From: Xestospongia muta
Taxonomy: Eukaryota > Porifera > Demospongiae > Haplosclerida > Petrosiidae
DNA: 64,000 bases
Reading direction: 5' to 3'
Assembly: GCA_963693285.1 (NCBI GenBank)
Contig: OY848917.1
Coordinates: 13,206,192-13,270,191, forward strand
Shown here: positions 1 through 64,000 of the stretch, one piece after another
Numbering within the stretch: position 1 is the first letter of the stretch
How the letters are laid out: every line of letters begins with the position of its first letter
Notes under the pieces: generated by a model
Told to the model about the DNA's origin: nothing
Database searches by the model: none
What the model saw: the letters and a program-made list of their open reading frames with translations, nothing else
Translations under genes and position numbers: made by a program

Positions 1-1275
1 GTAACTCATTCAGAAAACGTCTCAAAGCACTGAAAAAAATGCTACTAATAGTTAATATATCGACTTATATTTGTACTACGGGACGTTTCCAAAGAACTTT
101 TCATGTTCAAGTTACAATAAATTTGTATATGAAATATTGATACATTTTAAAGCGTCATGTAAAGGCTCAAAGAAAATTTCATCACCGATCTATTAGCACT
201 TAATCTTGCTTGGCAATTGAATGATACTATCACGTACTCAGTTACCCGCTTCACATACATGGCAAGACTTATTCATTTGTATTAGCTTTTCTTGTTTCCC
301 TTTGATTGAAGAGAAATGCTGAGTCATCAAACAACACTTTGTGTTTGGATTAGCAAGGCGTGGCCACGCATGCTCAGGTTGAGTTGTGTTTTGTTAGCAC
401 TTTAGTGCGTTTTATTACCACTGTTTACAATTTCATATCATCATGTACTTTCAAAATCAGAGTCATGTAATACTTTTTTTAGAAGTAGTTATATCATAGT
501 ACAATACCAATAACAAACCTTGTGCAATGTTAAATGTACATGTACATGCATTAGAGCTACACTGCGCACCACAGCGAGGTTAAGCACTTTAGTGCATTTT
601 TCATTTGTGACTGCAGGAAAATTATTTCTTGTGTTACTCCTGATTTGCTCAAACATATGGCTTTTTTAAAGCCACAATTACAAAAGAGTTTCTGCTGTCA
701 TTGATTATCAGAACAAAGACTATGTCCGGTTCAATAATTTGAGTTGCAAGCTGCCCCATCAAGTATTCTTTATTTCAATCTACAGAGATGTTATAGTACA
801 GTAACTCACTTTAACAAGATAAGTGACTCTTTAATTTTGTCACCACCATGAACTCACATATTCCTGCTTCAGTTTGTGCATGTTTGCCTGCTTTGGCAGT
901 AATAACTCACACAATATTATTAATGACACATTCAATTGTCACCTATACAACAAGTATCTTCAGCTGAACAGTAATATTGCAGCAATTGTCAATGCTCTTA
1001 TTTCTCTCTTTTTGTTCCACAAGGTTTCTCAGCATTATTTCTTAATTTTTTAAAATGATTTCCATCACTTATAATAGGTATTTTTGAAAGCCACCATTCC
1101 TACAAAGTCAAACTAAATATTATCTAGTGAATACTCAATTGAAATGACATTATTTTGAGGAAAACAAAATCAGCAACTACAAAATATCTATATATTTAAC
1201 AAAACACTACTAGTTGAGGTAACTAAAAGGTACATATAAAAGGCACAGCAATCAATTGAGTTTGCTAGTTCAGTG
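1..1275. other. 3' flank of the ankyrin/catenin-like gene; dispersed-repeat end
   Basis: No coding region found. Bases 1-150 are a diverged copy of a dispersed repeat tail also present at about 44,240-44,375 (shared words CGTCTCAAAGCACTGAAAAA and TTTGTACTACGGGA). The short palindromic word GCACTTTAGTGC occurs near 583-595; related forms occur near 397 and 44,675. The rest is AT-rich sequence without an open frame of note. Confidence 0.5.
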
Positions 1276-2645
1276 TTATTTTTTAACCCAGCTTAGACCA
1301 GTCAAGTGTACACGATCTTCTGGAGGTACTTTTATTAAAGCACTCTCTGTAGTGTTAAGTACTACACCAACAGCAGTCATGAGATTCTCAGCATTAACTG
1401 TCAACAAACTAGTAGCTTCTGCATCTCCTTCTAAGTCTGGAAAATTGAGGAATTAAACAAGGTGTATAAGGTACATTGTAATACTTTATGTAAGACACAT
1501 ATATGTACATGTGTAGTATAAACTTGCTGAAGAAAGGGTTAATATCATGCAAAAACAACATTGCCACAGTACTACAACATGGGCAACAGCTTTTAATCGT
1601 GGGAGTACCCACTGTGTGGAACATAGTACTTTAGTTACTCTTTAAGATACAATGTATCAAATAAGTCATCATATAGTTATTTTGACATTTGTACAATAAG
1701 TTATATAACATGATGACTATATGAATTTATGTACTTACAATTTTAGACCAACTGTAATTATTTTAAACCTTACAAAACTATGTGTTACTATCAATTACTT
1801 TTGTTATTCTCTTAATCTTATTATTAATTAAAGGGAAAAATAATGTCTCGGTTAAATAAGTGTATTTCTGTTTTCTGAGTTTTATCAATGGTTGACTACT
1901 AATACTCCTCATAAAGTTAATGGCTTACCATATTTTCCTGAATGCACACCAACATTAATTTTGAGTTGTGTGGCATAAGTTGGAATATTATCAAGGACCT
2001 GTGACAGAATCTGTAAAGGAATGTATTAAATGGAATTAAAGAGAAGTTTTCAAATGACCAAAGTCAGATATGAATAAATATTACAGTTTCAATCAATTCA
2101 TATAAGAAGTGTTAACTAATTGTAATCTTATTACACACACATTAAAAGGTACTCTATGTATGAACGTTTTTTTAATCAAACTCTGTAACTCACATTTTTG
2201 AGTTGTATGTCTGTACAGAGTTCAACAACTTGTGTAGCTATTTTAACAACCTCTTTACTGTCTTTGACAATAATATTAGCTGTTTGGATAAAATCTTCTA
2301 TAGAATGAACATCACCTTCTTCATCTCTATAAAAGAAAGGTAATCATAATTATTATCAAACTGAAAGTAATACATTAGTACAATACTCAGGGTATAGTAC
2401 ACTTTCAGTGCTAAATTACTGACTATTTAGAACTACAGCAGGTATATTTGTATTTGTGATATTTAGTTCAATGAACATTTTATAAAGTACGTACGTATTG
2501 GAGTATACATTTCACTCAATAATACTTACTGGGCAAACTTTGACATTTCCATCATCAGTCTGGCCATACGTTTAGCAACTACAATCAAATCATTATCTTT
2601 TTCCTCCCATTGTTTAGTTTGTTTATGAAGACAATGAGCAGCAAA
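1276..2645 (-). CDS. Alpha-catenin/vinculin-like C-terminal exons
   Basis: Four exons (2530-2645, 2194-2326, 1929-2010, 1276-1436) with matching phases encode about 163 residues ending at TAA. Visible landmarks are QWEEKDNDLIVVAKRM, ARLMMEMSKFA, IEDFIQTANIIVKDS and a final NLMTAVGVV...LSWVKK. These line up in order with the helical C-terminal part of alpha-catenins (a W..NDIIVLAKQM..MMEM helix, then a terminal NLMNAVV...SW.MK motif; family knowledge from memory). In catenins this region binds F-actin, so an actin or helical-bundle partner is likely (inference). Fusion of this part behind ankyrin/ZU5/Death modules is not a standard ankyrin layout. Confidence 0.8.
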
Positions 2646-2712
2646 CTAATAGAGAGGTGCATTCATAATATTAATAAACACATTTGTATGTGTGTATGTA
2701 TTTATGTATATA

Positions 2713-2744
<32 letters not shown>

Positions 2745-5700
2745 CATATATATATATACACTATATGCATGTGCATAGATAATTTTATTTATTGTGGATG
2801 CACTTGAAACTTCAGAGGACATTTGAATTTATACATAACTACTTTGTGGTACATGTTACTACAATATACAAGAGTTTTATGAAATTATGTCACATAATGT
2901 TATAGTAATAAGTCATAATAACTAATTAACTTACTCCAATAGGATTGGTTGACTGTAAGGGAGCTTCTTGTTCCATTTCATCTACTACTTCTGCTGGAAA
3001 AAAATTAAATATTTAAATTCCTTCAAATATGTTCATGGTATAGAAAGAAATTTGTCTAGTTGGTGCATATCTACTTTCTCACCAAGTTGTGGTATATTTG
3101 GAGGTTGTGCACCAGATAAAGGTTGACCTATTATGTAAGTATCTTAGAGTCTATTTAGTTATGTGTACCTTTCTTTATAGCTGGTTTTGGTGCAATTGGA
3201 AGTGGAGTAGTAGGATTAATAGGGTGAACTGCAATATAACAAACATGTAAATGAGTCATACAACATTATATCTATATTATAATACCTTTGATCTCAGTAG
3301 GTTTTGTTTGAACTGGAGGTGGAGAATTAAAAGTAGTAATCACTTGACCTAGAGAATGATATATCAAAACACATTAAATTAATATATTTTTAACTTTACC
3401 AGGTTGATCAGAAGAGAGGTATTCATTCCTGATCTCAGGCCTTTCTAAGAATTTACGTATATTTTCAGCTACTACATTGTGGTCTATAGGTGGCTCCTTC
3501 ACAACAGTGATGATAGTTTTCCAAGACACTTCACACGTTCTCTTGTCTATCCACACTTGAAGGACTTCTGAGAGTTTTGTGGTGTTGACATGTGCCACAT
3601 CATATTCAGCAGACTTTATATCACAATGACACACTTCAAGTTGTTCACCAATAGTATTCCACATGTACCTAATTTTGTGAAGTAGTGTCATCAGGTGTTT
3701 TTTCTTGGGTTCTTTACCTAGTAATGAGGAAATGTGAAAGATGATTCAATTAATTTAATGACAAATTATCCATTAACTTGCATATTGCATAACTCACATA
3801 ATAATTCATCAGATATTCCTAATGGATATGATGACTGCCTATGGATAGAAGGAGGACTACTGGTAGAAGTAGGCATGCTGGCAATAGTAGGAGTAGTGGC
3901 TGAAGAAGTGCTGGCAGAGTTAACTATTAGGAAAAGGACCATACATATTAGTGTATATTCAGTATTTTAGAAAAGTTCCAGAAATGTTTTATGCTGCCAT
4001 AGAAACATGACAACTATGTTCTATTTTTACTGTCTCTCACTTGTTGTCTCCTGTACTTGTTGCAAATCATAACAACCAATTACCAAAGTCTTTTTTTGAC
4101 GTATTCCTTTAAAAGTGAGATCTAGGTCAGTGAGTTTCTTTTCATCTTTGAGAGACACTTTAAACTTTATGTAAGGTAGGGCTGTGTCTGGTTGACATTT
4201 ATCAACTACTTTCCTACAAACCTTAAAAGACACTATATTTAAAAGATCACAAAATCAACTGAACTTTACTTGAAATGGATACATCATTGGCTTAATGTCA
4301 TAATACTCATTAGCAGTTGTAACCTCACTGATGTCAGGATCAAAGAGAGTAACTGGCTCTATCTTTTTCCAATTTTCAAAACATTTCTCTGTGTTCACTC
4401 TCTAATATAAACAAAGAACATGCACACAGTGGTAATATAGTATTTTAGTTCTTTTTTTATAATGTCTGCATACCTCAAGAAAAGGTCCAAGATTTTTTGT
4501 GACCACTGCTTGTATTTCCCAACAAAATTTCTCCATCTTCTTGAAAAAGACTGTCATTGCATAACTGTGAGATTGCCATTCAATTAGAGAATTAATTAAA
4601 TTTCGGATGATACCAATGAGACAAAAATCAGAGATTCTTATGACACCAGAATTGTCATAAGGTCTGAACACTTGGTCATAGTCAGTTGGTAACAGTTCAA
4701 ACATATAAGGTGGTGATCCTTTGGCTCTAATAAATACTAACTGTTGACTTTCCTCTTGTGATTTGAGTTCAACATTATGTTGGAGATGAACCTCAATAGG
4801 TCTAGTGAATTTTCCTGTTGTTTTAATCTTATAGAAACAGCTGACAAGCTCAACATCAGGAGGGAGGTTGATCTCTGACTCTTTTGGTGCAACTACTTTG
4901 ACTTCCATTTTGACTTCTTGTCCTACTTCCACTGATGATGGTGGAATGACAAACTTGACTCCATACTCTGGTTTCTCAAAAACCTGCTCTTCATTGAGGT
5001 ATTCAATATCCCATTTAGACACATCTTCCAAAACTAAATAATAACAAATCAAACAAGTAGGAGTGCTAGTATATTTATTAACTTTAACATTTATTATTTA
5101 TTATATAGTTGTTATTTAATACCTCACCTCGTTTTGGATTGTATTTAGAAAAAAGACTAGCAATTTTATCCTTGTTTGTGTCTTGACATTCATCTAATGG
5201 AGTCTTACCCTCTTTATTCTTAATAGTCATATCTGCTCCACGAGATAGCAAGGATTGTATAATATTTATATGACCTTCTTTGCAAGCAATATGTAATGCA
5301 GTATTTCCATTCTGTGTTAAAGTAGATTAACAATAAAATAAGTCACAGACTAACCTTGTCACAAATATTAGGATCTGCACTATACTGCAGGAGTAGCTGG
5401 ACTATCTCAGTGTTATTACTTCTTGAGACATAATGTAGAGCTGTCATCTGATCCTAGACAAATTTATATTACGCACTATGATATAGCCCTAAGAATATGT
5501 AGTACATACAACAGTATCATATCTGTACATAATAATATCTATGCACAATACACACGAATCTTTCTAAAATAATAGGATCAGCATTATTAATGTAAACGTA
5601 ACTGGACTGTTTCAGTGTGATTGGTCAGTGAAGTCCAATATATAGCTGTCTCCTGATTCAAAAGATGTTAATTATTATATTTCGTATTGACTACCACATA

Positions 5701-8700
5701 GTGGATAATTTTGAAGGGAGAAAATATTAATGAATTTAATATATGCTAGAGTTTGAAGAAATTAAATTGGTGAATGGTGTCTTCTACCTACTACCACATC
5801 CCTAATTAAAGTATTTGAGGATAAAAGTTTGGCAATTGAAATATATTTCATGAAATTTGTCAATATTTTCTACCTCCAAAGTTACTAAGTATATGGTACT
5901 TCAACATTTTCTTAAATTATATTATATCATTAATTTACACAATAAACTACATCCTCTAGTATATAAACATAACACTATACTATGTAGTACATACATCAAT
6001 ATTGATACATAGGCACAATGACTGCGTTACATATTAATGTTTTGCCATTCTGGGTGTGATAGCTAGATTTTGAATATTATAAATGCGTCATGAGGTAAGT
6101 TGATCCTATTAATGTTTGCATTACTCTATAAAACTAACTCCTTGCATAATGTGGATGTCTAATATTGTTGTCACAAAATAATGACAGGCCAGTTTTTACA
6201 TCTTAGTGAGGTCTGATGATGTTTTTACTTATTATTATTCATTAAAATCATTTCAATTATGCAATGAATAATGGATAAAAATGGTGCCCATGCAGGCTGT
6301 AAAATAATGATTTTCATGTTCATGTAACCATAATACTATCTGGCAAAAGAAAAAGTTCAGTACTAAAATTGAAAATGCAAAAAGTGACATCATCATGTTT
6401 GTTAAGCAGTTTTCATTTTACCAATTAGGATTTGTTTATTTGGATCAAATATTTCTTAAATTTGTCAACAGAGCTCAATCAAATGTGAACAATGTTATGA
6501 AATCATTCCTTTGAAAGAGTAATATGAATCTGAAAGACAAATCCTTGTGACTTATTTATCTAACGAGATTGGAAAATTATGACAACCACTAGCAAAAGCC
6601 AAAATTTAAAATCAGAACTAACATTAAGAATGCAAAAAAGTAATGTCATCATATATGTAAGTAAGAAGGTCTTTATTTCATCAATTAAATTGAGCCCCAC
6701 CGTATGTTTAGTGCATGATTTTAGTGTTATAAACCATGAAGGCGTGGTTTACTGTAATCATACTTGTTTATTATTTATATATTAACAATAAATTATGCCT
6801 AAACAAGTTAACAAACAATTATTCACTGAATATATATAATTATACATATGTATTATACACAAATAAATTAGCTCTGAGTGTTAATGATAAAGAGAAATTT
6901 AAAAATGTTGTTTCACATCTTGACAATTCACCATTATATTTGTGTAATTATTTTTTCTAATTTAATTAAAAATAGTTCCGTTGTGATAATCATTCATTTT
7001 CCATATTTTTTAAGACAGCTACATTTCATCTTCAGTTATATAGGGTTTGTTATATAACATATGTACATGAACACTTACTTTGTTAACAATGTCTAGATTG
7101 GCTCCTTTCTGTGCTAAAATCAAAACAATATCCCTGTGTCTCCTCTTTGCTGCTAATATCACTGGAGTAGATCCCACCTAAATATATTATATTAGCCACA
7201 TTAAAGTGAACTAAAGAATATATCATAACATTTGTACATTATATATACTAGTAGTGTTGTATACATGTGTGTATTACATGAGTGCACTAGTAACATAATA
7301 AACATAGACAATATTACAAAGTATAAGTCAAAGCATCAATACAAATAACACTCTAAAGTGCACAAATATACATAGACATTACATCATAATTGACATATTA
7401 TTGCACAATTATCAACATGACATTATAAATATAAATCTGACACTTTACAGTAGTCTGTGATGATATTAAAATTGCTTGTTTCTTATTAGCATAGAGGAAG
7501 AATAGACCTTTTTACAAAGACAATTTACCCATGCCATTTTAGAAAAGGCTATGAACAAACACTTATTTATCTTTCTCACAAAAGTAATTTCAATAGATAG
7601 CTTTTTTAACAGAAAGATAAATTATGTATACAAGTATTATCAATGCTACAGTTTCTCAAACAAGCACAAAATGTTCTTTAAGTCTCTACACTATGTTAAC
7701 AACATCACAGTACAAGTATAGCATATACTCTCAATTCCCCACAATATAAATAATTTAACAAAATAAATTTATACACAGACTTACTTTAATTAAATTAACA
7801 ATCATTATACAAGATAAACAATCACAACATTATAGATTAACAAAGGAAAAGGATCTAAAGAAACTGTCAATTGACCATGTGACTGTCACTGCCACACACA
7901 TTGTGGTTAATTAGTATCATTTGTATAAAGTAAAGCTTTGATTATAAATCTTTAGACAATTCTGATTAAAGTAGTCTTCTCAATAATTAGAAGTAATAGT
8001 ACTCATAACATTTGCTACAATTGATGACACATAGAGACAAGAAGTAATCACATCACCATAAATATGGGAACAAAATATAATAAAGAAAACAAAATAACAC
8101 CATTGTATACACTAAACTAAAAGTTATATTACATTATATATCACTTATATATGGGAACAAAATATAAGAAAGAAAACAAAATAACACCATTGTATACACT
8201 AAACTTAGAAGTTATATTACATTATATAACATTTACTCCCTAAGATATTGTAAATGACACATAAAGGCAAGAAGTAATCACATCACCATAAATATGGGAA
8301 TAAATATATAAGAAAGAAACAAAATGACACCATTTATACACTAAACTTAGAAGTTATATTACATTATATAACATTTACAATCTATGATATTGTAAATGAC
8401 ACATAGAGACAAGAAGTAATCACATCACCATAAATATGGGAACAAAATATAATAAAGAAAACAAAATAACACCATTGTATACACTAAACTAAAAGTTATA
8501 TTACATTATATAACACTTATATATGGGAACAAAATATAAGAAAGAAAACAAAATAACACCATTGTATACACTAAACTTAGAAGTTATATTACATTATATA
8601 ACACTTACTCCCTAAGATATTGTAAATGACACATAAAGGCAAGAAGTAATCACATCACCATAAATATGGGAATAAATATATAAGAAAGAAACAAAATAAC

Positions 8701-11700
8701 ACCATTGAATACACTAAACTTAGAAGTTTTAATACATTATATAACACTTATACCCTATGATGTTGTAAATGACACATAGAGACAAAAAGTAATCACATCA
8801 TCATAAATATGGGAACAAAAGATAAGAAAGAAAACAAAATAACACCATTGTATACACTAAACTTAGAAGTTATATTACATTATATAACACTTACAGTCTA
8901 TGATATTGTAAATGACACATAGAGACAAGAAGTAATCACATCACCATAAATATGGGAACAAAATATAATAAAGAAAACAAAATAACACCATTGTATACAT
9001 TAAACTAAAAGTTATATTACATTATATAACACTTATATATGGGAACAAAATATAAGAAAGAAAACAAAATGACACCATTGTATGCACTAAACGAGTAGAA
9101 GTTTATTACATTATATAACACTTACTGGCTATGATATTGTAAATGACACATAGAGACAAGAAGTAACCACGTCACCATAAATATGGGAATAAATATATAA
9201 GAAAGAAACAAAATATGACTATTGTATACACTAAACTTAGAAGTTATATTACATTATATAACACTTAGAATCTATGATATTGCAAATGACACATAAAGAC
9301 GACAAGTAATCACATTTTCATATATATGGGAGCAAAATATAAGAACGAAAAACAAAATAACACAATTGTATATACTAAACTTAGAAGTTTCATTACATTA
9401 TATAACACTTTCTCTATATAATATTATAAATGACACATAAAGACAAGAAGTAATGACATCACCATAAATATTGGAGCAAAATTTAAAAATGAAAAAAAAT
9501 AACACCATTGTATACACTAAACTTAGAAGTTATATTATATTATATAACACTTACTGGCTATGATATTGTAAATGACACATAGAGACAAGAAGTAATCACA
9601 TCACCATAAATATGGGAACAAATTAAAAAAAAAAGAAAAAAATAACACCATTGAATACACTAAACTTAGAAGTTATATTACATTATATAACACTTAAAAT
9701 CTATGATATTGCAAATGACACATAAAGACGACAAGAAATCACATTTCCATAAATATGGGAGCAAAGCATAAGAGAGAATACAAAATAACACAATTGTATA
9801 CACTCAACTTAGAAGTTATATTACATTATATAACACTTTCTCTATATAATATTATAAATGACACATAAAGACAAGAAGTAATGACATCACCATAAATATT
9901 GGAGCAAAATTTAAAAATTGAAAAGAATAACACCATTGTATACACTAAAAGTAGAAGTTATATTACATTATATAACACTTACTTCCTATGATATTGCAAA
10001 TGACACATAGAGACAAGAAGTAATCACATCACCAAAAATATGGGAACAAAATATAAGAAAGAAAACAAAATAACACCATTGTATACACTAAACTTAGAAG
10101 TTATATTATATTATATAACACTTACTGGCTATGATATTGTAAATGACACATAGAGACAAGAAGTAATCACATCACCATAAATATGGAAACAAATTTTAAA
10201 AAAGAAAAAAATAACACCATTGAATACACTAAACTTAGAAGTTATATTACATTATATAACACTTAAAATCTATGATATTGCAAATGACACATAAAGACTA
10301 CAAGTAATCATATTTCCATAAATATGGGAGCAAAGCATAAGAGAGAAAACAAAATAACACAATTGTATACACTCAACTTAGAAGTTATATTACATTATAT
10401 AACACTTTCTCTATATAATATTATAAATGACACATAAAGACAAGAAGTAATGACATCACCATAAATATTGGAGCAAAATTTAAAAATTGAAAAGAATAAC
10501 ACCATTGTATACACTAAACGTAGAAGTTATATTACATTATATAACACTTACTTCCTATGATATTGCAAATGACACATAGAGACAAGAAGTAATCACATCA
10601 CCATAAATATGAGAACAAAATATAAGAAAGAAAACAATATAACACCATTGTATACATTAAATGTAGAAGTTGTATTACATTATATAACACTTACTGGCTA
10701 TGATATTGTAAATGACACATAGAGACAATAAGTAATCACATCACCATAAATATGAGAACAAAATATAAGAAAGAAAACAATATAACACCATTGTATACAT
10801 TAAATGTAGAAGTTATATTACATTATATAACACTTACTTCCTATGATATTGGTAATGACACATAGAGACAAGAAGTAATCATATCACCAAAAATATGGGA
10901 ACAAAATATAAGAACGAAAACAAAATAACACCATTGTATACACTAAACTTAGAAGTTATATTACATTATATAACACTTATATATGGGAACAAAATATAAG
11001 AAAGAAAACAAAAAAAACACCATTGTATACACTAAACGAGTAGAAGTTACAGTACATTATATAAAACTTACTGGCTATGATATTGTAAATGACACATAGA
11101 GACAAGAAGTAATCACATCACCATAAATATGGGAATAAATATATAAGAAAAAAACAAAATATGACCATTGTATACACTAAACCTAGAAGTTATATTACAT
11201 TATATAACACTTACTTCCTATGATATTGGCAATGACACACAGAGACAAGAAGTAATCACATCACCATAAACATGGAAACAAAATATGAGAACGAAAACAA
11301 AATAACACCATTTATACACTAAACTTAGAAGTTATATTACATTATATAACACTTACCAGCTATGATATTGGTAATGACACATAGAGACAAGAAGTAATCA
11401 CATCACCATAAATATGGGAACAAAATATAAGAACGAAAACAAAATAACACCATTTATACACTAAACTTAGAAGTTATATTACATTATATAACACTTACAG
11501 TCTATGATATTGTAAATGACACATAGAGACAAGAAGTAATCACATCACCATAAATATGGGAATAAATATATAAGAAAGAAACAAAATATGACCATTGTAT
11601 ACACTAAATGTAGAAGTTATATTACATTATATAACACTTACCATCTATGATATTGGTAATGACACATAGAGACAAGAAGTAATCACATCACCATAAACAT

Positions 11701-14700
11701 GGAAAGAAAATATAATAAAGAAAACAAAATAACACCATTGTATACACTAAACAAGTAGAAGTTATATTACATTATATAACACTTACTCTCTATGACATTG
11801 TAAATGACACATAAAGACAAGAAGTAATTACATCACCATAAACATGGAAACAAAATATAAGAACGAAAACAAAATAACACCATTGTATACACTAAAATTA
11901 GAAGTTATATTACATTATATAACACTTACTTGCTATGAAGTTGTAAATGACACATAGAAACAAGAAGTAATCACATCATCATAAACATGGAAACAAAATA
12001 TAAGAACGAAAACAAAATAACACCATTTATACACTAAACTTAGAAGTTATATTACATTATATAACACTTACAATCTATGATATTGGTAATGACACATAGA
12101 GACAAGAAGTAATCACATCACCATAAACATGGAAACAAAATATAAGAACGAAAACAAAATAACACCATTGTATACAGTAAATGTACAAGTTATATTACAT
12201 TATATAACACTTACTGGCTATGATATTGGTAATGACACATAGAGACAAGAAGTAATCACATCACCATAAACATGGAAACAAAATATAAGAACGAAAACAA
12301 AATAACACCATTGTATACACTAAAATTAGAAGTTATAGTACATTATATAACACTTACTGGCTATGATATTGGTAATGACACATAGAGACAAGAAGTAATC
12401 ACATCACCATAAGCATGGAAACAAAATATAAGATTGAAAACAAAATAACACCATTTATACACTAAACTTAGAAGTTATATTACATTATATAACACTTACA
12501 GTCTATGATATTGTAAATGACACATAGAGACAAGAAGTAATCACATCACCATAAATATGGGAATAAATATATAAGAAAGAAACAAAATATGACCATTGTA
12601 TACACTAAACAAGTAGAAGTTATATTACATTATATAACACTTACTGGCTATGATATTGTAAATGACACAAAGAGACAAGAAGTAATCACATCACCATAAA
12701 TATGGGAATAAATATATAAGAAAGAAACAAAATATGACCATTGTATACACTAAACGTAGAAGTTATATTACATTATATAACACTTACCATCTATGATATT
12801 GGTAATGACACATAGAGACAAGAAGTAATCACATCACCATAAACATGGAAACAAAATATAAGAACGAAAACAAAATAACAACATTGTATACACTAAAATT
12901 AGAAGTTATAGTACATTATATAACATTTACTCCCTATGATATTGTAAATGACACATAGAGACAAGAAGTAATCACATCACCATAAACATGGAAACAAAAT
13001 ATAAGAACGAAAACAAAATAACACCATTGTATACACTAAAATTAGAAGTTATATTACATTATATAACACTTACTCGCTATGAAGTTGTAAATGACACATA
13101 GAGACAAGAAGTAATCACATCATCATAAACATGGAAACAAAATATAAGAACGAAAACAAAATAACACCATTTATACACTAAACTTAGAAGTTATATTACA
13201 TTATATAACACTTACAATCTATGATATTGGTAATGACACATAGAGACAAGAAGTAATCACATCACCATAAACATGGAAACAAAATATAAGAACGAAAACA
13301 AAATAACACCATTGTATACAGTAAATGTACAAGTTATATTACATTAAGAAAGAAACAAAATATGACCATTGTATACACTAAACAAGTAGAAGTTATATTA
13401 CATTATATAACACTTACTGGCTATGATATTGTAAATGACACATAGAGACAAGAAGTAATCACGTCACCATAAATATGGGAATTAATATATAAGAAAGAAA
13501 CAAAATATGACCATTGTATACACTAAACGTAGAAGTTTAATTACATTATATAACATTTACTCCCTATGATATTGTAAATGACACATAGAGACAAGAAGTA
13601 ATCACATCACCATAAATATGGGAACAAAATTTAAAAAAGAAAAAAATAACACCATTGAATACACTAAACAAGTAGAAGTTATATTACATTATATAACACT
13701 TACTCTCTATGATATTGTAAATGACACATAGAGACAAGAAGTAATCACATCACCATAAATATGGGAATAAATATATAAGAAAGAAACAAAATATGACCAT
13801 TGTATACACTAAACGTAGAAGTTATATTACATTATATAACACTTACCATCTATGATATTGGTAATGACACATAGAGACAAGAAGTAATCACATCACCATA
13901 AACATGGAAACAAAATATAAGAACGAAAACAAAATAACAACATTGTATACACTAAAATTAGAAGTTATAGTACATTATATAACATTTACTCCCTATGATA
14001 TTGTAAATGACACATAGAGACAAGAAGTAATCACATCACCATAAACATGGAAACAAAATATAAGATCAAAAACAAAGCAACACCATTGAATACACTAAAC
14101 TTAGAAGTTATATTACATTATATAACACTTACAATCTATGATATTGGTAATGACACATAGAGACAAGAAGTAATCACATCACCATAAACATGGAAACAAA
14201 ATATAAGAACGAAAACAAAATAACACCATTGTATACACTAAAATTAGAAGTTATATTACATTATATAACACTTACTCGCTATGAAGTTGTAAATGACACA
14301 TAGAGACAAGAAGTAATCACATCATCATAAACATGGAAACAAAATATAAGAACGAAAACAAAATAACACCATTTATACACTAAACTTAGAAGTTATATTA
14401 CATTATATAACACTTACAATCTATGATATTGGTAATGACACATAGAGACAAGAAGTAATCACATCACCATAAACATGGAAACAAAATATAAGAACGAAAA
14501 CAAAATAACACCATTGTATACAGTAAATGTACAAGTTATATTACATTAAGAAAGAAACAAAATATGACCATTGTATACACTAAACAAGTAGAAGTTATAT
14601 TACATTATATAACACTTACTGGCTATGATATTGTAAATGACACATAGAGACAAGAAGTAATCACGTCACCATAAATATGGGAATAGATATATATAAGAAA

Positions 14701-17700
14701 GAAACAAAATATGACCATTGTATACACTAAACGTAGAAGTTATATTACATTATATAACATTTACTCCCTATGATATTGTAAATGACACATAGAGACAAGA
14801 AGTAATCACATCACCATAAATATGGGAACAAAATTTAAAAAAGAAAAAAATAACACCATTGAATACACTAAACTTAGAAGTTTTATTACATTATATAACA
14901 CTTACTGACTATGATGTTGTAAATGACACATAAAGACGAAAAGTAATCACATTTCCATAAATATAGGAGCAAAATATAATAAAGAAAACAAAATAACACC
15001 ATTGTATACACTAAACAAGTAGAAGTTATATTACATTATATAACACTTACTCTCTATGATATTGTAAATGACACATAGAGACAAGAAGTAATCACATCAC
15101 CATAAATATGGGAATAAATATATAAGAAAGAAACAAAATATGACCATTGTATACACTAAACGTAGAAGTTATATTACATTATATAACACTTACCATCTAT
15201 GATATTGGTAATGACACATAGAGACAAGAAGTAATCACATCACCATAAACATGGAAACAAAATATAAGAACGAAAACAAAATAACAACATTGTATACACT
15301 AAAATTAGAAGTTATAGTACATTATATAACATTTACTCCCTATGATATTGTAAATGACACATAGAGACAAGAAGTAATCACATCACCATAAACATGGAAA
15401 CAAAATATAAGATCAAAAACAAAATAACACCATTGAATACACTAAACTTAGAAGTTATATTACATTATATAACACTTACTGACTATGATGTTGTAAATGA
15501 CACATAAAGACGAAAAGTAATCACATTTCCATAAATATAGGAGCAAAATATAATAAAGAAAACAAAATAACACCATTGTATACACTAAACTTGGAAATTA
15601 TATTACATTATATAACACTTTCTCTATATTATGTTGTAAATGACACATAGAGACAAGAAGTAATAACAACAACACCATAAATATGGGAGCAAAATTTAAA
15701 AATGAAAAAAAATAAGACCATTGTATAACTAAACTTAAAAGTTATATTACATTATATAACACTTACTTCCTATGATATTGTAAATGACACATAGAGACAA
15801 GAAGTAATCACATCACCATAAATATGGGAACAAAATATAAGAACGAAAACAAAATAACACCATTTATACACTAAACTTAGAAGTTATATTACATTATATA
15901 ACACTTACAGTCTATGATATTGTAAATGACACATAGAGACAAGAAGTAATCACATCACCATAAATATGGGAACAAAATATAATAAAGAAAACAAAATAAC
16001 ACCATTGTATACACTAAACAAGTAGAAGTTATATTACATTATATAACACTTACTGGCTATGATATTGTAAATGACACATAGAGACAAGAAGTAACCACGT
16101 CACCATAAATATGGGAATATATATATAAGAAAGAAACAAAATATGACCATTTATACACTAAACTTAGAAGTTATATTACATTATATAACACTTACAGACT
16201 ATGATATTGTAAATGACACATAGAGACAAGAAGTAATCACATCACCATAAACATGGAAACAAAATATAAGAACGAAAACAAAATAACACCATTGTATACA
16301 CTAAATGTAGAAGTTATATTACATTATATAACACTTACCAGCTATGATATTGGTAATGATACATAGAGACAAGAAGTAATCACATCACCATAAACATGGA
16401 AACAAAATATAAGAACGAAAACAAAATAACACCATTGTATAGACTAAAATTAGAAGTTATAGTACATTATATAACACTTACATTCTATGATATTGTAAAT
16501 GACACATAGAGACAAGAAGTAACCACGTCACCATAAACATGGGAACAAAATATAAGAACGAAAACAAAATAACACCATTTATACACTAAACTTAGAAGTT
16601 ATATTACATTATATAACACTTACAGTCTATGATATTGTAAATGACACATAGAGACAAGAAGTAATCACATCACCATAAATATGGGAACAAAATATAAGAA
16701 CGAAAACAAAATAACACCATTTATACACTAAACTTAGAAGTTATATTACATTATATAACACTTACAGTCTATGATATTGTAAATGACACATAGAGACAAG
16801 AAGTAATCACATCACCATAAATATGGGAACAAAATATAATAAAGAAAACAAAATAACACCATTGTATACACTAAACAAGTAGAAGTTATATTACATTATA
16901 TAACACTTACTGGCTATGATATTGTAAATGACACATAGAGACAAGAAGTAACCACGTCACCATAAATATGGGAATAAATATATAAGAAAGAAACAAAATA
17001 TGACCATTTATACACTAAACTTAGAAGTTATATTACATTATATAACACTTACAGTCTATGATATTGTAAATGACACATAGAGACAAGAAGTAATCACATC
17101 ACCATAAACATGGAAACAAAATATAAGAACGAAAACAAAATAACACCATTGTATACACTAAATGTAGAAGTTATATTACATTATATAACACTTACCAGCT
17201 ATGATATTGGTAATGATACATAGAGACAAGAAGTAATCACATCACCATAAACATGGAAACAAAATATAAGAACGAAAACAAAATAACACCATTGTATAGA
17301 CTAAAATTAGAAGTTATAGTACATTATATAACACTTACATCCTATGATATTGTAAATGACACATAGAGACAAGAAGTAACCACGTCACCATAAATATGGG
17401 AACAAAATATAAGAACGAAAACAAAATAACACCATTTATACACTAAACTTAGAAGTTATATTACATTATATAACACTTACAGTCTATGATATTGTAAATG
17501 ACACATAGAGACAAGAAGTAATCACATCACCATAAATATGGGAACAAAATATAATAAAGAAAACAAAATAACACCATTGTATACACTAAACAAGTAGAAG
17601 TTATATTACATTATATAACACTTACTGGCTATGATATTGTAAATGACACATAGAGACAAGAAGTAACCACGTCACCATAAATATGGGAATAAATATATAA

Positions 17701-20700
17701 GAAAGAAACAAAATATGACCATTTATACACTAAACTTAGAAGTTATATTACATTATATAACACTTACAGTCTATGATATTGTAAATGACACATAGAGACA
17801 AGAAGTAATCACATCACCATAAACATGGAAACAAAATATAAGAACGAAAACAAAATAACACCATTGTATACACTAAATGTAGAAGTTATATTACATTATA
17901 TAACACTTACCAGCTATGATATTGGTAATGATACATAGAGACAAGAAGTAATCACATCACCATAAACATGGAAACAAAATATAAGAACGAAAACAAAATA
18001 ACACCATTGTATAGACTAAAATTAGAAGTTATAGTACATTATATAACACTTACATCCTATGATATTGTAAATGACACATAGAGACAAGAAGTAACCACGT
18101 CACCATAAATATGGGAACAAAATATAAGAACGAAAACNNNNNNNNNNNNNNNNNNNNNNNNNNNNNNNNNNNNNNNNNNNNNNNNNNNNNNNNNNNNNNN
18201 NNNNNNNNNNNNNNNNNNNNNNNNNNNNNNNNNNNNNNNNNNNNNNNNNNNNNNNNNNNNNNNNNNNNNNNNNNNNNNNNNNNNNNNNNNNNNNNNNNNN
18301 NNNNNNNNNNNNNNNNNNNNNNNNNNNNNNNNNNNNNAAGAAACTGTCAATTGACCATGTGACTGTCACTGCCACACACATTGTAGTTAATTGGTATCAT
18401 TTGTATAAAGTAAAGCTTTGATTATAAGTCTTTAGACAATTCTGATTAACGTAGGCTTCTCAATAATTAGAAGTAATAGTACTCATAACATTTGCTACAA
18501 TTGATGACGCATAGAGACAACAAGTAATCACATAACCATAAATATAAGAACAAAATATAAGAAAGAAAACAAAAAAACATCATTGTATACACTAAACTTA
18601 GAAGTTATATTACATTTTATAACACTTATCACCTATAATATTGTCAATGACACATAGAGACAAGAAGTAATCACATCATCATAAATATGGGAACAAAATA
18701 TAAGAACGAAAACAAAACAACATCATTTATACACTAAACTTAGAAGTTATATTACATTATATAACACTTACTTGCTATGGTGTTGTAAATGACACATAGA
18801 GACAAGAAGTAATCACATCATCATAAATATGGGAACAAAATATAAGAAAGAAAACAAAATAACACCATTTATACACTAAACTTAGAAGTTATATTAAATT
18901 ATATAACACTTACCATCTATGATATTGTAAATGACAAATGGAGACAAGAAGTAATCACATCACCATAAACATGGAACAAAATATAAGAACGAAAACAAAA
19001 CAACATCATTTATACACTAAACTTAGAAGTTATATTACATTATATGACACTTACTTGCTATGATGTTGTAAATGACACATAGAGACAAGAAGTAATCACA
19101 TCATCATAAATATGGGAACAAAATATAAGAACGAAAACAAAATAACACCATTTATACATTAAACTTAGAAGTTATATTAAATTATATAACACTTACTCTC
19201 TATGATATTGGTAATGACACATAAAGACGACAAGTAATCACATTTCCATAAATATGTGAACAAAATATAAGAAAGAAAACAAAATAACACCATTGTATAC
19301 ACTAAATGTAGAACTTATAGTACATTATATAACACTTACTTCCTATGATATTGTAAATGACGCATAGAGACAAGAAGTAATCACATCACCATAAATATGG
19401 GAACAAAATATAAGAACGAAAACAAAACAACATCATTTATACACTAAACTTAGAAGTTATATTACATTATATAACACTTACTTGCTATGATGTTGTAAAT
19501 GACACATAGAGACAAGAAGTAATCACATCACCATAAATATGGGAACAAAATATAAGAACGAAAACAAAACAACATCATTTATACACTAAACTTAGAAGTT
19601 ATATTACATTATATAACACTTACTTGCTATGATGTTGTAAATGACACATAGAGACAAGAAGTAATCACATCATCATAAATATGGGAACAAAATATAAGAA
19701 CAAAAACAAAATAACACCATTTATACATTAAACTTAGAAGTTATATTAAATTATATAACACTTACTCTCTATGATATTGGTAATGACACATAGAGACAAG
19801 AAGTAATCACATCACCATAAATATGGGAACAAAATATAAGAACGAAAACAAAACAACATCATTTATACACTAAACTTAGAAGTTATATTACATTATATAA
19901 CACTTACTTGCTATGATGTTGTAAATGACACATAGAGACAAGAAGTAATCACATCATCATAAATATGGGAACAAAATATAAGAACGAAAACAAAATAACA
20001 CCATTTATACATTAAACTTAGAAGTTATATTAAATTATATAACACTTACTCTCTATGATATTGGTAATGACACATAAAGACGACAAGAAGTAATCACATC
20101 ACCATAAATATGGAAACAAAATATAAGAACAAAAACAAAATAACACCATTGTATACACTAAACTTAGAAGTTATATTACATTATATAACACTTACAGTCT
20201 ATGATATTGTAAATGACACATAGAGACAAGAAGTAATCACATCACCATAAACATGGGAACAAATATAAGAACGAAAACAAAATAACACCATTTATACACT
20301 AAACTTAGAAGTTATATAACATTATATAACACTTACTTCCTATGATATTGTAAATGACACATAGAGACAAGAAGTAATCACATCACCATAAATATGGGAA
20401 CAAAATATAAGAACGAAAACAAAATAAGACCATTTATACACTAAACTTAGAAGTTATAGTACATTATATAACACTTACCAGCTATGATATTGTAAATGAC
20501 ATATAGAGACAAGAAGTAATCACATCACCATAAATATGGAAACAAAATATAAGAACAAAAACAAAATAACACCATTGTATACACTAAACTTAGAAGTTAT
20601 ATTACATTATATAACACTTACAGTCTATGATATTGTAAATGACACATAGAGACAAGAAGTAATCACATCACCATGAACATGGAAACAAAATATAAGAACG

Positions 20701-23700
20701 AAAACAAAATAACACCATTTATACACTAAACTTAGAAGTTATAGTACATTATATAACACTTACCAGCTATGATATTGTAAATGACACATAGAGACAAGAA
20801 GTAATCACATCACCATAAATATGGGAACAAAATATAAGAACGAAAACAAAATAAGACCATTTATACACTAAACTTAGAAGTTATATTACATTATATAACA
20901 CTTATAGTCTATGATATTGTAAATGACAAATAGAGACAAGAAGTAATCACATCACCATAAATATGTAAACAAAATATAAGAACAAAAACAAAATAACACC
21001 ATTGTATACACTAAACTTAGAAGTTATATTACATTATATAACACTTACTTCCTATGATATTGTAAATGACACATAGAGACAAGAAGTAATCACATCACCA
21101 TAAACATGGGAACAAATATAAGAACGAAAACAAAATAACACCATTTATACACTAAACTTAGAAGTTATATAACATTATATAACACTTACTTCCTATGATA
21201 TTGTAAATGACACATAGAGACAAGAAGTAATCACATCACCATAAACATGAAAGCAAAATATAAGAACGAAAACAAAATAACACCATTTATACACTAAACT
21301 TAGAAGTTATAGTACATTATATAACACTTACCAGCTATGATATTGTAAATGACACATAGAGACAAGAAGTAATCACATCACCATAAATATGGGAACAAAA
21401 TATAAGAACGAAAACAAAATAAGACCATTTATACACTAAACTTAGAAGTTATATTACATTATATAACACTTATAGTCTATGATATTGTAAATGACAAATA
21501 GAGACAAGAAGTAATCACATCACCATAAATATGTAAACAAAATATAAGAACAAAAACAAAATAACACCATTGTATACACTAAACTTAGAAGTTATATTAC
21601 ATTATATAACACTTACAATCTATAATGTTGTAAATGACACATAAAGACGACAAGTAATCAGATCATCATAAATATGGGAACAAAATTAAAAAAGATAACA
21701 AAATAACACCATTGTATGCACTAAATTTAGAAGTTATAGTACATTATATAACACTTACTTCCTATGATATTGTAAATAACACATAGAGACGAGAAGTAAT
21801 CACATCATCATAAATATGGGAACAAAATTAAAAAAGAAAACAAAATAACACCATTTATACACTAAACTTAGAAGTTATATTACATTATATAACACTTACA
21901 GTCTATAATATTGTAAATGGCACATAAAGACGACAAGTAATCACATTTCCATAAGTATGTGAACAAAATATAAGAAAGAAAACAAAATAACACCATTGTA
22001 TACACTAAACTTAGAAGTTATATTACATTATATAACACTTACATGCTATGATGTTGTAAATGACACATAAAGACGAAAAGTAATCACATTTCCATAAACA
22101 TGGAAACAAAATATAAGAACGAAAACAAAATAAGACCATTTATACACTAAACTTAGAAGTTATATTACATTATATAACACTTACATGCTATGATATTGTA
22201 AATGACACATAGAGACGACAAGTAATCACATCATTATAAATATGGGAGCAAAATATAAGAAAGAAAACAAAATAACACCATTTATACACTAAACTTAGAA
22301 GTTATATTACATTATATAACACTTACTTGCTATGATATTGTAAATGACACATAGAGACAAGAAGTAATCACATCACCATAAATATGGGAACAAAATATAA
22401 GAACGAAAACAAAATAACAGCATTGTATACACTAAACTTAGAAGTTATATTACATTATATAACACTTACATGCTATGATGTTGTAAATGACACATAAAGA
22501 CGAAAAGTAATCACATTTCCATAAATATAGGAGCAAAATATAATAAAGAAAACAAAATAACACCATTTATACACTAAACTTAGAAGTTATATTACATTAT
22601 ATAACACTTACCATCTATGATATTGGTAATGACACATAGAGACAAGAAGTAATCACATCATCATAAACATGGAAACAAAATATAAGAATGAAAACAAAAT
22701 AACACCATTTATACACTAAACTTAGAAGTTATAGTACATTATATAACGCTTACTTGCTATGATGTTGTAAATGACACATAGAGACAAGAAGTAATCACAT
22801 CACCATAAATATGGGAACAAAATATAAGAACGAAAACAAAATAACAGCATTGTATACACTAAACTTAGAAGTTATATTACATTATATAACACTTTCTCTA
22901 TATTATGTTGTAAATGACACATAAAGACGAAAAGTAATCACATTTCCATAAATATAGGAGCAAAATATAATAAAGAAAACGAAATAACACCATTTATACA
23001 CTAAACTTAGAAGTTATATTACATTATATAACACTTACTTCCTATGATATTGGTAATGACACACAGAGACAAGAAGTAATCACATCACCATAAACATGGA
23101 AACAAAATATAAGAACGAAAACAAAATAACACCATTTATACACTAAACTTAGAAGTTATATTACATTATATAACGCTTACTTGCTATGATGTTGTAAATG
23201 ACACATAGAGACAAGAAGTAATCACATCACCATAAATATGGGAACAAAATATAAGAACGAAAACAAAATAACAGCATTGTATACACTAAACTTAGAAGTT
23301 ATATTACATTATATAACACTTACATGCTATGATGTTGTAAATGACACATAGAGACAAGAAGTAATCACATCACCATAAATATGGGAACAAAATATAAGAA
23401 CGAAAACAAAATAACAGCATTGTATACACTAAACTTAGAAGTTATATTACATTATATAACACTTACATGCTATGATGTTGTAAATGACACATAAAGACGA
23501 AAAGTAATCACATTTCCATAAATATAGGAGCAAAATATAATAAAGAAAACAAAATAACAGCATTGTGTACACTAAACTTGGAAGTTATATTACATTATAT
23601 AACACTTTCTCTATATTATGTTGTAAATGACACATAGAGACAAGAAGTAATCACATCATCATAAATATGGGAACAAAATTAAAAAAGAAAACAAAATAAC

Positions 23701-26700
23701 AGCATTGTATACACTAAACTTGGAAGTTATATTACATTATATAACACTTACAATCTATAATGTTGTAAATGACACATAAAGACGACAAGTAATCAGATCA
23801 TCATAAATATGGGAACAAAATTAAAAAAGATAACAAAATAACACCATTGTATACACTAAATTTAGAAGTTATATTACATTATATAACACTTACGATCTAT
23901 GATATTGTAAATGACACATAGAGACGAGAAGTAATCAGATCATCATAAATATCGGAATAAAATATAAATAAGAAAACAAAATAACACCATTGTATGCACT
24001 AAATTTAGAAGTTATATTACATTATATAACACTTACTTGCTATGATGTTGTAAATGACACATAGAGACAAGAAGTAATCACATCATCATAAATATGGGAA
24101 CAAAATATAAGAACAAAAACAAAATAACACCATTTATACACTAAACTTGGAAGTTATATTACATTATATAACACTTACAATCTATAATGTTGTAAATGAC
24201 ACATAAAGACGACAAGTAATCAGATCATCATAAATATGGGAACAAAATTAAAAAAGAAAACAAAATAAGACCATTGTATACACTAAATTTAGAAGTTATA
24301 TTACATTATATAACACTTACGATCTATGATATTGTAAATGACACATAGAGACGAGAAGTAATCAGATCATCATTAATATCGGAATAAAATATAAATAAGA
24401 AAACAAAATAACACCATTGTATGCACTAAATTTAGAAGTTATAGTACATTATATAACACTTACTTCCTATGATATTGTAAATGACACATAGAGACGAGAA
24501 GTAATCACATCATCATAAATATGGGAACAAAATTAAAAAAGAAAACAAAATAACACCATTTATACACTAAACTTAGAAGTTATATTACATTATATAACAC
24601 TTACAGACTATAATATTGTAAATGACACATAGAGATGAGAAGTAATCACATCACCATTAATATGGGAACAAAATATAAGAAAGAAAACAAAATAATTCCA
24701 TTGTATACACTAAATGTAGAAGTTATATTACACTATATAACACTTACCCACTATGATATTGTAAATGGCACATAAAGACGAGAAGTAATCACATCATCAT
24801 AAATATGGGAACAAAATTAAAAAAGAAAACAAAATAACACCATTTATACACTAAACTTAGAAGTTATATTACATTATATAACACTTACAGTCTATAATAT
24901 TGTAAATGGCACATAAAGACGACAAGTAATCACATTTCCATAAGTATGTGAACAAAATATAAGAAAGAAAACAAAATAACACCATTGTATACACTAAACT
25001 TAGAAGTTATAGTACATTATATAACACTTACTTCCTATGATATTGTAAATGACACATAGAGACGAGAAGTAATCACATCATCATAAATATGGGAACAAAA
25101 TTAAAAAAGAAAACAAAATAACACCATTTATACACTAAACTTAGAAGTTATATTACATTATATAACACTTACAGTCTATAATATTGTAAATGGCACATAA
25201 AGACGACAAGTAATCACATTTCCATAAGTATGTGAACAAAATATAAGAAAGAAAACAAAATAACACCATTGTATACACTAAACTTAGAAGTTATATTACA
25301 TTATATAACACTTACAGACTATAATATTGTAAATGACACATAGAGATGAGAAGTAATCACATCACCATTAATATGGGAGCAAAATATAAGAAAGAAAACA
25401 AAATAACACCATTGTATACACTAAACTTAGAAGTTATATTATATTATATAACACTTACATGCTATGATGTTGTAAATGACACATAAAGACGACAAGTAAT
25501 CAGATCATCATAAATATGGGAACAAAATTAAAAAAGATAACAAAATAACACCATTGTATACACTAAATTTAGAAGTTATATTATATTATATAACACTTAT
25601 AGACTATAATATTGTAAATGACACATAGAGACAAGAAGTAATTACATCACCATAAATATGGGAACAAAATATAAGAACGAAAACAAAATAACAGCATTGT
25701 ATACACTAAACTTAGAAGTTATATTACATTATATAACACTTACATGCTATGATGTTGTAAATGACACATAAAGACGAAAAGTAATCACATTTCCATAAAT
25801 ATAGGAGCAAAATATAATAAAGAAAACAAAATAACACCATTGTGTACACTAAACTTATATTACATTATATAACACTTTCTCTATATTATGTTGTAAATGA
25901 CACATAGAGACAAGAAGTAATCACATCACCATAAACATGGAAACAAAATATAAGAAGGAAAACAAAATAACACCATTTATACACTAAACTTAGAAGTTAT
26001 AGTACATTATATAACGCTTACTTGCTATGATGTTGTAAATGACACATAGAGATGAGAAGTAATCACATCACCATTAATGTGGGAGCAAAATATAAGAAAG
26101 AAAACAAAATAATTCCATTGTATACACTAAACTTAGAAGTTATATTACACTATATAACACTTACCCACTATGATATTGTAAATGGCACATAAAAACGAGA
26201 AGTAATCAGATCATCATAAATATCGGAATAAAATATAAATAAGAAAACAAAATAACACCATTGTATGCACTAAATTTAGAAGTTATAGTACATTATGTAA
26301 CACTTACAGACTATGATATTGTAAATGACACATAGAGACAAGAAGTAATCACATCATCATAAATATGGGAACAAAATTAAAAAAGAAAACAAAATAACAC
26401 CATTTATACACTAAACTTAGAAGTTATGTTACATTGTATAACACTTACTTCCTACCGTATTGTAAATGACACATAGAGACGACAAGTAATCACATCATCA
26501 TAAATATGGGAGCAAAATATAAGAAAGAAAACAAAATAACACCATTGTATACATTAAACGTAAAGGTTATATTACATTATATAATACTTACTAGCTATGA
26601 TATTGTAAATGGCACATAAAGACGACAAGTAATCACATTTCCATAAGTATGTGAACAAAATATAAGAAAGAAAACAAAATAACACCATTGTATACACTAA

Positions 26701-29700
26701 ACTTAGAAGTTATATTACATTATATAACACTTATAGTCTATGATATTGTAAATGACAAATAGAGACAAGAAGTAATCACATCACCATAAATATGTAAACA
26801 AAATATAAGAACAAAAACAAAATAACACCATTGTATACACTAAACTTAGAAGTTATATTACATTATATAACACTTACAGTCTATGATATTGTAAATGACA
26901 CATAGAGACAAGAAGTAATCACATCACCATAAACATGGGAACAAAATATAAGAACGAAAACAAAATAACACCATTTATACACTAAACTTAGAAGTTATAT
27001 TACATTATATAACACTTACAGTCTATAATATTGTAAATGGCACATAAAGACGACAAGTAATCACATTTCCATAAGTATGTGAACAAAATATAAGAAAGAA
27101 AACAAAATAACACCATTGTATACACTAAACTTAGAAGTTATATTACATTATATAACACTTACATGCTATGATGTTGTAAATGACACATAAAGACGAAAAG
27201 TAATCACATTTCCATAAACATGGAAACAAAATATAAGAACGAAAACAAAATAAGACCATTTATACACTAAACTTAGAAGTTATATTACATTATATAACAC
27301 TTACATGCTATGATATTGTAAATGACACATAGAGACCACAAGTAATCACATCACCATAAACATGGAAACAAAATATATAAGAATGAAAACAAAATAACAC
27401 CATTTATACACTAAACTTAGAAGTTATATTACATTATATAACACTTACCCTCTATGATATTGTAAATGACAAATAGAGACGACAAGTAATCACATCATTA
27501 TAAATATGGGAGCAAAATATAAGAAAGAAAACAAAATAACACCATTTATACACTAAACTTAGAAGTTATATTACATTATATAACACTTACTTGCTATGAT
27601 ATTGTAAATGACACATAGAGACAAGAAGTAATCACATCACCATAAATATGGGAGCAAAATATAAGAAAGAAAACAAAATAACACCATTTATACACTAAAC
27701 TTAGAAGTTATATTACATTATATAACACTTACTTGCTATGATATTGTAAATGACACATAGAGACAAGAAGTAATTACATCACCATAAATATGGGAACAAA
27801 ATATAAGAACGAAAACCAAATAACAGCATTGTATACACTAAACTTAGAAGTTATATTACATTATATAACACTTACATGCTATGATGTTGTAAATGACACA
27901 TAAAGACGAAAAGTAATCACATTTCCATAAATATAGGAGCAAAATATAATAAAGAAAACAAAATAACACCATTTATACACTAAACTTAGAAGTTATATTA
28001 CATTATATAACACTTACCATCTATGATATTGGTAATGACACATAGAGACAAGAAGTAATCACATCATCATAAACATGGAAACAAAATATAAGAATGAAAA
28101 CAAAATAACACCATTTATACACTAAACTTAGAAGTTATAGTACATTATATAACGCTTACTTGCTATGATGTTGTAAATGACACATAGAGACAAGAAGTAA
28201 TCACATCACCATAAATATGGGAACAAAATATAAGAACGAAAACAAAATAACAGCATTGTATACACTAAACTTAGAAGTTATATTACATTATATAACACTT
28301 TCTCTATATTATGTTGTAAATGACACATAAAGACGAAAAGTAATCACATTTCCATAAATATAGGAGCAAAATATAATAAAGAAAACGAAATAACACCAAT
28401 TATACACTAAACTTAGAAGTTATATTACATTATATAACACTTACCATCTATGATATTGGTAATGACACATAGAGACAAGAAGTAATCACATCATCATAAA
28501 CATGGAAACAAAATATAAGAATGAAAACAAAATAACACCATTTATACACTAAACTTAGAAGTTATAGTACATTATATAACGCTTACTTGCTATGATGTTG
28601 TAAATGACACATAGAGACAAGAAGTAATCACATCACCATAAATATGGGAACAAAATATAAGAACGAAAACAAAATAACAGCATTGTATACACTAAACTTA
28701 GAAGTTATATTACATTATATAACACTTTCTCTATATTATGTTGTAAATGACACATAAAGACGAAAAGTAATCACATTTCCATAAATATAGGAGCAAAATA
28801 TAATAAAGAAAACAAAATAACACCAATTATACACTAAACTTAGAAGTTATATTACATTATATAACACTTACCAGCTATGATATTGGTAATGACACATAGA
28901 GACAAGAAGTAATCACATCATCATAAACATGGAAACAAAATATAAGAACGAAAACAAAATAACACCATTTATACACTAAACTTAGAAGTTATATTACATT
29001 ATATAACGCTTACTTGCTATGATGTTGTAAATGACACATAGAGACAAGAAGTAATCACATCACCATAAATATGGGAACAAAATATAAGAACGAAAACAAA
29101 ATAACAGCATTGTATACACTAAACTTAGAAGTTATATTACATTATATAACACTTACATGCTATGATGTTGTAAATGACACATAGAGACAAGAAGTAATCA
29201 CATCACCATAAATATGGAAACAAAATATAAGAACGAAAACAAAATAACAGCATTATATACACTAAACTTAGAAGTTATATTACATTATATAACACTTACA
29301 TGCTATGATGTTGTAAATGACACATAAAGACGAAAAGTAATCACATTTCCATAAATATAGGAGCAAAATATAATAAAGAAAACAAAATAACAGCATTGTA
29401 TACACTAAATTTAGAAGTTATATTACATTATATAACACTTACGATCTATGATATTGTAAATGACACATAGAGACGAGAAGTAATCAGATCATCATAAATA
29501 TCGGAATAAAATATAAATAAGAAAACAAAATAACACCATTGTATGCACTAAATTTAGAAGTTATATTACATTATATAACACTTACTTGCTATGATGTTGT
29601 AAATGACACATAGAGACAAGAAGTAATCACATCATCATAAATATGTGAACAAAATATAAGAAAGAAAACAAAATAACACCATTGTATACACTAAACTTAG

Positions 29701-32700
29701 AAGTTATAGTACATTATATAACACTTACTTCCTATGATATTGTAAATGACACATAGAGACGAGAAGTAATCACATCATCATAAATATGGGAACAAAATTA
29801 AAAAAGAAAACAAAATAACACCATTTATACACTAAACTTAGAAGTTATATTACATTATATAACACTTACAGTCTATAATATTGTAAATGGCACATAAAGA
29901 CGACAAGTAATCACATTTCCATAAGTATGTGAACAAAATATAAGAACGAAAACAAAATAACAGCATTGTATACACTAAACTTAGAAGTTATATTACATTA
30001 TATAACACTTACATGCTATGATGTTGTAAATGACACATAAAGACGAAAAGTAATCACATTTCCATAAATATAGGAGCAAAATATAATAAAGAAAACAAAA
30101 TAACACCATTGTGTACACTAAACTTATATTACATTATATAACACTTTCTCTATATTATGTTGTAAATGACACATAGAGACAAGAAGTAATCACATCACCA
30201 TAAACATGGAAACAAAATATAAGAATGAAAACAAAATAACACCATTTATACACTAAACTTAGAAGTTATAGTACATTATATAACGCTTACTTGCTATGAT
30301 GTTGTAAATGACACATAGAGATGAGAAGTAATCACATCATCATAAATATGTGAACAAAATATAAGAAAGAAAACAAAATAACATCATTGTATACAGTAAA
30401 TGTAGAAGTTATAGTACATTATATAACACTTACTTCCTATGATATTGTAAATGGCACATAAAGACGACAAGTAATCACATTTCCATAAGTATGTGAACAA
30501 AATATAAGAAAGAAAACAAAATAACACCATTGTATACACTAAACTTAGAAGTTATATTACATTATATAACACTTACAGACTATAATATTGTAAATGACAC
30601 ATAGAGATGAGAAGTAATCACATCACCATTAATGTGGGAGCAAAATATAAGAAAGAAAACAAAATAATTCCATTGTATACACTAAATGTAGAAGTTATAT
30701 TACACTATATAACACTTACCCACTATGATATTGTAAATGGCACATAAAAACGAGAAGTAATCAGATCATCATAAATATCGGAATAAAATATAAATAAGAA
30801 AACAAAATAACACCATTGTATGCACTAAACTTAGAAGTTATGTTACATTGTATAACACTTACTTCCTACCGTATTGTAAATGACACATAGAGACGACAAG
30901 TAATCACATCACCATAAATATGGGAGCAAAATATAAGAAAGAAAACAAAATAACACCATTGTATACATTAAACGTAAAGGTTATATTACATTATATAATA
31001 CTTACTAGCTATGATATTGTAAATGGCACATAAAGACGACAAGTAATCACATTTCCATAAGTATGTGAACAAAATATAAGAAAGAAAACAAAATAACACC
31101 ATTGTATACACTAAACTTAGAAGTTATATTACATTATATAACACTTACTTGCTATGATGTTGTAAATGACACATAGAGACAAGAAGTAATCACATCACCA
31201 TTAATATGGGAGCAAAATATAAGAATGAAAACAAAATAACATAATTGAATACACTGAACTTAGAAGTTATATTACATTATATAACACTTACTTTCTATGA
31301 TATTGTAAATGACACATAGAGATGAGAAGTAATCAGATCATCATAAATATGGGAACAAAATTAAAAAACATAACAAAATAACACCATTGTATACACTAAA
31401 TTTAGAAGTTATATTACATTATATAACACTTATTCTCTATGATATTGTAAATGACACATAGAGACGAGAAGTAATCAGATCATCATAAATATGGGAATAA
31501 AATATAAATAAGAAAACAAAATAACACCATTGTATGCACTAAATTTAGAAGTTATAGTACATTATGTAACACTTACAGACTATGATATTGTAAATGACAC
31601 ATAGAGACAAGAAGTAATCACATCATCATAAATATGGGAACAAAATTAAAAAAGAAAACAAAATAACACCATTTATACACTAAACTTAGAAGTTATATTA
31701 CATTATATAACACTTACCAGCTATAATATTGTAAATGACACATAAAGACGACAAGTAATCACATTTCCATAAATATGTGAACAAAATATAAGAAAGAAAA
31801 CAAAATAATAACATTGTATACACTAAATGTAGAAGTTATATTACATTATATAACATTTACAGACTATGATATTGTAAATGACACATAGAGACGAGAAGTA
31901 ATCACATCATCATAAATATGGGAACAAAATTAAAAAAGAAAACAAAATAACACCATTTATACACTAAACTTAGAAGTTATGTTACATTGTATAACACTTA
32001 CTTCCTACCGTATTGTAAATGACACATAGAGACGACAAGTAATCACATCACCATAAATATGGGAGCAAAATATAAGAAAGAAAACAAAATAACACCATTG
32101 TATACATTAAACGTAAAGGTTATATTACATTATATAATACTTACTAGCTATGATATTGTAAATGGCACATAAAGACGACAAGTAATCACATTTCCATAAG
32201 TATGTGAACAAAATATAAGAAAGAAAACAAAATAACACCATTGTATACACTAAACCTAGAAGTTATATTACATTATATAACACTTACAAACTATAATATT
32301 GTAAATGACACATAGAGATGAGAAGTTATCACATCACCATTAATATGGGAGCAAAATATAAGAATGAAAACAAAATAACATAATTGAATACACTGAACTT
32401 AGAAGTTATATTACATTATATAACACTTACTTTCTATGATATTGTAAATGACACATAGAGATGAGAAGTAATCAGATCATCATAAATATGGGAACAAAAT
32501 TAAAAAAGATAACAAAATAACACCATTGTATACACTAAATTTAGAAGTTATATTACATTATATAACACTTATTCTCTATGATATTGTAAATGACACATAG
32601 AGACGAGAAGTAATCAGATCATCATAAATATGGGAATAAAATATAAATAAGAAAACAAAATAACACCATTGTATGCACTAAATTTAGAAGTTATAGTACA

Positions 32701-35700
32701 TTATGTAACACTTACAGACTATGATATTGTAAATGACACATAGAGACAAGAAGTAATCACATCATCATAAATATGGGAACAAAATTAAAAAAGAAAACAA
32801 AATAACACCATTTATACACTAAACTTAGAAGTTATATTACATTATATAACACTTACAGTCTATAATATTGTAAATGACACATAAAGACGACAAGTAATCA
32901 CATTTCCATAAATATGTGAACAAAATATAAGAAAGAAAACAAAATAATAACATTGTATACACTAAATGTAGAAGTTATATTACATTATATAACATTTACA
33001 GACTATGATATTGTAAATGACACATAGAGACGAGAAGTAATCACATCATCATAAATATGGGAACAAAATTAAAAAAGAAAACAAAATAACACCATTTATA
33101 CACTAAACTTAGAAGTTATATTACATTATATAACACTTACTATCTATGATATTGTAAATGACACATAGAGACAAGAAGTAATCACATCACCATAAACATG
33201 GAATCAAAATATAAAAATGAAAACAAAATGACACCATTGTATACACCAAACTTAGAAGTTATATAACATTATATAACACTTACTTCCTATGATATTGTAA
33301 ATGACACATAGAGACAAGAAGTAATTACATCACCATAAATATGGGAACAAAATATAAGAATGAAAACAAAATAACACCATTTAAACACTAAACTTAGAAG
33401 TTATATTACATTATATAACACTTACTTCCTATGATATTGTAAATGGCACATAAAGACGAAAAGTAATCACATTTCCATAAATATAGGAGCAAAATATAAT
33501 AAAGAAAACAAAATAACACCATTTATACACTAAACTTAGAAGTTATATTACATTATATAACACTTACCATCTATGATATTGGTAATGACACATAGAGACA
33601 AGAAGTAATCACATCATCATAAACATGGAAACAAAATATAAGAATGAAAACAAAATAACACCATTTATACACTAAACTTAGAAGTTATAGTACATTATAT
33701 AACGCTTACTTGCTATGATGTTGTAAATGACACATAGAGACAAGAAGTAATCACATCACCATAAATATGGGAACAAAATATAAGAACGAAAACAAAATAA
33801 CAGCATTGTATACACTAAACTTAGAAGTTATATTACATTATATAACACTTTCTCTATATTATGTTGTAAATGACACATAAAGACGAAAAGTAATCACATT
33901 TCCATAAATATAGGAGCAAAATATAATAAAGAAAACGAAATAACACCAATTATACACTAAACTTAGAAGTTATATTACATTATATAACACTTACCATCTA
34001 TGATATTGGTAATGACACATAGAGACAAGAAGTAATCACATCATCATAAACATGGAAACAAAATATAAGAATGAAAACAAAATAACACCATTTATACACT
34101 AAACTTAGAAGTTATAGTACATTATATAACGCTTACTTGCTATGATGTTGTAAATGACACATAGAGACAAGAAGTAATCACATCACCATAAATATGGGAA
34201 CAAAATATAAGAACGAAAACAAAATAACAGCATTGTATACACTAAACTTAGAAGTTATATTACATTATATAACACTTTCTCTATATTATGTTGTAAATGA
34301 CACATAAAGACGAAAAGTAATCACATTTCCATAAATATAGGAGCAAAATATAATAAAGAAAACAAAATAACACCAATTATACACTAAACTTAGAAGTTAT
34401 ATTACATTATATAACACTTACCAGCTATGATATTGGTAATGACACATAGAGACAAGAAGTAATCACATCATCATAAACATGGAAACAAAATATAAGAACG
34501 AAAACAAAATAACACCATTTATACACTAAACTTAGAAGTTATATTACATTATATAACGCTTACTTGCTATGATGTTGTAAATGACACATAGAGACAAGAA
34601 GTAATCACATCACCATAAATATGGGAACAAAATATAAGAACGAAAACAAAATAACAGCATTGTATACACTAAACTTAGAAGTTATATTACATTATATAAC
34701 ACTTACATGCTATGATGTTGTAAATGACACATAGAGACAAGAAGTAATCACATCACCATAAATATGGAAACAAAATATAAGAACGAAAACAAAATAACAG
34801 CATTATATACACTAAACTTAGAAGTTATATTACATTATATAACACTTACATGCTATGATGTTGTAAATGACACATAAAGACGAAAAGTAATCACATTTCC
34901 ATAAATATAGGAGCAAAATATAATAAAGAAAACAAAATAACAGCATTGTATACACTAAATTTAGAAGTTATATTACATTATATAACACTTACGATCTATG
35001 ATATTGTAAATGACACATAGAGACGAGAAGTAATCAGATCATCATAAATATCGGAATAAAATATAAATAAGAAAACAAAATAACACCATTGTATGCACTA
35101 AATTTAGAAGTTATATTACATTATATAACACTTACTTGCTATGATGTTGTAAATGACACATAGAGACAAGAAGTAATCACATCATCATAAATATGTGAAC
35201 AAAATATAAGAAAGAAAACAAAATAACACCATTGTATACACTAAACTTAGAAGTTATAGTACATTATATAACACTTACTTCCTATGATATTGTAAATGAC
35301 ACATAGAGACGAGAAGTAATCACATCATCATAAATATGGGAACAAAATTAAAAAAGAAAACAAAATAACACCATTTATACACTAAACTTAGAAGTTATAT
35401 TACATTATATAACACTTACAGTCTATAATATTGTAAATGGCACATAAAGACGACAAGTAATCACATTTCCATAAGTATGTGAACAAAATATAAGAACGAA
35501 AACAAAATAACAGCATTGTATACACTAAACTTAGAAGTTATATTACATTATATAACACTTACATGCTATGATGTTGTAAATGACACATAAAGACGAAAAG
35601 TAATCACATTTCCATAAATATAGGAGCAAAATATAATAAAGAAAACAAAATAACACCATTGTGTACACTAAACTTATATTACATTATATAACACTTTCTC

Positions 35701-38700
35701 TATATTATGTTGTAAATGACACATAGAGACAAGAAGTAATCACATCACCATAAACATGGAAACAAAATATAAGAATGAAAACAAAATAACACCATTTATA
35801 CACTAAACTTAGAAGTTATAGTACATTATATAACGCTTACTTGCTATGATGTTGTAAATGACACATAGAGATGAGAAGTAATCACATCATCATAAATATG
35901 TGAACAAAATATAAGAAAGAAAACAAAATAACATCATTGTATACAGTAAATGTAGAAGTTATAGTACATTATATAACACTTACTTCCTATGATATTGTAA
36001 ATGGCACATAAAGACGACAAGTAATCACATTTCCATAAGTATGTGAACAAAATATAAGAAAGAAAACAAAATAACACCATTGTATACACTAAACTTAGAA
36101 GTTATATTACATTATATAACACTTACAGACTATAATATTGTAAATGACACATAGAGATGAGAAGTAATCACATCACCATTAATGTGGGAGCAAAATATAA
36201 GAAAGAAAACAAAATAATTCCATTGTATACACTAAATGTAGAAGTTATATTACACTATATAACACTTACCCACTATGATATTGTAAATGGCACATAAAAA
36301 CGAGAAGTAATCAGATCATCATAAATATCGGAATAAAATATAAATAAGAAAACAAAATAACACCATTGTATGCACTAAACTTAGAAGTTATGTTACATTG
36401 TATAACACTTACTTCCTACCGTATTGTAAATGACACATAGAGACGACAAGTAATCACATCACCATAAATATGGGAGCAAAATATAAGAAAGAAAACAAAA
36501 TAACACCATTGTATACATTAAACGTAAAGGTTATATTACATTATATAATACTTACTAGCTATGATATTGTAAATGGCACATAAAGACGACAAGTAATCAC
36601 ATTTCCATAAGTATGTGAACAAAATATAAGAAAGAAAACAAAATAACACCATTGTATACACTAAACTTAGAAGTTATATTACATTATATAACACTTACTT
36701 GCTATGATGTTGTAAATGACACATAGAGACAAGAAGTAATCACATCACCATTAATATGGGAGCAAAATATAAGAATGAAAACAAAATAACATAATTGAAT
36801 ACACTGAACTTAGAAGTTATATTACATTATATAACACTTACTTTCTATGATATTGTAAATGACACATAGAGATGAGAAGTAATCAGATCATCATAAATAT
36901 GGGAACAAAATTAAAAAACATAACAAAATAACACCATTGTATACACTAAATTTAGAAGTTATATTACATTATATAACACTTATTCTCTATGATATTGTAA
37001 ATGACACATAGAGACGAGAAGTAATCAGATCATCATAAATATGGGAATAAAATATAAATAAGAAAACAAAATAACACCATTGTATGCACTAAATTTAGAA
37101 GTTATAGTACATTATGTAACACTTACAGACTATGATATTGTAAATGACACATAGAGACAAGAAGTAATCACATCATCATAAATATGGGAACAAAATTAAA
37201 AAAGAAAACAAAATAACACCATTTATACACTAAACTTAGAAGTTATATTACATTATATAACACTTACCAGCTATAATATTGTAAATGACACATAAAGACG
37301 ACAAGTAATCACATTTCCATAAATATGTGAACAAAATATAAGAAAGAAAACAAAATAATAACATTGTATACACTAAATGTAGAAGTTATATTACATTATA
37401 TAACATTTACAGACTATGATATTGTAAATGACACATAGAGACGAGAAGTAATCACATCATCATAAATATGGGAACAAAATTAAAAAAGAAAACAAAATAA
37501 CACCATTTATACACTAAACTTAGAAGTTATGTTACATTGTATAACACTTACTTCCTACCGTATTGTAAATGACACATAGAGACGACAAGTAATCACATCA
37601 CCATAAATATGGGAGCAAAATATAAGAAAGAAAACAAAATAACACCATTGTATACATTAAACGTAAAGGTTATATTACATTATATAATACTTACTAGCTA
37701 TGATATTGTAAATGGCACATAAAGACGACAAGTAATCACATTTCCATAAGTATGTGAACAAAATATAAGAAAGAAAACAAAATAACACCATTGTATACAC
37801 TAAACCTAGAAGTTATATTACATTATATAACACTTACAAACTATAATATTGTAAATGACACATAGAGATGAGAAGTTATCACATCACCATTAATATGGGA
37901 GCAAAATATAAGAATGAAAACAAAATAACATAATTGAATACACTGAACTTAGAAGTTATATTACATTATATAACACTTACTTTCTATGATATTGTAAATG
38001 ACACATAGAGATGAGAAGTAATCAGATCATCATAAATATGGGAACAAAATTAAAAAAGATAACAAAATAACACCATTGTATACACTAAATTTAGAAGTTA
38101 TATTACATTATATAACACTTACAGACTATGATATTGTAAATGACACATAGAGACGAGAAGTAATCAGATCATCATAAATATGGGAATAAAATATAAATAA
38201 GAAAACAAAATAACACCATTGTATGCACTAAATTTAGAAGTTATAGTACATTATGTAACACTTACAGACTATGATATTGTAAATGACACATAGAGACAAG
38301 AAGTAATCACATCATCATAAATATGGGAACAAAATTAAAAAAGAAAACAAAATAACACCATTTATACACTAAACTTAGAAGTTATATTACATTATATAAC
38401 ACTTACAGTCTATAATATTGTAAATGACACATAAAGACGACAAGTAATCACATTTCCATAAATATGTGAACAAAATATAAGAAAGAAAACAAAATAATAA
38501 CATTGTATACACTAAATGTAGAAGTTATATTACATTATATAACATTTACAGCCTATGATATTGTAAATGACACATAGAGACGAGAAGTAATCACATCATC
38601 ATAAATATGGGAACAAAATTAAAAAAGAAAACAAAATAACACCATTTATACACTAAACTTAGAAGTTATATTACATTATATAACACTTACTATCTATGAT

Positions 38701-41700
38701 ATTGTAAATGACACATAGAGACAAGAAGTAATCACATCACCATAAACATGGAATCAAAATATAAAAATGAAAACAAAATGACACCATTGTATACACCAAA
38801 CTTAGAAGTTATATAACATTATATAACACTTACTTCCTATGATATTGTAAATGACACATAGAGACAAGAAGTAATTACATCACCATAAATATGGGAACAA
38901 AATATAAGAATGAAAACAAAATAACACCATTTAAACACTAAACTTAGAAGTTATATTACATTATATAACACTTACTTCCTATGATATTGTAAATGACACA
39001 TAGAGACAAGAAGTAATCATATCACCATAAACATAGAAACAAAATATAAGAACGAAAACAAAATAACACCATTTATACACTAAACTTTGAAGTTATATTA
39101 CATTATATAACACTTACAAGCTATGATATTGTAAATGACACATAGAGACAAGAAGTAATCACATTACCATAAACATGGGAACAAAATATAAGAACAAAAA
39201 CAAAATAACACCATTGTATACACTAAACTTAGAAGTTATATTACATTATATAACACTTACAAGCTATGATATTGTAAATGACACATAGAGGCAAGAAGTA
39301 ATCACATCGCCATAAACATGGAAACAAAATATAAGAACGGAAATAAAATAACACCATTGTATACACTAAACTTAGAAGTTATATTACATTATGTAACACT
39401 TACAATCTACAATGTAGTAAATGACACATAAAGACGACAAGTAATCACATTTCCATAAATATGGGAGCAAAATATAATAAAGAAAACAAAATAACACCAT
39501 TGTATACACTAAACTTAGAAGTTATATTATATTATATAACACTTACTCTCTATGATATTGTAAATGACACATAATGACGATAAGTAATCACATCATCATA
39601 AATATGAGAACAAAATATAAAAAAGAAAACAAAATAACACCATTGTATACACTAAAGTTAGAAGTTATATTACATTATGTAATACTTACCAGCTATGATA
39701 TTGGTAATGACACATAGAGATGACAAGTAATCACATCATCATAAATATGGGAACAAAATATAGAAAGGAAGACAAAATAACACCATTTTATACACTAAAC
39801 TTAGAAATTATATTACATTATATAATACTTACTTCCTATGATATTGTAAATGACACATAGAGACGAGAAGTAATCACATCATCATAAACATGGGAACAAA
39901 ATATAAAAAAGAAAAAAAATGACACCATTGTATGCACTAAACATAGAAGTTATATTACATTATATAATACTTATAATCTATGATATTGTAAATGACACAT
40001 AAACGCAACATGTTATCACATCATCATAAATATGCGAACAAAATGTGATCTGATTTGTGAAAAGAGATTACTACTATTATAACACTTACTGTAATTGCAT
40101 AAGTAATTTGGTAATAAAATTCTTACTAAGTTTTACATTTCATGTTATCTATTTTTTTTAAAAACTGAGACATCATTTAGTAAACATCTATTGAAAATGT
40201 ACGGTTGTGTACACAACAACTGTATATTTTTGAGATGTTTTAACAGAAGTGGTCCCTTTTCGCAAATCAGTTCACAAATATAAAAAAAAACATAATATGA
40301 CAAGGATCTAATTTTTAGACTATTTCCTCATTAACCTTTCTGGCTGTAGTGTGAGTTAAGATTACTGTATTTCTCGTTGTGTAAGTGTATTTATGTGTTT
40401 GTTACCAGGTAATAATTATAGCAGGCTTGTAAGTAATGTAGCAGTAACAGTACTTGTAAAATTTACTACAATGAATGCTACTATTTAGGATTTCGTTTCC
40501 AATAATGATTCACTTCTTGATAAATTCTCATACAATAGTAGCATGACAATTACAAAGTAATACCACTCAGTGTAATTCATCTACTATTGTGTCAATGGTT
40601 CTGCACATTTTGCTTTTCATTGTTAATGTAGTACAATTATAAAGTCTATGCTATGTCTTCTCTAATAGTTACTATCTATTCATACAACTTAAAGGTTAAA
40701 GTAAAACACACTTATTCTCATGATTTGAATTACCTTAGTAACAACATTGATATTAGCTCCATGAGTGAGTAATAGCTCAACAATATCTGAGTGCCCTTCA
40801 TAACTTGCATAATGAAGAGCTGACCATCCATCCTATTATAAAAACAAAGTATCAACTATAAAATTAAACTACTAATACACTAAACTATTACTAAAACATA
40901 CACAAACCCTATAATAGTGTTTGGAGTTATACAAAGTCAGAAAGTACTGATTGTTTAGGTGATAATATAGTTAATGTAGACTTAAAGTTAACATAAATGT
41001 GGAAACAAAGATTTGATGGGATTGTTTTTATTCAAAGAAACATAATCAGATAGGCTGCATCATTTAAAATCAAATATTGCTTGTACAATAAATGAAATCT
41101 TACTTTATTTAGAATATTTATGTCGGCTCCTCTTGAGAGAGCATTTTGCACTCCAGACAAATCCCCTTTCTTAACACATTCAATTAGACTGTCATTCTAT
41201 AAAAACAAAAACACTATGTGTCAAGTACATAATGAATGATCTGACTTCAAAAACTAAATAACATTTGAAAAAATTACTAGCAATTGGCTTGATCACTTTA
41301 CTTCAGTGATATTTAAAATATAAAAATTACTTAATTATTTGGTGATAAAAAGTTAGTGCATACAATCTTAAGAGAACATGTTTGATACTGTGCCATTCTC
41401 TGACTTATATATTTTATGTTAAAAACAAACAGGCTAACATTATTACATCATTGAAATCTTATTGTGATAACTTTACTGATATTCTACATAAATGATATAT
41501 GATTATCATGTATGTACTTTACATATTGCAGTCACAGAATTCAAAAATCCCATAAATCCAGTACTGTCATACCTTAATTATTTTAAAGGAGGTGGTACCA
41601 TGTTGTCAATAATATTCATAGTAAAATTTGTTTTATATTTAACTCTATATCTTTTATACAACATTATATCAATGGTATTTGACTTTGTTGTTTGTTTCGA

Positions 41701-43471
41701 GGTAATTCCACATAGCAATGCCGAGTTATTGAAGTGACAACACACAACACAAAGGTATGTTTTTCTAAGAACACTTTTAAGACAGAGATTAGTCACTTCT
41801 TACCTTCCTAGTATAGTAACATTAGATTTGTATCCTACAAAGAAGATTTGATCTAACTACTATTGTTTCTGAAATATAATAGTCATTTTAATGCTTTCAA
41901 GCAACTTTAGATACCAAGCCTCAGCTTAAAAAATTGGTTTCATAGGATAATACGTAAACATCTTTTCCAGGGTTATTCAAAATTACGAAGCTATACTTAC
42001 TATTAGAGATAAATGTACTATAATACCACCACCTATGATATCAATGTTTACTTTAATTACTAAACTCTGCCATAGCATTGGTATACTATTAACTAGGGAT
42101 GATTACTGGGATAGCACTCTAGAGTATGCAGTTTAAATTGAAATTGTTATTATGTTAATTGGAATATATTCTCAAGCTAGGGTAGATCTAGCAAAAGAAA
42201 CTTAGGAGAGCCAAAAATTATAGTACATGTACTCATGTATTAAGCATGATATTTGCAGAAAACACACTACTACCTTTAGACCATGCTGGTACACTTCACT
42301 AGTTGTTAATGGAAACTTCTACCACATCTAAGAAGTGAGGATACAGTGTTTGGGTGGGCCTGGCCTACTCTTAATTATAAATCTGTTCTAAAGTTAACAG
42401 ATCTATTTGTCTATGCAAGATCCTATGTACAGTGATAAAGTGTACAGTACACAAGATATAACAGTAGACTATGCCACAATATCTCTGCATTACTAACTAG
42501 GGATGAGCAATATCATGATAATGATGATTATAAATACTTCTAGGATTACTTCATCCTAATATTGTCATATCTTAGTTACAATGAATGGGTTACACATAAA
42601 TCTATGTTTCTGTATAATAATATATCATTTTAGCACTTTTACTTAATATACTGCAGTTAATTTGAACAAAGTTTATAGCTGTATCAAATTAATATAGGAA
42701 GACAATATTGACAATAATCATGAAATCTGCATAGAAAGTAATTGTCAATTTACATTGTTAACCTCGCTGTGCGTGGGTGCATACCGAGGATACTGTAGTC
42801 TGTCAGTGTGTGTGTGTGTGTGTGTCAGCACTACCTATTACCAGGGATTGTTTTTGAACTGCTATAACTTGGCAAGCGAAGCGTTAGCATCTACCAACCT
42901 TTAGCAACGAATAAAAAAACATGTAGACTTTACAACAGTAGTATCAAGGACATCGTCAAGGAAAAGGAAAGCTTAAAATTCGCAAAAGAATTTTCAGGCT
43001 GCAGAGGTCAAGGTGCCGTTTCTTGAAAAGTAAAAAACTTAATGTGGAGATTTTTTAGTATGTTGTAGACAATCTTAGAGGAATACGCATCAGCAAGACA
43101 GAAGGCGGATACTTTCTATCATTTTATCTGTTTATTTTAACACATGATAACTAACGGTTTAGTAGGCGAAACAGTGCTTTGATCATTTCAGAGTTATACA
43201 GGGAGTAGGCAAAACAGGGATAGGCTAACAGTTAACAAACAATTAATTAATAACCTTATCAGATATTAAAGTAAACATGTACAGTTACATGATAAGAAGT
43301 ATGAACTACTATTTATAAAGTTATGTACCATGTATAGTATAAGTATATATAGATACAGTCTTGTGGTTTCTTATCACTATATTCACACAAGATAATTAAC
43401 ATTTTCTAAGAAGTCTTTGAAAACCATCCATATAAATTATATATATATATATATATAATTTATATGGGCAG

Positions 43472-43531
<60 letters not shown>

Positions 43532-46198
43532 TATATGAAAAGCCTATTTTTCTCATATCAAACTTCTTGGAACATGTAAACATTACATTCAACAACTATG
43601 TATTAGGGAGACTGAAGCATAATCTATCTAACTAAGCAAGATGAACGTTCTCAGTCTATTCTTGTTGAGTAATGTACAACAACAGGACTATGCTTAATGT
43701 ACTTACCATAGTTTATAATAACAGCTCATATACCCAAACACATGTACAGCAAACGTTATAGTCGTCCAATACGAGCATAACAAATTAGAAGACTAAAGGT
43801 TGTCACGAGAATACACCGTAGATTATTAACCTCGTTGAGCGTGGGCGCCAAGCGAGGTTACTGTAGTCTGTCAGTGTGTGTATGTGTGTACGCACTGCAT
43901 GTTGCTTGTTTTTGAACTGCTATAACTTGGCAAGCGAAGCGTTAGCACCTACTAATGTTTAGCAACGAATAGAAAAACGTGTGGACTTTACAACAGTAGT
44001 GTCAAGAATATCGTCAAAGAAAACGAAAGCTTAAAACTCGCAAAAGAATTTTCAGGCTGCAGAGGTCAAGGAGCCGTTTCTCGAAAAGTAAAAAACTTAA
44101 TGTGGAGATTTTTTAGTATGTTGTAGACAATCTCAGAGTAATACGCATCAGCAAGACAGAAGGCCATTGGTTGAAGCAATCGTCAGAAAAGTTCTGAAAA
44201 GTGTTTTCAAGATTATACATGGACTTGGAGCGAAGTAATGCATTCAGGAAACGTCTCAAAGCACTGAAAAAACTGTTACTAATAGATAATATATTGATTT
44301 ATATTTGTACTACGGGATGTTTCCAAAGAATGTTTCATCTTCAAGTTACAATAAATTTTGTATATGAAATATGATAACTTTTAGAAGCTTGGGATTTTTT
44401 TTCTCGATCCATTGAACGAGAACGAAACATACTAGCACGTAGCTGACGTCACAAAAGCGAGTTACTTGATACTACCGTCTTGTCAATTAGTACGTGAATT
44501 AGCCAGCAAACAGTAAAGTTTTTCTCTCGTTAAAGAGAAAACTGGCATATCAAAATGTGACGACGCCTTCTGGATTGTTAATAAATTTTCTTGCAATGCT
44601 ACCTAACAACATCATAGCTGGGGCCAAAGCAAGCATAGCACTTTTAAATAACTAAGAAACTGCAGGGAGGTTCGGCACTTTAGTGCCTTTAATTTCACGA
44701 GTAATTTGATGGGCGTTACTCGATAACGATTACAGATAAAAAGGGACACAAGACAGTTAAATAAAGGCATAGAATGACTTTAGAAAAATCATTATAGTTC
44801 ATATGTTCATGTTATCTTTACTATATCATACATAGAGTAGGAATAATATTTATGTTAAGTCTTCAAATAATAGTTATAGACACAAGAATAAAATCTTAAA
44901 AGACAAAATCAAAGTGCAAAACAAAGTCCGCACCCTAATTTAATTTTTGTATGAACAACAATGGCTCCAAACAATAATATATAGATCAGCTATCATCCAT
45001 TCCTAGTGAGTAAAAAAGAGCTTAACTCATCCACATATACGGTCAGTGTACTCAAAAAAAATCAGAAATATAATTCAAATGGATTTCAACATCAGACATA
45101 AGCATTTATCAAACCAAAATAAGAAAAAAAAGTTTAATATAAGTTACATAATTCTTGGAGAAAACAAATAGAAAAGAACACAAAATGTGATAGAAAACAT
45201 GCTGATAATAAACAAATAAAATATATCACTATTTATACTTACTATATATAGTAGGCCAAAATGAAGTAGTAGATCCATACTAACAAGAGCAATAACATTT
45301 ATTTTATTAGTTCTCATGATTTCAACCCAAGATATACTACATTTATAAAAATAATCTTAAATAAATAACATTGTTGGATTAATTGGTCAGAGTTCAAATT
45401 GTTAAAAGTAGATTAAAAACATGTTAATATGTATTACATATATATATATTACATGTATACATGTTCATTGTTTAAGAAAGTTATCCAAAAACAACAGAAG
45501 GTATTGTTGAGGACAAAGTCTTTGTAATGGACTCAATAGAGTGACAATTTCTGAGAGTGTATGAAGTTCATTCTAAGATACAACTATAGTCATTCAATAA
45601 ATAATGTTTTGTAAAGTAATACAGACTATAATTAGATGACAGTTTACACAGTACTTCTCATATACACACTTCCATCTATATATTTCTACTTTATGTCTCA
45701 TTATTTCTGTACTCAACATCTCAAAGTGGAAGTGACGTTTTGCAAAATGGTCGTGATTTGACGATGCTGAACTATAGAGAGTTAGCTATTCTTTTACCTT
45801 CAAAAGGCACTTTCATCATTCTGTTGTCTTTTAAAATGTATTTTTTTGTAAGTGCTTATAGATGTTGTCATAACTTGTACTTTGTCTGTATGAGTCAGTC
45901 AGCCTGACATTAATATTAGTATCATCCATCGTTGAGTGTAAATACAACACAATGTATAGGACAGTCACCATTTTTAAACTTAAGTTACTACTATATATGT
46001 ACTATCTACAGTAATAATATAAATTATGTGGTAGAATAAATAAAGTATAGCTAACAAATTTAAAGACATCTTGTCAATGAAGTGGCTTGAATAGTGAATG
46101 AGGTGATCATTTCAATTTAGTCATCATAAGTCATCTGTTGAACATAGATATATTGTGAAAAACAGTGTATACTCTTTCCTTACCTGTAAGTCCATCAT
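1276..46198 (-). CDS. Ankyrin repeat - ZU5 - Death - alpha-catenin-like protein, split gene with a giant array intron
   Basis: Multi-exon gene read by hand. Coding exons, 5' to 3': 46184-46198 (uncertain), 41104-41196, 40734-40832, 7079-7177, 5355-5453, 5128-5311, 4474-5033, 4270-4401, 4041-4221, 3798-3923, 3400-3717, 3286-3348, 3169-3228, 3083-3127, 2935-2993, 2530-2645, 2194-2326, 1929-2010, 1276-1436. Every junction has GT...AG ends and matching phase; the exons sum to 2,625 nt (874 codons plus TAA). Order: ankyrin repeats (about residues 6-190), ZU5 (about 207-345), Death (about 537-620), Pro-rich linker (about 637-692), alpha-catenin/vinculin-like helices (about 712-874). ANK-ZU5-Death resembles ankyrins; the catenin-like end suggests a membrane-cytoskeleton adaptor (inference). 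Other introns are mostly 41-120 nt, so the 33.5-kb intron after residue 69 is exceptional. Certain from exon 41104-41196 onward; the start exon is a guess. Confidence 0.85.
2700..2762. repeat. (TA)n microsatellite
   Basis: Runs of TA/CATA dinucleotides inside the intron between the exons ending at 2645 and starting at 2935. No other content seen. Confidence 0.9.
2935..3348 (-). CDS. Proline-rich linker exons
   Basis: Four short exons (3286-3348, 3169-3228, 3083-3127, 2935-2993), separated by introns of 57, 41 and 89 nt, encode a low-complexity linker with repeated P/T/K content (for example SPPPVQTKPTEIK and PTTPLPIAPKPAIKK). Three have both ends in phase 1, so they are symmetrical and could be skipped or multiplied without a frameshift. 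They join the Death domain to the catenin-like end. Confidence 0.7.
3400..3717 (-). CDS. Death domain exon
   Basis: A single 318-nt exon with phase 1 at both ends. The translated pattern LLHKIRYMWNTIGEQLEV, then LSEVLQVWIDKRTCEVSWKT, then ITVVKEPPIDHNVVAENI, is the classic six-helix Death-fold spacing (W..IG..L near helix 1-2, L..VL..W in helix 4-5, W.T...A/V......N..A..I at the end). Death domains make homotypic contacts in ankyrins, Unc5, PIDD and NF-kB-pathway proteins. The partner cannot be named from the sequence. Confidence 0.8.
3798..4401 (-). CDS. Exons between ZU5 and Death (possible UPA-like region)
   Basis: Exons 4270-4401, 4041-4221 and 3798-3923 join in phases 0, 0 and 1. The second carries a beta-rich stretch (IKFKVSLKDEKKLTDLDLTF) that sits where a UPA domain lies in ankyrin/Unc5 proteins, but I cannot confirm the family. 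The third is Ser/Thr/Pro-rich (SASTSSATTPTIASMPTSTS) and is probably a flexible linker. The reverse strand of 3798-3923 also has an open frame, judged a shadow. Confidence 0.65.
4474..5033 (-). CDS. ZU5 domain exon
   Basis: A 560-nt exon, the largest in the gene. After a linker it reads KPEYGVKFVIPPSSVEVGQE, then DVELVSCFYKIKTTGKFTRP with I-E-V-H-L-Q-H-N following, then VIRISDFCLIGI. This is the ZU5 signature (G...IP.G........I......P....P....S......P..F..PV.V...H). ZU5 domains in ankyrins bind spectrin, and in Unc5/PIDD they form ZU5-UPA-Death supramodules. The preceding exon ends with a split codon that completes a Val, confirming the junction. Confidence 0.85.
5128..5453 (-). CDS. Ankyrin repeat exons 5355-5453 and 5128-5311
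   Basis: Exon 5355-5453 is exactly 99 nt, phase 0, one repeat (DQMTALHYVSRSNNTEIVQL, then LLQYSADPNICDK). After a 43-nt intron, exon 5128-5311 carries a repeat (NGNTALHIACKEGHINIIQS, then LLSRGADMTIKNK) and a partial last repeat (EGKTPLDEC). One repeat per 99-nt phase-0 exon is the pattern of the N-terminal half of the gene. Confidence 0.85.
5454..7078 (-). other. Intron with one relic ankyrin exon
   Basis: An AT-rich intron of 1,625 nt. The only structure seen is the relic exon at about 5555-5653 (separate entry). Two small plus-strand open frames near 6579-6960 look like chance in AT-rich DNA. Confidence 0.6.
5555..5653 (-). pseudogene. Relic ankyrin-repeat exon
   Basis: The minus strand matches the neighbouring exon 5355-5453 in layout: an acceptor AG, then ETAIYWTSLTNHTETVQL in place of MTALHYVSRSNNTEIVQL. 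It then loses frame with two consecutive stop codons where LLQYSADP should be. It is a duplicated 99-nt repeat exon that has decayed and is presumably no longer spliced. Confidence 0.65.
7079..7177 (-). CDS. Ankyrin repeat exon downstream of the array
   Basis: Exactly 99 nt, one repeat, phase 0 at both ends (VGSTPVILAAKRRHRDIVLI, then LAQKGANLDIVNK). Acceptor is TATATTTAG, donor GTAAGTGTTC. The donor begins GTAAGTGTT, the same nine bases as the donor-like box of the array units just upstream in transcription. This is the first conventional exon after the giant array. Confidence 0.9.
7178..7985 (-). other. Array-proximal intron flank
   Basis: Unique AT-rich intron sequence between the array and exon 7079-7177; no coding signal. 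Bases 7858-7985 reappear with a few substitutions right after the N gap at 18,338, so this flank exists twice in the assembly. Confidence 0.7.
8026..8236 (-). repeat. First array units (3' end of array) including an internally deleted unit
   Basis: The array starts with a degenerate unit (TTTGCTACAATTGATGACAC on the plus strand). A shortened unit near 8,141 follows, where CACTTAT runs straight into ATATGGG, removing the triplet and both splice-like boxes. The first full cassette near 8,235 has triplet GGA on the sense strand. The same deletion form recurs near 8,516, 9,032 and 10,976. Confidence 0.75.
12780..15360 (-). repeat. Higher-order repeats of about 1.2-1.35 kb in the array
   Basis: A run of units with plus-strand triplets CAT, TCC, TCG, AAT, a deleted unit, TGG, TCC occurs from about 12,787. 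It recurs about 1.2 kb later with one extra unit. The same deletion junction (TTACATTAAGAAAG) appears at 13,339 and 14,541, showing block duplication. A third partial round follows to about 15,350. Confidence 0.7.
15904..18137 (-). repeat. Five-unit higher-order repeat (about 715 bp), three rounds
   Basis: Plus-strand triplets run AGT TGG AGA CAG ATT, then (after an extra AGT unit) AGT TGG AGT CAG ATC, then AGT TGG AGT CAG ATC up to the gap. Rounds two and three look identical. Round one differs from them at four places, two of which are the triplets AGA/AGT (16,196-16,198 versus 17,053-17,055) and ATT/ATC (16,482-16,484 versus 17,339-17,341). Confidence 0.75.
18138..18337. other. Assembly gap (200 N)
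   Basis: Exactly 200 unknown bases, probably a placeholder length. The sequence after it does not continue the array but restarts with the array's left flank. Confidence 0.99.
18338..18520 (-). repeat. Second copy of the array's left flank
   Basis: Bases 18,338 onward match 7,858 onward (AAGAAACTGTCAATTGACCA and the following 150 bases) with a handful of substitutions. The repeat array then restarts. Either the array start was duplicated, or two haplotypes were placed end to end. Confidence 0.9.
27896..33445 (-). repeat. Long higher-order unit, copy 1 (5,550 bp, 39 cassettes)
   Basis: This block of 39 array units is repeated immediately downstream with an offset of exactly 5,550 bp. It carries about 34 intact AG|NNN|GT cassettes; the others have a lost donor. 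Compared line by line with copy 2, I find differences only at 32,572-32,575 and 33,002. Confidence 0.9.
33446..38995 (-). repeat. Long higher-order unit, copy 2 (5,550 bp, 39 cassettes)
   Basis: Tandem copy of 27,896-33,445. Both differences fall on the variable triplet. At 38,122-38,125 plus-strand T-TCT became C-AGA, which also restores the donor GT on the sense strand. At 38,552 AGA became AGC. The rest of the 5.55 kb reads the same. Confidence 0.9.
38996..40040 (-). repeat. 5' end of the array (first cassettes to be transcribed)
   Basis: Seven more diverged units with sense triplets CTT, CTT, ATT, AGA, CTG, GAA and finally ATT. The last has lost the donor (AT instead of GT). Divergence between units is higher here than in the middle, as expected at the edge of an array homogenised by unequal exchange. 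Confidence 0.75.
40041..40733 (-). other. Intron between exon 40734-40832 and the array
   Basis: Unique AT-rich sequence without open frames. Nothing beyond ordinary intron features seen. Confidence 0.6.
40734..40832 (-). CDS. Ankyrin repeat exon upstream of the array
   Basis: 99 nt, phase 0 at both ends, one canonical repeat (DGWSALHYASYEGHSDIVEL, then LLTHGANINVVTK). It ends in the loop between repeats (…INVVTK), so residues added by array cassettes would sit in the ankyrin beta-hairpin, a usual ligand-contact site (family knowledge). Donor reads AAG|GTAATTC. Confidence 0.9.
41104..41196 (-). CDS. First ankyrin repeat exon
   Basis: 93 nt, phase 0 (NDSLIECVKKGDLSGVQNAL, then SRGADINILNK). 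The degenerate start (LIE.V.KGDL..V) is typical of an N-terminal capping ankyrin repeat. It has no Met, so at least one more upstream exon is required. Confidence 0.85.
42760..43115. repeat. Dispersed repeat, copy A (truncated)
   Basis: Starts TTAACCTCGCTGTGCGTGGG, continues CTGTAGTCTGTCAGTGTGTG, and ends after ATACGCATCAGCAAGACAGA. It shares these words and spacing with copy B at 43,825. No coding capacity is visible; it may be a non-autonomous element. Confidence 0.75.
43436..43528. repeat. (AT)n microsatellite
   Basis: Two long AT runs separated by TTTATATGGGCAGTA. The flanks TATAAATTATAT and ATAATTTATATGGG can pair, so the tract may extrude as a hairpin. Confidence 0.9.
43825..44375. repeat. 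Dispersed repeat, copy B (longer)
   Basis: Same head as copy A (AACCTCGTTGAGCGTGGGCG), same body, and a tail (CGTCTCAAAGCACTGAAAAA and TTTGTACTACGGGATG) also found at window positions 1-150. It defines an element of at least about 550 bp. Confidence 0.8.
46184..46198 (-). CDS. Possible start exon of the ankyrin/catenin-like gene
   Basis: The minus strand reads ATG ATG GAC TTA CAG|GTAAGG: a Met-starting phase-0 piece (MMDLQ) with a strong donor. It would join exon 41104-41196 as MMDLQNDSLIECVKKGDL, a natural N-terminus. However, the same bases are also the end of a longer open exon in another frame (46184-46428) that belongs to a decayed neighbouring gene. This start is therefore only a candidate. 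Confidence 0.35.
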
Positions 46199-47399
46199 TT
46201 GAACTGTATAGTTCTGCATTATCACTCTTATCTATATTTGCATGATTGTTTCTGATATCTATAATTTGGCATAATTTACATATTATATCAATCAGAAAGT
46301 TATCTTGAGTTGCCTCTCCTCTGTTAACACAGATTACATGTTTACTGCATGAGTATGTATGTCCATAATGATGTCCCGATTTGACAAATTTACATCTGGC
46401 TGCCCCACATCTAGTCTTCCATCCACTGCTAAAGTATTTTCAGATGAGTTCTCATCTATAGACAAATTTCCATTGTGTCTAGTCCATCCAAATATATCCA
46501 CAGGTAGAATAATGATTGTATTCCAACAATATTGATTCTATAGTAGTCATAGACCCAATAGATCTAATCCAGTGATGTTCTAAAGGTTTGATTGAAGGTG
46601 GCAATTGGTCTTCAAATATATATGATTAAATTTTATGTGTCGTAGATTGTTGTAAAAGTTAGAGTGTTTCTGTCTAATGTCCTCACTTGAGTTTTGTTAA
46701 TAGCATTTTTTTAATGTCCATACTCTTCACCTTCAGGTAATAGAAGGTATCATTTAGGAGAAGGTGTTGAAGCTTTTCATTTAAGCTAGAGATTAAAGAT
46801 TGAACCCTCTTCATAATAGTAGAGTAAGTGTTGCAGTAAATGTTACAAATTCTATGATCTGATGTAAAGCTTAAATCACTATTATAATGAACTTGATAAT
46901 GTTCTATAATTGCCTTAGGGTCTGGCCATTATCAAACTGTGTCATATTTTATGTTAGCATTACGTGTATAGCATTTATGGGCATAGTACTTACATATCAT
47001 CATTGCTATGTGATAAACAATGGACCTGTCTGTAGTGTGACTTACAAAGCATCACTGTCTGAGTGTCATCAAGGTTATCAGTCACAAAGCCTAAACATAG
47101 TATCTTCATCATTAGCTATACAAATATATTTGTTGTTATAATGTTATAGACATAATTTTATTGTATTGTGTTTTCTAAGAGATTGCTTACACTGGCTATT
47201 TTAAAGTGGTTGTGACTTTAAAGTAAAGTGCTGGACAATTACAATACTAATACAAAGGAAAGATACATTTGTTTGCTACACTGTGTATTTTTATTACAAC
47301 TGTAATATTATAAGGAAAGTCAGGCTACCAAACTGTATTGCTAACAGTACAATGATGGACTGTAACTTTTGAGATGAAATCATTCCTTCCTATAGTTAT

Positions 47400-47515
47400 T
47401 TTACCATACACAATATAGTTAACACCTCTTAATGTTCATTAGTTTTATACATAGTATAGTTAACACCTCTACTGTTCATTAGTTATTAGGATAGAGATAA
47501 CACCTCTACATCATT
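47400..47515. repeat. Short tandem repeat around 'AACACCTCT'
   Basis: Three imperfect copies of a roughly 50-bp unit containing AACACCTCT and GTTCATTAGTT. It overlaps the end of the fragmented gene. Confidence 0.5.
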
Positions 47516-48609
47516 AAAATAAAGCGTAAATTATAAAGCTTGGGAATGTTGAATAAAGTAAGAATGCTATAATAAAACTTCTGTCCATCACAATAGTCAC
47601 TAAGAAATCCAAAAGTTCTTTTATTTTCTCTGAATACCTATAAACACATAACATTAATAAATTTAGTAGTTATTACTATACAAGTACATCTTATGATTGT
47701 TCTGAGCCTCCTACTACTGAATAATAGCTGCTGGAGGGACAACTCAATTGGTACTACATAACACATACATGGAGCAAAATTTGTTCAAACAAAACTTTGA
47801 ACAATACTTTGTCTAAGTTATCTTTCAAATAGTGGCATTATTATTTAATGAAACAAGCATATTATGATTAGAGCTGAGAACATACCTCAAAATGAAGACT
47901 TTCAGTCATGTACTTATTCAAAAGATGTTTTGACATGAGTCCATTAAATGGTGTCAAAGTTGAGATGTATGCAGGATAACCTTTAGTGATGAATATTTAG
48001 TGAACAAGTATGGTACAATGGTGAGTATTTGTTTCTCTATAGTATGTATGACAACTGCCACTAGAGTATTTAGATATTTAGTGAACAAGGATGGTTCGAT
48101 GGTGAATGTTTGTTCCTCTATTTGTACAATACACTGCTGCAAGTGTAATGTCACATCACCAACAAGATTCCATAAAATTTCACCTTCAATAAAGACAATG
48201 CAGCCTATTGTATGTACCTATCTGTTTCTGATTTAGTCACCACGTGTAAAGCACAAAGTATCACAATTTCTAATGGAGTTCTCTAGATGAACTTCATGTC
48301 CCAATATGTCTTTACACTATCTATACTAGCGTTTTATAGGAATGAAATTCCTTGTAAATTCTAGGACAACCAAATGCACTACAGGAGACATTAAAGTTGG
48401 GGTCAAAAGCACAAATGTTTCTGGTGTGACATACTATATCTTTCATTGAAGCTCCTGCAAATCTGAAACATATGTTGCAGTATTATCTTAGTCTGAGGTT
48501 ACCCATCCTTCGCTAAGAGTAACACCAGGCTAGTAGCATCTCTCACTCATACTTACCCTTACTGGTTAATTAGCGCCCGCTTAGTGCTGTACCAACTATT
48601 ACAGACCAC

Positions 48610-49316
48610 ATGTTCCTAGGACGTTTGAAACTGACGCGGTGAAAGTCGTGTTAGCTCTTGAACGAGACAAACCTTTTTAAAATCCTATTATCTGATGTTG
48701 AATTTTAAGAAGCTGGTTTTCTTAGAAATGTCAACTTCAGAGACAACGTTGACCTCGTTATAACTTTTCATTGGTACGATGAGGATTGGAAGGAGTTCGC
48801 TAAGATTGATATAAAAGAAGATACAAAGCACAAAATAACGAAATTGGTGGTTACACCTTATCTAGCAACACCTGCAGAGAGACAGGTTGGTAGTGAAGAT
48901 GGACAGGTACGTATATATATATATATATAATATATATATATATATATACTTTCACAATAATATGTGTTATATTGAGAAGTACATTATAGTACTAGCTGTT
49001 GATTCTTCCCAGTATTCATTTATTCTAGAAACATAGAAGCAATAATTGTAGGCTTCCAGAATTTGTGTTTATTATCTTTCAAATTGTATATAATTTCTAA
49101 TAGGTTGAGGAAAAGCAGAGCTGCTCCTAATTATAGTTCTCATCTTTCCAGCAACATAATTCAACATCGTCGGACAATGACAATGAATTGATACCTGAGA
49201 AACTCTCCATTGTTTTTGTTTTGGATGATGATTATGAGATTAGCTATGCAAAAGTTAAAGTAGATGACAACAACAAACAACTTTTAACAATAGAGGGGTC
49301 CAGTAATGAAAAGTAG
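48610..49316 (+). CDS. Small three-exon gene of unknown function
   Basis: Exons 48610-48638, 48726-48906 and 49152-49316 (375 nt, 124 aa). Phases match (2 then 0) and introns are GTGAAAG...TTCTTAG and GTACGTA...TTTCCAG. The body reads FRDNVDLVITFHWYDEDWKE, FAKIDIKEDTKHKITKLVV, then LSIVFVLDDDYEISYAKVKV and a TAG stop. Two similar beta-rich, acidic halves (each V-hydrophobic, D/E-rich, then K-V/I-D-I/V-K) suggest an internal duplication. I do not recognise the family. No signal peptide or membrane segment is seen. The first exon is the least certain part. Confidence 0.55.
48911..48948. repeat. (TA)n tract in the first half of intron 2
   Basis: TA dinucleotides directly after the donor GTACG of the small gene. 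Confidence 0.85.
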
Positions 49317-51860
49317 TGAAGAGAATCTTATTACTTGAACTTTCATTATTTCAGTCCGTGTCATCAGTAAAAACATTTAGAGTTGCTTTTCTGCACTTTC
49401 AGTCAAGGCTTAACTTTAGCTAATTGACTTATTGTAAACCTATCTTTATTGAGTTACAAAAATAATAGTCTTTGGTTAATTTAAAAAATAAAATTTGTGA
49501 TTGAAGCTAATTTAAAATGTTAAACCAATCCATACAAGTGTGGGATGTAGTTAACCTACCAAAAATATTAGAATGTTAAATCTAAAATGTGTGCACAAAT
49601 TATTGCCAATTATATCTAATTGCCATAAATTAAATCACATACTTCAATTGCTAATTTTTACTATACCTACTGAAAGTAATGAGTGCAATAATACATAGAA
49701 GACTTGAACAAGATTTCACCATAACTGGTGAGCCTGATGATCATAACTTTTTAAATTGATGAGTTTTTATTGTTAGTTCAATCGATATTGATTAATTGTT
49801 GCTCTGATGTGTTCTATATTTACTGTTAATATTTTTGTGAAGTAGTTTTCCATTTTCTCTGTTTAAGTTTTTCATTGCCATAAGATACTTGTAGTTAATG
49901 TGTACTGTCAGAAAAAAACAATCATCTATAAATTATAACAAACAACATAGTGAGTATTAGTGACATCAAATACCATCAATAATATCTTGTTGAAAGAACT
50001 CTCTTTCTTCAACTTCCATCCAGTTACTATTGGAAGCTCCTCCTTGGAGAAAAATCCATTACTTTTAAGTTAACTGAGAGGCATCAGTTGAAGCATTTTC
50101 TTAATTTAATAGCAAATACTAGTTATCTGATGACCTCACTAATATATATTACATAACATTTGATAAACTTTGAGGAGATTATATGAGTAGTAGTATATAG
50201 TAGGATTCACCTCCACAGTACTATGATATTACACAAATTTAAACAAATATAAAAAAACAGTTCTACTTGAGGACTAGTGACCAATGGTGACAACATTGAT
50301 AGCAATGAAGGTATGTCTGGAGATGGTGAATGGAACTCAAGCACACATATCATCTGACAGTCAGATATTAAAGACTATCTTTAAAGAATATATTCAAATG
50401 TTTTAATGTTGAGTGATTGTCTAGCTGTTTCTTTCTTTCATAAGAATCGACCTTATACTTTGCTCTCTGAACAATAAAATATGTAGAGAGTAGAAAATAG
50501 TGTAAATTTGGACCTATTTTGTTACCACAATTAACCTGAACTAGCATTATATATATGCACCATATGCCAGCATAATAAAATAAGATGGAGTCAAACAGCA
50601 CTTCCACAAGAAAACAAATATATATATGAGAACTGGTTTCCATATATATCAGCTTTAATGCTTAACTCAACCTTGCAAACAAAAAACTTTGATTAAGACA
50701 ACTGAAATAGACAATTTTAGCTAGCTCTATGCAAAGCCTTGTGGTTGACCTATTTAAAGTGTCAAATTTCTCAGTCCACCCATTGGCTTTTAATGAAATA
50801 CTCAAATAAAAATTTAAACTAACCTTAGAATTAAGGTCAGAATCAAAGGTACACATTTGTGGTTCTTGAAGGTTTAGCCTTCTAAGTACATAACTATATG
50901 AGAACATGTACTTAATTACTATGTGTATTACCTTTTGTTAACACTGCTAGAAAGTGCATGTCTGAGGTAGTATTAGAGTCTATGAAACATCATAATACTG
51001 AAATGAATGAATTGAAGACATTACCTGAAGTAACAATGTGGTCAGTCATATGTTTTTGGGATATTCTCTTTGTGGTGTACCATCTGGTACGTAGTAGAAC
51101 ATATGTATGCTTATATAAGAATTAAACACTTACTTTATACATCCCTGTTTCTATGAGATGGGGTCCTATGTGGAATACTCTTTCTTAATTGGTACTGCAT
51201 AGTATTAACAGCTAGTACAATGTCTTGAAAAATTAAATAATTTATAAGTATAAAGTCTCTATAAAACCATTTTACTTCAATACTGCTTGTTAGAAAACAT
51301 GTAAGTTTAGTTTGTGACTTAAATGAAAGCCAAACTCAGAACTGTTTAAAAGAAACATACCTAATATCCTTTTGGTAGTTTTTTCACTTTAAGTAGATTT
51401 ATATAAAATGTTAATAAAATGGTAATGTACAATTAATGATACCTTTAGGTTAGGGTTAAATCTTTGCCAGTTCGTTCGCTACTAGAACCGAAACTAACAC
51501 TAATAACTATAATAACACGATAGACGAGGATTGATAATTGATGAAGTACCTTTCGAACTGCTTGGTCCTTTCACGATCCTGTCCCCTTATGGTATCTCTT
51601 TGCTCAAAGAAAGCACTCTTTTGTCGTGTAGTTATCTGTAAACGTAGGACACTGGAATGTTATTTTCTAACAGAGGTTTCTCATATAGAGCTTTGGTTTG
51701 CGAAAAAGTTGCAACTTGCAACATAACAGATGTCTCATATCACGTGACTACCTGTCACGCAAAAATTAACCCGGGGAAAAGGTGGATCCAGGACCCAAGC
51801 CAAAACCCGACCCCCATTGCCAAAATTGATCCGTGTATGCACACGTTATGCCATGAGGTG
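49317..51860. other. Intergenic stretch
   Basis: AT-rich; the open frames seen (50,368-50,907 minus, 51,538-51,887 plus) have no family signal, no splice support and biased AT composition. Between about 51,450 and 51,860 GC content rises and may be a promoter region for the fragments that follow. Nothing else seen. Confidence 0.5.
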
Positions 51861-51867
51861 TTATTGA

Positions 51868-52550
51868 AGAGCAATGGAAGATTATAACGAAGCTGCTGTA
51901 GTTGAAAAGTCTGGAGGCATTGAAGATATTGATTTAGTCGATGGTTCTTTTCCCTCTACTTAACTGAATCTAGGTATCCTAGTGGATGTAGTGATGCTTG
52001 GAAGAGAGCTATCAGAAAGAAAGCTGGCATGTTTGTAATTAATGATAGAGTGATGTAAAGAGAAAGGTAAATGATGAAAGTAAATTCTTTTGTTGATTTA
52101 CATTATTGATTTTAAAGATAGATGAGCTTTGATTTTTCAGAACAAGAGAAGAACAGCTGAAAATGCTTCAAGCATGCCACCTTGATGATCCAACTGCTGA
52201 TCACATGTATAGGTGAGAAGAAAGTATTCAAAGAATTATAGCACATTATGTGGACTTGGAATAGTTAAAGATGTAAAGAAAATGATAATATTATATAACT
52301 ATAAACTAGCTATGTAAATTTTCTTGTGCAAATATTAATATAGACATCATCAAAGACCCTCTAATCATTTAAGGACTTTTCATTTTGTTTCTAGATATGT
52401 CATCATGTGATATTTAATGACTAAATCATATAATGATGACTCAAACACAAGAGTTACATCCTCTGCCTGTGAAAACACTCTGGTATCATGTTGGTATTGA
52501 TTTCATTGACCCAATAAAACCAACTCTAAAGGCAAGTAAATCAATATATA
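51868..52550 (+). pseudogene. Retroelement-type integrase gene fragment (KRBA2/Ty3-like)
   Basis: Pieces in order: an acidic N-terminal bit from ATG at 51,871 (MEDYNEAAVV...DIDLVDGS). After a frame change comes YLTESRYPSGCSDAWKRAIR. Then EEQLKMLQACHLDDPTADHM (52,139-52,213), which matches the H2C2 integrase zinc-binding motif (…L.ACH.DPT.GHM). Last is ELHPLPVKTLWYHVGIDFI (52,451-52,510), which matches the start of an rve-type integrase core. Family assignments are from memory of Ty3-derived host genes. Frame breaks and missing parts indicate a decayed copy. Confidence 0.6.
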
Positions 52551-52904
52551 TTAATCCTAAGAGACTACTTTGGACCAGGTGTTGTCAAGGCCCTTTTAAG
52601 GTTTCATTAGAATTTTCATTAGAATTTGATGAAAGTTATAATTAGATTTGACTTTGACATGAAGTATGTGTGAGATGACTTTCTTGACACATGTACATAT
52701 CCATACAATACTTCAGTTTATGAGTCCACTGCCTTTACTCTATTTTAACTCACGTTTGGTTGTAAAGCCTTCCTTCCAATTGACATTGCAAATAGCTACA
52801 TCAAGACTTTGAGAGTCACTGGCAGATAAGTTGTCATTTAAATTTGATTCAGAAACAGAATTCAAGCTCATGCTATCAAAGTTTTTTAACTTGGATTTGC
52901 AAGT

Positions 52905-53518
52905 ATTTGATGATGTAAAATAGAGTGAGTCCCTGTATGATGGTATTTGATGATGTGAAATAGAGTGACTCCCTGTATGATGGCATTTGATGATGTGAAA
53001 TAGAGTGACTCACTGTATGATGGCATTTGATGATGTGAAATAGAGTGACTCATTATATGATGGCATTTGATGATGTGAAATAGAGTGACTCCCTATATGA
53101 TGATAATTGATGATGTGAAATAGAGTGTCTCCCTATATGATGGTAATTGATGATGTGAAATAGAGTGTCTCCCTATATGATGGCATTTGATGATGTGAAA
53201 TAGAGTGTCTCCCTATATGATGGCATTTGATGATGTGAAATAGAGTGTCTCCCTATATGATGGTAATTGATGATGTGAAATAGAGTGTCTCCCTATATGA
53301 TGGCATTTGATGATGTGAAATAGAGTGTCTCCCTGTATGATGGTAATTGATGATGTGAAATAGAGTGTCTCCCTATATGATGGCATTTGATGATGTGAAA
53401 TAGAGTGTCTCCCTATATGATGGCATTTGATGATGTGAAATAGAGTGTCTCCCTATATGATGGCATTTGATGATGTGAAATAGAGTGTCTCCCTATATGA
53501 TGGTATTTGATGATGATG
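52905..53518. repeat. 40-bp minisatellite, about 15 copies
   Basis: Unit TAGAGTGTCTCCCTATATGA followed by TGGCATTTGATGATGTGAAA, exactly 40 bp. Units vary at a few fixed sites (GAC/GTC, CTAT/CTGT, GGCATT/GGTAAT). 40 is not a multiple of 3, so it is not coding. The final copy breaks at GATGATGATGTTG. Confidence 0.95.
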
Positions 53519-54110
53519 TTGAATGTCAATATTTTCAAATCTGTGTACCAACTGAAGACTATTTTCATACATGTATTTCCTTAAATGGTGCCAACTTTTT
53601 CCAAATATTGTAAAAGTTGCTATCAGCTTTTAACTAACATGATAAAGGTATGTACTGAATGTTCTTATTGCACTTCAACTGAAAATTAAACTTGAAGATA
53701 TGCCAATTACACATGATTATAAACATAGCTGTTACTATAATTATTCTTATTTAGATAAATACACCTGTGAGGAATTGTAAAAACATTTTTCCACCAAGAC
53801 ATGCGGATAAATTTTTTAGATATAAATGATAGAACAGAATACAAGGTTCTGGTGTTTTTAGTTATTCTCCAAAAATATACAAAGAAGTTACAGTAGTTAA
53901 AAGAGAGTTTATTAGCAGGTCTTTAGATTGGTCTGTTAGTTAACCACAACTATCAGGTAAGGTATTAAAACTGATCAAATATGTATCACAGAATTGCATT
54001 GACCTCTGTCCATCTTACCTAATTAATTATTCAACAATGTCTGTATGTACTTTATAACTTGTCTTGTAATGTAACAAATTTTCCTACTATAACTTGTTTT
54101 ATTCATTTAG
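53519..54110. other. Intergenic stretch
   Basis: AT-rich, no open frame of note, no repeat seen. Confidence 0.5.
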
Positions 54111-54244
54111 TGTGTCAAAAACTACTTATATACCACTTGGTACTATTGACAGACATATGTTACATATCAAACTACTTCCTCTGTATTCATGCTGGAATAC
54201 AGATATAATGTACATAAATGAGAGAAATATAAATTTCAATGAAG
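54111..54244 (+). CDS. Single coding-looking exon, unknown gene
   Basis: Acceptor TTCATTTAG, 134 nt open, donor GAAG|GTGAGA. It reads SKTTYIPLGTIDRHMLHIKL, then LPLYSCWNTDIMYINERN. It may belong to the plus-strand VPS39/TGFBRAP1-like fragments at 57.3-58.1 kb or to another gene; phases cannot be checked because no adjoining exon is identified. Confidence 0.4.
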
Positions 54245-55683
54245 GTGAGATAAAGTAATTACTATACATGTATGTCTATGTCTGGTAGGAAAGTGATAAT
54301 GAGGATAAAAGTGTACAGTCATATTGGATATATCATAATATCATGTAGATATATTCATGTATAGGTGATATATTGAGGTCAAAGTACTTACATGACATAT
54401 ATGTATATACTATAGGTATATCAACATGTAGCTAGAGAGACCAGGGTGTATAACTGACTTGTACCATGTTGACCAATCAGAATGCTCGATTACAATTGTA
54501 TCATTGGATATATATATATGCAGATGTGGTTTCACAACTTACCTAGTATTTATTAGGTTACATTACATCTTTAATAACAGTTTAGTTAGTTTTCACAAGA
54601 TAAACAACAATAGACGAAGAGACAGGCTAAAGTGTTTTAAGTTAAAGAGCATTGGCTTAAATTTGTCGATGACCAAAATGTATTTATTTAGGGTCGTGCC
54701 CGTAGAGGGAAACAAATGGATGGGGTGTGAGCCCTCCCAGTTTGCTTATCCTCGTGTCTTCAAGATGTGGTTACTTTGTTTCTGCCTTCGGTTTGGTATC
54801 TGTCATAGAGCAACCATCACCAGACAAACAGGTATGTTATAGAGCTTGTATTCATTACATGTTATAAACAGGCAAATCTTAGCTAACCTACCAAACATAG
54901 TTGTGTACGAAGGTGGTTGGCATACACATATTGAGGTGATAATAATTGAAAGCATTATGCTATTGAGGGTGATTGCTTTAATCTGAAATATGTAATGAGT
55001 AGAGAATTTCTAAATCACACTCTAGACCACACCTCCTTGTAGATCTCTGACCTTTGTCTTGTACCCAACTGGAATGCCCCTGTTCTGTTTGGGTACTAAG
55101 TGTGAGGTTTGACATGATGTTTAAATCATGTATCCTGAGAATTGAAATCATAAATATCTGTCTGAAATCATTGTTTATATCCACATACTGGACTTAGAGA
55201 TCACTATTAAAGCTTATTTATACCATTCTTCCTCCTGTTGTACCCCTTGGATACAATATTAGTTAACACTATCATATGTTTGAGTTGAAAAGGGCCACCC
55301 AGATATGTAAATAACTTTGCCGTTTTATGTGCTATCTGCATAGAACTTGCACCAATCAATTCAGCTTGCAAGCCCACATTTTATATATAAAATGTGGCTC
55401 TATAGTGCTATGAGAAAGTAGCAAACTAAAAAACTCCATACATTTTCAATTACATACCTTCATTATACTTCAAATTCAACACCTTCGAGGATTTTAATAA
55501 ATAAGAATTTTCACCATTAGAAGTCAGCTGCGTATCACGTGGCAATTCAAATGTTCTATTACGACTAATATTAATTATAAAAATAATAATTGGGTAATGT
55601 CTTTTGCGATTTAAGGTTGCTATTAAGCCACCGTGGTTCTAAAAAAACCATTTAATAAAGAAGGAAACTGAGAATGCCTAGAA
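54245..55683. other. Intergenic stretch
   Basis: A 127-codon plus frame at 54,459-54,842 is open but has no family signal and unusual composition; judged chance. No repeats seen apart from a short TATATATA run near 54,508. Confidence 0.45.
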
Positions 55684-57250
55684 CTATTTGTCATCAGAAC
55701 TATCAGATTGATCTGAATCATCAGACTCATCCAGTTCACCTCCAACTTGAATGATGAACTCATCCACTAACTCCTCACAGAGGCCATCACTAGACCAATA
55801 GTGGTCTTCATAGTGGATTTGAACATGTTGAATGAGGCTCTTCCAATGGTCAGGTGTCACAACATCAAAACCCTCCCATGCCAGCTCCTCTACCTCACGA
55901 AGATTGAATGCACGAGTATTGGCCTTGATGTGACCTTTAACCTGTGCCCATGCCAACTCAATAGGATTGAGAGTGCAGTGAGCAACAGGGAGTCGGACTA
56001 CCTTGTGCCCTATATGGTGTACAGATCAATAAATAAAATACTATCTTGAGTGAGTACTTACCAGCAGCAGCTGCCATGTCATCAACAACATAGCGAGGAG
56101 TAGGTTTCAATCTTTGTATGATGCTATAAAATTCAGCTTTTAAGGGATTTGTTGGGAATTCAATTCTCTTTGCCTGAAACCAATCTTTCATCTTTTGCTT
56201 TGTCCAACTCTTGACTGGGACAGGGTCACTACGACAACTATGATATGAGGCATTATCCATGACAATAAGACTGTTAGGTTGAATATTGGGGAGAAGTTTG
56301 GTAGCAAACCACTCCTCAAAATAATTAGCAGTCATCTCATCATGGTAATTGCCAGTATTTTTTGGGATCTGAATATGAGAGTGGTATTGGGAATCCAACC
56401 AATCTCACCACTATCTCCAAGAATAATAAGCCTTCCCATGAGGCCTTTTTATACCGCTAAGGGTTCCACCAATCACATCATCCCTCTCCACCCAAGCACA
56501 ATCTTTATCATCGTGAGCGTTGGCCTAGGTCTCATCAAGGTAAACAATTGACCTATTCTCTTGATGGTTCGTCCTCATTTGACGAAGGTAAGCATACCTC
56601 TGTTCAATAATGTGAGGTTGTTTGTAGTAGTGGTGTCTGTCATCCACTCTCTTATGTCTATAAAGTACAATATTAATAGGTATCATAACAAAAGTTATGA
56701 TGACTCACTTGAAACCCATTTCTCTTAACAAGATGCAGAGGGCTGACCTCTGACCGCAAAAGATGTTATCCCTTTTTAACTCAAGAAGCAACTTGGTAAG
56801 TGTCACATGTTCTTTGGCTTGATAGAGGTGGTATATTTCTGTCTGATGGCTTCACAATCAAATTCATCAACTAACAGGCATCTAGAGACTCTGTACCTCT
56901 TTGTTGGAGTTGAAAAAGCAGCTCCACCAGTGTCAACTTTCTCTTTCCGTAGCGTTTTGATGCTACTATGTGAAACTCCTGTGGCATCAGCTGTTTGTTT
57001 AAGAGGCCTTTGAGTCTGTTTATACCTGTTGAGTTCCTCGAAATAGTCATTGATATTCGGAACAACCTCCTTTGTTTGAGACTTCAGTCTTTTTCCTGTT
57101 AGCATCTTCACTAACACGAGAGAAAACGTGAAAAAATGTGGTGTGCTCGCATGACATGTACCTGAACAAATAATGAATACAATTAAAATACACTTTATTG
57201 CTAATAACATATAATAGGTGAGGAAATACCTCACCATACATTCCATGCAT
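55684..57250 (-). pseudogene. Broken Tc1/mariner-like (IS630-type DDE) transposase gene
   Basis: Minus-strand pieces in order. An N-terminal helix-turn-helix-like part (57,100-56,840; DATGVSHSSIKTLRKEKV). A first catalytic segment SIVYLDET with TAG directly after it at 56,525-56,527, where family members have W. A second segment LIVMDNASYHS (about 56,230-56,262). A third, LPVAHCTLNPIELAWAQVK, reached through a good intron (donor 56,061, acceptor 56,010). A D/E/S-rich tail ends at 55,684. Frame changes near 56,840 and 56,360 and the stop make it non-functional as assembled. Motif spacing fits DDE transposases with D...D...E. Confidence 0.75.
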
Positions 57251-57347
57251 AAAACACTTTTTTTAATAAGGGACCCTTCTCAACTCAAACATAGTATGAT
57301 TATAAGAATTCCTTAAAATTTATCTCAATTTTATAATCCTTTCTTAG

Positions 57348-58063
57348 GTTGAGTGTCTTTGTGCATGGGAGAAAGGTCTATATTGGTACTAGTGATGTGT
57401 GAGTTATTTGATTATCATTAATACAACATTGTTAGGTTTAAAATAGTTTTGTATTGATGGTAACTATCATTATAGTGAGATAATATAGTTTATTCTCCTT
57501 ATATTGTTGTTTTCTTCTTTATAGATCCATCTTTTATTATAGTTTGGTAGATGGTAAGTCTCCCCTTGGCAAGACAATTTATCAGTCTAAATTAAGAGTA
57601 TGTAAACAGCTAGTGTGTGTGTGTGTGTGTTGTGTGCAGATAGTTTATGCTATCCTTGGTAACTGTAATATAGCAGTTTGGTGAGATTCTTTTTTAAGTT
57701 GTCAAGTTTAACTTCCAAACACCATTTCAATCATTAAGTTTTATTTTCACTAAATTTCACACTGTACAGTGGTTAGTTGATACAAAGTATCAGTTCTTAA
57801 TCTAGTTTTGTGTAGTCATCAACAGGTCTGTTAGATGATTGTCAGTAAATATTACTATTTTGTTAATTAGATGTAAAGTATTATTATCTTACAGATACAT
57901 ATTGTTATTATGTATTGTCATGTTATAGGTACTCCAGATATTACCATCTCAATGGGAAATCAGTACTGTCAAAGATTTTCTTGTTTGTAGTATTCGTAGT
58001 ACAACTAATGCTGGACGTACAAGTAAAATAGAACACAGTCTAGCTAAAGGAGAAAATTTACAG
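57348..58063 (+). CDS. VPS39/TGFBRAP1-like gene fragments
   Basis: Exons 57348-57398 and 57525-57553 join in phase to give SVFVHGRKVYIGTSDVSIFY, like the start of a citron-homology domain (…LYVGTSDG.I..Y.L). Exon 57929-58063 (45 codons) reads VLQILPSQWEISTVKDFLVC, then SIRSTTNAGRTSKIEHSLAK, like the C-terminal part of VPS39/TGFBRAP1 vesicle-tethering proteins (family from memory). The second exon ends in phase 1 but the third starts in phase 0, so exons between them are missing. The gene is partial, rearranged or decayed. Its continuation past 58,063 was not found. Confidence 0.5.
57614..57632. repeat. (GT)n microsatellite
   Basis: A short GTGTGTG run within the intron of the VPS39/TGFBRAP1-like fragments. 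Confidence 0.8.
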
Positions 58064-58287
58064 GTAAACATTATGTACTGTTACAGTAATAGGATTTGTG
58101 TAACACATTAATTGAATGGGTTAGTGCAAAAGAGGCCCAAGCCACAAAAATTGCTTTTTGAGAAAATTAAATTTTAAGGTAATCATTGTAAAATTTAGAT
58201 TAAAATGCAGAAACATTTTTTATGCCAAATTTTTAATGAATAAATTGCAAAAAATGCTTGAACAAAGATCACAAATGGTAATAGAGG

Positions 58288-60202
58288 TTAACATGATCAG
58301 TCACTATCTATGTATTCTGTATCTGTGTCCACTTCCTCCAAAGAGGATGTCAAATTGTCATAGAAAGGATGATAGGCTTCAGGAATGAAAGATTTTATTT
58401 TCTTTAAATCTTCCAATTTTTTGTAATTAATTGGATTGTCAGCACTATACTTGATTTCCAATAACTGAGATGATGTGTATTTCACTCCTTTTCGACCAAT
58501 ATTCCAAACCTTCCATGGTTCCTCCTCCTGAAGAGTATGATGAACAAGCACCTTTGTAGGCTCTCATTTTGAGAAATGAAACCAAGCTGTCTTCTGAAAT
58601 GAAAGTTGTTCCTTATCTGCAGTCTTCTTCCTGTTTACAAATTTCTTAGAGAATGTCTTCAAACTTTTGAAGTCTTCTCTCTTGATTCGAGCTACTTGAA
58701 ATGGCTTCTTTGTCCGAGTACTTTCTACCAGGCTAAACCACTGTGAAGGGATAAAAACTTCATTTTCCTTCTTTTTCTTCTCAATTAAGGCAAAATCTCG
58801 GTCTGATGGCAAGTAAGATTACCCAGGAGTTAAGAATTTGTGGTCAATGACTTCAAAGAATCCTCTGATAATAGCATACACCCAAAAACATACTATATAG
58901 AAATTCCTATTCTGACCACCACAAGAGTCACTATAAGCTATCAAGTGCTTACGCACAACTGGTAATGACTGACAAAAATTCAGTAAGCATGGTGCTATCT
59001 CATCTGAGCCACGTCCTGCCACATTCTCTGGCCACATACACATATATCCATCGCCAGTTCCGCAATTGTGGATACCAAGATTGTATACCCATAATTGTCT
59101 TAAATAGAACACTAACCCTGTATGGATGTGAGGAAGATTCTGTTGCAGATCGAATGAAATAACCAAAGTTGAATCTGAAAGTTTTCTAGCAAGTTCTGTG
59201 TCCTCCCGAAGTGACTTAAAGCCAAGCTCCGCCTTCTAATGATGTTCTTTAAGTTCTTCCTGAAATTGACATTTAGTTCCTTCATCTGTAGCATCATTGA
59301 CATGGCAGTTCAGAGTATTACACACCTTACAGGTATCCGAACGTGGTGAACCAAATGAAAAGTTAAATTTTTTCACAAAATATTCTTCTATAAGTGGGCT
59401 CAGAAACTGATGGCCAGCCCACTTCACACTTCTGAAGGTAAAGTGCGTGAATTTTCTTGATGTTTAGGTCTGGTGAGAGGTACCTCTTGTTGGGATTATT
59501 TGTTCGTGAGTAATGACTTGTCTGACGTGGAAAAGAGGAAATATGAGCCTTCACACATTCAATGCTGTTTTCAGGAGTATGACTGGGTCTATTATCATGC
59601 CTTCCTCTCTGGTCAATTGGTGGAGTGCAGTCCTTCACTCTAATATTTCTGATTCTCTTAACAGAAATACCATGAATGCTACAAAAAGCAGCTTGGCAAA
59701 CTCTCATTTCTTTACCATGAAGTCTCACATAGTAAACAAATGTCTTCTTGCGTTTACTGTTGACACCTTTAGTAGTATATCGTCTTTTTGGTTCAATGCC
59801 ATGAATAAGTCCATGTAAGTAAGCGTTTTGTATATCGAAACTTGCAGGTTATTAAACTCTTTAAGGATTCTAGCTCTGTCAACTTGAGGTACTTTCTCAA
59901 AGCAACGTAGTGAACACTTACAGTCTTTTCCGCACATCCTCAGTAGGAATTCACATACTCTTTACCACGATTTCTTAAACACTTGCGCTTATTTCTCTTC
60001 CACTGTTCTGTCTTGCGAAGCCGCTTTCTACAATAAATCTTGCCAGAAATATTGGCACCGTCAATCTCACGGTCAGATTCATCAGTGGATCGACTAGACT
60101 CGTCTGTAGAAGTATCATGTACGTCCATCTCCTCTCTGCTCTCTTGAAGTTAGCCTCACATTCCTGAGCCTCACATTCGTAAGAAAACCACATCATAGAC
60201 AT
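58288..60202 (-). pseudogene. Second transposable-element protein, frameshifted copy
   Basis: Overlapping minus-strand frames form one ancestral protein. An acidic/basic N-terminus (60,128-59,940). A Cys-rich piece (MCGKDCKCSLRCFEKV). RLHGKEMRVCQAAFCSIHGI. SFGSPRSDTCKVCNTLNCHV. A core from 59,166 with SFDLQQNLPHIHTGLVFYLR, NVAGRGSDEIAPCLL and HLIAYSDSCGGQNRNFYIVC. A tail SDRDFALIEKKKK, and an end at 58,297. The core resembles a widespread repeat-associated animal family with a DLQQNLP / YSDSCGGQN pattern, probably DDE-type nuclease-like (from memory, unnamed here). At least four frame changes or stops make it a decayed copy. Confidence 0.65.
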
Positions 60203-60290
60203 TCCAAACGCCTACTCAGTTGGATCATTTGGAATGTGAGGCTCGAGCCTCGAATGTGAGGCTGGAGGCTCGAATGTGACGCTGGAAGCA
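60148..60290. repeat. Inverted and direct short repeats around 'GAATGTGAGGCT'
   Basis: AGCCTCACATTC-type words (60,150-60,178) are followed after about 50 bp by several GAATGTGAGGCTCGAG/GGAGGCT copies (60,230-60,282). The two sets are reverse complements, so they can form a hairpin. They sit just outside the second element and may be its terminal repeat. Confidence 0.6.
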
Positions 60291-61008
60291 GTGGTTGCAC
60301 GTGAAAGAAGGTTTGTGTTTTGAATTTGCTTACATATGAATATGAAAATATCCTTGGCTTACCTCTAGGTTTGGTATATAATGTATGAACTGAGAATATG
60401 GCAATCAGGTCAGCTGTGCCAGCTATGTTTCACTCCAAGTACTGAGTAAATAAAGGTAAGTCCTGGATTTAGTACAAAACGAATGACTAACCTGAGACTC
60501 CTATATCTATCCCTACACCTACAAAGGAGATGTTTTCATTTAAATCAATAGATAACTTGTCTCTGGTGTCCAGATATGAACGTCCAACTGCCAAATGATG
60601 TTTTATTACCTCCTAATCAATTGTGATGAGTTTGATCAATGCTTTGTGAGGATTGTAAGAACTTGAAATACATGCTAAATCCTGAGTGAGTATAGATATT
60701 GCTGACTTATATAAAAATAAAATTTTCAACAAAGTAGTCATAGCCTCAAGCCTTCACTATAGCCTTGCTATATTATATGGACTACCTAGCAATAAGTATG
60801 AGAGATGGTAAGTATTGTTCAATGAGGCAGTAGTTCAATGGGATATTTATATCTGGACACAGAGAAATCAGTTTATTAGTTTGACCAGACCTTTCTCCTA
60901 GAGTGGGAGGGGTCAGGCTATGCTAGACTAAGCGTACATGCCCCAAAATATAGCTAGGTCTAGATATTTTAATAGCAAATAGCACATGTGAATATGATTT
61001 ATACGATC
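60291..61008. other. Intergenic stretch
   Basis: No open frame with family signal. Nothing further recognised. Confidence 0.45.
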
Positions 61009-61496
61009 AACTGTACACTTTAACAGCTCAGCAAAAATAAATTTTTCAACATTTTTCGTTTTTGCTGGGCGGAGACACCCCACCTACTCTTGCAATGGTC
61101 TCGACTGCATTTGTCTTTAGAAATTACATGTAAATATGATTAATACGATCAGCTGTACACTTTAACAGCTCAGCAAAAATAAATTTTTCAACATTTTTCG
61201 TTTTTGCTGGGCGGAGACACCCCACCTACTCTTGCAATGGTCTCGACTGCATTTGTCTTTAGAAATTACATGTGAATATGATTAATACGATCAACTGTAC
61301 ACTTTAACAGCTCAGCAAAAATAAATTTTTCAACATTTTTCGTTTTTGCTGGGCGGAGACACCCCACCTACTCTTGCAATGGTCTCGACTGCATTTGTCT
61401 TTAGAAATTACATGTGAATATGATTAATACGATCAACTGTACACTTTAACAGCTCAGCAAAAATAAATTTTTCAACATTTTTCGTTTTTGCTGTGT
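60975..61496. repeat. 142-bp tandem repeat, about 3.5 copies
   Basis: The word CTGTACAC starts at 61,011, 61,153, 61,295 and 61,437, a period of exactly 142. Units are nearly identical. Each contains CAGCAAAAA and TTTTTGCTG about 25 bp apart, an inverted repeat able to form a hairpin. No splice-like cassette is seen in it. Confidence 0.95.
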
Positions 61497-61612
61497 AACA
61501 TTGCCAACTGACATTAGAGCATTAGCACCAGATAAATTTTTGTCAGTTGAAATCACCATTAGTTCTTTTTGATTGACATTAAGTTTGCTAGAAATTTTTA
61601 TTGCAGTTACCT

Positions 61613-64000
61613 TTACTTGTAGTTAACTCTATATATATTATCTTTCTGGCCTTCTTTGTGTCCAACTATAACCATTGCAAATACATTGAATAGGAAAAAA
61701 TATAAATTCACTTGTGTAAATGTCATTTTTTGTCTGTTCACAAAACATTTTGCTGCCTGTAATGTATGGACATTGTTATACAGTTTTCCACGTTATGTAT
61801 TACCATGCACAAGAAAACTCCACAGTCTGTTCCATTATATTGCATGGGACTTTTAATTTTCTAATTGAAGGAAAGAAAGTTTCATTATAATTTGTGTTCA
61901 ACTTTATGTGTTCTTACTTTGGAATCGCAATGACTCCAATCATAAATTGGTAGGTTATGATTGCTTAGTCCACACATGTAATACCTAAAACATCAGTGAT
62001 GTCAGTAGTTCATACATGGACTAACCAAATGTTATTTACAATATGAGGACGAGATTGATACAAACTGTCAATTTCATATATAGTCTTAGCATTTATGTCA
62101 ACAACCTGTGTATGCATGTTGTAGTTATGAGGTCATATATTATAATGCTTTGATTTACTATTAATATCCAGTGCTGAGGTAAATGAACTGGAAATAGAAC
62201 GAAGTCATATGATGACAAGTCTTGATTCTGTTGGAAGGAAATCTTATGCAGCATACAGTAGAGAGCATTACCTTAGACGTATTAGTGACTGCATCATATC
62301 CTCTTGCTCTTAAAATTGGTATGAAAGTTGGATTGATTACCCATACCTTTATGTCACCCTGTGTTTTAGACTAAGTAATAATCAATTCAGTCAAAATAAA
62401 AACACTACCCTCTGGACAAATTGTGAAATTGTTTTCAGATAATCCACTATGACCTATGTGCATACATAAATATATACAGTATTAATTATACAAACTACTT
62501 ACATCTGATGACAGCCAATTTCCTGGGGCTAAAGACCTATACTTTTCGTGTTTCTTGACATCATTCCAATCCTGTATTAAAACTAAAATTTAAAAAAAGG
62601 GAATTGTGCAAGTTCATCACCTTATCATCAACTTGACAATTGCTTACAGATATATGCTATGGAATATAATATATATTTTTAAATTATTAAGATAATTATT
62701 AGTTTTTACAGTTTCCCAATCTGAGTATAGGGGTTTTGTACAAGTCTTCAGTATAGCCTACATAAAGCATTTATGTCATAATTCAGTATTGCCTACTGTT
62801 TTCATACCCTCTCATTTGACTTGTATAATGCCAAAACAATGTTTTCCTAATTGGAATGCATAGAGGCACAGTAGTAACTATAAGTCCATATTCCTTACTG
62901 AGATGTATTGACAGTTTTTGTTGTAATCATAGTTGCAGTTCACATGATTGTCATTATACTCTATCCAGTTATTCTGAATTTTAACCAAAGCAGTGTCTAA
63001 GTAAATATACATACATATTGATAAGCATATATTGATTTCATACAGTGTCCTGTATGAGTCGCTTCACCATGATGAATCTAGTAAAGGTGGAACAAGTTTA
63101 CCATCAATTTTCATATTTCGATGCTCACAATCATCCCAATAATATGATATGATCTTGAATTATACTTTTGACTCGGATATGCTTCAATAGTAACTCTCCT
63201 AAAGATAACTCGGTTAGGGATCAAATGGAGTGAGAAAACTAACTCTGGTATTGTTACAGGTGTTAGCAACTTTGATTTTGACAAGTCATTATGACGTTGT
63301 ATTGAAATAATTTGATAGTCTGGGAGAGCAGTGACTGTGGTATCAATGCATTTCATATACTGATTGCATTTGTCACACCTTCAATGACATGTCATATATA
63401 AAAATTCATGCTATTGTGTACAAAACTTACTTTGGAAGTGATGTATCCATTTCCCAATTGAAGATGGCATTGCACCACAGGTCCTTTAGATTACAACCCC
63501 TTTTCTTGACTGTTGTCATAATAATAGAGTGATATTCTGTATTTGTTGTCACCTAAAATTTTAGGAATCATATTGTATAGGGAAGTGGTTGGTATCAGAA
63601 TGTACCGTATGACAATGAGAGCATTCCTTGCTATTACTCGTTGTTATATTAAATAAATTGGGAACAATCTCAACATCCTGTTCACTAAATGTTAATCAAA
63701 AATCATAGACGACAAAATTATAACCTGCAGTGTCTCCACTAGGTTTGAAAGTACACAAGCAATACCTTCTGAGGCATCATTCATTGCTCCAAACACTAGA
63801 TTGTCTTGTTGTGATGTTAACAAAGCCTGATAGAGCAGATGTACATACATATTTTTATGTGTTCTAATTTCACTAACTGTAAATGAATCTGCACTTTGTA
63901 CTGATCTTTCAATTTCATAATGTATTCGTTGAAATTCAACTTGTATGGGTGACAGAAAGTCATGTGGTATTCCTATAAGCTTTATAAATGTCCACAGTTT
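61613..64000 (-). CDS. Ubiquitin-specific protease joined to Ulp1/SENP-like protease (partial, runs off right edge)
   Basis: Exons: 63725-64000 (open at edge), 63606-63677, 63431-63552, 63129-63378, 63044-63077, 62899-62996, 62503-62571, 62409-62453, 62272-62358, 62159-62227, 62040-62105, 61918-61984, 61804-61860, 61712-61756. Phases match at each junction except around 61918-61984. USP (peptidase C19) signs: QQD motif, zinc-ribbon CSHC...CDKC, His box IHHGEATHTGHY and IEYNDNHV. After this comes a C48 domain: SLAPGNWLSSDVIVDYL, FPVHLPQHWILI|VVDINAK with the catalytic His and Asp, and QYNGTDCGVFLCM with the catalytic Cys. USPs cleave ubiquitin and Ulp1/SENPs cleave SUMO-type modifiers. The USP catalytic Cys box lies beyond the window. 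The C-terminus is uncertain; reading straight on gives TAA at 61,613. Confidence 0.8.
61918..61984 (-). CDS. Frame-disrupted exon of the USP-Ulp1 gene
   Basis: 67 nt between a good acceptor (TTTTAG|GTATTAC) and donor (AAA|GTAAGA). The neighbours require a multiple of three. Frame one gives VLHVWTKQS then a stop; the other frame gives HNLPIYDWSHCDSK, as expected before the Cys box. One extra base seems to be present: a real mutation, a sequencing error or a mis-chosen splice site. Confidence 0.5.

What the first reader, a model, noticed from the sequence alone, without database searches (positions are those of the whole stretch)
7986..40040. Array of about 220 cassettes that each present one variable codon between a splice acceptor and a splice donor
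Seen directly: on the host gene's sense strand each 142-145 bp unit reads ATATCATAG|NNN|GTAAGTG, with NNN hypervariable and the flanks conserved. The host intron is phase 0, so every triplet would be an in-frame single codon. Cassette spacing of about 139 nt is in the range of this gene's other introns, while a 33.5-kb intron is not. Inference: each unit is a 3-nt microexon, and transcripts carry a chosen or complete series of single-codon exons, building a variable peptide. I know of no described gene with tandem arrays of single-codon exons. Gene finders would miss it because 3-nt exons have no coding signal and look like a satellite.
Basis: partly seen in the sequence, partly recalled or inferred. 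Interest (0 to 1): 0.97.

Follow-up and report, generated by a model that had tools for sequence, protein, structure and literature searches.

The report
Arrays of one-codon exons
In a sponge genome, very likely the giant barrel sponge, 218 tandem repeats inside one ankyrin-repeat gene each hold one variable three-letter codon, most of them between intact splice signals, and thousands of similar units lie elsewhere in the genome, many in related genes, so each is predicted to be a one-amino-acid exon that would add variable residues to the protein.

Summary
The window holds 218 units with a hypervariable triplet between an acceptor (ATATCATAG) and a donor (GTAAGTG); of 215 junctions located by the intron body alone, 192 read AG-NNN-GTRA. 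The genome, very likely Xestospongia muta, has 3,295 matches to the junction motif with up to two mismatches. In the fetched loci, 25 array starts follow ankyrin exon A and 26 array ends precede ankyrin exon B, all in sense orientation, both exons phase 0. Whole arrays hold 2 to 218 units. Among 2,274 exact junctions none is a stop codon, while TGG (147), TTA (12) and TAT (6) occur. A second class of unit holds a nearly invariant GAT. A plain satellite explains this poorly. I favour single-codon exons spliced in frame, mostly in series, into the hairpin between repeats A and B. No RNA evidence was available; one public RNA-seq run could decide it.

The parts
8237..39977 (-). array of 218 units, each holding one variable triplet (predicted 3-nt exon) between ATATCATAG and GTAAGTGTTATATAATG, separated by ~139-nt intron-like bodies
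   Evidence: junction check by intron body, (192 of 215 read AG-NNN-GTRA)
39978..40089 (-). degraded first unit of the array, beginning at a GTAAGTG
   Evidence: read
7986..8236 (-). degraded last units, one with acceptor-like AATTGTAG and no donor
   Evidence: read
18138..18337 (.). 200-N assembly gap inside the array
40734..40832 (-). exon A: ankyrin repeat DGWSALHY...NVVTK, 99 nt, phase 0
7079..7177 (-). exon B: ankyrin repeat VGSTPVIL...IVNK, 99 nt, phase 0, donor GTAAGTGTT
41104..41196 (-). upstream ankyrin exon N
5355..5453 (-). ankyrin exon C
5128..5311 (-). ankyrin exon D and linker
4474..5033 (-). ZU5-domain exon (PF00791)
1276..2645 (-). C-terminal exons of the host gene (four predicted exons), Vinculin family (PF01044, E 7.3e-39)

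Best explanation
The array is likely a run of single-codon exons that would be spliced in frame, mostly in series, between two ankyrin-repeat exons, adding a variable string of residues to the hairpin between the two repeats. Shown by the sequence: AG-NNN-GTAAGT units in sense orientation, 3-nt spacing, phase-0 host exons, the same arrays at the same place in many members of a large gene family, hypervariable codons beside more homogeneous introns, no stop codons, and a sister unit class with a near-invariant GAT. Inferred: each short intron is removed by intron definition, each removal leaving exon A longer by one codon and rebuilding a GTAAGT donor for the next step. Also inferred: exchange among units homogenises the introns while long-term diversifying selection keeps the codons different, and the proteins (ankyrin - ZU5 - vinculin tail) are intracellular recognition or adhesion scaffolds.
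For: Architecture: over 26 sources, 25 A-to-array and 26 array-to-B transitions; all 66 exon matches lie on the array's strand. The best 150 A-like and 150 B-like exons genome-wide all passed E 0.001; more candidates went unscored. Spacing: 643 of 643 strict junctions are 3 nt; of 613 junctions located by the intron body, 546 read AG-NNN-GTRA, none with a stop. Stops: 0 TAA/TGA and 0 TAG in 2,274 exact junctions, against 147 TGG, 12 TTA and 6 TAT; 0 in the window's 218. Shuffling columns within 29 arrays, distinct triplets only (191): 0 seen, 16.7 +/- 2.9 expected, none of 4,000 shuffles at 0. GAT class: codon positions 1 and 2 invariant in 93 of 93 distinct units, position 3 changed in 4; intron mean 9.9%. 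Variable class: 60, 66 and 50% non-consensus against 16.8% in introns. In the window, units 98.5% alike in flanks differ at 0.49 per triplet base. Four whole arrays hold only two detected units, GAT + one codon (two in L029, one each in L018 and L033), where constitutive inclusion is the simplest reading. Exon B donors read GTAAGTG, like the unit donor, in 17 of 17.
Against: No RNA or protein evidence: protein searches gave genomic read-through ORFs, nothing, or generic ankyrin proteins. TRR after AG reads GTRR, a donor-like word, so splice interference could remove some stops. TTA and TAT, donor-like sense triplets, are rare (12 and 6 of 2,274) but present, so interference alone does not fit well. 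Other triplets are rare too (8 GCN, all GCG). Distinct triplets pooled over all arrays (41) give no significant stop deficit: 1.9 expected, 10% of shuffles at 0. A-B joined directly aligns to known ankyrin structures mostly without gaps in the alignments shown, so a product lacking the codons would also be normal. In the window the splice words are not clearly more conserved than the rest of the unit. Some arrays show little triplet variety among close units (L024; L023 at the closest distance). Two AAT units in L018 with donor GTAAAT resemble the GAT class but were outside its count. Serial inclusion of all intact window units implies a loop of roughly 190 residues. Units outside A-B exist (one in L023, one in L035).
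Confidence: 0.63

Rival explanations
1. Choose-one exons: the triplets are single-codon exons, but each transcript takes only one or a few of them, as in mutually exclusive exon clusters, giving a one- or two-residue variable position.
For: A-B joined directly is already a normal ankyrin pair, so a one- or two-residue insert is easily tolerated. Exon A donors differ from GTAAGT in 16 of 17 listed (GTAATT, GTTATT, GTAACT, GTAAAT), as might be expected of a regulated site. Array sizes vary from 2 to 218.
Against: If each unit were used in under 1% of transcripts, selection against a stop in any one unit would be weak, yet none is seen. Two-unit modules leave little to choose. No selector element was sought.
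Confidence: 0.2
2. Intronic satellite: the repeat amplified inside one intron and copied with the gene family; the splice words are a relic of its founder and are ignored, A and B joining directly.
For: Tandem, homogenised and segmentally duplicated like a satellite. An isolated dead unit lies outside any gene module found. 67 of 613 junctions lack AG-NNN-GTRA.
Against: Does not explain codons far more variable than their introns, a near-invariant GAT class, constant 3-nt spacing across families of unit whose bodies differ, or absence of stops while TGG, TTA and TAT occur.
Confidence: 0.1
3. Stepwise removal sites: the units mainly serve recursive splicing of a very long intron, and the triplet is a tolerated by-product.
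For: AG next to GTAAGT resembles ratchet points (recalled); the A-B interval in the window is 33,556 nt.
Against: Classical ratchet points keep no bases between AG and GT (recalled), and a 3-nt remainder would enter the mRNA anyway. Two-unit arrays occur in A-B intervals of only about 1.3-2.5 kb (positions). Hypervariability is unexplained.
Confidence: 0.05
4. Introner-like mobile introns that inserted side by side, the triplet being a target-site or coupling sequence.
For: Intron-like ends (GTAAGT...TAG), thousands of copies.
Against: Copies with ankyrin flanks in hand lie almost only between A and B of one family. Neighbouring triplets are no more often identical than chance: 16 of 217 against 15.6 shuffled, unlike target-site duplicates. 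Random insertion would not spare stops.
Confidence: 0.02

Closest known systems
Microexons (3-27 nt; neuronal programmes in animals; recalled, and search listings)
   Same: 3-nt exons flanked by normal splice sites occur singly in known genes (recalled)
   Different: here hundreds stand in tandem, with many different codons, in a sponge ankyrin gene family
Dscam-type tandem exon clusters (recalled)
   Same: tandem arrays of short, sequence-variable exons between two constant exons of one gene
   Different: Dscam exons are domain-sized and one is chosen; here each is one codon, and choice is not implied by the two-unit modules
Fungal HET/NLR repeats with high internal conservation (recalled; PMC12222747 and PMC12258605 seen only as the start of the abstract in a listing)
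   Same: repeats kept alike by concerted evolution while a few codons stay hypervariable in recognition proteins (recalled)
   Different: there the codons lie inside protein-coding repeats; here the conserved part is intron and only the codon would be exon
Recursive splice sites / ratchet points (recalled)
   Same: acceptor word directly upstream of a donor word
   Different: ratchet points leave 0 nt; here 3 nt
Designed ankyrin repeat proteins (DARPins; among PDB hits)
   Same: diversity placed in the ankyrin hairpin region (recalled)
   Different: made by design; here natural, and by added residues

Membership tests
Microexon | exon of at most ~27 nt with its own acceptor and donor words | tested here: met
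   546 of 613 junctions located by intron body read AG-NNN-GTRA
Microexon | included in mature mRNA | not testable with these tools
   no RNA reads available; run ERR13669939 is named in PMC12398682
Microexon | reading frame kept | tested here: met
   3 nt in 643 of 643 strict junctions; A and B exons phase 0; about three other spacings among the 67 remaining junctions
Dscam-type mutually exclusive cluster | tandem variable exons between constant exons | tested here: met
   25 A-to-array and 26 array-to-B transitions; 14 arrays whole between A and B
Dscam-type mutually exclusive cluster | one exon per transcript | not testable with these tools
   needs cDNA; the two-unit GAT+X modules suggest otherwise
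Recursive (ratchet) splice site | AG and GT abutting with no exon bases | tested here: not met
   3-nt spacing
Introner | near-identical introns in many unrelated genes | tested here: inconclusive
   fetched copies lie in one gene family or as orphans; 7 of 26 sources showed no A or B exon, and the genome was sampled, not surveyed
Satellite DNA | tandem homogenised repeat | tested here: met
   but triplet variability far exceeds most other columns
Known RNA family | Rfam match | tested here: not met
   0 matches at gathering score in 7 sources, 118 kb

The most novel reading that the evidence does not exclude
A sponge carries a germline library of thousands of one-codon exons, and stochastic stepwise splicing through these arrays assembles near-random peptides in the hairpins of ankyrin-repeat receptors, a splicing-based counterpart of antibody diversity used to tell self or symbiont from non-self.
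Probability: 0.25. Interest if true: 0.99.

Novelty: categorically new. Interest (0 to 1): 0.95.

Why it matters
Exons are thought of as domain- or motif-sized pieces. A protein segment written one codon per exon, over hundreds of exons and thousands genome-wide, would be a new way to encode and diversify a protein, invisible to gene finders and most read aligners. It would give sponges, early-branching animals rich in microbes and able to recognise self, a candidate diversity generator, and would test how small an exon the spliceosome can handle in series.

Tried and rejected
Transcript-derived homologues were sought to read what lies between A and B: three protein searches gave genomic read-through ORFs of the ZU5 exon among generic ankyrin proteins (P0001-P0004, P0006, P0033, P0035), nothing, or generic ankyrin proteins, many of abalone (best 120 of 926 listed). 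A known RNA gene in the unit: none. Copies of one exact pattern in viral or prokaryote contigs: none. Descent of the unit from the B-to-A intron: no blastn match at E 0.001 to 17 such introns, beyond the shared donor and acceptor words. Current hypermutation as the source of codon variety: not supported. Paralog arrays L027 and L028 (main blocks 95.4 and 96.6% alike) share 12 codons in order with 1 change in 36 bases, and of 47 window unit pairs 5,550 bp apart 37 have the same triplet. Linkage between triplet and flanks was low throughout, so conversion and crossing-over could not be told apart. Complete absence of TTA and Ala codons, which I first inferred from the fetched loci: wrong genome-wide, 12 TTA and 8 GCG exist; because this weakens the splice-interference reading of the missing stops I moved the best explanation from 0.60 to 0.63 and the satellite rival from 0.13 to 0.10. 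A death domain (my first guess at 3374-3745): no Pfam hit. A bacterial-type promoter scan was uninformative for an animal gene. A plasmid search with COX1 found nothing and was not needed. Two units seen near exon N of L023: one is the start of exon N itself, one a lone dead unit.

Full report
What was checked. The window is C1:13206192-13270191 of a genome held as 158,027,690 bases in 28 contigs. Its contig lengths (C1 35.35, C2 22.15, C4 10.60, C7 8.28, C10 6.49 Mb; the COX1-bearing contig 18,990 bp) closely match the published Xestospongia muta assembly odXesMuta1.1 (158.52 Mb, 298 scaffolds, chromosomes 35.36, 22.15, 10.61, 8.28, 6.49 Mb, mitochondrion 18.99 kb; PMC12398682: start of abstract, passages, section 7). 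So the organism is very likely the giant barrel sponge, an inference from lengths. The host gene, on the minus strand, encodes ankyrin repeats, a ZU5 domain and a vinculin-family tail; the exon model is mine, without transcripts.

The array. 218 units match the junction motif. To reduce circularity I built a profile from the intron bodies and read the junctions between neighbouring hits: in the window 192 of 215 and in other loci 354 of 398 read AG-NNN-GTRA, with no stop codon among the 546. The remaining 67 mostly have a lost donor or acceptor, or another GT donor such as GTTA or GTAT; about three show a spacing other than 3. The triplet is the most variable block of the unit (1.84, 1.95, 1.52 bits), though one intron column reaches 1.73. 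In the window, pairs of units 98.5% alike in their flanks differ at 0.49 per triplet base, and 252 of the 451 differing pairs (of 721) differ at all three bases. Other arrays follow the same trend to different degrees; L024, mostly TTG, shows little. Blocks 5,550 bp apart are duplicated, so the 218 units give 143 distinct 143-nt windows.

The same thing genome-wide. The motif with up to 2 mismatches occurs 3,295 times, its backward control 0 times; the exact TATAATAG variant occurs 2,274 times. I fetched 25 stretches and mapped ankyrin exons and units in them and the window. Genes are built of repeated modules: exon A (ankyrin), array, exon B (ankyrin), then A again. Transitions over the 26 sources: A-to-array 25, array-to-B 26, B-to-A 24; exceptions one truncated-B-to-array (L017), one lone dead unit before exon N (L023) and one A-to-B with no units (L032). 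All 66 exon matches lie on the array's strand. Seven sources (L014, L016, L020, L024, L025, L027, L028) show no A or B in the stretch held; L016, L027 and L028 contain their whole small arrays, so those lack the usual neighbours within a few kb. A single dead unit lies beyond the window's left end (L035). Genome searches scored only the best 150 of 3,864 and 1,992 candidates for A-like and B-like exons, and all 150 passed in each. The 14 arrays lying whole between an A and a B hold 2, 2, 2, 2, 7, 8, 9, 11, 15, 15, 16, 33, 41 and 218 detected units; more diverged units may be missed.

Two classes of unit. In many loci a unit with donor GTAATTTTG and the codon GAT alternates with a variable unit. 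Over 93 distinct GAT-class units (donor GTAATT required), codon positions 1 and 2 never vary, position 3 varies in 4 (three GAG, one GAC), and intron columns vary 9.9% on average, 6% of them at or below 1%. Two AAT units in L018 with donor GTAAAT fall outside that definition. Variable units (432 distinct) show 60, 66 and 50% non-consensus triplet bases against 16.8% in introns. So the same 3-nt slot is either conserved like a codon or diversified, depending on class.

Stop codons. Genome-wide exact junctions hold 0 TAA or TGA and 0 TAG; the 147 TRR matches are therefore all TGG (one search lists 100, all TGG); TAY gives 6, all TAT; TTA gives 12 on four contigs. Shuffling bases within arrays predicts 42.9 stops in 650 units and 16.7 in 191 distinct array-triplets, against 0; pooled over all arrays the 41 distinct triplets predict only 1.9, which is not significant. 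Every TRR after AG spells GTRR, donor-like with the following GT, so avoidance of a competing donor could contribute. TTA and TAT make donor-like words too and do occur, which favours coding; but both are rare, and so are some other triplets (GCN 8, all GCG). Either cause would imply that the sites are actively spliced.

How it likely works. Bodies of ~139 nt suit intron definition; other host introns in my model are 43, 48, 72, 94, 271 and 1,625 nt. Removing the first intron would add one codon to exon A and leave ...NNN|GTAAGTG, a strong donor, ready for the next step. The insertion point lies between residue 33 of one ankyrin repeat and residue 1 of the next, the hairpin (placement recalled; A-B aligned to ankyrin structures). 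I favour mostly serial inclusion because two-unit modules leave little to choose, and because rare use of each unit could not purge stops from all of them; broken units would be skipped in frame. This is inference; no RNA was available.

How the codons stay different. Flanking columns are close to linkage equilibrium, left against right of the triplet, so exchange among units seems frequent. Paralog arrays L027 and L028 show 1 codon-base change in 36 at 3-5% divergence, and 37 of 47 unit pairs 5,550 bp apart keep their triplet, so the slot is not an obvious mutation hot spot now. Long-term diversifying selection against homogenising exchange fits best; this too is inference.

Novelty. Searches for microexons with tandem arrays, single-codon exons, sponge ankyrin genes, introners, Dscam/recursive splicing and sponge allorecognition (listings only, best-ranked rows) showed no description of such arrays. 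Most subscription-journal papers are outside that library.

Noticed in passing
window 55684-57279 (-) and 58819-59848 (-): Open frames beside the host gene, one with a weak DDE_3 transposase match (below the curated cut-off), probably remnants of mobile elements.
   Followed up: partly
window 52905-53515: Tandem repeat of a 40-bp unit, 15 copies, 95% matches, of different period and consensus from the array.
   Followed up: no
window 60984-61493: Second tandem repeat with period 142 bp, 3.6 copies at 98%, similar period but a different consensus from the main array.
   Followed up: no
window 5461-5484 (-): A decayed unit-like word, ATATCATAG-TGC-GTAATATAAATT, just upstream of ankyrin exon C.
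   Followed up: no
L009 1808-3237: Interrupted open frames that look like a pogo/Tigger-type transposase (recalled resemblance, untested) between exon N and the first B exon of an array gene.
   Followed up: no
L035, sense position 985 (C1:13205488-13205515): Isolated single unit with a dead donor about 0.7 kb beyond the window's left end, outside any A-B module.
   Followed up: yes
L032 sense 6706-7023: An A-B module with no detected single-codon units between the two exons, a natural array-free comparison.
   Followed up: no
L017 sense 5107: A truncated B exon inside an array, suggesting fusion of two modules.
   Followed up: no
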